This document shows, piece after piece, positions 1 to 64,000 of a stretch of 64,000 bases of DNA (its first letter is position 1; every line of letters starts with the position of its first letter). Both the position numbers and the translations under genes were made by a program. Where the stretch lies: positions 83,373-147,372 of the forward strand of contig JAULBX010002225.1 in the NCBI GenBank assembly GCA_032358255.1, in the 5' to 3' direction. The notes under the pieces are model-generated. The model was not told where the DNA came from, searched no databases, and saw only the letters and a program-made list of their open reading frames with translations. Source of the stretch: Heterotrichella gracilis. Lineage: Eukaryota > Sar > Xanthophyceae > Tribonematales > Xanthonemataceae.

Positions 1-297
1 ACAAGGTGGGGTGGGTCAGGTGTTTGTATGCATCCGATGCGCAGTAGGGGTCCTCCACAACATGTTAAATGCATCAATTCCCCTCTCCAACCAGAACACC
101 CTACCCACAACCCATCCGTTAGACCCACGATTATACCGAGCGCATTGCGATGTTGCATACAGCTGCCCCCTCTATCTATGCGGATGTCATAGACAACGTC
201 TTCCAAGTTTGGTTCAACCGACAAAACTCCATCCACTAGGCAAGCCCACCCAGAACCCTTAACCGCCGCCCACAAAAACCCACCCCACCCCCCTCAC
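1..297. other. Left-edge stretch, probably cyclase intron
   Basis: The last visible cyclase exon ends at 298 with a donor (reads GTGAGG on the minus strand). No stop codon ends the cyclase frame there, so the gene is expected to continue past the left edge and this stretch is read as intron. I see no coding exon, RNA gene or repeat in it. Confidence 0.5.
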
Positions 298-3200
298 CTG
301 GGTGATATCCGGATGCTCCACAAATTCATCGTCATAGGTCCTCAGTGAGTAGCAGCGCAGGTCACCCTGGTCAGGCTTTACCCTATCTAGGGTAATGTCG
401 TACGTGAAGATGGGCATGGGCTTGGCGCTGCCCTTCACGGTCACGCAATCGATCTGGCGCACGCGGGAGCTGCACGAAAGGGTATTGTTATGGTTTTTGC
501 TTGACTGATACCGATTGACGGCCACGCAGTCGATCTGGCGCATGCGGGAGCGGCACAAAAGGGTATCGTGAGCGTTTTTGCTATGGCGTCGTTAGGTCAC
601 TGCCAGCCTCTCAATCTGACGCACGCAAGAGGTGCATGGGAGGCAATGTGAGCAGGGATTGTCATCGTGGAGTTGGCATTCACATGCCACATTAATTTGC
701 AATGTTATTAGTACATTCACACGACAAATGATGTATGGTACTTCATACCCAGGGTAGAAAAAGAAGTAATCTCTACAGAGCGTTGTAGTTCACATGGTGT
801 TGATTGTTAACAAGTGCACATACCTCACTCCTGGGGACAGGAGGTCCACAAAATCCCCAGACAGCAGGATGCTGGTCCCAAACTGCTTGGTGGCGGCCTC
901 TAACCGGGATGCCATGTTCACATTTGGGGATAGGTAGCTGGCGTCAATCTTGTACTCCGAGCCGATAGCCCCCTCGATTGCCCACCCCACATGCAGGCCC
1001 ATGCCCATGCGCACCTGCAGGTAGATTTGAATAAACTCGATGATACCAAATAAGGTATCAATGAGAATTATGTGAAAAGGCAATGCCCGTGCGCACCTGC
1101 AGATGGAGCGTATGTGGTGTGTGGTGTTTGTGTGGGGTGGTGTGTATGCCTTGTGGTATGGGGGAAAGGTGCACCGCATGCATACAATTTGAAGGGTTTT
1201 GCTTGGCGCACTTTATTTACCCTGCTATTGGCCTCACCTGGTACCCCGGCATACGGGCCATCAGGTCCTGCCGCTTGCCAGGGTTGAGAGTTTAGGGTTT
1301 AGGGTTTGGCACGGTGCAGGATTACCCCAATGGCGCCCTTACCTGGTACCCCGGCATACGGGCCATCAGGTCTTGACGCTGGCAGAAGGATTGCAGGCGG
1401 GAGGAGCGCTTTAAGGCGGCCTGGGAGGCAGGGCAAACAGTGAATAGGATGGAGCCCATGAGATCTGGTACATGTTGACATTGATGCAACGCACGTAAAA
1501 TAAATGTACTTTCATATAAAAAAAGGAGTTTAAAATTACCAATGGCAGTAACGTTATGTTGTACAACAAAAAGTACCGGGATATCTGCATGCCTTACTTC
1601 AAGCACAAGGGTTTTGAATCTCACCGAAGGGCTCATCTGGATGATTACAAATGATGCCAGCGCCCGATCCGCCAATGCAACCCCTCCTTAATGCCCTGGC
1701 TATTTTATTACACATGATTAGGGGTGTTCCATAACTTATAACGTTATGTAACTTTATAAGGTATATAACGTTATATAACGGTTATATGAAACAAGTACCC
1801 TGATTTTGAGTTATATATAACTTTAGGGGGTTAGGGTTATATACCCCTGAAAAAGGTTGCCACATAAAGTCCACAACCCTGCAAATCCATACTTGAAGGT
1901 GCCGTATGGGCTCCAATACATGATCTTCAGAGCCAATTTCCATTATTTCTGCTCCCACAGACAATACATTGCCACAATTGTGCTCTAGAGTCATTTTGGG
2001 TGATAAGGGTTTAGGTCAGTAGAACCCTACTTTAGGGTTTGTGATTCTAGGGAAACCCTAGTAGGGTATCAGAGGAACAGTGCACCGCTTTTGTTCCAAC
2101 TTACAAGCTGCTTTGGCGAACCAAGACCCACGTGTGTGTATTGAAAAGGATTTTGAATTTAATTATCCAGTCCACGCAAGTGAAAGGAAAGGAAACTGAA
2201 ACCTGAAACTCGATTTTTGTGATTTTGGGGTCACGCATAACTTCTAATATAACTTTATATAACTTATAAAGTTATATATAACGTTATATAACGTTACATG
2301 AAAATCTCATAGAACCCTAAGGAACACCCTTACACATGATGCATCAGCTCACCTGGATGATCACAAACGATGCCAGCGCCCGATCCGCCAGTGACCCCTC
2401 CTCAATGCCCTGGCTGTTGGACCGGCTGGGGCCCAGCTCGGCACCAACCTGCAGCGGTGGTGGTGGGTGTCTTAATTTTTTTGGGAGAATTTGTGTATGG
2501 ATAGGGAGCGTTCAGGAATTGCATCATGGGGCCTAGCTCGGCGCTAACCTGCAGCGGTGGTGGTGGGTGGGTGGGATGGGGTGGGGTGGGGTTGATCCAC
2601 GATCCACAGTGACTCTAAATGTGCAGAAATAGGGGAGGGGTGTGAGGGTGTAGAGGGTGCAGGGAGGGTGCATATGTAGAGAGGGGCTTGGAACAGGACT
2701 GGACAGGAATTACATGGGGTAATTTCCACTCCAAGCTCAGCGTCCACCTGAGCGGTGGTGGTGTGGGGTTTTTTTTTGGGAGAATTTGTGTATGGGATGG
2801 GAGCGTTCAGAAATAGCACCGTGAGGTTATAGGGTTTACAATGGGTGTGGTGGGCAAGACAAGTCTCGGAAGTAATTAGGATTTTGGGTGGCAGGCCATG
2901 GAGGAGGAGCGCTGATGCATGTATGATAGTTTGAGGGGTGAATAGAGTGTGTGCACATGTGTACACGTCCTCTAATCAACACCCCCTTGGTTGTTTTCTT
3001 GGATCCCCACCTTTGCCAGGTTCATCCCCAGCAGGGTTGACTTGAGCTTGGCACTGATGGTAGGTCCCCCACTGGCCTTCCTCCCCGTTTCGGGATCCTC
3101 GAACTTCCACACCAGCAGGAAAGCGTCACCAATGTTTTTATTGGCCGCGCCCCCGTGCAGCGCCACCTGGCGATGATGCAGATAGGGTCACGGGTCAGAT

Positions 3201-6200
3201 CAGGGGTAGGGGTAGGGGCTGGGGTAGGGTTGGATTAGGGTTTTGGAATAGGGTGTCACCGTGGCGCACAGTGGATGAATACCTGAAGGTGGATGCTACT
3301 TGGTGAATGAATGGATGAATACTTGGATGGATATTTGGAGAACCTTGGTGGTGTCCGTGAACTGGCAGATGTTGCACAGTCGTGTAGGTCAGGGTTACCA
3401 TTAGGGTTTCTCTTGTCAATTGATGTTTAAACATTTTCTGTTCAGGGCTAGGGTTTGGCTTTAGGGTTTTATAACCCCAACCTCCATATGGACGATTTTA
3501 GCGATGGAGTTGACAACCCAATTTCAGGGCTAGGGTTTGGGTTTAGGGTTTTGAACTTACCTCCATATGGACGATCTTAGCGATGGAGTTGACAAACTCC
3601 ATGACCTCCTCCTGCAGAATCTCAGTGGTATCTGTAAACTGACGGATGTCGCAGAATCCAAAGATGGCCCGCACCTTGCGCCCCGGTACCATTGGGTTGA
3701 GGTCCCCCCCGCTGCGTATGTTGTCTGCTATCACCTTGCCACCTGCGGAGGGTGAGGGATGGGGTTTAATTGTTGGATGGCAAGTGGCCACTGGTCAACC
3801 ACCATTACCGAGTTACACCCGCCATGCACATGCCATGCGTCATCCCTATTGCTGGGTGAGGGATGGGGGGCATATAATGCTAGGGGCATGCTTGCCAGGC
3901 CACGTTGCAAAATGCAGTATCCAAATACTGAAACAAATCGTGTATTGTACCCCGCCGCACCTGCATCCCCAAACCCCACCGCCAGCAGCGAGCAGATCTT
4001 GACAATCGACTTCTCAAGAATGGTTGTCTCCATTTGCGCGTGCCCCTTCTCCTCGTCAAGGTGGATGGACTGGGCGGACAGGGGGTTCTCGCTGATCTCC
4101 TTCACCTGCACAGGGTTGGTGAGGGCAATGGAGCAAAGCCATGTTGCTCCAGCACATAGCTTATTGGTGTGCCCAATGGCCCCCTGACTCCCCACTGTGC
4201 ATCTTTCTCCCTTTTGTTTGGCATCTCTGTTCGAGGCGAGCGCCACCAACCCCAGAACAGTCCCTCAGGTTTCCTTGCCTGAGTTGCCTTGAAAATTTTA
4301 CTTCCCCAACTTTGCCAGCAAAATCGCACCTTGTGCACCATGCGCTCCAGCGGCTGCAGGACCAGCTTGTTTGCATCCCTGCTGAAAGCCAGGGCCCCCA
4401 CCCCCAGCACAAGGATGATGAACACCGTGAGGCAGATGTTGAGGATGGCCTGGAGCCTGCTCTGCCATTTGTGGTCGTAGACTGCGAATGTCTGGAAGCA
4501 TGGCTGCCCCTGGGTCTGTGAGGGGGAGGTTAGGGTTTTAGGTTTTTGGGTCTTTTTAGGTTGGGATTTCGGGTTTTTTCAGGGTCTGGAAGCAAGGCTG
4601 GACCTGGGTCTGTGGGGACTTGAGAGGAGGGGTGATAAGTGAAAAGAGAGGGGGGATGGGTGTGCAAGTGTGCTGGGAGATGGTGGTCAGTGAAACCCTG
4701 GGGTGTGAAAGGACACAGCTGCCCTACCATGGCCATGGTCATATTCCTTTCAGGCCATTCTTTTTTCGTTCTTTTCTATCGTTTTTTCCATCCCCTTTGT
4801 TAAATCTTTTCGGATTCTGTGTTTACCATCCGTGTTTACCATCCCCGCACCTGCGGCGCGGTGCACGTGGCCTCGGGATACTCCAGGCTGCCCTCAAACC
4901 CAGACGCAGAGGTCTCCGATGCCCGCCTGGGGGGGTCACTGAACGCCAGGGTGTTGTTGCACACCGTGAGTGAGAGGATGAGCTGATCCCAGCGGGCGCC
5001 CAGCTTGTAGGAGATGCCGGATTTGAACTGGGCCACCGCATCGTCCACCACCTGCGGAATTTATACTTTAGCGTTTAGGGTAATTTTGATCCCAGCGGGC
5101 GCCCAGCTTGTAGGAGATGTTGTATTTGAACTGGGCCACCGCATCGTCCACCACCTGCGGAATTTAGGGTTTAGCGATTAGGGTATTTTTGATCCCAGCG
5201 GGCGCCCAGCCTGTAGGAGATGTTGTATTTGAACTGGGCTACCGCATCGTCCACCACCTGCGGGTTTAAGGCTTAGGATTAGGATACAGGGTAAATGTTT
5301 GTAGGAGTCGAACTGGGCCACGGCATCGTCTACCACCTGCGGGCTCAAGGTTTTAGGGAGTAGATTTTAGGGTAATTGCATGGATATGGGCGGTAGATCT
5401 TGTGCTGGTTTTTCCCTCCCCACATGAATACTGTCCATATTTACGCATTTTTCTCACCTGGTTGTACCCCCCTTGGTCCAGGCACATCTCATGCACCAGG
5501 CGCAGGCCGCCGCCATCGTATCCCGGGGGCTGGGGATACCAGGTGCCAGTGGTTTCAAAAACGGGGAGGATGAACAGCATGGCAATTACACCCACCACCA
5601 CCTGCAGAAAAGAAACAACGAAGATTTGAACAACCAAATATCCAATGTTGAATAAAAACAGAACAAACAGGAAGTGAGTGTAGAATTAGTAGTACAAATA
5701 CCCTAAGAACACATTACACTACACCACACCACACCACACCACACCACACCACACCACACCACACCCCACCACACCACACCACACCACACCACACCACACA
5801 ACACCACACAACACCACACAACACCACACCACATTGCGCATCCTGAGTGTACCGCACCATGCCACCTGGCGCCTCCATGTCTCTACTTGAGTATGGTGAG
5901 ATCAGAAAGCCACACCACACAACATTGCCCATATAAGGTTTAACCACACCACACCACACCACATTGCCCATCCAAGGTTTCACCACATTACATCACAGTG
6001 CCCATCCCTGGTCTCACCTTGCGCGTGGTGAGGTCAGACAGCTTCTCCCCCACCCTAAATCCTAAACCCTAAACCCTAAACAGTCTCACCTTGCGCGTGG
6101 TGAGGTCAGACAGCTTCTCCCCAACCCTGCTCTGCTCCCCTGCCGCCATCATCTGCTTCAACAGGGCGGGTTCCATGCCCTTGCGAGCCTTCACCTGCGG

Positions 6201-7397
6201 CATGCATGCAATGTGCTTGGTACAGTATTCCACCACATAAACCCTAAACCCTAGACATGTGCTTCAGCAGCACGCGTTCCATGCCCCAGCGGGCCTTCAC
6301 CTGCGCTGTGGTTCATGCATAGCTGGCTGTACTGCAACAATCGTTTAAATGCAAAGAATTTTACTATTTGACTGTAGCTAAAGTAACTCACCTGTGCCAT
6401 CTGCTTCTACACGCGCAGCACACGCAGCACACAAATGTACCTAAATGCTGGAAATAGTTCCAATCAAATGTAATCAAATGTGATCAGCTCACCTGCGCCA
6501 TCTGCTTGTACACGCGCAGCACGCGCAGCAGGCGGATGAGGCGAATCAGGCGGATGATGCGACCCACGCGCGCGCCTGCGGGCAAATGAAGGGTCTTGGA
6601 TCAGGGTTTGGGCTGTCTAGAGAGTGCGGGGATGGGATAATCATGGATGATCCGGTGCACCAATTGGATTGTGGGCGGCTACCCTACTGCGAATCCTAAA
6701 CCCTAAACCCTAAACATTGGGATTGTTAGTACTCACCCAGCTGCGAAGCCCTGCTTGCTCGCGTGATGGATGTCTGGTCAACCGCTGCGCTGTTGGATCC
6801 CGTGAGGATGTCCACAAAAAACGCAAAGTCAAACAGCAGGGAGAAGGTGGCGATGGTGTCCACGTAAAAGTAAAACCTGAACAGGTAGTTCTCCCTGGAT
6901 AAGCTCCCAAGAATGAGCTCGGTGGCAAAATAGAAGACGCACAGGCCGGTGATCGCCTGGTACTTTTCGTCCACTGTGGCTGGGAGGGCGGCGTCTCTGA
7001 AGTCGATGTAGAAAAGGGAGAGGAGGACAAAGAAAACCATGAGGAGTATGGCGAGAGGGGAGTCGAGGAGGGCGGCGGTGTTGACCTTCCATTGGGGTCT
7101 TGCCTTGCCCTTGACATCGTCGAAGATGTTGGTGGATTGCTGTGCGCCGGCAGGTGATTTGGGGTCTGGGAGGCTGGCTGCGGCTGACCTCCTCTGGAAG
7201 ATCTGCAGGGCTCGCTTGTTTGGGGAATAGGTGGGGCTGCTGACCCTCCCCAGCTCAACATCTGGCCGGTCACGGGGCCCTGCTTTCCTGGTGGCGGGGT
7301 CTGATGCTGATACAGACACGCTGGCTGATGCATCTGGGGCTGGGAGGGGGTCGGCGGGCCGGTACGCCCTGATGTCTTTCAGGTTTCTTGATGACAT
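298..7397 (-). CDS. Class III adenylate/guanylate cyclase with voltage-sensor-like membrane domain (3' end off window)
   Basis: Membrane nucleotidyl cyclase expected to make cAMP or cGMP from ATP or GTP. Thirteen phase-compatible exons give 800 residues: 6737-7397, 6493-6575, 6090-6194, 5458-5601, 4851-5051, 4330-4515, 3961-4105, 3561-3742, 3011-3166, 2353-2448, 1343-1420, 824-1014, 298-469. The N-terminus has about three hydrophobic segments (one contains LLMVFFVLLSLFYIDF), then an arginine ladder RIIRLIRLIRLLRVLRVYK like an S4 voltage sensor. Two more membrane segments (VVVGVIAMLFILPVF and ILNICLTVFIILVLGVGALAF) flank a loop of roughly 135 residues, followed by a HAMP-like stretch. The catalytic domain has FGFCDIRQFT and NIGDAF, supplying the two metal-binding Asp, and LSPNVNMASRLEA with the transition-state Asn and Arg. 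All key residues are present. Substrate choice (ATP or GTP) is not settled. The start ATG at 7397 is the first in frame. The C-terminus is missing. Confidence 0.9.
505..645 (-). repeat. Two degenerate copies of the start of cyclase exon 13
   Basis: The acceptor edge and first codons of exon 13 (RVRQIDCV, exon start at 469) recur at about 520-560 (reads RMRQIDCVAV) and again, more diverged, at about 598-645. Both lie in the intron before the exon. Confidence 0.75.
1079..1345 (-). repeat. Intronic copies of cyclase exon 12 start and exon 11 end, with telomere-type filler
   Basis: About 1079-1107 repeats the exon 12 acceptor region (1000-1020). About 1236-1280 repeats the 3' part of exon 11 including its donor (1343-1375), reading the same ARMPGYQ end. 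The two exon 11 copies are separated by a TTTAGGGTTTAGGGTTT tract at 1291-1307. Confidence 0.8.
1625..1700 (-). repeat. Copy of cyclase exon 10
   Basis: This segment repeats exon 10 (2353-2448), including the donor edge and the LADRALASFVIIQ coding stretch. A MITE now separates it from the original. Two further partial copies of the exon 10 acceptor side lie at about 2520-2570 and 2715-2765. Confidence 0.8.
1719..2332. mobile_element. Non-autonomous hAT-like MITE, 614 bp
   Basis: The left end reads TAGGGGTGTTCC and the right end is the inverse of TAAGGGTGTTCC, a 12-bp terminal inverted repeat with one mismatch. It is flanked by an exact 8-bp direct repeat CACATGAT at 1711-1718 and 2333-2340. 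An 8-bp target-site duplication with a GGGTG-type terminus is typical of hAT elements. Next to each end are AT-rich tracts rich in TATAACGTTATA. There is no transposase reading frame, so it would need a helper in trans. It sits in the intron between cyclase exons 10 and 11. Confidence 0.8.
3340..3535 (-). repeat. Copies of cyclase exon 8 parts with TTTAGGG filler
   Basis: About 3340-3400 repeats a middle part of exon 8 (3620-3660). About 3480-3520 repeats its 3' end (CTCCATATGGACGAT region, original at 3561). The pieces are linked by repeated tracts containing CAGGGCTAGGGTTTGG and TTTAGGGTTTT, present both before the copy and just before the real exon edge. Confidence 0.8.
5082..5345 (-). repeat. 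Three tandem intronic copies of the start of cyclase exon 5
   Basis: The first 60-70 bases of exon 5 (encoding VVDDAVAQFKSG) with the acceptor CCGCAG/GTGGTGGACGATG recur at about 5087-5152, 5190-5262 and 5300-5342. Each keeps a usable AG acceptor (rightmost copy shortened). Spacers carry telomere-like variants such as TTTAGCGTTTAGGG and ATTTAGGGTTTAGCG. A copied exon start read on in frame soon meets a stop inside the spacer. Confidence 0.9.
5714..5836. repeat. (ACACC)n microsatellite
   Basis: About 120 bases of nearly pure ACACC pentamers, drifting to ACACAAC units near 5800, inside the intron between cyclase exons 3 and 4. Shorter related tracts follow at 5910-5965. Confidence 0.95.
6000..6435 (-). 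repeat. Copies of exon 3 and exon 2 edges of the cyclase, with CCCTAAA filler
   Basis: About 6012-6055 repeats the donor end of exon 3 (LSDLTTRK) and is joined to the original at 6090 by CCTAAATCCTAAACCCTAAA at 6057-6081. About 6262-6302 repeats the start of exon 3, joined by ATAAACCCTAAACCCTAGAC. About 6388-6430 repeats the end of exon 2. Three independent exon edges within 450 bases show the same arrangement. Confidence 0.9.
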
Positions 7398-8452
7398 TGT
7401 GTACTGGCTTGTTTACCAGGCAGCTGAGCTACCAGGTGAGCTGTGGGTATGCACTTGTTGGCTGGGCGCGAAAACCTCTGTTCCTGCCTCTGCAGCTGTA
7501 TCTACTGGAAGTGAAAATGCGGAGCTTCACTATTTGCAGCTATCATACTGTTTCCTGAGTTGCACTTCGAACAATGCACTGTAACATGTTGCTGCTCCGT
7601 GCACTGTTTTGCAAAAGCTCACTGACCTACTGAGCTGACGAGAGGACAAACCCTGTACGACAACAAGAAATCTGGATAAAAGCTTTCTCTGTTGCAGTGG
7701 TCGTGGTCTCACGCGAGGCGCCTGCTATACATTCCAATGCAGTACTGAGTGGCATGCATTGCATGCATAGAGAACTTTTGGGCAAGATGAGCACCATTCT
7801 CACGCAAACCCAAGCTCGAAAATGCCCGAAATGGTTCTAATATTGTACATTATCACACACGTCACTGAAATTACAGCTACCGTGGCAAAGAGGGTCACTG
7901 CGAGCGAGCTTGGTCCTGGGCAGTGCAGAGCATGCCGTCCCCATGCCGGGAGGCCACAGATAAACTGATTCCACCGATCAGCTGATAACCATCTGCTGTG
8001 TTTTAGTCACTTAAATAGGGAGGCTGTATAGTGTTCATGTGCATACGACCGGAAGCTTATCGCCGTGTCGCACGTCTATCCTATTTCCTAGGGCGGAGTT
8101 CTCGGAGTGGGCGATGGATTGCATTCGGGAAGGACATGAACGCGTCCACGTAACGAACACGCCCCAAAATTGGACTCAGGATGCAAACAGGGTTGTGAAA
8201 TAGTGTGTACATGGTCTTCTGGGCGCTTGAACCTGGTTGATTGCTGCAAAACAGTGGCTAGCCAGGCTGTGCTTCCCATCCCCGTTTTCACAGGCCTGGT
8301 GGTATCCTCCCTTGGAGGGATTGGTCCATTTGGCCCTATAGATAACGACACTTTGCTCCCCACCCTCTATTCACGGACAAACCTTTACAGAGACCGTTAC
8401 TGGTTTGGTTGCGTGCTGCAATTTTTCACTGCTTACTCACAGCAAGGAAGCG
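7398..8452. other. Divergent promoter region between cyclase and UMP1
   Basis: This 1.05-kb stretch separates the cyclase start (minus) from the UMP1 start (plus), so it should carry both promoters and 5' leaders. I see no convincing TATA box, repeat or coding exon. Stops close the frames upstream of the UMP1 ATG (for example at 8339). Confidence 0.5.
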
Positions 8453-9423
8453 ATGGTACGTGCAGTGCATGCATATGGAACGTCCCAAAAACACCACTTC
8501 ACTCTGCTGCTGTTGCAGCGAGCTGCAGGTAAACACCTCGGTCGTTGTTTGCTCCGCAGGATAACCTACCAGTCCTCCAAGCCCCACCAGACCTGCTACG
8601 AGTTGGGTTGGGGACGTTGAAGGAGCAGGCGGGGGTGTCGCACCCAGTGGAGGCATTGGAGAAAACGGTGCGTGTTTGAACATGCGCCCTCTCATTGCAC
8701 TGGAAACACTGGTAAGCATTGGCATCTGCTCAACTCCTGTTGCTGTATTGCTGGAGGCCAACCTGGCCCCGCATGGACGCACTGTGACTGTGCAAAATGT
8801 GTTGGGAATCTTTCACAGCAGGTCTGGTGGGGCTTGATAAAAGCATGGTATTAGTATTTGGGAACCTGCAACTTACAAATTCTGACACATACGTCCTCTT
8901 TGCTCCAGTTGCACAAAGAGCAGACCAGAAGTAAGATGCAGATGATGGCCAACGTGTATGGCTCAGCCCTGCCAGCAAGGATGCAAATTGAGCAGCAAAT
9001 ACTGGGCAGGTATGTGGCACACAGACAACCAACGCTCACCCTTGGAACCGGTGTATGCGACTGTCGACCGATGCTGGTGCTGATAACCTCCATGTGCACT
9101 TTGGAGGGGGAGGGAGGGGGGTCCTTGCCTCCTCCTCCCTCCAAGGACCATGCTGCACGGTGTGTTGGCTCTGCACAACCAAACACTGAGCAGCAACACC
9201 TTGCATAAGCTTTACCTTGTGGTGTTGTAGGTGTCAACGACTCCCCGGGATGCCCTCTTCCCACCTGGGACTGGAATCACTCAGCGGCCGCCTGGACGAG
9301 TTTTCGGTGGAGTCCTACATTGGGCTGCCAGAGGATGGTGTGCTACCTGAGCCCGACCTCCACTCTCAGATGGAGACCAAGCTGAAGATGGACACCAAAC
9401 CTGTCCAGCGGGGTATCTGGTAG
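8453..9423 (+). CDS. UMP1: Proteasome maturation factor UMP1/POMP
   Basis: Small chaperone for assembly of the 20S proteasome core; in known systems it binds half-proteasomes and is degraded when they join. Exons 8453-8455 (start codon only), 8560-8667, 8909-9009 and 9231-9423 join in phase to 134 residues, the usual family size. Family landmarks in order are the N-terminal LLRVGLGTLK, SHPVEALE, QMMANVYGSALPARMQIEQQIL, RLPGMPSSHLGLESLSG and LDEFSVESYIGLPED, ending MDTKPVQRGIW. The last three exons are secure. The first exon is inferred: the only in-frame ATG found abuts a donor (ATG/GTACGT), which leaves a start-codon-only exon. A distant 5' exon is possible. Confidence 0.88.
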
Positions 9424-11541
9424 CCCGCTGTGGGCGGCGGTACCCATACACCCACACACTGTAGTCTAGCTGTGGGACTGTACATGTATAAGACGCTGGC
9501 GAGCCTGTGGGCGAGCTCTGCTGTTTGGCTTTACCTGTTTGTCTGTATTGCCGGTGGTATGGTGGCCATTTGTTTGGCAACGAGGTGCACCCAGTGCAGC
9601 ATAGCCCACCGTGTGGTTTCTTTGCAAGGGTGTGTGGGGTGCCTAGTTTTCTTGACCCCGCAGACTTTCAAAACTCCCAAGTAAGGGCTCCCCGTGTTTG
9701 GTACGACCCTTCCTACTGTATTGCTGACATTTTGTATGTGTGGATGTGAGATTGGCGGCTCTAGCTTGCCAGTCCTTTTCCCTCGCTCTGATTGGCAGTG
9801 GTGGAGTACCATGTCCCAAGTGTGTGGGGATGCCTGCCTGTAATTGCACTGAGAGGAATGCGGCAAGTGAATCGCATTGGGTTGAGCTTCAAGCCGTGCT
9901 CGGAATGCAGTTGCTGCTGATCACAGCACTTCATCAATTTGCCTTGGATGGCTGCAGACTAAACTAGACTAGTCTGTTCCGCGTCTCTTTCAAAAACGAA
10001 AGTTTGCTACGCTGCGTTGATCTATTGGCAAGTGCCAGTAAGCTCCAACCAAACGTCCAACAGATATGTGCACAATCTTACTCTGCTGCTGAGGTTTCAC
10101 ACGGTACCACAGGACCACCTGGCACGTGCACTGCAGGCATGGTTGACTCATCCATGATGGGTTGAACTGGATGGGACAACCCAAAAGCCTAAGCCTACCT
10201 AGGTTCAAATGGATTGCACACCTGCACATCCTATGAAGGCCACGATAACCGCACTGCGCTGTTATATTGAGGATTGTTTCAATGTCTCGGCATCTACAGG
10301 AACCTGTTGGGTGCAAAGTAGCTGTTGTGAACCAAAAATCGCAAGCTATTCTCCACCAAGAGCTGTGGTGCAATGCTCAGCCTGCCCTCGGAAGGACATT
10401 GGTGCAGCTACACCTTCACCTACTGCTGTTGCCAACTTTGCCAGTCTAGGCTTGCTGCCCATGTCATATAGTAGCACTGTGAATAAGACCTCTCCAAAAA
10501 ATTGCACAATGAGCGGTCGATGCAACTGACGAAGTTTGAGCTGATCAACAACTAGAGCCTCTAGCGAGTTGCACCTAGCAAATGGGTTGGAAAGTACTGC
10601 AAGCAAGTGTTGACACATGTGCGTTCTGCTACCAACTGCTACCAAGCAGCAGATTGTAAAAGACTTAATATAGTACGTTTCTTGTTATAATATAATTTCA
10701 AATATGCCTGCTCTCTCGCCGTGCAATTATGTGCCACAGTCTTCACATTCACCAAGTCTCTGCAATTCAACACAGTGCAACGACCCCCTAACCCCCCCCA
10801 ATGTCAGCCACCACACATCCTGATCTCAACTCGACGGCGTCATATAAAAGGCCCCTACAAATTGGATTAAATTGCACTGAATTTCACCCTCACGAATTTG
10901 AACCACCACCTCAAGCTCGCCTGGGGGGGCACAATCGCCACGCACCATACACTAGTTGCAGCTGCTGACCACAGCAGATCCAGTCGTGCAATTTCTAACA
11001 GATGCGGCTGCACGTAAAACCCTAGGGCCTCTCCCCAGCCTGTGCACCCAAGGGCTGCATGTACGCTGTTCCCAGCAGTCACTGCCTGAAGCTCTCTACG
11101 ACACCAACAAGGCCAGGTTCTGTTGCGAGATACCAATTCCCACCTGCTGGCCGGCGCTAGGGTGACAAAATGCTACCAAGGTGACACATGCTGCTAAGGC
11201 AATGTTTGCTCTAGGGTTCTGCCACTAGGGAAATACGCTGCCAGGGAAGAGCGCTTTCTGCTCTGGTAAGGCCGCCAGGAAAGTGTTGTCAGGGTACTGC
11301 ACAACACCCAAGAAAAATCTGCTCCTCTTGGCCTGCTAAAAAGCTGTCCCTGTCCCCCACCCTACCACTTTCCACACTCACCAGTCCCATTGGCAGCCCC
11401 TGGCCCCACTCCGCCCACCCACATCCACAACCAACAAGATTATGCATGGCAACAGCGCTGGCTCTGAGCTTTGAAAGCGTGATAGGGAAGACCGCATGCT
11501 GCGCGCGCCATGAGGGCCACCGCTTGACTGCTGTCACAGCC
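9424..11541. other. Intergenic region between the convergent UMP1 and UVR8
   Basis: No gene recognised. The short open frames here lack family features and splice partners. A TATA-like TCATATAAAAGG at 10841-10852 has no recognisable gene downstream. A TGTAA at 9839-9843, 416 bases past the UMP1 stop, matches the green-algal polyadenylation signal and could end that transcript. Confidence 0.4.
9839..9843 (+). promoter_or_regulatory. Possible UMP1 polyadenylation signal (TGTAA)
   Basis: TGTAA is the usual poly(A) signal in Chlamydomonas-type algae. This is the first clear one downstream of the UMP1 stop. The 5-base motif is short, so support is weak. Confidence 0.35.
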
Positions 11542-11840
11542 TCACATTTTGATTCCTTGAAGGCGGGAAGGCCCCCCATGCACACGCTGCCTCAACTGCC
11601 ACTCAATCCCACACGCCCAACCCCGGGCTGTCGCCCCAAAGACACAGGCTGTTCCAGCTGGCAGTGCCCCCCCACATACCGTTTCCATATCACACTTCCC
11701 TCCACATGCTGTTTCAGCTGGCTCATACCTTGGCTTCTTGTAGGCTGGCACCCCACCATCTAGGCACAGGCTGGGCACTGCCAATGAGCCATTCAGCTCC
11801 TCTGTCTGATGCGCATCCACTCTGTAGCGCTCCCCTTGCC
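11542..11840 (-). repeat. Third copy of the UVR8 C-terminal exon
   Basis: On the minus strand this reads ERYRVDAHQTEELNGS, then VPSL and GGVPAYKKPRY. It is clearly homologous to the real UVR8 C-terminus but carries V-D in place of the V-P of the VP motif. It lacks the stop after KKPR and stays open to 11542. A GAG acceptor ahead of it would be in phase with UVR8 exon 9. Confidence 0.75.
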
Positions 11841-11964
11841 CCCACGCTGCCTCAGATGGGAATCAATACCCCCCCACATGCTGATCCGCCTGGCTGTGCA
11901 CCGGACAGGGGGTTTCACCTGGCTGATTTGGCTGCCCCCAATCCCCGTCCTGCGCGAGTGACGC

Positions 11965-12084
11965 TCACACCCTTGGCTTCTTGACGGATGGCACCCCACC
12001 AACAGGCAGGCTGAGCACCGTTGCCGACCCGTCCAGCATCTCGGCATGGCCCAGAACAACCGCATAGCGCTCCGCCCCCCAACG
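11965..12084 (-). repeat. Second, intact copy of the UVR8 C-terminal exon
   Basis: Between an acceptor GCAG (before 12084) and a TGA at 11965-11967 lies a 39-codon open frame in the phase of UVR8 exon 10. It reads ERYAVVLGHAEMLDGS and ends GGVPSVKKPRV. The Pro of the VP motif (VVPD in exon 10) is Leu here (VVLG). It could serve as an alternative last exon giving a UVR8 without the VP motif. Confidence 0.8.
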
Positions 12085-12165
12085 CTGCCTACGCTGGGCG
12101 GTGACTCCCCCCCTCCGCATGCTGATTCGGCTGGCTGCGCACCGACAGGGGGTTTCACCTGGAGC

Positions 12166-15100
12166 TCACACCCTTGGCTTCTTGTATGTGGGCACCCCAC
12201 CGTCAGGCAGGCTGGGCACCGTCATTGACCCGTTCAGCTCAGCAGGTTGGTCCGGAACCACTGCGTAGCGGTCCGCAGGGGGGATGTAGGAGGCGTCGGT
12301 CTGCAAATGCGGAGGAGGGAACATTGAGCAATCTCTCATAAACAAAATAAGCAATCTCACCCATCAACATGTACAGTGCACCCACCATATCGCCCCAAGC
12401 TGCAACACGCGCATCACCACATGATGACCCTATTTCCTGATGGAGGCCCATGCAGACCGCCTCGCCCCCACTTCCAGCACATGCGCCCAACATCCATCCA
12501 TCTCCCAACTTAACACCGCCAATAGCTGCAGTCCTGATGACACTACACCAGGACCCAATCCACACCGTAGTCCTCCCTTATCCCCCCCACGCATGTGCTC
12601 CCATTGAGCCCCTTCAACTCCAAAGTGCCTGCTGTACCCCCATCCCCCACCCACCCACCACCATGCATAAACGCGCAATCCTCATGAGCTCCCACTCTCC
12701 CCCCGATAAAACCACCCCCCTACCCACCTGTGCCCCCTTGAGCGCCTCCAGATCCAAAGTGCCTGCTGACAGAGCAGCCACCTTGCGAGGAAGGTTCCTG
12801 CGGGTGGAGGTGATGGTGAGGGGGGGGGGGGGTACTGAGGCCATGGTTGCGTGGCGGTGAAGGGAATAGAAATGCATGAGGGCACAGCACATTCACCAGC
12901 ACTCCCCCGCATCGCCACTGCCAGGCAGTTCTCCACCCACCCCACGCACACCATCACTATCCCACAACTAGCCCTGCAGGCTGACATGGCCCACTAAAAC
13001 CCACCCAAAACCCTGAACCCCACCCCGCGCCACTCACTCGTCCTGCAGGATGCCGTGCCCCAGCTGGCCGTTCACTCCCCTGCCCCACGAGTACACGTTC
13101 CCCCCTTGGGTCACTGCCAGCGTGTGCCTCCACCCACACGACAGCAGCGCGGTGGCCTCGCCCTCTGGCAGGCGCACCCGCGAGGGGGCGGCCGCGTCGG
13201 AGTTGCTGCCGTTGCCGAGTTGGCCAAACTGCGGGTGGGAAAACAGGGGTTCGGCCGCTGTACATGGTTGGATGAGGCTCAACTAGGGCACGCAGGGGGC
13301 TGCAAAGGTATGCTGCATGGCTGTGTGGGTGAGTTGATGTAGCGTTGGCAGGCGCATGCGCGAGGGAGCTGCCAAGGCCAATTTGCTGCTTTTGCCAAAC
13401 TGTGGGTGGAGGTGAACAGAGGTATAGCAAAAGTCATGCTAGCCATCGTGGATCAGAGCAATACTCTGCCTGCCTTTACCTCCGTCACTGCTGCGTGGCG
13501 ACAACCGCCACCACCTCCAAAGGTATATTGCGGTCGATATCCTCACTTTTTGCAACGCCACTATGCCAATACCAATGCCACCAGCCAGCCATGCATCCAT
13601 AGTACTATTGACCTTGTTTTTCATAACAGGCAGAAGCACTCCCTACCTTGTTCCAGCCCCATGCGTATAGCCTGCCCTCGTCATCGGCTGCCGCAGAGTG
13701 GCGCCAGCCTCCAGCCAGGGTCACCACGCGCACACTCGCAAGGCTCTCGATGCGCTTGGGGATGAGGTGGTCGCTGCGAGATGATGAAAAGCATTGGACA
13801 AAAATGCTTGGAAGAAAGGGAAAAGAAGCTGGCCATGCAGGAATGGCAAATGTGGTGGGCGCGCCACTTTTGATGCCAGGCGCTTGGGAAGGAGGCGGCT
13901 GCTGCGGCAATATGAATGAGGACCTGCATTTACATTGCCACATCTCTAAGGTTCACCATTTCTGAGCCGCTGCGGGTACTCATTATTTATTCTTATTCTC
14001 TAAAGGTACAGGGCTGATATTCAGGATTTCCCCGTGCATGGCCTCGCTGTGTCCACCTGCCCACCCACATGCATACACACCCCAACCCATGCCATCTGCG
14101 ACACCATGACATGCCCTGCTAGGACCTGCGTTTAGGGTTTTGTGGTTCCCTCCGCACCTGAAATCCCCGTGGCCCAGCTGGCCATACTCTGACCACCCAA
14201 AGGCCTACACGCCCCAAATCATGCTGATGATGTTCATGACATGCCTTCCTAAAGTTGGCGTAAGTTCACGTCACACCCTCCTAGGGTCTAGATTTAGGTT
14301 TTTGGGTTTTTCTCGCACCTGAAGTCCCCGTGGCCCAGCTGGCCATACTTTGACCAGCCAAACGTGTACACACGCCCCTCCTCGTCCGCTGCGATGGAGT
14401 GCCGCCACCCACACGCCACCTTGGTCACCTTGGTACCCTCCAGACCCACCACCTTCACGGGGGTGTACCTGGGGAAGCAGGGTAGGGTATTAGGATCAAG
14501 GTTTTAGGAGCGGCCTCCCGGCATGCCGCGTTGGCAGGAGGTGGGTGGGTGGGTGGGTGGGTGCACGAGATGGGGCGGGTGGGCGGCCATGCATGTGGCA
14601 TATATGGTGGTGGTGATGGGCGGCATATGCATGTGGCATATTGGCGGATCCAAACCTTGTTTCCAACCCCATTTGACACCCCAGCCTCAAAATCTGCACT
14701 GGCATTCCATCGCGCAGGTTACTACACCCGCCCCACCCCTACGACAACACCTGTGCACAGTCTTCCCATGTACAGCGCCATGAACTCCTCTGGTGTGCAA
14801 TTTCCAACCCCACCACCTCCGCAAATACCCCATGCACCTTCCCAAGCCCCATTGCCTCGCACCTGTCCTGACACTCGCCATCGCCCAGGTTGCCGTAGCG
14901 GCCCCACCCCCACGAGTACACCTGCGCCGACGAGGGAGCACATAAGCAGTGGGAGATATTGAAACAATGCACGTCAGCAGCGGGTGCGTTGCAAATGGCG
15001 CATCAGCCGGTGGAAGACAGTGGCAGGTACCAAAGCTTGCCGTATCCCCCTAGAAGAGTGCAGTGTGGCTGGTTGCAAGGACCATGCAACTGCTTTACTT

Positions 15101-16519
15101 GCCGCCATAAAAAGCCTACAGCGCGGCAGGAGTCTCACACGGCATGGTGTATAGCCGTGAACTCTACATGTACGCACTGGTGCACATGTATGCTGCGCCA
15201 CACCATGTGGGCACTCTGGTGTGGTGCTACACCACAGCGCACAGCTCAGATGCCCCTGGGGGCAAGGCAGCGCAGCAGCAGCAGCAGCAGCACCCACCCC
15301 AGCCCAGCCCTGTAGCGCGCCATGCACTACATGTGCGCCAGTAACAATTACCCAGCATGACACCCGATAGACCCACCTCTCCCTTGGCTGTGGCGGCCAC
15401 CGAGTGCTCCGGCCCACCCTCAACCGTAAACCCTAAACGTGCAACTGTAAGCCAACCCACCTCTCCCTTGGCTGTGGCGGCCACCGAGTGCTCCGCCCCA
15501 CATGACACGCTCGCCACTGGCTCCTGCACAACAGGGAGAAGGGGGTCCATCACCAGCTACCTTGAGTGTATGCACAGGTTGCTCGCTTTCACCAGGCCAA
15601 ACCCGCTGATGGATGTAGTGCAGGCATTGGTGGATTCGGCTCGCGCGTGGCTGGACCAACATTAAACCCTAGACACCCTGGTTGGCAGCAGGTCACTTCA
15701 AGTAGTTTGAGTGCATTCAGTGCAGTGCAGTGTGTAGCACAGCAAATCTACGTGTGCATCCCCTTGTACCCACCTTGAGCGCCACCACCTTGGTCGGGTG
15801 GAGCACATCGCTGTTGTTGCCTAAGCCCAGCTGCCCGTTCTGGTTCCTCCCGAAGCTGTAGAGGCCACCATCAGCAGTGATGACCACCGTGTGGGTGTCC
15901 CCACACGCCACCTGCTTGACGCCTAGCCCGTGTAGGGCGCTGATCTTCTGGGGAAGGAAGACATCTCTGCAGTCCCCGTGGCCCAGTCGCCCAAAGTCAC
16001 CCCTGTGCAACAACCACCATGCCGCAACCTCAACTGCTGATCTGGGTATTCTTACCAAGGTGGGGACCAGACAGTCTGTTGAAGAAATCTTCGCATAAGA
16101 GATGTGCAGGGAGGGGTCTGAAGCAGTGCTATGCAGCAAGATCACAGGGCCGTACCATCCCCAGCTGTACACCTCAGCTGGTCCAGGCGAAACTGCAACG
16201 GTGTACTCTGCCCCGCAGTAGACGCTGCGTACGCCAGCCTCCGAGATTGACCTCACAGACTGGGGAAGGGTGCGTTCTTCTGCGTCTCCATGGCCCAACT
16301 GCCCGTCCTCACCTCTTCCCCACGTTACTACCAAGCCGTTGCCTGAATGATGACATACAAAAAATAGTCGAAAACAGGATACATTTTGGAGAGATGGTTG
16401 AGAGGCACGTGAAACATCGGAGGGCTCGTACTTAGCAATGCAGCTGAGTGGGAGCTCCCGCAGCCAATAGCCACCACCGACGCCGTGCTAAGCTGCGCTG
16501 AGGATGCTTCCTCTGCCAT
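12166..16519 (-). CDS. UVR8: UV-B photoreceptor UVR8
   Basis: Seven-bladed RCC1-type propeller that senses UV-B through tryptophans; in plants and Chlamydomonas the dimer splits on UV-B and signals through COP1. Ten exons join in phase: 16432-16519, 16156-16342, 15774-16002, 15461-15523, 14863-14921, 14319-14468, 13647-13773, 13038-13228, 12728-12797, 12166-12300. The product is 432 residues (plant UVR8 is about 440). RCC1 repeats with GQLGHG-type turns run throughout. Three consecutive GWRHS/GWRHS/GWRHT motifs match the positions of the plant Trp triad, which separates UVR8 from ordinary RCC1 proteins. The C-terminus DRYAVVPDQPAELNG has the VP motif known to bind COP1. The ATG at 16519 opens a typical UVR8 start. 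Nearly every intron holds a copy of an adjacent exon edge. Confidence 0.95.
12530..15432 (-). repeat. Intronic exon-edge copies within UVR8
   Basis: About 12590-12640 repeats part of exon 9 (AGTLDLEALKG). About 13330-13410 repeats the start of exon 8. About 14105-14215 repeats the end of exon 6, preceded by GTTTAGGGTTTTG. About 15365-15420 repeats the end of exon 4 (SVAATAKGE), linked to the original at 15461 by CGTAAACCCTAAACG. These are separate short segments inside the listed span. Confidence 0.85.
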
Positions 16520-16932
16520 TGTTCTCCTCTAATGGTTGGGTGTATCAATAAGCGTGGGTGGGCCAAATGCCGCAAATCCGGACAGCATCAACCAAGGACA
16601 TTAACTAAACATCCGCATTGCCAGCTGGAAGAAGGAACGATGACTTGCGCTGGGTGCGAGACCTCTCGGCGGTGATGCAGTTCGTAGGTAACCCAGTGCA
16701 CAATGCATGCACACAAGGGCGCCCTAGTGACACGTGGAGGGACCGAGAAGAGATGCTGCGTTCGTCTGGAAAGCGCTGAAACTCAGGAAGCGAACGGGGA
16801 ACGAGACAGTGTCGCCAAACTCGCGCGCCTCTGCTGTAAACGATAACCAGTACCGAAAAAGCGCAAACACTTGACGTAGCTTCCGGCGGAACCTTATCCC
16901 GGCGGCGGCTCCATCTAGATCGGCCGCCGTCC
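16520..16932. other. UVR8 upstream region
   Basis: About 410 bases ahead of the UVR8 start, presumably promoter and 5' leader. No TATA box or other clear element found. Confidence 0.4.
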
Positions 16933-17275
16933 TAAACCCTAACCGCCGTTGATAATACCCTAATTCTCTGACTCACGTGAACCGATGGAATTCCTTCTCG
17001 TTAAGACCGGAAGGCTTCGCTTTCTGCGTGCTGCGTATGATAGAGGCCCTGCTGATTTCATTGCCTGGGGTATTTATATAACCCCCACTGTTTCTGCACA
17101 CGGCGTCGAGCTTGCGGGAATTAATGCATGCTTTTATGCATGCATAAAAGTCGAGGGGTTCGAAACAGGGAGCTGTGAGACCTTACAGGAAAGCCTCTGT
17201 TCAACAGCTGGTGTTCGTTGGTGTGCGCTATCTAAGCCAGCTACCGTGGCGCAATGGGGAGGCAGCACTACGCGC
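16933..17275 (+). repeat. Diverged copy of the amino acid permease 5' region
   Basis: This stretch matches 24113-24440 in order. Shared segments include AACCCTAAnnnnnGTTG..AATACCCTAATTC, GATAGAGGCCCTGCT..ATT.CATTGCCTG, TGTTTCTGCACA, and a final TACCGTGGCGCAATGGGGAGGCAGCACTA against TACCGTGGCCACATGGCGCAATTGGAAGGCAGCACTAA, which spans the permease start codon. The copy does not continue as permease coding sequence. It looks like a duplicated promoter plus first-exon fragment placed between UVR8 and the next gene. Confidence 0.65.
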
Positions 17276-17984
17276 CCATATAGCCCACATAACATGTGTA
17301 CACTTCCTGTGTCAGGAGGTGCAGCAGGTTCGAATTATTCGAATTCACGTGGAGCAGCAGGTTCGAATTCAACCCAGCCCTTTAATAGTGATCAGCTTGC
17401 TGTGCAGTGGGTGAAGGTAGTCTCCAATGGACCTTTTGGACTCTATTCAATAAACTCCATATTTAATAGCTGGTTGTTCAGTACTGCCTTCACGGGACAA
17501 TTTTTTTAAACGAAACAGACGTCTGTCGACAAACCTGCGCAGATGCAGGCTGAAAAGCTCGAAAAGCCAGCTGAAAAGCCAGCATGCAGGGGCACATTCT
17601 CGAGTCACGCTAACCGTGTACAAAGCGACGAAACGATACATAGCTTTGTACTCATTACTGTTTTTTTAACTATATAGCTTGCTTGCCGTGTTCTCCTTGT
17701 CCTTCTTTGCGTCCCAGGTGCACCATGTGCACGTGCAGCTGCTTTCTAGCTGTACTAATACCAGCTTGCTATGTACTGGGTGAGGGCCGGCTCTGTAGAC
17801 GCTCTCATGCACTCGGAGTCTTCCTGGTACTCCCCCTCCCACCTCTTCCATATATATCTTCCATATTTTTCACAGGACACGCGGCCAGCTTATAACTCTG
17901 AAACAGTCGACGCCAACTACGCCAACGTCACCCTGGGGCACAGAAAGCACCACCAGTTGAACCCACCCACAGCCAGCACCTCTA

Positions 17985-18090
17985 CCACCCACCACCACCC
18001 ACCACCACCTACACCACCACCTCCCACCACCACGTGCACCTCTCACCACCACCACCCACCACCACCACTTACCACCACCTCCCACCCACC
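17985..18090. repeat. CCA-rich microsatellite
   Basis: Irregular (CCACCA)n tract with CACC interruptions, just upstream of the membrane-protein exon. Its reading on either strand yields low-complexity frames that are not evidence of genes. Confidence 0.9.
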
Positions 18091-18093
18091 AAG

Positions 18094-18643
18094 CTCCTCG
18101 CGCGGGCAGCCCTGCAGCTACAGGCCCTCCTGGCGCTGTGCTGTTGTGTAGCAACCTATGCAGAGCTGATGATTGACGGCGACGGCGTGACAAACCCCTC
18201 AATTTCGGCAGGGTTGTTGGGCGCTCTGATAGCTCTTCTCGGCATCGTGCTGGGCTTGCTGAGCCTGCTTTTGTGGAGCGAGTACCGACACAGGGGATTA
18301 GGTGAGAAGGCCACACATTGACACACGTGTTGGGTGAGTCAACAGCTGCTCTACCTCATGGACCCTGTACAGGTGCACGTGGTGGCTCAGCTGAGCGCAG
18401 AAGTGCTCAACCTGGAAGGGAGTGTGGAGGAGAAGGCCCGGTACTGCTTGTCAAGGTGGACAGCCCTCGACATGACCATGGAGCAGTGGCAGGCGCTGCG
18501 GGACTCCCTTTCACCGTGTGAGGTTGCCAGCTACCTGAAATCACGTGAGCGTATGTACCCATCTAGGTTGTGTTCCGTCTTCAACCGCGTGCGCCTCCCC
18601 AGGCCAGAACCACTGCATGTGTGTAATGACGGGGTGTCTGTAG
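18094..18643 (+). CDS. Small membrane protein, 3' exons only (weak)
   Basis: I do not recognise this family. Three exons join in phase: 18094-18301, 18401-18544, 18603-18643. The first encodes two hydrophobic segments (LLARAALQLQALLALCCCVA and GLLGALIALLGIVLGLLSLL) separated by AELMIDGDGVTNPS and followed by WSEYRHRG, as in a two-span membrane hairpin. The second encodes an amphipathic stretch EVLNLEGSVEEKARYCL then MTMEQWQALRDSL. The third ends at a TAG. A further exon with good splice sites may lie at about 17719-17780, and another begins near 17880, but I could not join them. The acceptor for the second exon was chosen because it is the only one that keeps phase. Confidence 0.35.
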
Positions 18644-19375
18644 GCGTTGCCTATTTTCAATCATTTCTTTGAATTACATCTTTCTGGCCCTCTTTTACCT
18701 CTTCACCCCATCACTCACCTGCACCACAAGTCAATTATGTAGTGGTGTGTAGCTGGTCTAGGCAGCCACCGGGTTCAGGCCTGGGGCGGGGTGGGGTTTA
18801 GGGTGGGGTTTAGGGTGGGGTTTAGGGTTTAGGGTTGCCTACATTGCACAACAGCCACCAACATTTGGCACCAGTGCATCAGTTCACCAAGTGGTTAGGT
18901 GTGATGCAATACTGTATGTAGGTAGCATCAATAGTGTGCATGTGGTTCAGCACTGCTCGGGGTTACCTCCCTTGCTGTTACTTCCTGGCTGATGCAGCTG
19001 ACACGCATGTGCACAGCTTAACTTGTGATGTGTAATTTCCTGTGATATTTTTCTGCACAATGAGCAGCACCACACTTGTCCATACAGTTCATACAGTTGG
19101 CGCATGACGGTTGATGTCACCTGGTGTTGCATTACCTTGACCTTTGTGCATGACATGTTGCTGCACCACCAACATGTTAACATAAAGTCCTCTGTACCGC
19201 CACCCATGGATTTATATCAACCTTGCACTTGCTTGTTCTTCACAGCGGGCTCTGGGGGCGAAAGTGTACAAGGGTGCGCACTGGGTGTACGAAAGCACCT
19301 GCAGGCAGACAGACAGGCAGCCTGAAGGTTCATTTTTTTTTAATTCTACGGTGTGGCTTTGCAGTTATCCCCAGG
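18644..19375. other. Intergenic stretch with a telomere-like tract
   Basis: At 18781-18835 a run of GGGGTTTAGGGT units passes into TTTAGGGTTTAGGGTT. Otherwise no gene or RNA is seen. Confidence 0.5.
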
Positions 19376-22300
19376 ATGACGGCTCTGCAAACGGTGAAGC
19401 AATGTGCTCCAAAGTTGTTGGGCCGCGGCAGTGACAAAATGGCATCAACGCCCACACCTAGAGCGGCGCATGCAAGGACCTTTGACACCCTACTCCCCTT
19501 CCCTGAATTCCTAGCTGGAGTCCCAGAGCTACTGAGAACACTTGCGGTACTTGCGGCGGATCCAGGCAGAGCCAAGTATTCCCCAGTGAGTCACAAACTA
19601 CCAAGGAATTCTTTTGTATGTCTGAACATGCCATTACTCCCCATTTTTCAGAGATACAAAAGTAATCAGCTGGCTTTGGCTACAGTGTTCAACAGACTGG
19701 GCCGCTTGCTTGCCGGCTCAGTGTCAATTCAAATGAAATAACCCTTTCCATTTATCTTTAAACTCGCCAGTGAATGTCACTCGCGTGCCAGCTCAGTGTC
19801 AATCTTAAATGAATAAACACTTGTCATGCGCACCATTATTGACTCAGTCCCAATTCAAAACTGAGGTGACACTGATAATGTGTACATTTTCTTCATGTCT
19901 GCAGAGTGACGACGATGTGCCGTCTGCGGGTGATCAGGTGGATGTCCGAGGGGCCTTGTATTACAACATCCTCACTCGGGTGAACAAAGTGGCTGCAGAT
20001 TTGGGGATAGGTACGATTGCACGTAGGGAAATGCGCACTTATATATATATTTTATATCAGTTGCAAAATAGCCAAAGTAGTCAATAGGTACGCTTGCACC
20101 AACATAATCCTTCCCTGCCATCGGGCTGTTTGTGGTGTTATAGTCGGTTCAAAAGGTTTTGTTATCAGCTATGTGTGTTGATTGCATGGTTGTGGTTTGT
20201 TTCTTCCACCCCTTACTGTACCATTTTGCATTTAGAATGCCACGTGGTACCGTCTTATTAACGCTCACCTTGTGCTGTGAATACAGGCACAGAGTTTGTG
20301 GGCAATGGCTGCAACCGGGCTCTATCCTTCACAAACATTGTCATCCGCCCATGTGACAAAAGCACAAATTAGGATGACCTCTCAGCCCTCATCCTGGGTG
20401 TCGTACGAGTACATGGGGACTGGGAGTTTGACCTCCCTGCTGGCATGGATCTCAGCGCAGCACTGCAAGACGAGGAGCTGGGGCCGAAGGTGATAGCGGC
20501 CCTCCAGCAGGTGAGAAAAAAATAAATAAATAAATAACAAATAGAAAAGCCAAACAGCTACGTAGGTTGAGAGCTCCCAGCTCCCAGCTCCCAGCTTCAG
20601 CAAGTGACAATACATGAATATATAAATATTTAAATAAATAAATAGATATAATAAAAGAAAAAAGCGACGCTGGTTGACAAGACAAGCTCCCAGCTCTCGT
20701 AGGTGAGACACCAATTTCTGAGAACCTCTGTTTGTGCGCCTTGCAATGTAATTGTAGAATGTCTTGGTCAGGAGCAATGGTATTTGCTATAAACACACAA
20801 CTGACCGCGTTCAGGGCGGCTGCGCAGGCATATGGCGACGCAGTGACTGACGAAGCGGCTCTGGTCATCCTCTCCAACTACCACATCACCTTTGTGGTGG
20901 AGCGCAACACAGAAGATGCCAGCGACAGGACCCTAAAAGTCTCGCCCCCCGTGGCATGGAACGACACGGAATACCCTCCCTATGCGGTTTGGCTCTGGGT
21001 GCTCCAGCGCGCATCAAGACATCTGGCAGTCCATGTGCAGGCTCGGCTGGCAAGGACAGGGGTTCCACTCACTCCCCCTGGGTACAGTCTCCAGGGCAAC
21101 GCCAGAGCCCTTATCATGGGATTGCCTCAAGGACCCGCAGCCGCACCACAGTGTCTGGCAACCAGCAAAGTACCGCAGCGCCATCCAGCGGCGGCAACCC
21201 AGTGGCGCACTCCCGCACAGGCACTGCGGGCGTTCTAGGCCTTCCTAGTGGCTTGGAGGCTGTGATGCCATCTACCAATGGCCAGCCCAGCCTTTCTGCC
21301 AGGCTGGCAGATCTTGCAGAGCTGACTGGGGCTGGGGGACCGCTGTCAGCTGTGGAGGATTTCATAGGCCAGCTGCCCATCTTGTCATACAACGAGCTGC
21401 AGCTGTCGGGAGAGTGCCTGGGGGGCAGCGACAACACCCACGTCATGAAGGTGAGAATGCTGCTGTTTAGGGTTTAGGGTTTAGGTAGTTTGGGGTTCAG
21501 GGAACGCACATGCAACCCGCAGGTAAAATGTGCTAGTCATGAAGGTATGACTGCTGCTGCATAAATGCACATGCGATCCGCAGGCCGATGGGCTGAAGTC
21601 AGTGTAGAGCTCAGGGTCCTTAGGACAGTGTGAGCACCAACAATGCTTTTGCATTTTTCTGGTGGCCCTGGGGACTGGCGGGGCCAAGACAAGTGTATTG
21701 TTAAGAATAATAACAATAACAGTAAGAAGTAATAAGGACAAATAGTAAATTTGTGGCAACCATGCAGGGGCGCTGGGGCGACTGCCCTTCCGTTGTCAAG
21801 ATCTACAACCCACACCAGGTCCGGCACAATCCGGAGGAGTATGCGGTCCTCCATTTCCTCCGCGAGCTGCGTGCGTACATCGAGCTCCAAACCCTGCAGG
21901 GCAAGGCCATCCCGGTGCTTTTTGCAGTTGGCCGCCTGCCGCACACCGGCGCTCCGCTGCTGGTGCTTGAGGTGGGTGGAGCCCCCGGGGATGGCTTCGC
22001 CGCTGCCGCCCTTGTAAAATTTTCAGGTCTTAATTCTGGTGCTTCAGGAGTATTATTCTTGTAGTGTAATCAAGGGGTATATAGAAAAAGATTTCCTTGG
22101 TTTAATTTGGTATTTGCTTCATATTTTATCATTCTTTTTTTTATCTTTTCCCTACTTTTATGATTAATTGAAAAACCTGGTTTGATGCATCTTAATTTTA
22201 AATGGTTAGAATTATTTTACAATAAGTTGATTTTTTACTTGCTCGCCCACTGCTGGTGCTTCAGGCGGCCGAGCCACTGATTGTGCTCAAGACGCCAGAG

Positions 22301-22525
22301 CCCCTGCGGGCTCCGCTGCGGCCTCCGCACATTCGGGGGGCACGGGCGGCCCTCAGGCGGCTGCATGCAGCGGGCTTGGCGCACGGCGATGTGGATGAAT
22401 GGAACCTGCTACAGACTGGTTCAGGGCGGGTGTGGCTGTGTGACCTGGCATGGTGCGAGGCGGGCACTGCGGAAGCCCGGGCGGCTGATATCGAGGCCTT
22501 GATGGGACTGGAGGTGGCTGGATAG
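19376..22525 (+). pseudogene. Kinase-fold protein with one in-frame TAG
   Basis: Seven exons join in phase: 19376-19585, 19905-20010, 20287-20510, 20828-21081, 21141-21450, 21768-21971, 22265-22525. They give about 521 residues, but TAG at 20370-20372 interrupts exon 3. The C-terminal third is kinase-like: a glycine-bearing loop (LGGSDNTH), a VVKIYNP lysine strand, HGDVDEWNLL as catalytic loop (H-x-D then N) and LCDLAW where DFG is usual. The N-terminal half (VILSNYHITFVVERN) resembles the domain that precedes the kinase fold in some fungal and protist effector-like families (inference). A 33-base intron (20340-20372) would remove the stop in frame, but that is shorter than usual. Alternatives are a recent nonsense mutation or a sequence error. 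The function is unknown. Confidence 0.6.
21451..21600 (+). repeat. Exon-edge copy after TTTAGGG filler in the kinase-fold gene
   Basis: The donor region GTCATGAAG/GTGAGAATGCTGCTG (21442-21466) is followed by TTTAGGGTTTAGGGTTTAGG. At 21536-21560 GTCATGAAGGTATGACTGCTGCTGC appears again. CGCACATGCAACCCGCAGG (21505-21523) also recurs as TGCACATGCGATCCGCAGG (21565-21583). Confidence 0.75.
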
Positions 22526-22760
22526 CCCAGCGGAGTAGATGCTGTAGATGCCGCCTGTTGCCTCTTGTATGCAGTTCTATAGGAGGGAGGAAGGAGGGCA
22601 GAGGAAGGCCTGGACCCTCCCGTCCCCACCACAGGCCTACTGAGAGCTTTTGGGGAGTGCAGTGTGACTGGGTGGTCGTTACCCTGGATGAGCACAGCTT
22701 TGTTTTTGGCTGTTCCACTTCTGTTTTGCACCATGGCCCCGATAAGTGGACAGACCTTTA
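22526..22760. other. 3' region of the kinase-fold gene
   Basis: No gene is seen. The stretch runs from the stop codon to the fold-back element and probably holds the 3' untranslated region. Confidence 0.4.
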
Positions 22761-23091
22761 AGGTCTCTGCGCAGGCCGAAAATTTTTATTTAACTATGAT
22801 TGCGCAGGTATATTCTAATTATTTATGCGCAATGGGCCCTCACTAGTACGGTACACAAAATGCCCTGAATTATCCAGGGCAATATAATGTTCCAATGTGT
22901 CTGTTGTTTACCCCCTCTTGTGAGGAGACAGGGGTCAGCTTGCATACATAGGAGTGCTTTTGTGTGGAACATTATATTGCCCTGGATAATTCAGGGCATT
23001 TTGTGTACCGTACTACCCATTGCGCATAAAAAATTAGAATATACCTGCGCAATCATAATTAAATAAAAATTTTCGGCCTGCGCAGAGACCT
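22761..23091. mobile_element. Fold-back (inverted-repeat) element
   Basis: The left arm 22761-22893 (starting AGGTCTCTGCGCAGGCC and ending ATATAATGTTCC) is matched by an inverted right arm 22966-23091 with few differences, around a 72-base loop. The main indel is GGCCCTCAC, present only in the left arm. The structure is that of a MITE or fold-back transposon. No reading frame and no clear target-site duplication were found. Confidence 0.8.
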
Positions 23092-23790
23092 GCGCAGTGT
23101 CGAAATTAATTGGTTTACGGCTGCGCAGTAGCCTGCGCAGTGTCGAAATTAATCCAAATAGCTAGATTGTGGCCAATATTTGAAGTTCGGGCTTACTTAA
23201 CGAGGCCTCGGCTTTCCGCGCCGTTGAACGTACGATACTGCACCCTAGTGTCGGAAAGGCATGCCTGAGGTATCGTGGTGCACAGTAGTTACCGACGAAG
23301 GTACGATACTGCACCTAGTCTGACACGATGTACGTAGGTGTGCACCTGTTTGTGGCTTGCATGCACATAGCCTGTAACTACTGTACGTTGGCAGGTAAGA
23401 AGTTATTTTCCTTCTTGGCAAAAAAAGAAAAGAAACTCCTTTGCAAATGGGTGCATAAGGCAGCATAGTCCCCAGGAAACGCAATATATGTTGTAAAAGC
23501 ATTAAATGATTAGGGTTTGAGAGGTGGTATTTTATCCCTGGCAGTGCTAAGCAGTGCGCGCACTTTGTTGGGTTAGAGATAATTACCTGCATACCTAGGG
23601 GCCCCTCACGCTGCAGGCTGCGGGGTGGCACTGCAGCTAGTAATAAATGCAGTATGAAGGGTGCGCAGTGGGGTGCGCAGTGTCAATATTAAATAGGTTT
23701 GTGGTGAGCAATAGGGTGCGCAGTGGCAATATTAATTCTGTTTTTTGAAGGTGCGCAATGGGCCCTCACTAGTACGGTAGGTCACGAGGT
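23092..23790. repeat. Fragments related to the fold-back element
   Basis: TGCGCAGTGTCGAAATTAAT occurs at about 23092 and again near 23134, with variants near 23675 and 23716 (TGCGCAGTG[T]CAATATTAA). A block TGCGCAATGGGCCCTCACTA from the left arm recurs near 23754-23782. GTACGATACTGCAC occurs twice (about 23230 and 23302). This looks like nested or tandem remains of one family. No gene seen. Confidence 0.65.
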
Positions 23791-24408
23791 TTTGTGCAGG
23801 TCATGCATTTCTGGACCTTGGTTGGGGTAGGGCTTGATAGAGAAGTTCCTGGTGACATCGTTCATCTGTACACTACTGCTGTACCCCAGAAATGGTCACT
23901 GGGCGTAGAATCACCTTCAGCAAGGCTACTAGTGTAAATTGTAGTGTAGGGTTTACAAGGACAGTCCATGTCAGCTGATCATCAGCATGTTGCGCAGGTT
24001 GACACAGTGGTTGCAATTACAGAGGTACAGCCCGAAATATTTAAAACCTCGATATATGCGCAGGGCTTTTATCCCTCCGGAGGCCTGCAATTTGATTGCA
24101 CACATCTGCTTGGAACCCTAGCCACTGTTGTTAAAACCCTAATTCCCTCTGCCAGCATCATGATTCCGTGTCTTTGCTTTTGAAAGCGGAAGCCTTCTGC
24201 TTTTCGGCTTGCTTGTTTTGATAGAAGCCCTGCTCTTTTATCACTGCCTGTTTAAGTCCAAAGCCTCCATGTTTCTGCACAAAGGCGGGCTTTGATGCCA
24301 GCATGCATTGTGACAGAACTCGAGCCTGTGTTTTACCTGGCTGCAAGCCTCGTCAGTAGCTCTTGGCATAACTGAGTGTGCACAAGATAACCCAGTTACC
24401 GTGGCCAC
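23791..24408. other. Upstream region of the amino acid permease
   Basis: No gene found. The segment 24113-24408 has a diverged copy at 16933-17275, which suggests that promoter or leader sequence was duplicated with the start of exon 1. Confidence 0.5.
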
Positions 24409-27400
24409 ATGGCGCAATTGGAAGGCAGCACTAAGGGCCCGCTGGCTGGATGGGATGGGGTCGAGATTGGGGAGGTTGGGGACAAAAAGGACCTACCCAT
24501 CGAGGTCATTGAGCCACCACAACCAGTGAAACATGGTACGTGGTGCTTTGCTGCGAAGGTGGTAGATGAGGGCGAGCTCTAGGCAGGCTGCGTTGTAATG
24601 CACAGTCTTGCCCAACTTAGATGGCGTGTCAATGTGTTGGAGCAAATGTTGGCGTTCCGTGACTGCCTGTGTCGAAAGCAGCACCGAGAGAGCTTATTGG
24701 CAACCAGAGCACTTGATCAGGCAATGGCACCACCGCAATTGTTCAGGCAAAGCTGGCTCAGTGTACTATTGGCTTGGGTGGTTTCGTGTCGTCATCGTGG
24801 GTACGTCAGCACACACCAATCGGGGCGACGCGGAAATGCACCCTGGCCTGAGCAAAAGGTCGAGACGTTACTTGTAACTCGACACAGGGTGATAAAACTA
24901 GGAGCAGTTGGTGTGACCGACGCGCGGTTCGAACCTTTCCTGCATGTGACCCATAAACCACATCGAAAGCAAACTGACAGGTATCCGCCACCCGCTGAGT
25001 ACTGAATTCAAGCTGCGCCACATTTGCTGCAACAAAATATTGGCAAGCTGTAAGGATTCTATACGGTAGTGAAGCGTGGGGGTGTTTGGAACGTTGGTTG
25101 CAGGTCAATGGCATGTCCTGCTGCAGGTCAGTGGCGTGTCCCTGCCAGCTGGCGTGCAATTGCCCACCACCATCTCCCCGTTCCTTGTATTGCATACCGT
25201 GATGCTGCGGGCAGATGTATTGCATACCATGATGCTGATGTGCTATGAGTCCACCACCTCCAGGGCCTGACAAACCTAAACCCTAAACCACCACCTCTGC
25301 GGCACGGCTGAAAAAACCTAAACCCTAAGCTGAACAGGTCACCACGTTCCCCACCCCGCCATGCAGGCACCAAAAGGACCGCAGCCTCCCTCATTCTCAC
25401 AGCCACCATTGGCGCGGCGGCCGGCCAACACCTGTTGTTTTACTTGTTAGAATTACAAGTTGTTTTATTCAGTTATTTCATTGACATTTATAGGTCTACC
25501 ACGATGGTACGATGGTTTGTTCCCGCCCCATGCACCCAGGTACTAAATGGACCGCAGCCTCCCTCATCGTCACCGCAACCATTGGTGCGGGTGTGCTTGG
25601 CCTGCCTCACAGTGTTAGCTGGCTGGGGTGGGTGGCTGGTCCCTCACTGGTACTGGTCTTCTATGCCGTGTCGCTCTACACAGCAGGTGGGGTGGTGGTG
25701 GTGGTGGTGGTGGTTGTATCGGTGGTGGTGGTGGTGGGTAGTGGTGGTGGTGGTGTGGGTATGTGGAGGGGCCGTGGGTGGTGGTGGTGATGTGGGTGTA
25801 TGGAGGGACATGGTGGCTGTGCGCAGTGGTGGTGGCGTGGTTGCGGAGGGTGGGGGGCGCTGGGGGATCCACATGGTGCCGCTCTACAAAGCCAGCGGGT
25901 GGGGGGTGGGGGTGAGTGGCATGGGATGATATGGAAGGGGTCTTCACGGCAAGCTGGTGGCGGTGTTTTGGAAAACATTCTTCGTTTCTTTCAGGCCTGC
26001 TTGCCTCTGTATATGAGGTGGATGGGAAGCAGCACCACACATACGGACAGGCGGTGCGCCACATCCTGGGCCCAACAGATGCAATCTTCCTCGCCCTAGC
26101 GCAATACACCAACCTCATCCTCACCACAGTCGCCTACACCATCACGCCCGCGCAGAGCCTAGGGTATGTGGCTAATCGTGAACCCTAATGCGGTTCACCC
26201 TGGCTGGAAGAGTAGCTAGGTTGAATTGGAGGTGTACACCCCGAGCTAGGGTTTCACCATTTTGCCCTAGCACAGTACACCAACCTCATTGCACATCCAC
26301 TGGCGCGTTTCCCCTGCACCCTGGCCGGTAGAGTTGCAAAACTCCTGTTCTCCTTCCCCCCATGTGAATGTGTTATTTTTCTCCCCCCTGCGCAGCAACA
26401 TCGCTGACAACCTGTGCCAGAAGGGCTCCAACGACCCAGCTGGAACCTCTCCGGTGAACTGACGTGTGCACATGTGTTTCCTCCCCTCGCACATCCACTG
26501 AAATGTGTGCTTTCCCCCTTGCGCAGCAACATCGCTGACAACCTGTGCCTGAAGGGCTCCAACGACCCAGCAGGAACCTCCCCAGTGAACTGTTTCGACT
26601 CTGTGTGGGTGTGGGCAATCATATTCGGGGCGGTGCAGGTGAGTGGCAGGGTGGCAAAGCCACTAGTGTGGGTGAAAATGTGGGCGGTGCTGTTTTTCCT
26701 TGCAATTTATTTGAAAGTGTTTGGAATGCGGTATCTTGCAATATTTGTGATCTGCAATCTGTTTATTGCAACAAAATGCAACTATTCACACCCATGTGCA
26801 CACACAAGCTTACACCCCACATCAGATCCCACCAAAGCCTCTACCTACACTCCACATCAGATCCTACCAAAGCCTATACCCACACCCAACCCTATCTGAT
26901 CTTTCATTCTGCCCCGCAGATCCCCCTCTCACAAATGCCCAACATGGAGAGCATCTGGTGGGTGTCGGCCATCGGGGCAGTAATGTCCATTGGATACTCC
27001 GCCATTGCCCTAGGCCTCTCCCTCTCCAAGGCAGGCAATGGGCTGGGAAGTGTGCAAGGCACATCTGCCTCCCCACCCACCAAGGTTTTCAGTGTGTTCA
27101 ACTCCCTTGGGGATCTGGCCTTTGCCTATGCCTTCCACATGATCCTACTGGAGATTCAGGTGGGTGCAAGATGACTACCCCATCAATTGCAGTACCGCTT
27201 TGGTGTAGAGTTTTGAGATTGAGCGTTACACTTTGGAGGAGTATCTCCCTGATTACTCCCTGATTACTCCCTGATTACTCCCTAACTATCACCTGGCTGT
27301 GCTGCTGGTAATGCATGCAACGAATGACAAGTAGTTCACTAACACTTACAAGGCACCGCCAGCAAAACCCTTCAAGCTCTCACTCAAATGAAACGCCAGG

Positions 27401-29088
27401 GATGCGCGCCGACATGACCCCACCTAAGGGTTACTGGCTTGCCTAGGCGCTAGGGGAGTGCAATAATGATAATGAATAATGAACTAGGCGGCCATGAACC
27501 CAGCCCGGGCATATCCCCACTTGTGCAGGAATACCTTGGACACCTCCAAGGCTTTTCCAAAACCCTAAACTCCTACAACAAACGCCCTGAAACCCTACCT
27601 GCTCTACAGGACACCATCCGGGAGCCGCCCAAGGCCCTCACCCAGATGAAACCCGCTGTGCGCGGCGCCATGACCCTAACGGGGGTTTTCTACATGGCGG
27701 TGGCGTGCGCAGGGTATGCGGCATTTGGGGCTTTGGTGCCGGGGGATATTCTCAGCGCATTTAACTCCCCGACCTGGCTGATTAACCTGGCCAATGCTTT
27801 TGTGGTCATACACATGGCTGCAGCGTATCAGGTAAGGGAAACGTAATGTTTTGTAGGGCATTGCAGGCAGTGTGAAGCTCTAGGGTAGGACCCTAAGGGT
27901 ATGCTATCAGCGTGTTGATGCCGGGCAATATACTCAGCGCATTCAATTACCCGGGTGGCTTATTAACCTGGCCAATGTTTTTGTGGTCATATACATGGCT
28001 GCGGCGTACCAGGCGGGGAAGCAACCCTAGCGTAGGGTATTGTAGCAGAGAGAAGAACCATAATGGAGTTGTATTTTGTGTGTGCATGTGGTCATCTACA
28101 TGGCTGCCTACCAGTTAGGACGGGGAAGACCCTTGGATAGAAATTTGCAGGAACACGGATATCCTGGGTAGGGCGATGGTGGTGTTTGTGGCCATGCAAG
28201 ATTGCGGTGGCCTGCCAGAGGGTAATTTCCCTCAAAGGGAGGGTATGGATGGGCATGTCTGCTGGGTTGATACCCTAGGCTAGGGTGTTGTGCACATGGC
28301 ACAGGGGTGCCGCCGTAGGCTAGGATGTCATGCGTGGATATGCGCATGCAAAAACCTATGCAGTTTTTGTTTTGCCAGCCCACCACTTCCAATACCCTAT
28401 TCAATTGCAGCCAACCAACCAGGCCCTCACCCAGGCCCTCACCCCCCCTTCCTCCCCCGCAGGTGTATGCGCAGCCCGTATTTGCGCTGATTGAGAGGTC
28501 GCTCGACGCCCGATACCCCACCCAGCCCTTCCTCAAGTCCCGGTTGTTCAAGGTGCTGTGGCGCACCGCTTACGTGATTGCCATCACCATCGTTGCCGCA
28601 GCCATGCCCTTCTTTTCGGCATTCACGGGCCTCATTGGTGCGAACTGAACCCTAAAGCCCTAGACCCTGGAACCTCCTAGGAGTACTATGCAGTCCACCG
28701 AGTGCTGTAATTTTTAAATAAAATTTCCATCAACAGGTCAGAACGTCTGGTTTTGAGTGTTGGTAAAGGACCAAGTAACGGTGTTGCGTCACATACATCT
28801 TGCAACTACATGTTGTGCTCCTACCAATGTGGTACTTGGCACTGAAAATATGCGTGGACGCAACTTCAACATGAGGTTTTCAAATTGGTTTGTCCAGGTG
28901 CGCTCAGCTTCTGGCCTGCCAGCGTGTACTTCCCAATCGCCATGTGGTCCAAGGTGCACAACCCTAGCAAGGGTTTGCGGCTGGCGCACTGGGCGCTGAA
29001 TGTGGTGATGGCGGTGGTGTCGGCATGCGCAGTGGTGGGGTCAGTGCGGACCATCGTGGTCCAATTCTCGGACTATACGTTCTTTTGA
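24409..29088 (+). CDS. Amino acid permease (AAAP family, plant AAP type)
   Basis: Proton-coupled amino acid transporter of the plasma membrane or an organelle. Eight exons join in phase to 460 residues, the usual AAP length: 24409-24535, 25540-25686, 25995-26163, 26527-26638, 26920-27159, 27610-27831, 28463-28637, 28898-29088. The cytosolic N-terminus ends PVKHGTKWTAASLIVTATIG, the characteristic entry into membrane segment 1. GAGVLGLPHSVSWLGWVAGP follows. About ten further hydrophobic segments are visible, for example VFYMAVACAGYAAFGALVPG and PASVYFPIAMWSK. The ATG at 24409 gives a normal N-terminus. Intron 1 is 1 kb. Introns contain copies of exon edges. Substrate cannot be inferred. Confidence 0.9.
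25264..25425 (+). repeat. Copy of permease exon 2 start with CCTAAACCCTAAACC filler
   Basis: About 25362-25420 repeats the acceptor and first codons of exon 2 (reads GTKRTAASLILTATIGAAAG against GTKWTAASLIVTATIGAG). CCTAAACCCTAAACC lies at 25275-25289 and again, shorter, at 25317-25328. Trp has become Arg in the copy. Confidence 0.85.
25687..25760. repeat. (GGT)n microsatellite in permease intron 2
   Basis: Near-pure GGTGGT run immediately after the exon 2 donor, with related GGT/GTG-rich sequence on to about 25860. Confidence 0.9.
26255..26465 (+). repeat. Copies of permease exon 3 and exon 4 parts; exon 4 copy has a stop
   Basis: About 26262-26292 repeats exon 3 (ALAQYTNLI). 26396-26459 repeats the first 64 bases of exon 4 with its GCGCAG acceptor, reading NIADNLCQKGSNDPAGTSPVN in the same phase, then TGA at 26460-26462 where the real exon has TGT. 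Splicing to this acceptor would truncate the permease, as a poison exon would. Confidence 0.85.
27905..28130 (+). repeat. Copies of permease exon 6 end
   Basis: About 27915-28015 repeats the 3' part of exon 6 (GDILSAF..LINLANAFVV, original 27745-27831) with one-base indels that break the frame. A second, shorter piece near 28085-28120 repeats GTGGTCATCTACATGGCTGC. Confidence 0.8.
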
Positions 29089-31599
29089 AAGGGGTCCTGG
29101 AACCAAGGTTGGGCCCCTATGCTGCATGTTACAGGGTGAGATAATGTGGGATGCATCCACGACAGAAGTGCCGGTGCCCCAAAATTTTGGCAAAATGTGT
29201 GTCCCAGAGGTATTGTGGTGGCTGGCCCCCATGTGCAGCAGTGGTGGGGTTGGTGCCGACCCTCGTGGTGCAGTTATTGGAGTACCGTTTTTTTTTTTTT
29301 TTTTGAGTGTGCATGGGGCTGCCTTCAGTGCACTGGGTTGCTTTCTGTGTGTGATTTTGGTTGCAACACGTGTGTGGGGGGGGAATACATTGCATGCGGC
29401 ACAATCCGGCACAATGTACGGAACTTTTTGAATACCTATCACAGTGGTTCTCAGACTATCATTTCATTGGTCTAAGGTTTTTTAAAATGCATATGGCTAG
29501 CCAGCTGCTTTCAGTACACTCGGCTGTAATTTGTGTGCAATTTTGTGTGTGATTTGGGTGTAGTATGCATGCTGCACGATGTCATTGTCAAATGACCTTT
29601 TCTTTATTTCTATCAAGAGTGTGGGATTGGTGCCATCAGTGAACCATTTTGAGCTGTTGGATCTGAATCAAATTGGCCCAATCTAATTGTTGGCATTGAT
29701 CAACATTAGGTTCAGGCGTGCCGCGTAGGACAGCGCTTTGGCCAACACAATGTGCAGTGCCATGGTTGAAGACAGTATTGTAACACCAGCGCTGCGCAGG
29801 GCCCTCAGCAGTCCCACCGGTGGCCCACTTCAACACCCATACAGTAGTACACCGTGTAGAAATTACATTTACTGTAACAGTTACATGCGTGGCCCCAGAG
29901 GGATGCATCCACCAATAGTCGCCAAACGCTAGGCACACTGTAGAGGTCAGTGCCACAAACTTTGTTGAACTTTGCAGCGTGTGCCGCATGCTGTGGCCGC
30001 CCACTGCGCCATTGCACGTGCCGGTACCGCAAATTGCAATGGCCATGGCGCATCCTCAATTTCAATTTCACCCTAAACCCTAAACCCTAAACCCTAAAAT
30101 AAATCGGTTGCTACTGTGCCATTGCGCGTGCTGGTACCGGTGTACCGGTTGGCACAATGATGCTCCTAAACCCCCTTGAAGGCCACCTACTGCACCGCCA
30201 CGCTTTGTACTCGCAGCGCTGGCCCAGAATGATCCACGATGTGCGTGCCGTAATGTCATATTTGGCGTGCACTGCAGGCCTGTATACATCATCACAATTA
30301 TTGATTATTTAAATAGTAATCAATATGATGGTAACTGCATGTAAGTGATGTGACAGATGGTAGCTGCTGATGGGATGGTACTGAACTGCTGATGTGATGG
30401 TACCTGCTGATGGGAACCGATTCATATAGCGCTATGTGGATCGGCACGTATACATGAGCGCTATTACATCAGATCCGATACGATCAGGCTGAGCAAGATG
30501 TACAAGATGACATCAACTAGGCAGTTACTGGGCCAGGGGATATGTCACCTTATATATATGGTCATATATATATGACAACTTATTATTACATAATGTGGCT
30601 TGGCAAGCAATGCAATGCGCCAGCCCGGAGTCCTGCAATTTGACTCACTAAGGCTGAAGCAAATTTGCATCTCAAACCTACTCGAGTCGGACTCATCTGT
30701 ACAGCGCTGTGAGGGCAACTAGTGCTGCTCAACGACTTGCTGGAAAAAAAAATTACAAGATACACAACGTTGGTACCAGTATGGCATGGCAGGGTAGGTA
30801 TGCGGTATATGAATGTGTATCATACACAGCCGGGTAGCCCTGGTATAGCCACAAGTGCGTCCCCACAAGTGACAGATTAACTCGTAACAATTGTGTACAC
30901 ATATACGCACAGCCCATAAACTGCATGTATACCAAATAGTGACTTTGTGTGATACCACCAACCTGAGGCATAAAAGTTTGAAAACAATTGGGGACTCGCC
31001 CCATGGATTTTAGCATTAGGCGCATGCTGTACATGCCTATAGGTACAGTAATATACAGATCGTATGCACGATCACCACAGCACCACAAATTTAAAAAAAA
31101 TACGCAGTACATATACAAAGAAGATACACGCTACAAAGTACATGCCGTGGAAACAGTTGGTGCGCGGATCTAGGACCCCACAGGCACTGGGAAATACCTG
31201 TGCACAATAAAATAATATCATCAAGATTAATCAATGCATGCAGCAGATTTTAATTTAGCCCTGTGGGCGCCATCTCAGCAACTCAATCACGTCGTACAGT
31301 GCCCATGCTCAAACCATGTATGTGGGACATGAACATAAAAGCATATACACGAAATAAACATAACACATGGTACTAGAAAAAATATAAAGTACCAAAATTA
31401 GACACGAAACCAACAAAACAAAACACCACAAAAAAGTAAAACACATTATTGGTAACACAATTAGAAAGACAATTGTTAACACGTGGTATTGAAAAAAATT
31501 TAAAGTACACAGCCCTGACATCAGTACCCTTTGCAAAGTCATGGTAAGTTTTTCTTGGGTAAGTGTTGTGAATTCTTGGTACTGATATGGTGTTCATAT
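29089..31599. other. Intergenic region between permease and methyltransferase (convergent)
   Basis: No gene recognised. It holds a diverged copy of the permease last exon (29230-29275, reads VVGLVPTLVVQL against VVGSVRTIVVQF), a 16-base T run at 29288-29303, a (CCCTAAA)4-like tract at 30071-30098, short GGTACTGCTGATGGGATGG-type direct repeats at 30355-30420, and an AT-rich TATATATATGGTCATATATATATG hairpin near 30550. Confidence 0.6.
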
Positions 31600-34119
31600 C
31601 TACAGACCCGCAGATACAAGGTAGTACCTGGGCTTCTCCCCTGCAGAGTTGGTACCAGGGGGTGCCATCACCCGCACACCATACATGCTGGCAGCATCCT
31701 GGATATCCACAACTTCGACATTGCCACCACCCCTCCCGCCTCCCCACCGGTTCCCCGTAACATACTCCACCACCTCCTCCACCCGATCCCCGGCAACAGC
31801 CCAAGAGAAGGACTCGATCATGCTCTTGTTGGACTCCAAAAACCCTCCAGGCTGGCATGCCGCCAGCAGCACATCATGTGATGCCTGGTTCTGAGTGGTG
31901 AAGATGAGGCTGCTCCCAGGGTTTGATTGTGTGGCCAGGGATTGCAAGAGCGCCTCCACCTGGTGTGGCTTGAGGTAGTAGAGCAGGCCCTCGGCCACCC
32001 AGATGGTGGGGGCCAGGGGGTCCCAGCCGGCGGCGGCGAGGTGGGTGTACCACAGGGGGTGCATGAAGTCGGCCGCAACGGGGGTGTAGGAGCTGGTGAA
32101 CAGGGGGAACCTGTAGGTGTGGAATGGGGAGGGCTTAGGGTTTAGGGTTTTAGAGTATGAGAGTTTTAGGGTGTAGGAGCTGGTGAGCAGGGGGACGAGA
32201 TGGGGTTTTAGGGTTTAGAATATAGCTGCATAGGGTTCAGCCGCTGAGCACTTGAGCGGCGGGCTGAGTTCATGCATGCGTACTTGGATGAGCAAATGCC
32301 CTGTGCACAAACATTTACGACAATCAATTGCAAACTCTTCTTTGGAAAGTGCACCAGGGTTCCCTCCCCGCACCTTGCGTCCCCTCTCCCCTGCTCGCCA
32401 TGTGTCATCGCCCCAATGGCCTCCAGCTGACTCAGCTTGTGGTCGATGACGTCAGCACGGTCCACCTCAAACCATGCCACGTCAGCACCCAGCGGCAGGC
32501 GCCAGGCACGCGAGTCCATGCCGGCACCCAGCAGCACAACATTCACCTGGAGGGGGGGGGAGGAAATGTCACGGTGATGCATTTAATACACGCAGGGACG
32601 GGATTGTGGGTATGGTGCAGTATATTGCCAGCGGCTGGGGAATTTGAATGGCTACATGCGCATTTGCACGGTACTGATTATGTTTTAGGGTTTAGTCTTG
32701 GGTTGAAAGCTAGGTTTCCATCCACAAACTATGCCACTGTGCCAGGCGCGCACATTTGCCTACCTTGGATGGTTGAGGTGCGCCACTGCCAGGTGTCAGC
32801 CTGTGGCTCCTCGCAGCAGCCAGTGCGCCCATGAGCTGGTCATCAATGAAGCGGGAGCGCAGGGCGATGAAGTCGACCATGCGCGGGGTGGCGCTTATTG
32901 GAAAGGAGGGAGCTGCAATGGGAGGGGAGGGGGGGTTAAGCAGGGTGTTGGCAAGCAGTAGGGCGGGTGTGGTTGGCCTGGAGGAGAGGGTTGGACAAGG
33001 GTGAACGCTTGTACTGGGTTCAGCTACAATTTCTATGCGATTTACTGTTTGGGCCAAATTAATATTTTGTTTATAGCTGCATGCGTGCCACATGTGGAAT
33101 GCAAATGCTTGCATGGCTGGCAGCACTCGGTGCCAATCATCCTTGGACCTCACACCTTCCTGCACCCCGCACCGCCCGCCTACCTTGCTTCCCCTGTGCC
33201 CCCTCCGGCAGGCAGAATGCGCGTGCAAGGGGGTCATAAATGATGCCATCAGGGAGGGTTGTCTCGATTGCTCGCCCCATGGCCACTTGGACGGCGGTGG
33301 CTGACACTGGGTTGGTGAGGGCGGGGGTGGGGGCTGTGGGTGCAGGGCGGGTGACGGGGGGGGCAGGAGCTACCTCTGTGGGGTGGGTGATGGGGGGGGC
33401 GGGGGCGGCCACTGCTGGGCGGGGGGTGGGGCTTCTGGTGCCCTTGCGCAGCCTGCAGGGAGAGGAATGCAGGATCAATCTGGATGCCATCATTGATGAG
33501 AATTATAGTGTTACCATTTTTCATTACATTTCTGGCAGTTGCGGTTGCGACAGAAGTCAAAGAAACGCACTGCCTGTTGTTCTACCACTAGGCGCATTTT
33601 TGAGAGGAGGTGGCAAGCTGGGGAACATATCCTCCTGTGGCATTGAGGTACATATATAGGTGGCCACTACCGCTGCAGTGCAAAAGCATGCTAGCAGATT
33701 GCATAAGTTCAGCAAGCAATGTGCCTAGTCCCCGCACTAATTCTGCGCTGTCTATGTAGATATGCATATGCATATGCCCCACTCAAGTCCTTCCGAATGA
33801 CACAGCACTGGTGGACTTGATGCAACTGGATGCTACACCAACAGCTTTGGCCAGACGTCTGTTATAAGAGCTTGCTACTCACCTGAAGCAAGCTCAACTA
33901 ATATTTGAAATTTGAACCGCGCATGTGCAAGTGGGCGGGTCATGCTTACCTGCCAGTGGAGGCTGCAGACGCAACGGTGATGGATACCGTACGATACCTC
34001 TGAAGGGCAGGCTTGCGGGTTGCAGATAGTCGTGCAGCGCTGGGCTTCTGTACGAGCCTGGTGTTGACCCCAGCGGTGGGTGCCATGACAGGTGGCATGT
34101 GGTGGATGCGGGAAGCCAT
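31600..34119 (-). CDS. SAM-dependent methyltransferase (LCMT/TIGR00027-like fold), plastid-targeted
   Basis: Transfers a methyl group from S-adenosylmethionine to an unidentified substrate. Five exons join in phase to 423 residues: 33950-34119, 33184-33452, 32764-32912, 32374-32546, 31600-32110. The first 56 residues (MASRIHHMPPVMAP.. with many S, A, R, few acids) look like a plastid transit peptide. A Pro/Ala/Thr-rich linker follows. The methyltransferase core has LPDGIIYDPLARAF, MVDFIALRSRFIDD, the SAM-binding VNVVLLGAGMDSRAWRL, the acidic loop WFEVDRADVIDHK and WVAEGLLYYL. These motifs are typical of the leucine carboxyl methyltransferase-like family. Whether it methylates a protein or a small molecule cannot be told. 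Confidence 0.85.
32111..32210 (-). repeat. Copy of methyltransferase exon 5 start with TTTAGGG filler
   Basis: GTGTAGGAGCTGGTGAACAGGGGGA (exon 5 start, to 32110) recurs as GTGTAGGAGCTGGTGAGCAGGGGGA at about 32170-32194. The copies are separated by TTAGGGTTTAGGGTTTTAGAG. Confidence 0.85.
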
Positions 34120-37100
34120 CGTGGAGTGGTGGTGAAGAATTTTGATGTTGAAAGCTCTAGATTGAACCTGCAGGCACGGGGAAGGCGTCGGCTGGTGCAG
34201 GTGGTGGGGGATTCGAAGAGGGCGAAAGTGCGTGCATGTCGGTTTAAACTTGAACTTCGAAAGACAGGAAATCACGACAGCTCGGTTCCGTTGCAAGCTG
34301 GTTTAGCGTGCGACGTTGAGAATAAGGGCATTATGAGAGAAACAGCTGATAACCTAGTGGCATTGGGGGATCAGGCAGGCGCTATGGAGGCGTTTAAACA
34401 GCGTTAGGGTGGGTGGGCATCGACAGCTGGGTCAACACCTGCCACCAAGCGCTGCACAACAACTTTATGAACGATACTGACTCTCATAAATATAACTCGT
34501 AGCTCAATGAACGACAGGAGCCATATTATAGACCAGAGTAGTACCACGTGCACGGGCCCCGCGAGTGCACGACGTTGACTCTGGGTGGGGCATGGGCGCC
34601 CACATCTATAGATGTCAACGAACACAAATGATCGTACCGCGAGCCAATAGAAGGAGCAGTGAACCCACATATAACGACATATCAGGTTTCAACTTGTTTA
34701 AGAGCTGGTTTCGAACCAGGGAGGGGCTGGGCACACGTCAAACGAGTCGCCCGGCATGTAAACATGTGGCGGCAACAGGTGGGCGATGGTGCGGTTGGGC
34801 GTTCAATATGCAGGCGACTAAACACAGCAAACCCTTATTTACTGCTAACACAGTTGCAAATGCTGTGGAAATATGTCCTGGTGCTATGCACTTGCTGACC
34901 AGGGTGCCCTGGCAAACGACCAGCCAGAAGCATGTGCCGCACGGCAATTCGATGCAAGCACAGACCACCCACCTGGTTTGCAGGTACAGAAGGAGCTTTG
35001 CGGGAAGGATGCTCTAGCCTGGGAGGATGTTGGATGAACAGTTGTATTGAAGGTTTATAGGTACCCGAATGTGGCGTAGTAGCAGTGGTGTTGTCGCAAG
35101 TCAGAAGTGTGAAAAGCCCATGCTCATCTTGCTTATATAGGTTTGGAATCGGGCACACGAACGGTCAAGCCTGTAGCGCGGCGTAACGCTGGTGCTAGCG
35201 TTACCCGCCCACAGTCAAATGGGGTCCTTGCCTTCTCGGAAAAGGGCGCCAGGTACACGTGTCTGGCAAAAAAAGGTCGAAAGGTCGAAACGCATGCCAC
35301 AGTAACGCTGGGGACCTTAAGGGACCACAGTGATGCACGCCCAAAGGAAAGGGATTGTTACTTAACACAGAGTGTGTCTGAAAGCAGGTTTGCAACCTGG
35401 GGCTGCACAGGCAGTGACCAGATACGGCAGCTGTCGTGCGAATGCATGCAGCTGGCGCCAAACCATTTTGAATTCGTAACTGCCCACCAGGCGACTCTAA
35501 ACGCCAGGTGCGCTGTCTGTGCATCGGCACGTAACTCAGGTACGTCTTATCACTGGAATGACGCTGGTACCCTTGAGCAAATACCCCGCGGGCTTGGCTG
35601 CAGACTCTAGCACTGGCCATTGCACGATTGTGTTGGCTGGATGACTGTGACTCATAACTCCTCCTGGGAAGCGTACCGCCGCTGGCAACTCAAGAGACAC
35701 CATAGTATAAACGCTCCTTGTATATCAGGCACTGGGCAACAGTTGCCAACTTGTGTGGGTGCTTGGCAAGGGCTGTGGGCTTTGAAAGGGCGTTGCCAAG
35801 GCCATGCTATAGCTAGCTAGGTCAGTTGAAGGTGGGTGTGCGGGGTTACTAGACATACAGCCACAGGCAGATCAAGGGACACTGTCATAAACACAGCCAT
35901 CGCAACGTATAAGACACCCCCGCCAAGGGTCAAAGCCCCATCGAAGTCCCTTCTCAGCCCAACTGCCCCCCTCAACCTCGTGAGGGCCTCAGATTTGGAA
36001 ACCAAAACCCCTATCCCGCAAACTGCTTTCTAGGGCTAATCTCGCAGCATAGCCAAAACCATGCTAGACAGCACACCGCCTGAAGTGTAAAATAGCACCG
36101 CCCTCAGCGCGACCACCAAGTGCAACTTGAACTGACACATTCAGAGGCAGTGCCAGGTAGTGGCATGGTCCGATGGCTCCAGCTTGCTGGGGTGTGCTCA
36201 GTTTCCTAGTGGTAAACCAGTTGCATTTGGGGTGCTATCTGGTTCAGTCACCCTTTAAAAGTTTTGCTGCATTGTGCAACTAGCTTGTTAAGCCGTTCAG
36301 GCTGCAGGCCAGGTGAGGGTGGACCTTGGCCACAGAGAGCGGGGCCCACAAACCACTCCGGGCTGCGCCTCCTGCGCCACACCAGGCGGAAAACCCCCGC
36401 TATGCGCTGTCACGGCAGATACCAGGATAACATTCTGGTAGGCCTCCAAGCAGTGCCAGACCATCCTTCGGCTGCTTACCCTAGTAGGGCAAATTGAACC
36501 CCTCCCAGGCCCGCTACATGGCAGCACTCCAGGTGTGGACTGTCAACCACGACTGGCTGGGTGCAGTAGTCAGCTACATTCATGCCAGCATCTTCGTTGG
36601 TAATGTAGTCATCTTAATGGTTTTTGTTGCTCCTTGCAGCACCGTGAAGAAAGGATGCATGTGTGGGGATTGTAAAACACCAGGGATTGGGGATGTGAAA
36701 TATCCAGAAAAAACACAAATAATGGAAACCTTGCCCACTTTTGCCCAAAAGCTCTTTGTGAGTTGCTGTATCTTGCAAGCAACCTTAGGCATACCTCTAT
36801 TCCGCGCATTGTAAATCACCTTTTGTGCCGCCACCCGCCACTACAAGTGGGTGCAGTTCCTTGCGGTCACATCCCCCGACACACCCACACACCGCCACCA
36901 CACAGCCACGCCCCCATCGCCGCGACCGCCGCCCGAATACCTCCAGGCCGCCTCCAAAACCAGGTATCTGTCCCCACCCTGTACGTCGTACCCCACCGCC
37001 CGCCGCGGCACCGTACTGTAGGCGCATCGTGTGTGGCACGAGGGGCGGCGGGGGTGTCGGGGCCACAAGTTTCTTTTATATGCATGCATGGCAATACCCT

Positions 37101-37755
37101 TACCCACACATAGTGCACGTGAAGGAAGGCCCCGCCACGACCTGATGTGCAATAGGTTGACAATTATCTTGTACCCCTGCTTTGTCAAACACTGCACACG
37201 GCGGTTAACGAAAGGCTGCGTGGTCAAGGTGGTGGTCGTGGGTTCGTTAGTACCCAGGAGTGCGTACCAAGGTGTGGGCAACACGTGTGTCTCCAAGCCG
37301 TGCCCTTTGTCAACGCAGGCATAGCACTTGGTCCCTGCCTGCGTGGTTGTACACACTCTCACTGTGCTGTGGCGCACCTATTAGGGTTCACGCACCCGCG
37401 TTCCAACCCTAACCCCTAAACTGGTAGGGTTTCACACCGCCCTGCTGATAGTATCGAACCTTTCCTCCCCTGCGCAGGTGCAACCACGCGATACCACACC
37501 CCCTGGCTGGCAGAAGGCAAACTGCGCAGAGGGTGGGAGGACGGACACCCTTGCCTAGGGTTTGGGGTATCGGGCGCAGGGTTTGTGGCCACACAACAGC
37601 AGCACAGGCACAACCACCCGCCTAACCAACCTCGAATTACCTATACAGCAAACTATCAGCAGCCCCCTTTGAAGCACCCCCAAGGGAACAGCCAGACTTT
37701 CACTGTAGTTCACTCAGCGGGCCGGCAACCCTAGCCAGGGTGTAACCACCACAGC
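34120..37755. other. Divergent intergenic region between methyltransferase and Obg
   Basis: About 3.6 kb with no gene I can support. One candidate exon on the plus strand runs from about 36817 to 36961 and ends in an AG/GTATCTG donor. It reads RHYKWVQFLAVTSPDTPTH then EYLQAASKT, but I found no partner exons. Other open frames show no family features. Both promoters should lie at the ends. Confidence 0.4.
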
Positions 37756-43410
<5,655 letters not shown>

Positions 43411-43514
43411 TCACTGGCTGATCATACTCATTACCTCAATGAGCAGCTCAGCTTATGCACTGATCCGATCCGAGCTGAGCTGAGCGTGCGCAGATCACCA
43501 GCTGAGATTGTTTG

Positions 43515-43850
43515 TGAGACGACACCAGCGAGGCCGCGCTGTTTGATGCATGGCTAGAGGACCGCAAGGCCACGGGCCAGCCGCGCAGGGGGTGGCACAG
43601 TGGCCCGCAGCGGTGCAGTGAAGCTGAGTATCACCGCCAGATCCTGGTTTTCATCAGCTGCTCAACAGCAGCTGTCAGCTCGTATCAGATCAGTGTTTAC
43701 AGTGATTATCAGCTGAGGTTGCCCTTGTGAGATGCCAGCAAGGGCGCAAACTATGATGCATGGCTAGAGGACGGCAAGGCCAAGGGGCAGCCCCTGCAAG
43801 GGGTGGCAAAGTGGCCCGCAGCGACGCGGCGAAGCTGAGCACTGGCTGAA
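43515..43850 (+). repeat. Two downstream copies of the Obg terminal exon
   Basis: About 43519-43627 and 43733-43850 repeat the last coding part of exon 11 (TSEAALFDAWLEDRKAKG.. to the stop region), each with substitutions and small indels. They follow the Obg stop at 43408-43410, so three terminal-exon units stand in tandem. The first copy lacks a base in the CTGCAGGGGGTGGC stretch. Confidence 0.9.
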
Positions 43851-43947
43851 TCAGCAAACTTGGATTGAATGATCAGATCACCATAGGAGCAGGCAATTTA
43901 TGCGGGAACTTATGCGGCAATTTATGCGGGAACACTGTTACTTGCAT

Positions 43948-43976
43948 GTGCGCCGGGCAACTGTTGCCCGGCGCAC
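43948..43976. other. Perfect palindrome, 14-bp arms
   Basis: GTGCGCCGGGCAAC, a single T, then GTTGCCCGGCGCAC. A GC-rich hairpin about 540 bases past the Obg stop. A role as a 3' RNA structure, or in cruciform formation, is possible but not shown. Confidence 0.85.
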
Positions 43977-44226
43977 GTGTTGTTGGTGCAACAAAGCTGT
44001 CAGGCTGACTCAATCTTAAAGTTTTCCGATTCGCTGAATCGGCATACTGTTAGACTGATTATGATGGTCATCCATGCCCTGGCAGCAGATTGGCGTACAT
44101 CTGGTTTACACTCTTTGTAACATATCATATGTTACGATAATTCCCAAATTGAATCCAACACGCCCATGTTATCAGCATTCGGAATGTTACACTATTATAG
44201 GCTACGACGTTTGCATGTGACGTCAG

Positions 44227-44251
44227 CACTGTGACAGTGCCTGTCACAGTG
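44227..44251. other. Palindrome, 11-bp arms
   Basis: CACTGTGACAG, TGC, CTGTCACAGTG. A second perfect inverted repeat 250 bases from the first, in the intergenic stretch between the convergent Obg and kinase genes. Confidence 0.85.
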
Positions 44252-44983
44252 TCATAGTATGGTACAACAGTCGCAGGAGCCCGGCCATCAGCTGACCTGC
44301 ATGCAGCCGACCTGCAGGCCGATGAGCCCACAGTGACCTTGGAAGGCATGGCCATATACCGTATGGCAAGACAATTATAATGGGGTATGCCCGGTTGAAA
44401 TCCTGGTGCCGCACCCGGTATCAGACTGGCTGCGGCTTCTTTTGTGGATATTGGCAGATGATCTATAGTATCCCAACATGGCCATGGCCCGGGGCCAGTG
44501 GCACTGCACCAGTCACTGTGGCATCAATTCGACCGTTGATGGCAAGATGATCTTAAAGATTCTGAAACCAACGACGCTGTTCGCCAGAGTGCTGATGAGG
44601 CTGAAGTAATTGATTAGTTAACTTTGCAATTATGCAAAAAATCTAAGAAATTATTCATTGTCAACTTTAGCGGAAGTAATGACCAACTGCAGACGTGTCA
44701 ACCTAGTAATAATCGGTTCACCATATTATAATAATTGACAATAATCAACACTGACAGTGTTCCGAACGTCACCGACAGGTGACCTCATCAATGAGTCAGT
44801 GAAAGCCTTGGAGGAAGGGATTTTGAAATTGTTCGAGGGCCTTGCTTGTCACCCTCAAATTTGCTATAGTATCTCAAAGCTCCTTTCTTCTAGCTACCCA
44901 GGCACAAAGCCCATCATCATCATCAACAGTGACTCATTAACTCCTATGGAGCAGCAATGCCATGCCAGTGCTGTTCGGTAGCC

Positions 44984-44988
44984 TTACA
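44984..44988 (-). promoter_or_regulatory. Possible kinase polyadenylation signal (TGTAA)
   Basis: TGTAA on the minus strand, 57 bases after the kinase stop codon, at a plausible distance for a compact 3' untranslated region. Confidence 0.4.
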
Positions 44989-45044
44989 AAAGGAAAAAAA
45001 TGGCTCACGCCCCTCCTAAAAAATACCAAACCCCAGGTTCTCCA

Positions 45045-48000
45045 CTACGACGAATTCATGGGGACCACTGACTCAGGGGTGGTGTCAGATGTGGGAAATG
45101 TCGCCCTGCACATTTCCCTGATGTCAGCCTCGCTCTGCAACCCCGGGGCCGCCTCCTGCTTCGCCAATCCCCGGTTGATTTTCCGGATGGTGGGCCCTAG
45201 GGTTTCCGCCGCGCCCTGGTGGTACCACGGGTGGGACATGAGTGCAGCGATGGAGGGGCGGCTAACCGGGTCTGAATGGAGCATAGAGGTGAGGAGAGAC
45301 CTGTGGGGAGGGTGGGGAAAATTGGTGTCATTTCCAGCTTGATGTACCGTACGTGGGTGGACCCATGGCGCATAATCAATTAAAACTTGGCCTGCGCGAT
45401 AGCGCGCGGCGGTTTTATTCATTACATTTCGCCGCTGCGCGATATCATGATATATTAAATCGAAAGTTGATGGGGTGGGGGCAGGCTGGGTTTGAGTGGA
45501 GCATGGAAACCAGGAGAGACCTGCGGGAGGGGTGGAGAAAATGGGTGTCGTTTCCAGATTGAAATAACAGCAGAAGGTCAATATCCAAATGCTTTTTGCA
45601 TGTTGGGCCCTAGCGCTTGCACTGGTGTGTCAAGGGTATACCTAGGTGCGCAAAAGCGGGGTGATAGGGGCAGACTTAAAAGTTTCCCTCTGCAACCCCG
45701 AGAAACCAACTACTGTACTGTACACCACCACCCTCGTGCGCCCTACCTGCAGTTTGGGCTGAGCGTCTCTGCCAGTGCATATTCATGCTTCATGAGGGCC
45801 CGGAAGTAGGCCTGGAGGGCCAGGTTGGGCGCAGCGCTGCCCTCCGCAGCCGCTCGCCAACTGTGCTCAAACGGGTGCCTGCAAGGGGGACGATCAAGTG
45901 GCTCAGAAGGGAAGAAACGGGGGAGAAATTTACAGTCAACGCTGCGCCAGCTGTGCTCAAACGGGCGCCTGCAAGGGGGGAGGAGCAGGCGGCTCGGAAA
46001 GGGAGGGCACAGGGGGAGTAAAATACCATAACACAGTGATACTTGGCTGTGCTTGGATTATCTGATTACTACTACTTACATTATAACTACATGAACATAC
46101 AGTTTTTGAATGCCTGATTGCATAATGGAGGTCGTGATGTGACTTGAGGCTTGGGCAACATTTGCAAGACCAACAAATCAAGGCTTCATTGCTGCCATTC
46201 TGGCTATGCTGAAACGAGTGCCTGCAATAACCACCACCAGCAATGTCCAGGGGCGTGCCCACCATTGTGGGCCACAGTGCCTACATAGGGCTCCTCATGG
46301 GACTTCTAAAGGGTTTTCAACGGGGGATTGCTATGGGGTTCTGTTTCCTCCCGCACCCACCTGCCGTGCAGCATGAAGTACAACACCACCCCGCAGGACC
46401 ACACGTCCGCCTTGTGACCGTCGTAGCTCACAGCATTGACAAGCACCTCTGGTGCGATGTACAGAGGGGTGCCAACCAGCGAATGCGGCGCAGAGCTGCG
46501 GCACACGTCCTTTGAGAGCCCGAAATCGCACACCTTGAGCTGCGGTTCACAGTTTGGGGGGCAGTCCAGCAGCAGGTTGTCAAGCTTGATGTCCCTGTGG
46601 AGTGGGGTTTGTGCATTTTAGGGTTTGGGTTAGGGTCTTAGGGTTTAGGAGCAGGGTGAAGGGGCGGTCCAGCAGCAGGTTGTCTAACTTGATGTTCCTG
46701 TGGAGTGGGGTTTGTGTGTTTAAGGGTTCTGGTCAGGGTTTTAGAGTGGGTGCAGGGTTGTGCACAGAGCTGCAATTGCCCCATCTCTTCTTTGTTTTCA
46801 TTACAAGCAATGGAATGCATTCCATTCCATGTGCACGTGCTGTCCTTCATTCTCCGCTGCAAAGCCCAACAGCCGACACCCACCCACCTATCCCATCACG
46901 ATCCCGCCACCCTACCCTAACGCTACCGAGGATTGATCCCCCTCCCTTCCCCTCCCCCTCACCGATTTGTAATCCCCTTCTGCTCCATGAAATCCACCGC
47001 TGCCAGCAGCTGCTGAAATAGGTTCCTCGCCCCCCGCTCCGACAGCACGCCATACTCGCCAAGCGCAGCCGACACCGGGCCCCCGTTCATGTACCCCATC
47101 ACGATCCCCTGGGGTGCAGGCACAAAGAGGTTCAGGAGGTGCTCACCCTAAACCCTAAACCCTAGTCGAGCGCCCAACAGCTGCGCCTTAAAACCCACCC
47201 ACACGGTTCTTGTGGCCTAGCTCGTGTGCCCAGTGTGCATGTAAGTAAGTAAGTAAGTATTTGCTTTCCAGCTTCGAAGCCAGGTTAGCATGTCTGGGTA
47301 TGCCTAACCCAAGTCCTAGAGCCAAGGCTTACCTGACACTGTTTCCAGTGTGGCAGATGGTGGCCAACCAGTGTGCATGTAGTGGAACAATAAGCTACTT
47401 CAAACTACTTGATCTTGTCAGTTCTATCAACCAGAAAGGTTCAGGAGGAGCCCAGCTTACCACTCCATCCCGGGTGAGCACGAGCTCCCGGAAGGGCACC
47501 ACGTGGGGGTGGCCGGTGAGGGAGCGCAGGTTGAGCGCCTCCCGCACCACCAGCTGCAGCAGGTGGGGTGTGTGCACCTCCACGTACTTTATGGCAACCT
47601 GCGGGGGGAGGGGATTGTTGTCAGAATTCCTCAACTGGAAGGCCATGGAAATGGGTGTGTGTGTGTGTAGCGGGTGGTGCTTTGAAGCAAGGAGCACAGG
47701 GCTGGAGGCTAGACCCTAATCCCTAATTCCTAGAGAGTGCACGCAGGTTGAGCGCCTCCCGCACCACCAGCTGCAGCAGGTGGGGCGTGTGCACCTCCAC
47801 GTACTTGATCGCAACCTGCGGGGTGGATGCGATTTGAGTACCACAACGGAAAGGGCAGCGCAGGAGCGCACAAGTTAAGTCCCTGAACGATAGGTAGTGC
47901 ACGCAGGTTGAGTGCCTCGCGCACCATCAGCTGCAGCAGGTGGGGCGTGTGCACCTCAATGTACTGGCAATCTGCAGGGTGGGAGGATTGGGTGGTGAGT

Positions 48001-48900
48001 GGTGCCGTATGCCCCAGACCTAGGCTTCCGCGGGCGGTTGTACTTGCTGCCAGCTGCAGTGGTGTTAGTTGCAACCCTAAACCCTAAACCCTATACAGAC
48101 ACTTGAAATGCATGCATAGGGGTGTATTTCCTTACCAGGTGCCCCGTCGCCCTGCACTCTGCCAGGTACACGCTGCCATATGCCCCAGAACCCAGCTTGC
48201 GCAGCCGGTTGTACTTGTTCCCTGCTGCAATGGCAGCCGCCTGCAGGGCGCTGGTTTCCCCAGTGTCGGGATTGCACCAGTGCAGGTTCGGGGCTCGCTT
48301 GGGGGAGTTTGGAGAGGATGGGGTGTCGTTTCTCAGCCTGTGATGGCGGTGGTGCTGGCAGCGCTTGGCGGCTGCGACTGCGGCTGGGTTGGGTGGGTAC
48401 GAGGGGGGCGCCAGTGGTGGTTTTCGGCGGGTGGTGGGTACTGCAGTGGTGGTGGTGTTGGCGGTGGCGGTGGTGGTGGTGCGAGTGGATGTGGGTGGCG
48501 TCGAACCCGACCTGGGTTGGTAGTATTCAGAGTTGGGGTCGTCACGCAGAAACGACATTGTGGAGTAGTCCTCAAAGCCGTAGCTAGTGTCTTGGGACCA
48601 GTTGTGGGGGGTGGGGGCGGTGGGTGGCTGGGGCGCGGGTGGGGCGGCGGTGGGGTGTGGCGAGGGCGGGGCGGCGGTGAGTGCAGCGGTGGGGATGGGG
48701 GTGTGTGGGGGGGTGATGGAGGGGGGCGTCGGTGGTGCGGCACACGACTCGGAGGAGCCTGTAGAAAAACCCTCGTTGGGTTCAGCACAGACTTTTGGCC
48801 AGCAGGACAGTGACTGGATGCGCGGTTTATAACATCGCGATGTTTGTGCTCGCATAGTGCTCATATTATCCACATGTTCGGCACACAGGGGGGTGTGCAT
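45045..48900 (-). CDS. Ser/Thr protein kinase, SnRK2-like catalytic domain, NRD variant
   Basis: Cytosolic or nuclear protein kinase. Six exons join in phase to 556 residues: 48136-48900, 47461-47598, 46963-47108, 46361-46594, 45747-45878, 45045-45300. A long N-terminal region rich in Pro, Thr and Ser precedes the kinase domain. Motifs are the loop [22 protein letters not shown] (lysine), REALNL (Glu), [34 protein letters not shown] and [20 protein letters not shown]. The last are typical of SnRK2/SNF1-like plant kinases. The His of HRD is Asn here (NRD); the catalytic Asp remains. The start ATG at 48900 is the first in frame but an extra 5' intron (acceptor near 48758) cannot be excluded. 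No clear regulatory C-terminal domain is visible. Confidence 0.85.
45485..46705 (-). repeat. Exon-edge copies in the 3' half of the kinase gene
   Basis: About 45495-45560 repeats the start of exon 6. About 45940-45985 (and a shorter piece near 46205-46225) repeats the start of exon 5 (CTGTGCTCAAACGGGYGCCTGCAAGG). About 46658-46708 repeats the start of exon 4 (CAGCAGCAGGTTGTC..CTTGATGT..CTGTGGAGTGGGG), linked to the original at 46594 by TTTTAGGGTTTGGGTTAGGGTCTTAGGGTTTAGG. Confidence 0.85.
47244..47367 (-). mobile_element. 5'-truncated tRNA-SINE in kinase intron 2
   Basis: The 3' part of the SINE at 57455-57758 is present here in reverse orientation, with its (TTAC)n tail (TAAGTAAGTAAG on the plus strand) at the left end. 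It is flanked by a 14-bp direct repeat CCAGTGTGCATGTA at 47230-47243 and 47368-47381. The promoter half is missing, as expected for an insertion truncated at the 5' end. Confidence 0.85.
47725..47980 (-). repeat. Two further copies of kinase exon 2 start
   Basis: The start of exon 2 ([27 protein letters not shown], at 47520-47598) recurs at about 47740-47818 and 47893-47970, with acceptor-like edges. The spacer next to the first copy carries CCCTAATCCCTAATTCC. The second copy reads MVREALNLR in place of VVREALNLR. Confidence 0.9.
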
Positions 48901-51900
48901 TCCGAGCACCACAGGGCCAACACACCATGATCACCAGGCAACACTCGAGGGTCACTGGTTGCTACAGGCTGCTTCTCGCTGTGAATGCACACAAATAATA
49001 AACTGCAAATTCGCTCACGCCCTGGCGTTTATGGTTCTACAAACGCGGGCCCTAAACCCTAAATCCTAAACGGTTGGCAAGTTTGGGCAATAAGGGGTTG
49101 TGCATGCCGAGCGGCAAGGGGGGGGGTCACGCAGCCCAACTCAGGGCATAGCCGGGGTTTTGATCCCACAGCTGTAGGGTTTCTCGACCTATACCTGATG
49201 CCTCGCTTGTCCCACTTGCTGGCTCCTCCAACCCGCTTGTCGGTGTGGACCCTTGGGTAGGGTCTGTGCTTGTCAACTCCTCGGCAGGGTCTGTGCCTTT
49301 GGCGGGTGGCATGTTTTGTGGCCTGCACAGCACGGGTGGTGTGTGTCAAAGCATCCGGTGGTGGGTGCTTCTGCTCTGGTGGGGTGTGGGTGTGGGGTGG
49401 GTGCGGTGGGTGTGGGTGTGCGGATGGGGTGGGAATGGAAAGTGAGCAGACTGGTCTTTCTGCTGCCTGCACAAACTCGCTTGTATAACAGTGAAACCAC
49501 TCGTGGGTTTATGCCAGAAGGACATTTCTGCAGACATGCCAGGCAAAGCCAGGCTGCATGCATATGCTCCAGTGGAATAGCTAGTTGTCTGCTTCCCACT
49601 GTTTGTCACATCCCCCCACTGGCAAAGCACAACAGTACAGGAATCTACTGGCAGGCAGCCAAGTCCGGTTGGCGACACACACAACGAACGCCCTTGCAAG
49701 TGTTTGCTGTGTGCAGTGGCTACTTGTTCAAGCGCCCGTCCCCTCCACCACGACTTTTCACTCACGTCACGCCTGGGTTGGTCCACACGGCCTTGGTCAG
49801 TTTCGTGAACCACTTCATCGCACGTTGCCCTCCTCTGGCTTGGGGCTGGAGCCTTCAGTGGACAGCTTGGTCCGGTTTCTCGCCCACGTGAGCTGGGCGT
49901 GAGGAGTAACGCCAGTTATTAGCTAACTCCACGCTTGTTGGGCCAACTCTGCTACAAGTGCATGTCGGCCTTTTGTGCAACCTTTAGAGTCCACAGAAAC
50001 GACCCTCAGCCTGTTGGGGTCTCATTGCCCACACACGAACGAGCTGTTACAGCAGATTGCGCGTACCGAGGAGTGAGGTTTGAACTAGCAAGAATGCGAT
50101 GCAGCGGCGACGTGGAGGGTTGGAGGACTCGGGATTGAGGTGCGATGAATACAATCAGTTGGTGCGATCCTTGTCACTATGCATGCATGCACAAAGCTTA
50201 AAGCCTTGATACGCACCAATAAGCACCACGATACGCCCCAATATCCGAACAGAAAGCTGTGGACTGTCGCGAAGCTTTTGCCCAAGAAGAGAGGAAGGTT
50301 TGGTGTTGCAAGAAGCGCCAAGAAGGTTTGGTGTGGACATGACTCCTGCAAAAAGTTGTCCACCTTTTTGCTCGTGGGGGTCCCCAGAAGCCCGCGGGCC
50401 GTTTTACAAAAGGTGGTACGGTACCGTATGACATTATATGAACAAATCTTCTGGCCCATGTGGGACCCATGTGAGTTTGTTGGCAGACCAAAATAGACCC
50501 CAAGGCGCACGGTAGGGCGTTTTTGTTGCGCGTCCTGCCCAGTCCTATCCTCCCAAAACGACTCGCAGCCTTGTTGCAGCACGTACTCGAAGTGAATAGG
50601 CTTGCACACACGATAAGGCACATATCTGTACCCGAGGCTATCGCATAAGCCCAACAAGGCCTCGCCCTAACACCAACGTTCCATATACACACCAAGTTCA
50701 CAACGATGGCTACCTGCACCTGACCCCTGTGGTACAAGACCCCCAGCCCAACTAGGGATGCACGGGCTGCCCTCCAGGTGGAGGCTGTCGACCCCATGCC
50801 CAGGTAAGTCACGTTGCCCCCACCCACCTCACTGCTGGGCGACTGGATGCAATTCACGCCCGTTCAAGGCAGTGAACGTGCGTCATGGTGAAGCGGCTCT
50901 CCAGCCCGAAACCCCCGTCCCGAAAGTGAAGGCTCCGCTGGAGGGCGCATATTCCCCACGCGCTTGACTTTCAGTACTCTGTAGCAGTATCTGGCTAGTC
51001 TGCGCCGTGTCTGCACCACCCTCTTAGCCGCATTCGTGCTTCTCAAGACCGAGTCCGTTGAACCGCCACCGACTGACCTGCGCCCTTTTAATTGTGTGCA
51101 GAAGGCAATCAGCGCCAACCTTTGGCTCCACCCACAACGCCAGCGCTGCGGGGAAAGCGCCCCTGCAAGAAAACGGCGACCTATTCGACTCCACTGCTGC
51201 GTGGGCCCGCTGGAAGTCGAGAAACTCTTTGAAGGACGCTGCTGCGGCATCCAAACCAGCTCATCTGAAGATGGGCGGCAGTGCCACCGCCCAAGAACCA
51301 ATGCAGTGTCCACAGACCTGCACCTAGAGCACATTAAACAGTAGCAACTTGGGTTTACAGGTTTTTTATTGTTGAGACACGGGTATCTGCCTGTCGAGGG
51401 GTTTGCATGTCCCCTTGACAATAGGGAAGAGCCTTGTGGAATGGTATTGACTTCGTGTATTGCTATTACGAATGCTATTATGGTTACGTCTTTCCTTGTT
51501 TGTCCAGAGACACTACCAGGCCGACATTCAGCTGCTGGCTAGGTCAGCCTTGGCTTTCTGGCCCTCCACAGATTCAGAGCAGCTGCTTAGTTGCTAGTTT
51601 GTATTCCTTTGCCAGAGTTTGAGTGGCCCTTCACAGATTTTCATGCGGCACCAGGCCTTTGCACGCGCCTCTGTAGGGTTTGAGAGTGTTTCAGAGTAGG
51701 CCAGTTTTGATCCATGCACTCGGTGCAATGTAGGGGGGTGCACTCAGTTAGAGTTTCAGAAGTCCTAGGGTGTTGCTTCTCAGTGCAAGCTCCAGCAGTA
51801 TGACAGTAGATAGTGAGCGCTGTATTGCTGGTAATTTGCCAGTGGCGCTATTGCCAACCAACCTGAATTTCACACACACTGCCAGCCAATTTCTTTGCGG

Positions 51901-52639
51901 CTTAACGCTTTGTCCCTAGCCACCAACGCTTGCCACCACCAGCCAATGCCTATTCCAGGACAAGCATCTCTGTGTACAATAGGATTGTATTTTTCTGCGG
52001 CCAGCGCCCATGACGAGTTGATACCTGCCAGTGTTGGGTAGTGACTCATGTTGGAAATGAGACTCCGATGCGAACTGGTTAGACTCCCAAGGTTGTATTA
52101 CACCACATACCGTTGGCAACCACACACCACACACCACAGGCCCCTAGAGGGCAACGTTGGTACCACAAACCTGTAACTGATGGTTCAGACCGACTGTCAG
52201 ACCCTGATGTGAGCTCATGGGCGAGCCCCTCATGGCACTCCATTTTGCCATCCAACTTGGCAAACTGGCAACCTGGCCGGTATTTATGAAGTTTATAAAC
52301 ATATAACATTCACGCCTGAGGCACCAGCATTCTTATGATAACCCTTTACTACTATCAATTGGTTGCAAAAACTTGATTGCCACAACCTTTGTCTTGCGCA
52401 TTTATTCAATTATTGGTTCAAAGGTGCCTGTGACGTGGCATCCAGTTACCGGGCTTCTGGCAGAAGGGCAGGGAATCTAATCCCGAGGGGTTTGCCGCTT
52501 AGCGGCGTGGCGTGGACATGCTTCTAGGACATCTATGCACCTGTAATGCAACTTATAGGTATATACATCGATACAAAATATTATTAATGCAAAGTGTGCA
52601 CGCATAAAAAACCCTAAACCCTCGCCACCCTTACAATTG
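48901..52639. other. Intergenic region with no secure gene
   Basis: About 3.7 kb between the kinase 5' end and the hydrolase 3' end. A possible small plus-strand gene has an exon ending at 50804 (AG/GTAAGT donor, reads DARAALQVEAVDPMP) and a last exon 51106-51327, which joins in phase and reads ENGDLFDSTAAWARWKSRN before a TAG. The opposite strand of 51024-51254 is equally open, so I cannot assign it. No RNA gene or clear mobile element otherwise. Confidence 0.35.
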
Positions 52640-55600
52640 TTACTGCCCCCTTGGCCCCCCAAGCGCAGGGCTGCTATACGATACCTGCAGGCGCCGCCCC
52701 CCCCCACCCTCCCCAATCATATTATCCACCCTCCCCCTCCCACTGTACATGTCCGATAGCCCATAAGCCATGAAAGATTCCGCCTTGGTCAACTGGCAGG
52801 GCTTGTGGCGTCCCAAGGGGGAAGGCACGCATGTGGATAGCTGCGGGGCGGTGGGTGGGTGTAGCTGTGGTGGGTGTGGGGCGGTGGTGGTGCCGGTGAT
52901 TTGCAGCTCGAGGGCGGTGGTGACCTCTGATGCGCACTCGACGGTGATGCCCGCATGAGCGGCGCCTGCATGTCAGGGGGTTTGTGAGGAGAGATACGGT
53001 ATGCAAAACCACATCAATTGGAAGGTTGCATGTGCCTGTGGTGCATATGCCTGTGGTGGGCATGCAGTGTGAGTGGTGAGTGGTGTGGTGAGTGTAGTGG
53101 GTATGGGGCGGTGGCGTTGAGGTGATTTCCCTGCCGCCCAAGTCAGGGTTTAGGGTTTCCCGTCCATGCCGACCTGTCAGCAACAGGTTGGCATCAATTG
53201 CTTCAAGCAGGCCCAAAATGCCGTGAATGCCGATGAGCCGATCGTGGCGGCCGTGGATCACCAGCTTGCCCCCCTGGATGCCGCGGATTTGTGCACATTC
53301 CGCGGCGCTCAGGTGGTGCATGTACGAGGCCCGCAGTTGGCCGCCACGCCCCGCTCGCCGTTGCTCCCGGCTCTGCACACAGGAAATTACAAAAAAGAAT
53401 TAATTTATATAACCAAAAAGCCACTGAATGTATAAGTACTTTAAAGATAAAGCCAATGAATTTGGTAGTTGCAGCCGATGCAGCCAAGTTAGCATGCACC
53501 CACCTCAAGGCAGAGCCCCACGCAAGGGCGTGCAGTGGCAAGCACCCTGCGTGAGCCAGGCCCCCCATGCAGTGCCAACAATGGTCACACCTCCATATGC
53601 ATGCAGGTAAACCCTAGGGTACCATGGTCGCTAGCCCTCCCAACATGCTCGCTTCACCCACCAGCAGAAATCGCTACCAATTGTCAAAAAGAGAACGGTA
53701 TGTACCATATCGGTGGACAAAAATAGAAGTACAAATGAACCATCTCAAATCTCTACCACACATAGATGTATCCCCGCCATGCGCACATACACCCTACCAA
53801 CCCTAGGTGCCTCATCACCTACCAGTCCAGCCTGGGACCCCCCTTGATGCCCATGTGATCTGATGTCAGCAATGATGTCATCCACCATGGCATCAAGGCG
53901 CCGTTTACGGCCTAGGGTTTTGCCCTTGTTACCGTCCGCTTGGGTGGCTCCCTGGTTATCCTTAGGTAGGGTCTCCCGCAGGTAGGCTGGGCTGAAGTTG
54001 AGTTTGAGGTTGGCACGCAGCTTGCTGGGGAGGGTGCCAAATTTGCCCTGTGGGATAGGATGGTTTTTGAAGTGGCGGGGGTGCACAGGTGCTAGCCTAG
54101 ACACACTGTCGCCCACGACCTTCCAAGTACCCATGCTAAGCCCTATAGGTATAGCTACACCCTACCATGAAACCCTCCGCAGCGCCACCTAGCGCAGCAT
54201 ATGCCAGCCCTGAGCGGGGTTGGCAGCAATGCCAATGATTTCACCCCCCCTTTCACCCTTCACCATTAACCAACTTGATAAATTATGTGGGTCCAGACCT
54301 GCGTGACCACGCCGTCGCACACACCCTCCCAAATACCCAAACCAATACCCTAGCCAAAGCCCTACCATGATACCCAGATAGGGTGCCCGCAGCGCCACCG
54401 AGCGCAGCATGTGCCAGCCCTGGGCGGGGGTGGCCAGCAATGTCAGGGATTTCACCACCCCCGGGTGGAGGGCCGCCAGCTTGAGTGCAACCATCCCGCC
54501 TAGGGACATACCAACAATGTGCACCTGCAGGGGGGGGCAAAGTCCCACATGAACCATGGTGTAACCGTGTGGTGTGGTGTGGTGAGGCGTAGCGTGTCCC
54601 AGTATTACTAGCAGCGCTAAGCATTCTGGCCACAAATTTGATGTGATTTTGACTGTGGCTCCATGCAATGCCAAGCATCGAAACGCTTGCGCAGACGACA
54701 GGCCATGGCGTATGAACACCCGCCTGCACGAGATGCATGCCCAACAATGGTCAGTTCACATCCAATTTCAAATGTGCAGACTTGATTCTATGAACACACA
54801 TCTCACTCAGAAAAATCTTTTCGGGTTTGTACAAAGGGGCACCTTCGCTGCAAATATTTTTCATTGTAAAACCCACCTCGCTCCATCCCAGGTGCTTCAG
54901 CAGAGCAGCAGCATCCCCAGCCATGGCCCCAGTGCTGTACTCCCGCGTGCGCATGGGGATGGTGCTACCCCCTACACCCCTGCGAGACGCATGCCATGGG
55001 TGGTAGGGTTACGCGCCAATCACGGGTACACCTCTTTTCCACGGGCAAACCTCGTTTCCACTGTACCATTTAGTACATTGTCAATTAGAAACAGAAGGAA
55101 TCTCTGCTTCCATGAGTGCACGCCTTGCTCAAGGGAATCTTACCCTAACCTATGGGCTGTAGTCCCTTGGAAACCCTTGATTTACCACCATGATCATAGC
55201 ACTTTCCTGGGTGTACCAGCCACATGTGTACATCCTGAGAGTGATGTGAAATATTTCCACATGGACTCGTGATAATTCCTGACCAACTCATTCCCTCCCA
55301 CCTGTTGTCAAAGATGCAGCATGCCACCAGGGGCCGTCCCCAGTGGTCCTTCAGGGATGACAAGTGCTGGATCTGGTCCTTGAAGTACTCCGACCTGCAA
55401 AGAAAGTCTAGTTAATATTTTTGCATCTGCTAGCCAAATTTTGTGAGTGTGGCAAAAACGAACCTACAAGGAATTGCACTATATTTTGGAAACCTGTTCA
55501 TAAGCATGCTGCCTACGCAGATCTGCAGGAATAGCAGGAATACTGGAACAGTTGCCAGCAAATCCCTTCTTTTCCAGTACCTGCCACACCCGTAATGTAA

Positions 55601-56930
55601 AGATATCTCCTTTACTTAAATTTCCAGGTGAAATCTGCAAGATCCCTTAGCAATAATCACAGGAAAGGAAATTCCACTCATCATTGTTTCAGAGAGAACA
55701 GTGTTTCATCTCCACTTATGTACTGATGATATTTTCTCCAAGCACCATACCTGCCCAGCGCTGCAAGCCCCATAATGAAGAGCACCCGCTCCTGCCAGGG
55801 ACCCCCTTCCCCTCCTGATTCACCATCATCAGGCCCCCTGCTTGCACCATCCACGTTCCCCTCCCCTCGACCTCCCTCGCCCTCTCTTCCGCTCACAGCG
55901 CAACCCTCTGGCTGGTGGCCACCCTGCGGCAGCATGGTATAATATGTACCGGAGGTGCGTGGGGGGGTCGGTGTGTGTGTGTGTGTGTGGGGGGTGATGA
56001 GGCAAGCCTGGGGTGTATATTGAGGTCGCAGTGGTAGCATTTGCCATTGCATGTCCAAAACATCACTGGGGCCAGACCCGCGGCAACAAGGCATGTGTCT
56101 CTGGTATAAACCACAATGTGACGTGACTAGGGTTTCTTTTGGGCGGCAGCATGTTAACAATACCCACGGCAATCGAATAAAGACGAAACCAGGTACAAGC
56201 ACAACCAGTCGGATAGGACAAAAAATTGAATTAAAAAATAATGGCTTGGGATGAACTATGACGAACACAAGGAATTAAAAAAAAAATCCAGACAATAACT
56301 GACAAAGTGGAACCCTAGTGAGACAATGATGGGGTTTTTCTGCCACGTAACTTGCAGTCACATGGGCCAACCTTCCCTCGTGAATTACCTGCGGTGCTGG
56401 CATAAGCAATACCAGGATGAGGCACTTATGGCTGACTGGTAACTTGGCTGTACTGCTGGATCCCTTGAATGGTAACTCATCTTGCTTACCTTGGCTGGGG
56501 TGCCAATTCCATCATCAATCCTTGCAGTGTCCCTTGTTGCTGCCGCCCCATGGCCCAAGGGATTGCCACCCTTCCTCCCCACAGTAGCTGCCCCATTTGG
56601 CGCTTTACCATTGCGTGATCCAGCAGGGGTGTCGACAGTGTAATGTAGCCTCGCGGGGTTGTTGGGTAGGATTTGCGCTCCAAGGGGGATGACATCATTG
56701 GTGTGGGAGGGGAGGGAGAGAGGGGAGGGTGGCGGGTGGCCACCTTCGTTCACAGCTGGCATTGGAGGTGGCTGTGAAAACCCTACCAAAGGTATTGCGG
56801 TGCTGCTCCCTGGCGCCTCGCTTGGGTTTGCAAAGTGGCCGAAAGCCCTCTCGAAACCCTCCTGCCCCACAATGACCTCGTAGGATATCTCTATGAGTGG
56901 GTTACTGCTGACCAAAACCCTTCCAAGCAT
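52640..56930 (-). CDS. Alpha/beta hydrolase
   Basis: Serine hydrolase of the alpha/beta fold; substrate unknown. Eight exons join in phase to 572 residues: 56490-56930, 55751-55923, 55302-55394, 54877-54979, 54366-54524, 53823-54047, 53174-53372, 52640-52965. The core runs ERVLFIMGLAALGR (strand and oxyanion loop), FDNRGVGGSTIP, VHIVGMSLGGMVALKLA with nucleophile Ser in G-x-S-x-G, VIHGRHDRLIG (acid Asp) and GAAHAGITVEC (catalytic His), so the triad is complete. Long insertions (acidic/Gly-rich before the core, a basic KTLGRKRRLD stretch in the lid region, a Pro/Thr-rich tail) make it larger than a minimal hydrolase. The start ATG at 56930 is the first in frame and is uncertain. The exon 7 donor is an unusual GTCGGC. 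Confidence 0.85.
54163..54250 (-). repeat. Copy of hydrolase exon 5 end
   Basis: This segment repeats 54361-54450, the donor end of exon 5 (ATPAQGWHMLR), including the CCCTACCATG donor context. The copy lies in the following intron and has lost about ten bases. Confidence 0.85.
55968..55990. repeat. (GT)n microsatellite
   Basis: GTGTGTGTGTGTGTGTG run in the hydrolase intron between exons 1 and 2. Confidence 0.9.
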
Positions 56931-57454
56931 GCTGCCCCTGCCAAGGGTTCTTTCCTGCTCAAGGTGCTGCAAAACCCTACCGCCAACCCTTGCCAAGGGT
57001 TTTTATGCCCGGAGTTGCTGCACTAGCCTACTGCCAACCATTGCCAGATGATCTCACGCTGAGGCGCAGTGCATCTAGGGATTTGTTGGCTGCACGGGAA
57101 AACCCTAGAAGCCTTGCCCCGTACACGTGCTGCCAACCTAGTTGGCGAACCGTAGTTTGCCACCCTTCAGAGGGTTCCAGCGCGTATCTGCTGGAAGCAA
57201 AGCCCTAAGAGGGTTTCAGCATATCTGCTGGAGGCAAAGGCCCAGGGCGCCCTGTCTTTTTAGCGCCTGTGGTCACCTGCGGGGGCAGGGAGAAATACCT
57301 AGGGAGGGTTTGTGGAGCACACGCACTGGGTGGGGTGGGTGGTTGCGTACCCGGTTGGGCCAGTGATCACCCCTCTGCAGGAAAGCAACACGTGCCTTCC
57401 CTCCTACCCTGGAAGGGGGTATTTTGGCCTTACCCTGATGCATTGCAATGCCAT
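56931..57454. other. Hydrolase upstream region
   Basis: No gene seen. Short near-repeats of TTGCCAAGGGTT and GAGGGTTYCAGC occur between 56940 and 57230. Confidence 0.4.
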
Positions 57455-57758
57455 CCCCTCCAACGGTCGACCCAGCCGTTGGCTCAGCACCTGAGTTTGA
57501 GTTGAGTCTTGAGTTCAACTTAGCAAGGGGTCGCAGGTTCGAACCCGAAGGGTAGCGATATTTTTCGAGTTTCCCTGAACTTTGCGATGGGATAAAATGG
57601 GGAGCACGAAAGTGCGGTAAGCGGCACGACTGGTTGGCTACCACCTGCCACACTGGAAACAGCGTCAGTTAAGCCTTGGTTCTAGGACTGGGGTGAGGCA
57701 TACCCAGACATGCTAACCTGGCTTCAAAGCTGGAAAGCAAATTTTTACTTACTTACTT
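57455..57758 (+). mobile_element. tRNA-derived SINE with (TTAC)n tail
   Basis: The 304-bp element is flanked by an exact 13-bp direct repeat ATTGCAATGCCAT at 57442-57454 and 57759-57771. Its head has a pol III A-box-like TGGCTCAGCAC at 57480-57490 and a perfect B box GGTTCGAACCC at 57536-57546, at tRNA-like spacing. A body of unrelated sequence ends in TTACTTACTTA. A second, truncated copy lies at 47244-47367. This is the layout of a tRNA-SINE mobilised by a LINE (family rule). It may still carry an active promoter. Confidence 0.88.
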
Positions 57759-57771
57759 ATTGCAATGCCAT

Positions 57772-59020
57772 GTGTGGATGTTGTGCGTGGTGGTGCAGGT
57801 ATACTGGTGCCACTACTGGCAAGGCAAAATGCTCCATAGCTGCGCGTACACCTAAACCCTAAACCCTAGCGCCTCCATAGCTGCGCGGATACCCTACCAA
57901 GTTCACCGGTAGATGGCAATTGCAGTGCCCCACATGCATGGGGTCACGTGTATCACCGATCCACAACCCTTGAACCCACTGCTCGCTATGCAAGCCACAC
58001 GGTACGTTGAAGTAGAGCTAGCGCACCTGGAACAGCAGGGTGGGGCAACTTGCACACCAAGTGGAGCTGTGGACGACTTTGGCGCTTGGGTGCATGACAT
58101 GCCACTCGGGCCAATGCCACGTCCCAGAGATCTACAAATAGCGTCCCGTGCAGAGAAACGTGAAGCGAGAGTAGTGCAATGAAATGCGTTGATGGTAGGT
58201 CGTTGTACGGGAATATTCTGCTCCTCTACGTTGCCACCTGTGGGCAAAGTTGCTAGATTAGATAATAAACCGCGAAATAGTGAAGGAGATATAACGCAAG
58301 CGTGCAACCGGTGAAAAGATGTTTACAAAAGCGGTGCAACACATACACACGACAAAGCAAACCCACCTCTCTCCCCACTTTCGTCCTACTGTGAGTGTGG
58401 CCACCGGTTCTCGTGCACACCTCCTTTGGCTCAACCCTGACTTGCTTCGAACCCTACAAGGGCACAGGCGCCAGCATTGCTTTAACATCCTGTACTCGGA
58501 AAGTGCAAGTCTGCAGGGTCACGGTAGCGCAGGTAGAGGCCTCACTAAACCAGGTACAACTCCCAACCTTGCGAATGCATGCATATGCATGCATGCATCC
58601 CTTCCAGACGCACACAACACAGCGTGCACCCCGTCTACACCCACACACCACCGCAACTGGCAACCTGCACACGAATGCTTGCATGCGCACGAAAAGAAAA
58701 CTCGTACCACAGGAACCCACAGGCAGGATCTGTGCCTAGTCCGCCTGCACTGGCTGTATATCTGTAGGGTACTGTGCCCAAGCCTTTTCCCTCACCACCG
58801 CACTTGCAAATAACCACACATACCCCATCGGTAGCGCAGCAGGCTTGGCCACGCTCACAGTGCGGCCCCTCACCCACCCCGCCCCTCCATCCTCTCACTC
58901 TGCCCCGCCATACCCCACCCCCAACCCACCCACCTCTCCACCATGCTACTCCCCAATTCGTCAATCTTGTCCTCATTTCTCATTATCCTGCCCTGTAGGG
59001 TGAGCATATCAGCACCAGTC
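57772..59020. other. Upstream region of the allophanate-hydrolase-like gene
   Basis: No exon of an amidase or of any other recognised family was found. It contains a short CCTAAACCCTAAACCC tract near 57851-57867 between two CTCCATAGCTGCGCG copies (57832-57846 and 57872-57887), the same copy-filler-copy layout seen in introns. Confidence 0.5.
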
Positions 59021-60514
59021 ATGGCCGGCAAGCTGTTTCAGCTGGCTGTGTGCGGCCTGCACCTGAGCGGCCAACCCCTGAACCACCAACTCACCGAGCT
59101 CAGCGCGACACTGGTGCGGACGTGCAACAGCGCGCCCACCTACAGGTAACGTCTAGGGCATTTTGTACCTCTTGTCAGGGATTTTGGGTTGTGCTCGCTA
59201 CACAGAACAGTGTTACCCCCGGCTGTGTGCGGCCTGCACCGTAGCAGCCAACCATATAGATACAGGTTATGACGTACAACAGCATGCCTCCCATACACTG
59301 CTGGGCGGGGGCGCGTGGGGGTTTGGGTAGTGGGTAGCAGTGCCAGGCAGGGCTGGTATGTGGCACTGCAAGGGTTAGGAGGTTAGGGTACTAGGATGCC
59401 AGGATTAGGGTCAGGGTCGGGGGTAAGGTTAGGAGTAGAGTTGAAATGAGGGTCAGGGTTTGCATGTGGCACCCCAAGGGTAAGGTTAGGGTATAGGGTT
59501 CAGTGGCTAGGATGTGCTGACTCAAGTGAGCATACTGCTTGCCAGGAGGTGCAACAGCAAACCCTGTGAATGAGATAAGAGCTTGTTTCCACAACCGTGT
59601 GCAGGCTGTATGCTGTCACCGACCCCGCCTCGCGCATCTGCGTGCCAAGAGTTCGAAATATAAAATATTATCCACTAAGTTTAATTGAAGCATTGTGAGT
59701 TATTGTTTTTCCACAATTATCTGCAGGCTGTATGCTGTCACTGACCCCGCCTCGCGCATCTGCAAGCCAGGGATGATAAAAGTGACGGATGGGTCGGGGG
59801 GGCCAGTGCACCTGGAGGTGTGGGAGATGCCGCTGGAGCGGTTTGGGGAGTTCATAGTCAAGGTGAGGCAAGAGAAACCCTAAACCCTAATCTACAAACC
59901 CTGGACAAGGGTTTCGGTGCACCTAGAGGTGTGGGAGATGCCGCTGGAGCGGTTTGGGAAGTTCATGGTCAAGGTGAGGCGAGGCAAACTCCTAAATACA
60001 GCACCACCTTAAATGCACGTGCTCACATAGCACCCGTGCCCACATAGCAGCACCATGATCCTGCACCCCTCACTCGACCCCCACTCCCACCCACCCACCT
60101 ACCAACTCCACCCGGAAATTCCCGTCCCCCCCACCAGGTGCCTGCTCCCCTTGACATTGGCACCGTTGACTTCAAGGGTCACACCTTAAACACCTACTCC
60201 CGTGCACACGCTGAACACCACACACCGCTGCACTGACACGCCCCACACCATCTGAGCCACAACCATCCCCATAACAGAATAACAGAATAATGAAACCATC
60301 CCCATGAGTCCACTCTGCAGCTTACATAAATTTTCCTCCCCTCCCTCGCCCCCACCAGGTGCCTGCTCCCCTTGGCATCGGCACCGTTGACCTGGAGGAT
60401 GGCGCCAGCGTGAAGGGGTTCATATGTGAGGGGTGGGTGGCGCAGGGGGGGGAGGGTATTGAAGACATTACGGGGCTGGGCAGCTGGCTCACCTACCTGG
60501 CCAGGCAGCAATGA
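59021..60514 (+). CDS. Stand-alone allophanate-hydrolase C-terminal-type domain protein
   Basis: Three exons (59021-59145, 59727-59862, 60359-60514) join in phase to 138 residues. The sequence reads LFQLAVCGLHLSGQPLNHQL, then APTYRLYAVTD, HLEVWEMPLERFGEFI, VPAPLGIGTVDLEDG and VKGFICEGW. This pattern (HLSG-PLN, VWE-P--FG-F, PAPLGIGTV, VKGF-CE) is the C-terminal domain found after the amidase domain in allophanate hydrolase, and in small stand-alone relatives. No amidase domain is visible upstream to 56.9 kb. The exon start is preceded by an acceptor (CTGTAG) at 58998, and the frame is open back to it, so an upstream exon is possible. A role in urea/allophanate use is inference. Confidence 0.75.
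59595..60180 (+). repeat. Copies of three exon edges in the allophanate-hydrolase-like gene
   Basis: About 59600-59650 repeats the start of exon 2 (GCAGGCTGTATGCTGTCACY). 59911-59975 repeats its end with donor (VHLEVWEMPLERFGKFMVK), after a CCCTAAACCCTAAT filler at 59878-59891. 60134-60176 repeats the start of exon 3 (VPAPLDIGTVDF). Every internal exon edge with a neighbouring intron is echoed. Confidence 0.9.
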
Positions 60515-62555
60515 AGGAATTGTTGTTCTCATCCCCGGGGGGAGCACGTAATTCATTGCCCTGGAAGCTCTTGTTCTCTTGTTATCTTGTGTGGGGTACA
60601 TGGAGGGGTATTTAATTGAGAGGGGGAGGGTTCGGAGGGAACTATCCACAGGGTATTGGGGACATTCCAGGGTTGGGAGCTTCGAGGTGGCACTTGGGCT
60701 GTTTCGAGGAGCACTTGTAGGTGCAGTGAGGGAGCAGCCATTTTACAATTAAGCACTGGTTTTTCTGGCTGAAGTTAAACGGCAACTCTTGAGAACCGTG
60801 ATAGAGATGGTTGTCGTGGTTGGCATGCAGCGTATAGGGTAAGTCGTAGGGTTTTCGAGGCACACGCCCATGCCACTGGATGTACGCAGTGAAGTGGGCG
60901 TTGCTGGTGTGTACCGTGGGCAAGCTACAAGCTTGTAAAGACCCCTGTACCCTTATGCACTGCACATTGTGCACGATTGCCAACCCTAGGCTAGGGAAAG
61001 GCGCATAAACGCCCGCTTGGTAGCTGCTTTGGCAGCGCAAATTATTGCAACTTGAGCAAACCGTGCACATCAAACTAGGATCATATTCAGGCTTTACTGG
61101 CAGGGACAGTGCGCATGGGTTGCACCAGCTGTTCTAGGGTCCAGGGTGAGGGTTAGGGTGTTAGGGTCACGGGTTGCACCCAAGTAGGGTTCAAAACTGG
61201 GCACCCCCACGGTTAACCTGCCCTGCCTTCCGCTGTATACATGGCTTTCTGGAGGAAGCTTGCAAGCTACTAGTACTTGCCAAGAGACCTCAAGGGCACC
61301 AGTGTTCCACTCCCAACCTTTGGTGGGCTTAACAAGTTGAAGGGGGCTTGCTGCCTAGCTAGGGCATGCCCCACATCGACCTACCTAAGGCCTCTAGACG
61401 CAGCACCGACACAGCAGCTGCCGAAAGGCGCACAAGGAAGCCTTGAAGGATACTCGGAAAGGAGCGTTGTATGCCAAAGGTATGCCGGGTTGCCAAAAGC
61501 AGTCGTTATGGTGCAAGTACTGCAGTGGTGTGCTGGACCAAGTGGTCATAGGTCCAGAAAACACGTTCTCAATGCCCATCTCCCAAAGCGCCGTTGCCCC
61601 GTTCGTAGCTGGGTTTTGTTCCCTCTATATGCCGGGGGAGGCTCAGGGAATGGCACATTTTACACCGACCTTCTAGAACCCACGAGCCCGCCTTTGGCTA
61701 ATCCCAGACATGGTCCTTAGCCGTATCTCGCACCGTATCTAGCACCCAGCACGGCTTGATACAGCCGCATTGCCACCCAACTGTCCTTCGTAGACCCTCA
61801 TCTGTTGTATTTATTCCGTTTAGAAGGTTGGGCACCGGCCAGACAACGTTGTACAGCCCCCGTGTAGTTCAAACGACTTCAAACTTGCGAGACCCATGCC
61901 TCGAAATGTAGGTGCCCCACGACGCGCATTACCAGTTCCACTTGCTTTTCAACTGTTGCCATAAAACATGCCAGTATCTCACGTATTCTGTGGAGGATTT
62001 ACGGCTATTTCTTGCATCGGGTGAGTCTCGGCTTTGTGAGCCTGGGTTCTTGGCGTGGCCCCCACTGCTGGACCCAACTGTTCGTATGAGGCACACGCAC
62101 GGGCCTTGTAGCATCACCCTCAAGGGTTTGCACAACTAAGTTCACCATTGGGTCTCCATTCCAGGCTCAGTTCCCTTCGCCTTCAGTAAAACCTACCTTG
62201 CCAGCTGAGCGGATGCCTACCTATATGCACACGAGCACAGAAGCACAGGAGGAGTACCTGGCTGGCTGTTGATTGGCCAAGGCTACGAGCACAGCCTACA
62301 CAGCACTGTTAGCAACAGGCCAGTTCCACCAGCCAGCGTCAGCTCTGAACCAGCCACCAGAAACCCTAAACCCTACACAAGGGTTCAGGCCACGCTAGCC
62401 TTGGCAGCAACGCTTGCAAGGCCAGCCTCCACGACACACAGCCAGCTCAACACGCCAGCGCTACCTTACCCTACCCAAGGGTTTCACGCACCCCCGTCGC
62501 GATGACGGTACACCCTAGCTTAGGGTTTGCCAGGCCAGCCCCCCGACCGACAGCC
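60515..62555. other. Intergenic region
   Basis: About 2 kb with no recognised gene. TGTAA at 60934-60938 could be the poly(A) signal of the preceding gene. Degenerate GGGTTAGGGTGTTAGGG occurs near 61147 and AAACCCTAAACCCTACAC near 62362. Confidence 0.45.
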
Positions 62556-63758
62556 ATGGCCACAGCCACCACCACCAGCGCCTCCGCTCACCTCCACCCC
62601 CCACCCCCCCACGCCACCCACCTTCCCCCCCGAACCCACCTGCACCGCCACACGCTCCAAAGCACCTGCTTCAACTCCTTAGCCAAGCCCTACCAAAACC
62701 CCATCAGGACCCTAGCCACCACCACCCAGCGGCGCAGCACTGGGAGGTGTGGGCAGGTCACCCGATGCGCGGCCTCATCTGCAGCGGAGGGTTTTGGCGG
62801 AGGGTTTAGGGTTCCTGAGGGCGTTTACAAGCAGGAGGAGCCTAGCCTTGACAGGGACGAGTGGAAGGAGCAGCAGCGAAAGAAGCTGCGCACGGTGAGG
62901 ACACCCTCTGAAACCCTGCACACACTTTAAACGCACAAAGTTTACCATTTAATCAACCTTGCAGAGTTTATCATTGAGCTGTGCCAGTGAGTGGCTGTGC
63001 CAACCGCTACCACACCAACTCCCTCTCCCCAGGTGTTCAGCTTCCAACCCTGGGGGGTGCACTTCAGCTTGTCGATTTGAATCCTGCACCTAGACTGTCA
63101 ACCCTAAACTTTAACCACACACCCACACACCCCACCATGCAGGTATTCACCTTCCAGGCCTGGGAGGGGCACCGCAGCAGCAAGCGATACCTGAGGCACA
63201 TGGCCGGGATATTCTCGTGAGTGGCGCAATAACCCTAAACCCTAAACCCTACACATGCAACACAGGCCTGGCAGGCACACTGTCGGCATGGCATGGCAGA
63301 CACATTATCATGGCTGGCGCAAAGCCTATGTGAGGGTTTGGTAGGGCCACATAGGGTTGGGCGTGTGGCCGGGAAGGGAGGTTGATAATCTTGGGGATTA
63401 TCATTATCCCATTATCATCCCCAGGATTCCAAGGCAACTGTCACCAGCAGCTCTGAAAACCCCCTAGCCTGCACCCCCACCATGGCCGCTTGTGGGCTGA
63501 CGTAGCATGGCCCGCACCCTTGCCACCATCACTCAAACACAATAGGAGGAGTAGCAGGATCCATGTCCATGCTTGGGCACAGGTCGCGCATCGCTCGGGG
63601 CCCGGCGGTACCCATTGCATACCCTAAACCCTAGGCACGGTCTAATAGATGTGTATTTATTTGTATGCAGGTCGCGCATTGCTCGGGGCCTGGCGGTACC
63701 CATTGCATATGTGCTGGTGGTTGCAACGTGCGTGTGCTGCTACCAGAGCGCACTGGAG
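62556..63758 (+). CDS. Bestrophin-like chloride/anion channel, plastid type (3' part off window)
   Basis: Bestrophin-family anion channels of the thylakoid (plant VCCN1, algal BST proteins) adjust the proton motive force or carry bicarbonate. Three exons are visible: 62556-62894, 63143-63216, 63671-63758, giving 167 residues in phase. The N-terminus is rich in Thr, Ser, His and Pro, as in a transit peptide, and passes a likely cleavage region near RCAASSAAEG. The diagnostic entry follows: VFTFQAWEGHRSSKRYLRHM, then IFSSRIARGLAVPIAYVLVV into the first membrane segment. The gene continues beyond 63759 (GTGAGA donor). An upstream in-frame ATG at 62502 is an alternative start. Whether it conducts Cl- or bicarbonate cannot be judged. 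Confidence 0.8.
63010..63640 (+). repeat. Copies of bestrophin-like exon 2 and exon 3 starts
   Basis: About 63027-63062 repeats the exon 2 start with its acceptor (reads VFSFQPWGVH against VFTFQAWEGH). About 63580-63616 repeats the exon 3 start (CAGGTCGCGCATCGCTCGGGGCC), joined to the original at 63671 through CCCTAAACCCTAGGCAC. A CCCTAAACCCTAAACCCTAC tract also follows exon 2 at 63233-63252. Confidence 0.9.
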
Positions 63759-64000
63759 GTGAGAAAACTCTTTTCAAGGGTGTAATGGGTTTTGGGTGGG
63801 TTTTGGGTGGGGTTTGTGTGCGCGACACTCGCAATGGCATCAACATCTTCTGCCATTGAGGGCATCGATTTCGATTTATAATTGTACCAAATTTATATTT
63901 AAGTTGTGCTCTTGTCCTGTATTATACAGTGGGAGCCACGTAATCGAGTAAGGTTTCAGTGAGCAGAAACGGGGGGGGCACTTTGATGCCCAGGATGTTT

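What the first reader, a model, noticed from the sequence alone, without database searches (positions are those of the whole stretch)
1..64000. Genome-wide-looking pattern: intronic 'echoes' of exon edges, often joined by telomere-type filler
In nearly every recognised gene (cyclase, UVR8, permease, methyltransferase, Obg, kinase, hydrolase, allophanate-hydrolase-like, bestrophin-like, kinase-fold), introns contain one to three diverged copies of the adjacent exon end, spanning 20-100 exon bases plus the splice site. I count more than 30. In at least ten cases the two copies are separated by a TTTAGGG/CCCTAAA tract (for example 1291-1307, 6057-6081, 15420-15440, 42340-42380, 46617-46650, 59878-59891, 63619-63635). 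Seen directly: position, orientation (always direct) and conserved splice signals. Known: double-strand-break repair can insert telomeric repeats and duplicate flanks, and a tandem duplication of an AGGT-bearing segment can create introns. Inference: this lineage has, or had, a repair process that fills staggered breaks, captures telomeric DNA and duplicates the flank, and it may generate or lengthen introns.
Basis: partly seen in the sequence, partly recalled or inferred. Interest (0 to 1): 0.92.

Follow-up and report, generated by a model that had tools for sequence, protein, structure and literature searches.

The report
Exon-edge duplications with telomere filler
In this green-alga genome, the ends of coding exons, splice site included, have been copied again and again into the neighbouring introns, often with a stretch of chromosome-end (telomere) repeat between the copies; this looks like scars of sloppy DNA-break repair that splicing hides, and it makes introns grow.

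Summary
The window plus 200 kb of another contig of the same 68.5 Mb genome hold 112 local direct-repeat pairs; 108 touch a predicted exon. Of 111 with identity 70% or more, 92 cross an exon boundary, against 52 by random shifting. In pairs of 90% identity or more, 7 of 21 fillers carry a telomeric tract, 0.8 expected. Of 27 long telomeric tracts, 9 are flanked by direct copies, none by inverted ones.

The usual form is copy-filler-copy: tens of bases of exon edge with its splice site, duplicated around unrelated or telomeric filler. The echo drifts neutrally.

Best reading: staggered breaks, both ends filled in, telomeric repeats often added, ends joined; splicing hides the scar. Mostly this lengthens introns; in-register intron birth is rare (3 of 377).

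Surprise: simulated uniform placement predicts about 69% exon-free pairs; among young pairs 2 are exon-free and 20 cross a boundary. Why exons are preferred is unexplained. Known repair chemistry; new in scale, exon bias and telomere content.

The parts
1337..1383 (-). cyclase exon end + donor (functional copy)
   Evidence: 91.5% to echo at 1232-1278; 41 exon + 6 intron bases
1232..1278 (-). intronic echo of 1337-1383
1279..1336 (.). 58 bp filler with telomeric tract (1290-1307)
3441..3595 (-). cyclase donor echo (3441-3516) and exon copy (3523-3595), offset 82; telomere-like sequence lies inside the duplicated unit
4984..5342 (-). cyclase exon start + acceptor with three echoes, period about 103, telomere-like spacers
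6083..6128 (-). cyclase exon end + donor (functional copy)
   Evidence: 97.8%, 39 exon + 7 intron bases
6057..6082 (.). 26 bp filler, almost wholly telomeric
6011..6056 (-). intronic echo of 6083-6128
6150..6305 (-). exon start + acceptor (6150-6199), filler with telomeric tract (6238-6253), echo (6256-6305)
6387..6530 (-). exon end + donor (6488-6530), non-telomeric filler, echo (6387-6429)
   Evidence: 93%
15371..15501 (-). UVR8-like gene: exon end + donor (15455-15501), filler with telomeric tract (15427-15438), echo (15371-15417)
   Evidence: 97.9%, 41 + 6 bases
37936..38024 (+). possible newborn intron: 31 bp copies 37907-37937 and 37996-38026 put donor and acceptor in the same register, intron length = offset (89)
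   Evidence: lies in the part of the Obg model that the homologues do not cover
38996..39312 (+). Obg exon end + donor (38996-39104) and echo (39202-39312), offset 206
   Evidence: homologues match the exon copy at 77-85% and the echo at 47-71%
42278..42474 (+). Obg exon end + donor (42278-42369) and echo (42382-42474); telomere-like sequence in both copies
43300..43849 (+). Obg coding end, echoed twice downstream (43518-43628, 43735-43849); by my reading the first copy carries the real stop codon
   Evidence: homologues run on through the first copy; the gene finder had placed an intron here
46558..46758 (-). kinase exon start + acceptor (46558-46657) and echo (46661-46758); telomeric tract 46617-46649 inside the unit
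47525..47990 (-). kinase exon start + acceptor (47525-47616) with echoes 47742-47834 and 47902-47990
59806..59996 (+). allophanate hydrolase gene: exon end + donor (59806-59884), filler, echo (59917-59996); telomeric tract 59875-59890
   Evidence: 91.2%
63580..63709 (+). echo (63580-63621), filler beginning with telomeric tract (63621-63633), acceptor + exon start (63668-63709)
   Evidence: 95.2%, 3 + 39 bases

Best explanation
These are scars of repaired DNA double-strand breaks. Two nicks on opposite strands, some 30 to 95 bp apart and mostly over a coding exon, leave two ends that each carry the same single-stranded piece. Both pieces are made double-stranded, so the piece is duplicated; before joining, an end often gains telomeric repeats or other filler DNA; the ends are then joined. 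The product is copy-filler-copy. Inside an exon it would break the gene, so such events are lost, except where the duplicated piece carries a donor, an acceptor or the stop codon: then one copy keeps working and the other, with the filler, becomes intron (or 3' UTR) and drifts neutrally. Shown here: copy-filler-copy anatomy, direct orientation, exon-edge placement on predicted gene models, telomeric enrichment in fillers that is highest in the youngest, neutral decay of the echo. Inferred: nicks, overhang type, which enzyme adds the telomeric repeats, and use of the outer splice sites.
For: Anatomy: sharp copies with filler that mostly does not resemble the sequence beyond the echo (60 of 72 tested pairs with z 2 or less after masking telomeric words; alignments). 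Clean copy-telomere-copy loci L037, L040, L041, W:6011. 9 of 27 long telomeric tracts flanked by direct copies, 0 inverted; 18 of 106 tracts at a stricter score vs 3.1% of random positions. Telomeric bases per kb of filler rise with youth: 30, 46, 67 at identity 75, 85, 90% or more, against 7-8 in other intron DNA. Echo neutral, exon constrained: mismatches at codon positions 1, 2, 3 = 10.9, 9.5, 17.6%; 78 of 127 indels are 1 bp. Fillers are not a repeat family: two tested fillers occur once each in the genome, and between loci of the sample they share telomeric words, a few short matches and neighbouring copies only. Telomerase_RBD and Ku domains are encoded in this genome. Published mechanism: tandem duplications at breaks with complementary 3' overhangs through CST-guided Pol alpha-primase and end joining, with overhangs as small as 43 bp (PMC8355091, abstract, introduction, discussion). 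Telomeric insertion at staggered breaks with flank duplication in horse (PMC7215372, passages).
Against: No allele or relative without the insertion could be compared, so no single event was seen before and after. Telomeric strand does not sit next to the copy that simple telomerase priming predicts (nearer left/right/tie: G-strand 5/4/2, C-strand 7/4/2). Most fillers are not telomeric (14 of 21 even in the youngest class), and 18 of 27 long telomeric tracts have no flanking duplication. Over all 72 tested pairs the filler is on average slightly more like the sequence beyond the echo than chance (masked mean z 0.95 +/- 0.28; z over 2 in 12; in pairs of 87% or more mean 0.60, 4 of 27), so part of the set may be plain tandem duplications; 36 of 108 exon-touching pairs fell outside that test's gap range, overlapping (clean) ones included. 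CTC1 and Stn1 profiles gave no match, but they rang in no control genome either. The exon preference does not follow from the repair chemistry.
Confidence: 0.72

Rival explanations
1. Ordinary tandem duplication (replication slippage or unequal exchange) at uniform rate; only those compatible with splicing survive and the intron part decays faster, which makes exon edges stand out.
For: Selection against exon-interior duplications is expected; 12 of 72 pairs keep similarity beyond the echo, and W 3441 and C2 135568 are nearly clean duplications.
Against: Simulated uniform placement with decay and the same detection gives 69% exon-free pairs at identity 90% or more; observed 2 exon-free against 20 boundary-crossing. 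Copies are exon-heavy (18 of 18 at 90% or more; simulated share 50%). Young pairs have sharp, unrelated fillers. Telomeric filler is not explained.
Confidence: 0.12
2. Intron birth by tandem duplication of AGGT-bearing exon segments, the introns later being extended.
For: A few in-register cases: W 37907/37996, C2 18373/18495 and C2 169307/169532, plus predicted introns at C2 34371-34630 (minus strand) and W 21972-22264. A potato case of intron gain by a duplication crossing an exon edge is published (PMC4974935, abstract).
Against: In-register similarity in only 3 of 377 introns, and no consistent excess of intron-end to exon-end similarity over shuffled pairs. Most echoes lie away from the opposite splice site.
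Confidence: 0.06
3. Mobile elements: introner-like or telomere-linked retroelement insertions with long target-site duplications.
For: Copy-insert-copy anatomy resembles target-site duplication.
Against: Inserts share little besides telomeric repeat in the sample, and two fillers tested against the whole genome are unique. Duplications of 28-95 bp are far longer than usual target-site duplications (recalled).
Confidence: 0.05
4. The echoes are functional alternative exons or splicing decoys.
For: Echoes often keep intact splice sites, and the gene finder takes them for mini-exons.
Against: Substitutions and indels in echoes show no coding constraint.
Confidence: 0.03

Closest known systems
Small tandem duplications by CST-guided Pol alpha-primase fill-in at 3'-overhang breaks (PMC8355091)
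   Same: Direct duplication of a few tens of bp, independent of pre-existing repeats; a telomere-associated fill-in complex works at the break.
   Different: Here filler, often telomeric, separates the copies, and the copies sit at exon edges. Enzymes not tested.
Interstitial telomeric insertions at double-strand breaks, horse, primates, rodents (PMC7215372)
   Same: Telomeric repeats inserted at breaks; direct duplication of the target attributed to staggered breaks in a few horse loci.
   Different: There pure duplication is 3 of 66 horse loci (plus 2 of 66 with deletion, addition and duplication); here 9 of 27 long tracts are flanked by direct copies, 7 of them with predicted exon sequence. 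No empty alleles seen here.
Repair-mediated duplications in vertebrates (PMC2671141)
   Same: Closely linked duplications made by break repair.
   Different: There, of 824 donor sequences, 278 are listed in introns and 4 as partial exon/intron; here nearly every pair touches a predicted exon.
[quoted passage not shown] potato RdRp (PMC4974935)
   Same: A duplication crossing an exon edge whose extra copy is spliced out.
   Different: Here mostly an existing intron grows; new introns are rare.
Intron gain by end-joining repair with filler (tested in Drosophila, PMC3296678, passages)
   Same: Direct repeats around filler DNA as the expected mark of repair.
   Different: There short repeats (5 bp or more) flanked 19 of 77 gained introns, no more than 26 of 100 conserved ones; here the repeats are tens of bp long and in clear excess.
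Introners
   Same: Insertions removed by splicing.
   Different: No shared element found.

Membership tests
Interstitial telomeric insertion at a staggered break | telomeric tract between two direct copies of the target | tested here: met
   9 of 27 long tracts, 0 inverted; 18 of 106 tracts vs 3.1% of random positions
Interstitial telomeric insertion at a staggered break | empty orthologous or allelic site | not testable with these tools
   no related genome held; one protein scan of viral contigs found no relative
CST/Pol alpha small tandem duplication | duplicated piece of tens of bp, independent of pre-existing repeats | tested here: met
   copies 28-95 bp in the nine telomeric loci; alignments
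CST/Pol alpha small tandem duplication | CST subunits and Ku in the genome | tested here: inconclusive
   Ku found; CTC1 and Stn1 profiles silent here and in every control
CST/Pol alpha small tandem duplication | 3' overhang as substrate | not testable with these tools
   needs an experiment
AGGT tandem-duplication intron gain | donor and acceptor in the same register of the two copies, intron length = offset | tested here: not met
   not met for the bulk: 3 of 377 introns; 4 of 112 pairs, one of them (W 5019) involving an echo mini-exon
Introner | many introns share one element sequence | tested here: not met
   (sample-wide comparison and two genome-wide look-ups only)
Duplicated or alternative exon | second copy under coding constraint | tested here: not met

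The most novel reading that the evidence does not exclude
In this alga the breaks themselves fall preferentially in coding exons (tied to transcription, splicing or exon chromatin), and a telomere-type end-healing step (telomerase plus fill-in) is a routine part of their repair. Splicing acts as the filter that lets the scars live at exon edges, so exon-directed break repair is a main engine of intron growth, and now and then of intron birth, in a whole lineage.
Probability: 0.35. Interest if true: 0.87.

Novelty: new variant of a known kind. Interest (0 to 1): 0.72.

Why it matters
How introns grow and arise is an old question with few dated events. Here one genome offers many datable scars: in the 264 kb sampled, about four exon-touching pairs per 10 kb (108 pairs); scaling that to 68.5 Mb would give tens of thousands, an extrapolation only. 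If sister strains show empty sites, this alga becomes a direct test bed for break repair as a source of intron sequence, for telomerase or CST action at internal breaks, and for why coding exons break more than introns. It also warns gene annotators: echoes carry intact splice sites and were called as mini-exons by my gene finder.

Tried and rejected
Clean tandem duplication plus faster decay of the intron half: rejected as a general account because the filler does not resemble the sequence beyond the echo in 60 of 72 tested pairs and the exon-heavy shape is not reproduced by simulation; it may hold for a minority. General AGGT origin of introns: rejected. Introner or other element: no support. 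Coding role of echoes: rejected. Telomerase priming read from tract orientation: no support, orientation is mixed. The first gene-finder setting over-split into 1085 introns and was replaced by a stricter one (477 introns). CST search: uninformative. One scan of viral contigs for a related algal contig found none. Nine paper searches, read as listings only, showed no title or abstract start describing exon-edge echoes with telomeric filler; most subscription papers are not in that library.
Full report
WHAT THE DNA IS. The window is positions 83373-147372 of contig C25 of an unnamed 68.5 Mb genome in 903 contigs. Its Obg protein (typed from my model) is 60-66% identical to the top database rows; the named ones near the top are Trebouxia, Coccomyxa and Myrmecia. 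So it is most likely a green alga of the Trebouxiophyceae, without a close named relative in that one search. TTTAGGG repeated three times matches 406 + 428 times in the genome (overlapping matches counted); the reversed control does not occur.

DATA AND GENE MODELS. I used the window (W, 64 kb), a contiguous 200 kb of contig C2 and 27 short loci centred on long telomeric tracts (seven, twenty; L001 lies inside the C2 sample and was left out). A self-trained gene finder gave 82 genes and 477 introns, median 210 bp, with donor MAG|GTRNG and acceptor YGCAG|G. Pfam supports seven of nine window proteins: cyclase, RCC1/UVR8-like, amino-acid permease, LCM methyltransferase, protein kinase, alpha/beta hydrolase and allophanate hydrolase C-terminal domain; two had no match. 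Obg exons were compared with four homologues.

THE OBSERVATION. Local repeats are direct, not inverted: 48 vs 2 in W and 51 vs 9 in C2 at 45 bits or more and offset under 1 kb. Of 112 pairs (38 bits or more, offset under 450), 108 touch a predicted exon; 105 do so with 15 bases or more, against 68.3 +/- 5.2 for random shifts. With identity 70% or more, 92 of 111 cross a predicted exon boundary against 52.4 +/- 4.8; at 90% or more, 20 of 26 against 9.1 +/- 2.6. A test that needs no exon calls, only the coding score, agrees but is milder: the better copy has median log-odds 0.085 against 0.028 for random pairs, and 45% against 27% exceed 0.1. The offset is bimodal, with peaks near 80-110 and 160-220 bp; I cannot explain this.

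ANATOMY. The young pairs read copy-filler-copy. The copy holds about 39 exon bases and 5-20 intron bases: at 90% or more, median 39 and 9.5, and the exon part is the larger in 18 of 18 that cross a boundary on the echo side. Several donor copies stop at +5 to +8, just after the donor consensus. The filler does not resemble what follows the echo in most pairs tested (60 of 72 with z 2 or less with telomeric words masked), but the mean is slightly above chance (0.95 +/- 0.28), so some plain tandem duplications are in the set; 36 of 108 pairs fell outside the gap range of that test. Fillers share telomeric words, short matches and neighbouring copies only, and two looked up genome-wide were unique. 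By eye there are arrays of three or more copies: W 4984-5342, L047 (four copies) and L003, where a roughly 30 bp exon with both splice sites is repeated. At the end of Obg the coding end is echoed twice downstream; by my reading the first copy carries the stop codon, which suggests that any exon edge that leaves the message intact will do, not only splice sites.

TELOMERIC FILLER. Telomeric 10-mers occur 453 times in W + C2 against at most 11 for each of 19 cyclic heptamers of the same composition. They cover 10.6 bases per kb of intron, 2.6 of intergenic and 0.37 of exon. In fillers the figure is 30, 46 and 67 per kb for pairs of 75, 85 and 90% identity or more, against 7-8 in other intron DNA; 7 of 21 young fillers carry a tract, 0.8 expected. 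From the other side, 18 of 106 tracts are flanked by direct copies at score 60 or more against 3.1% of random positions, and 9 of 27 long tracts at score 40 or more, never inverted. Seven of those nine have predicted exon in the copies; L037 and L040 do not. Telomeric strand shows no consistent side.

DECAY. Exon against echo mismatches are 10.9, 9.5 and 17.6% at codon positions 1, 2 and 3, and 78 of 127 indels are single bases (88 pairs of 75% or more; 4 long ones skipped). This is what a free-drifting echo beside a constrained exon gives: the echo changes at every position, the exon mainly at the third. The spread of identities from 98% down to about 70% argues for a process at work over a long time, and against an assembly artefact.

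THE EXON BIAS. Selection alone makes exon-interior events vanish, but it should leave duplications inside introns and between genes in plenty. I simulated duplications at uniform positions with copy lengths like those seen, decay and the same detection: 68-71% of the detected ones are exon-free. Observed, counting exon-free against boundary-crossing pairs: 4 of 96 overall and 2 of 22 at 90% or more (binomial 2e-40 and 8e-9). Pairs in arrays are not independent, and 'crossing' here means at least one boundary in either copy whereas the simulation kept exactly one, so these numbers are indicative. Left out are pairs with exon sequence but no crossing (15 of 111; 4 of 26). Simulated copies are half exon, half intron; observed ones are exon-heavy (31 of 32 at 85%, 18 of 18 at 90%), though I chose as reference the copy with more exon. 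The 27 telomeric loci, not used for training and picked without regard to exons, point the same way (7 of 9 with exon; p = 0.002). All this rests on gene models without RNA.

MECHANISM. A staggered break whose two ends are both filled in gives a direct duplication of the staggered piece. In mammalian cells this happens at complementary 3' overhangs through CST-guided Pol alpha-primase and end joining (PMC8355091: abstract, introduction and discussion read). CST is the complex that fills in telomere ends, and a 3' end is also what telomerase can extend, so telomeric filler would follow naturally; that link is my inference. Telomeric insertions with duplication of the flank at staggered breaks are known from horse (PMC7215372, passages). 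The genome encodes telomerase RNA-binding and Ku domains. Plant work on paired nicks and tandem duplications is recalled, not read, apart from what PMC8355091 says of it.

INTRON BIRTH. Of 477 introns 377 had long enough flanks to test, and 3 match in register at 22 or more of 40 bases (shuffled 0.07%). One search lists four same-register pairs of 112; one (W 5019) involves an echo mini-exon. The best window case is 37907/37996 (intron 89 bp), in a part of the gene that homologues do not cover. So the process mostly lengthens introns and rarely makes one. The closest published case is a potato gene where a duplication across an exon edge gave a new intron (PMC4974935, abstract).

VERDICT. The pattern is real and strong in both parts of the sample; that it is genome-wide is an extrapolation from 264 kb plus 27 loci. 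The chemistry is of a known kind; the scale, the telomeric share and above all the exon bias are what a specialist would not expect.

Noticed in passing
43300-43849: The coding end of Obg is echoed twice in the region after it (by my reading with its stop codon); a similar stop-codon echo is at C2 90993-91131.
   Followed up: partly
L003 (around the centre): A short exon with both its acceptor and donor appears three times, with telomeric spacers between.
   Followed up: partly
whole sample: Offsets between copies are bimodal, about 80-110 and 160-220 bp; no explanation found.
   Followed up: no
about 47109-47460 and 57491-58026: Two predicted introns of different genes share a 136 bp stretch at 92% in inverted orientation.
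   Followed up: no
22826-22853 / 23752-23779 and 23079-23153 / 23662-23736: Identical 28 bp and 76% similar 75 bp direct repeats 0.6-0.9 kb apart in a stretch with few predicted exons, possibly a mobile-element remnant.
   Followed up: no
1741-1830 and 2240-2300: AT-rich stretches of repeated taacgttatataacg-like words inside a cyclase intron.
   Followed up: no
11711-12276: Low-identity repeats (67-77%) in the doubtful 3' part of the UVR8-like gene model; they may be of another kind but are counted among the 112 pairs.
   Followed up: no
C2 63000-118000: Few duplications although predicted exons make up 28% of it, so density varies along the contig.
   Followed up: no
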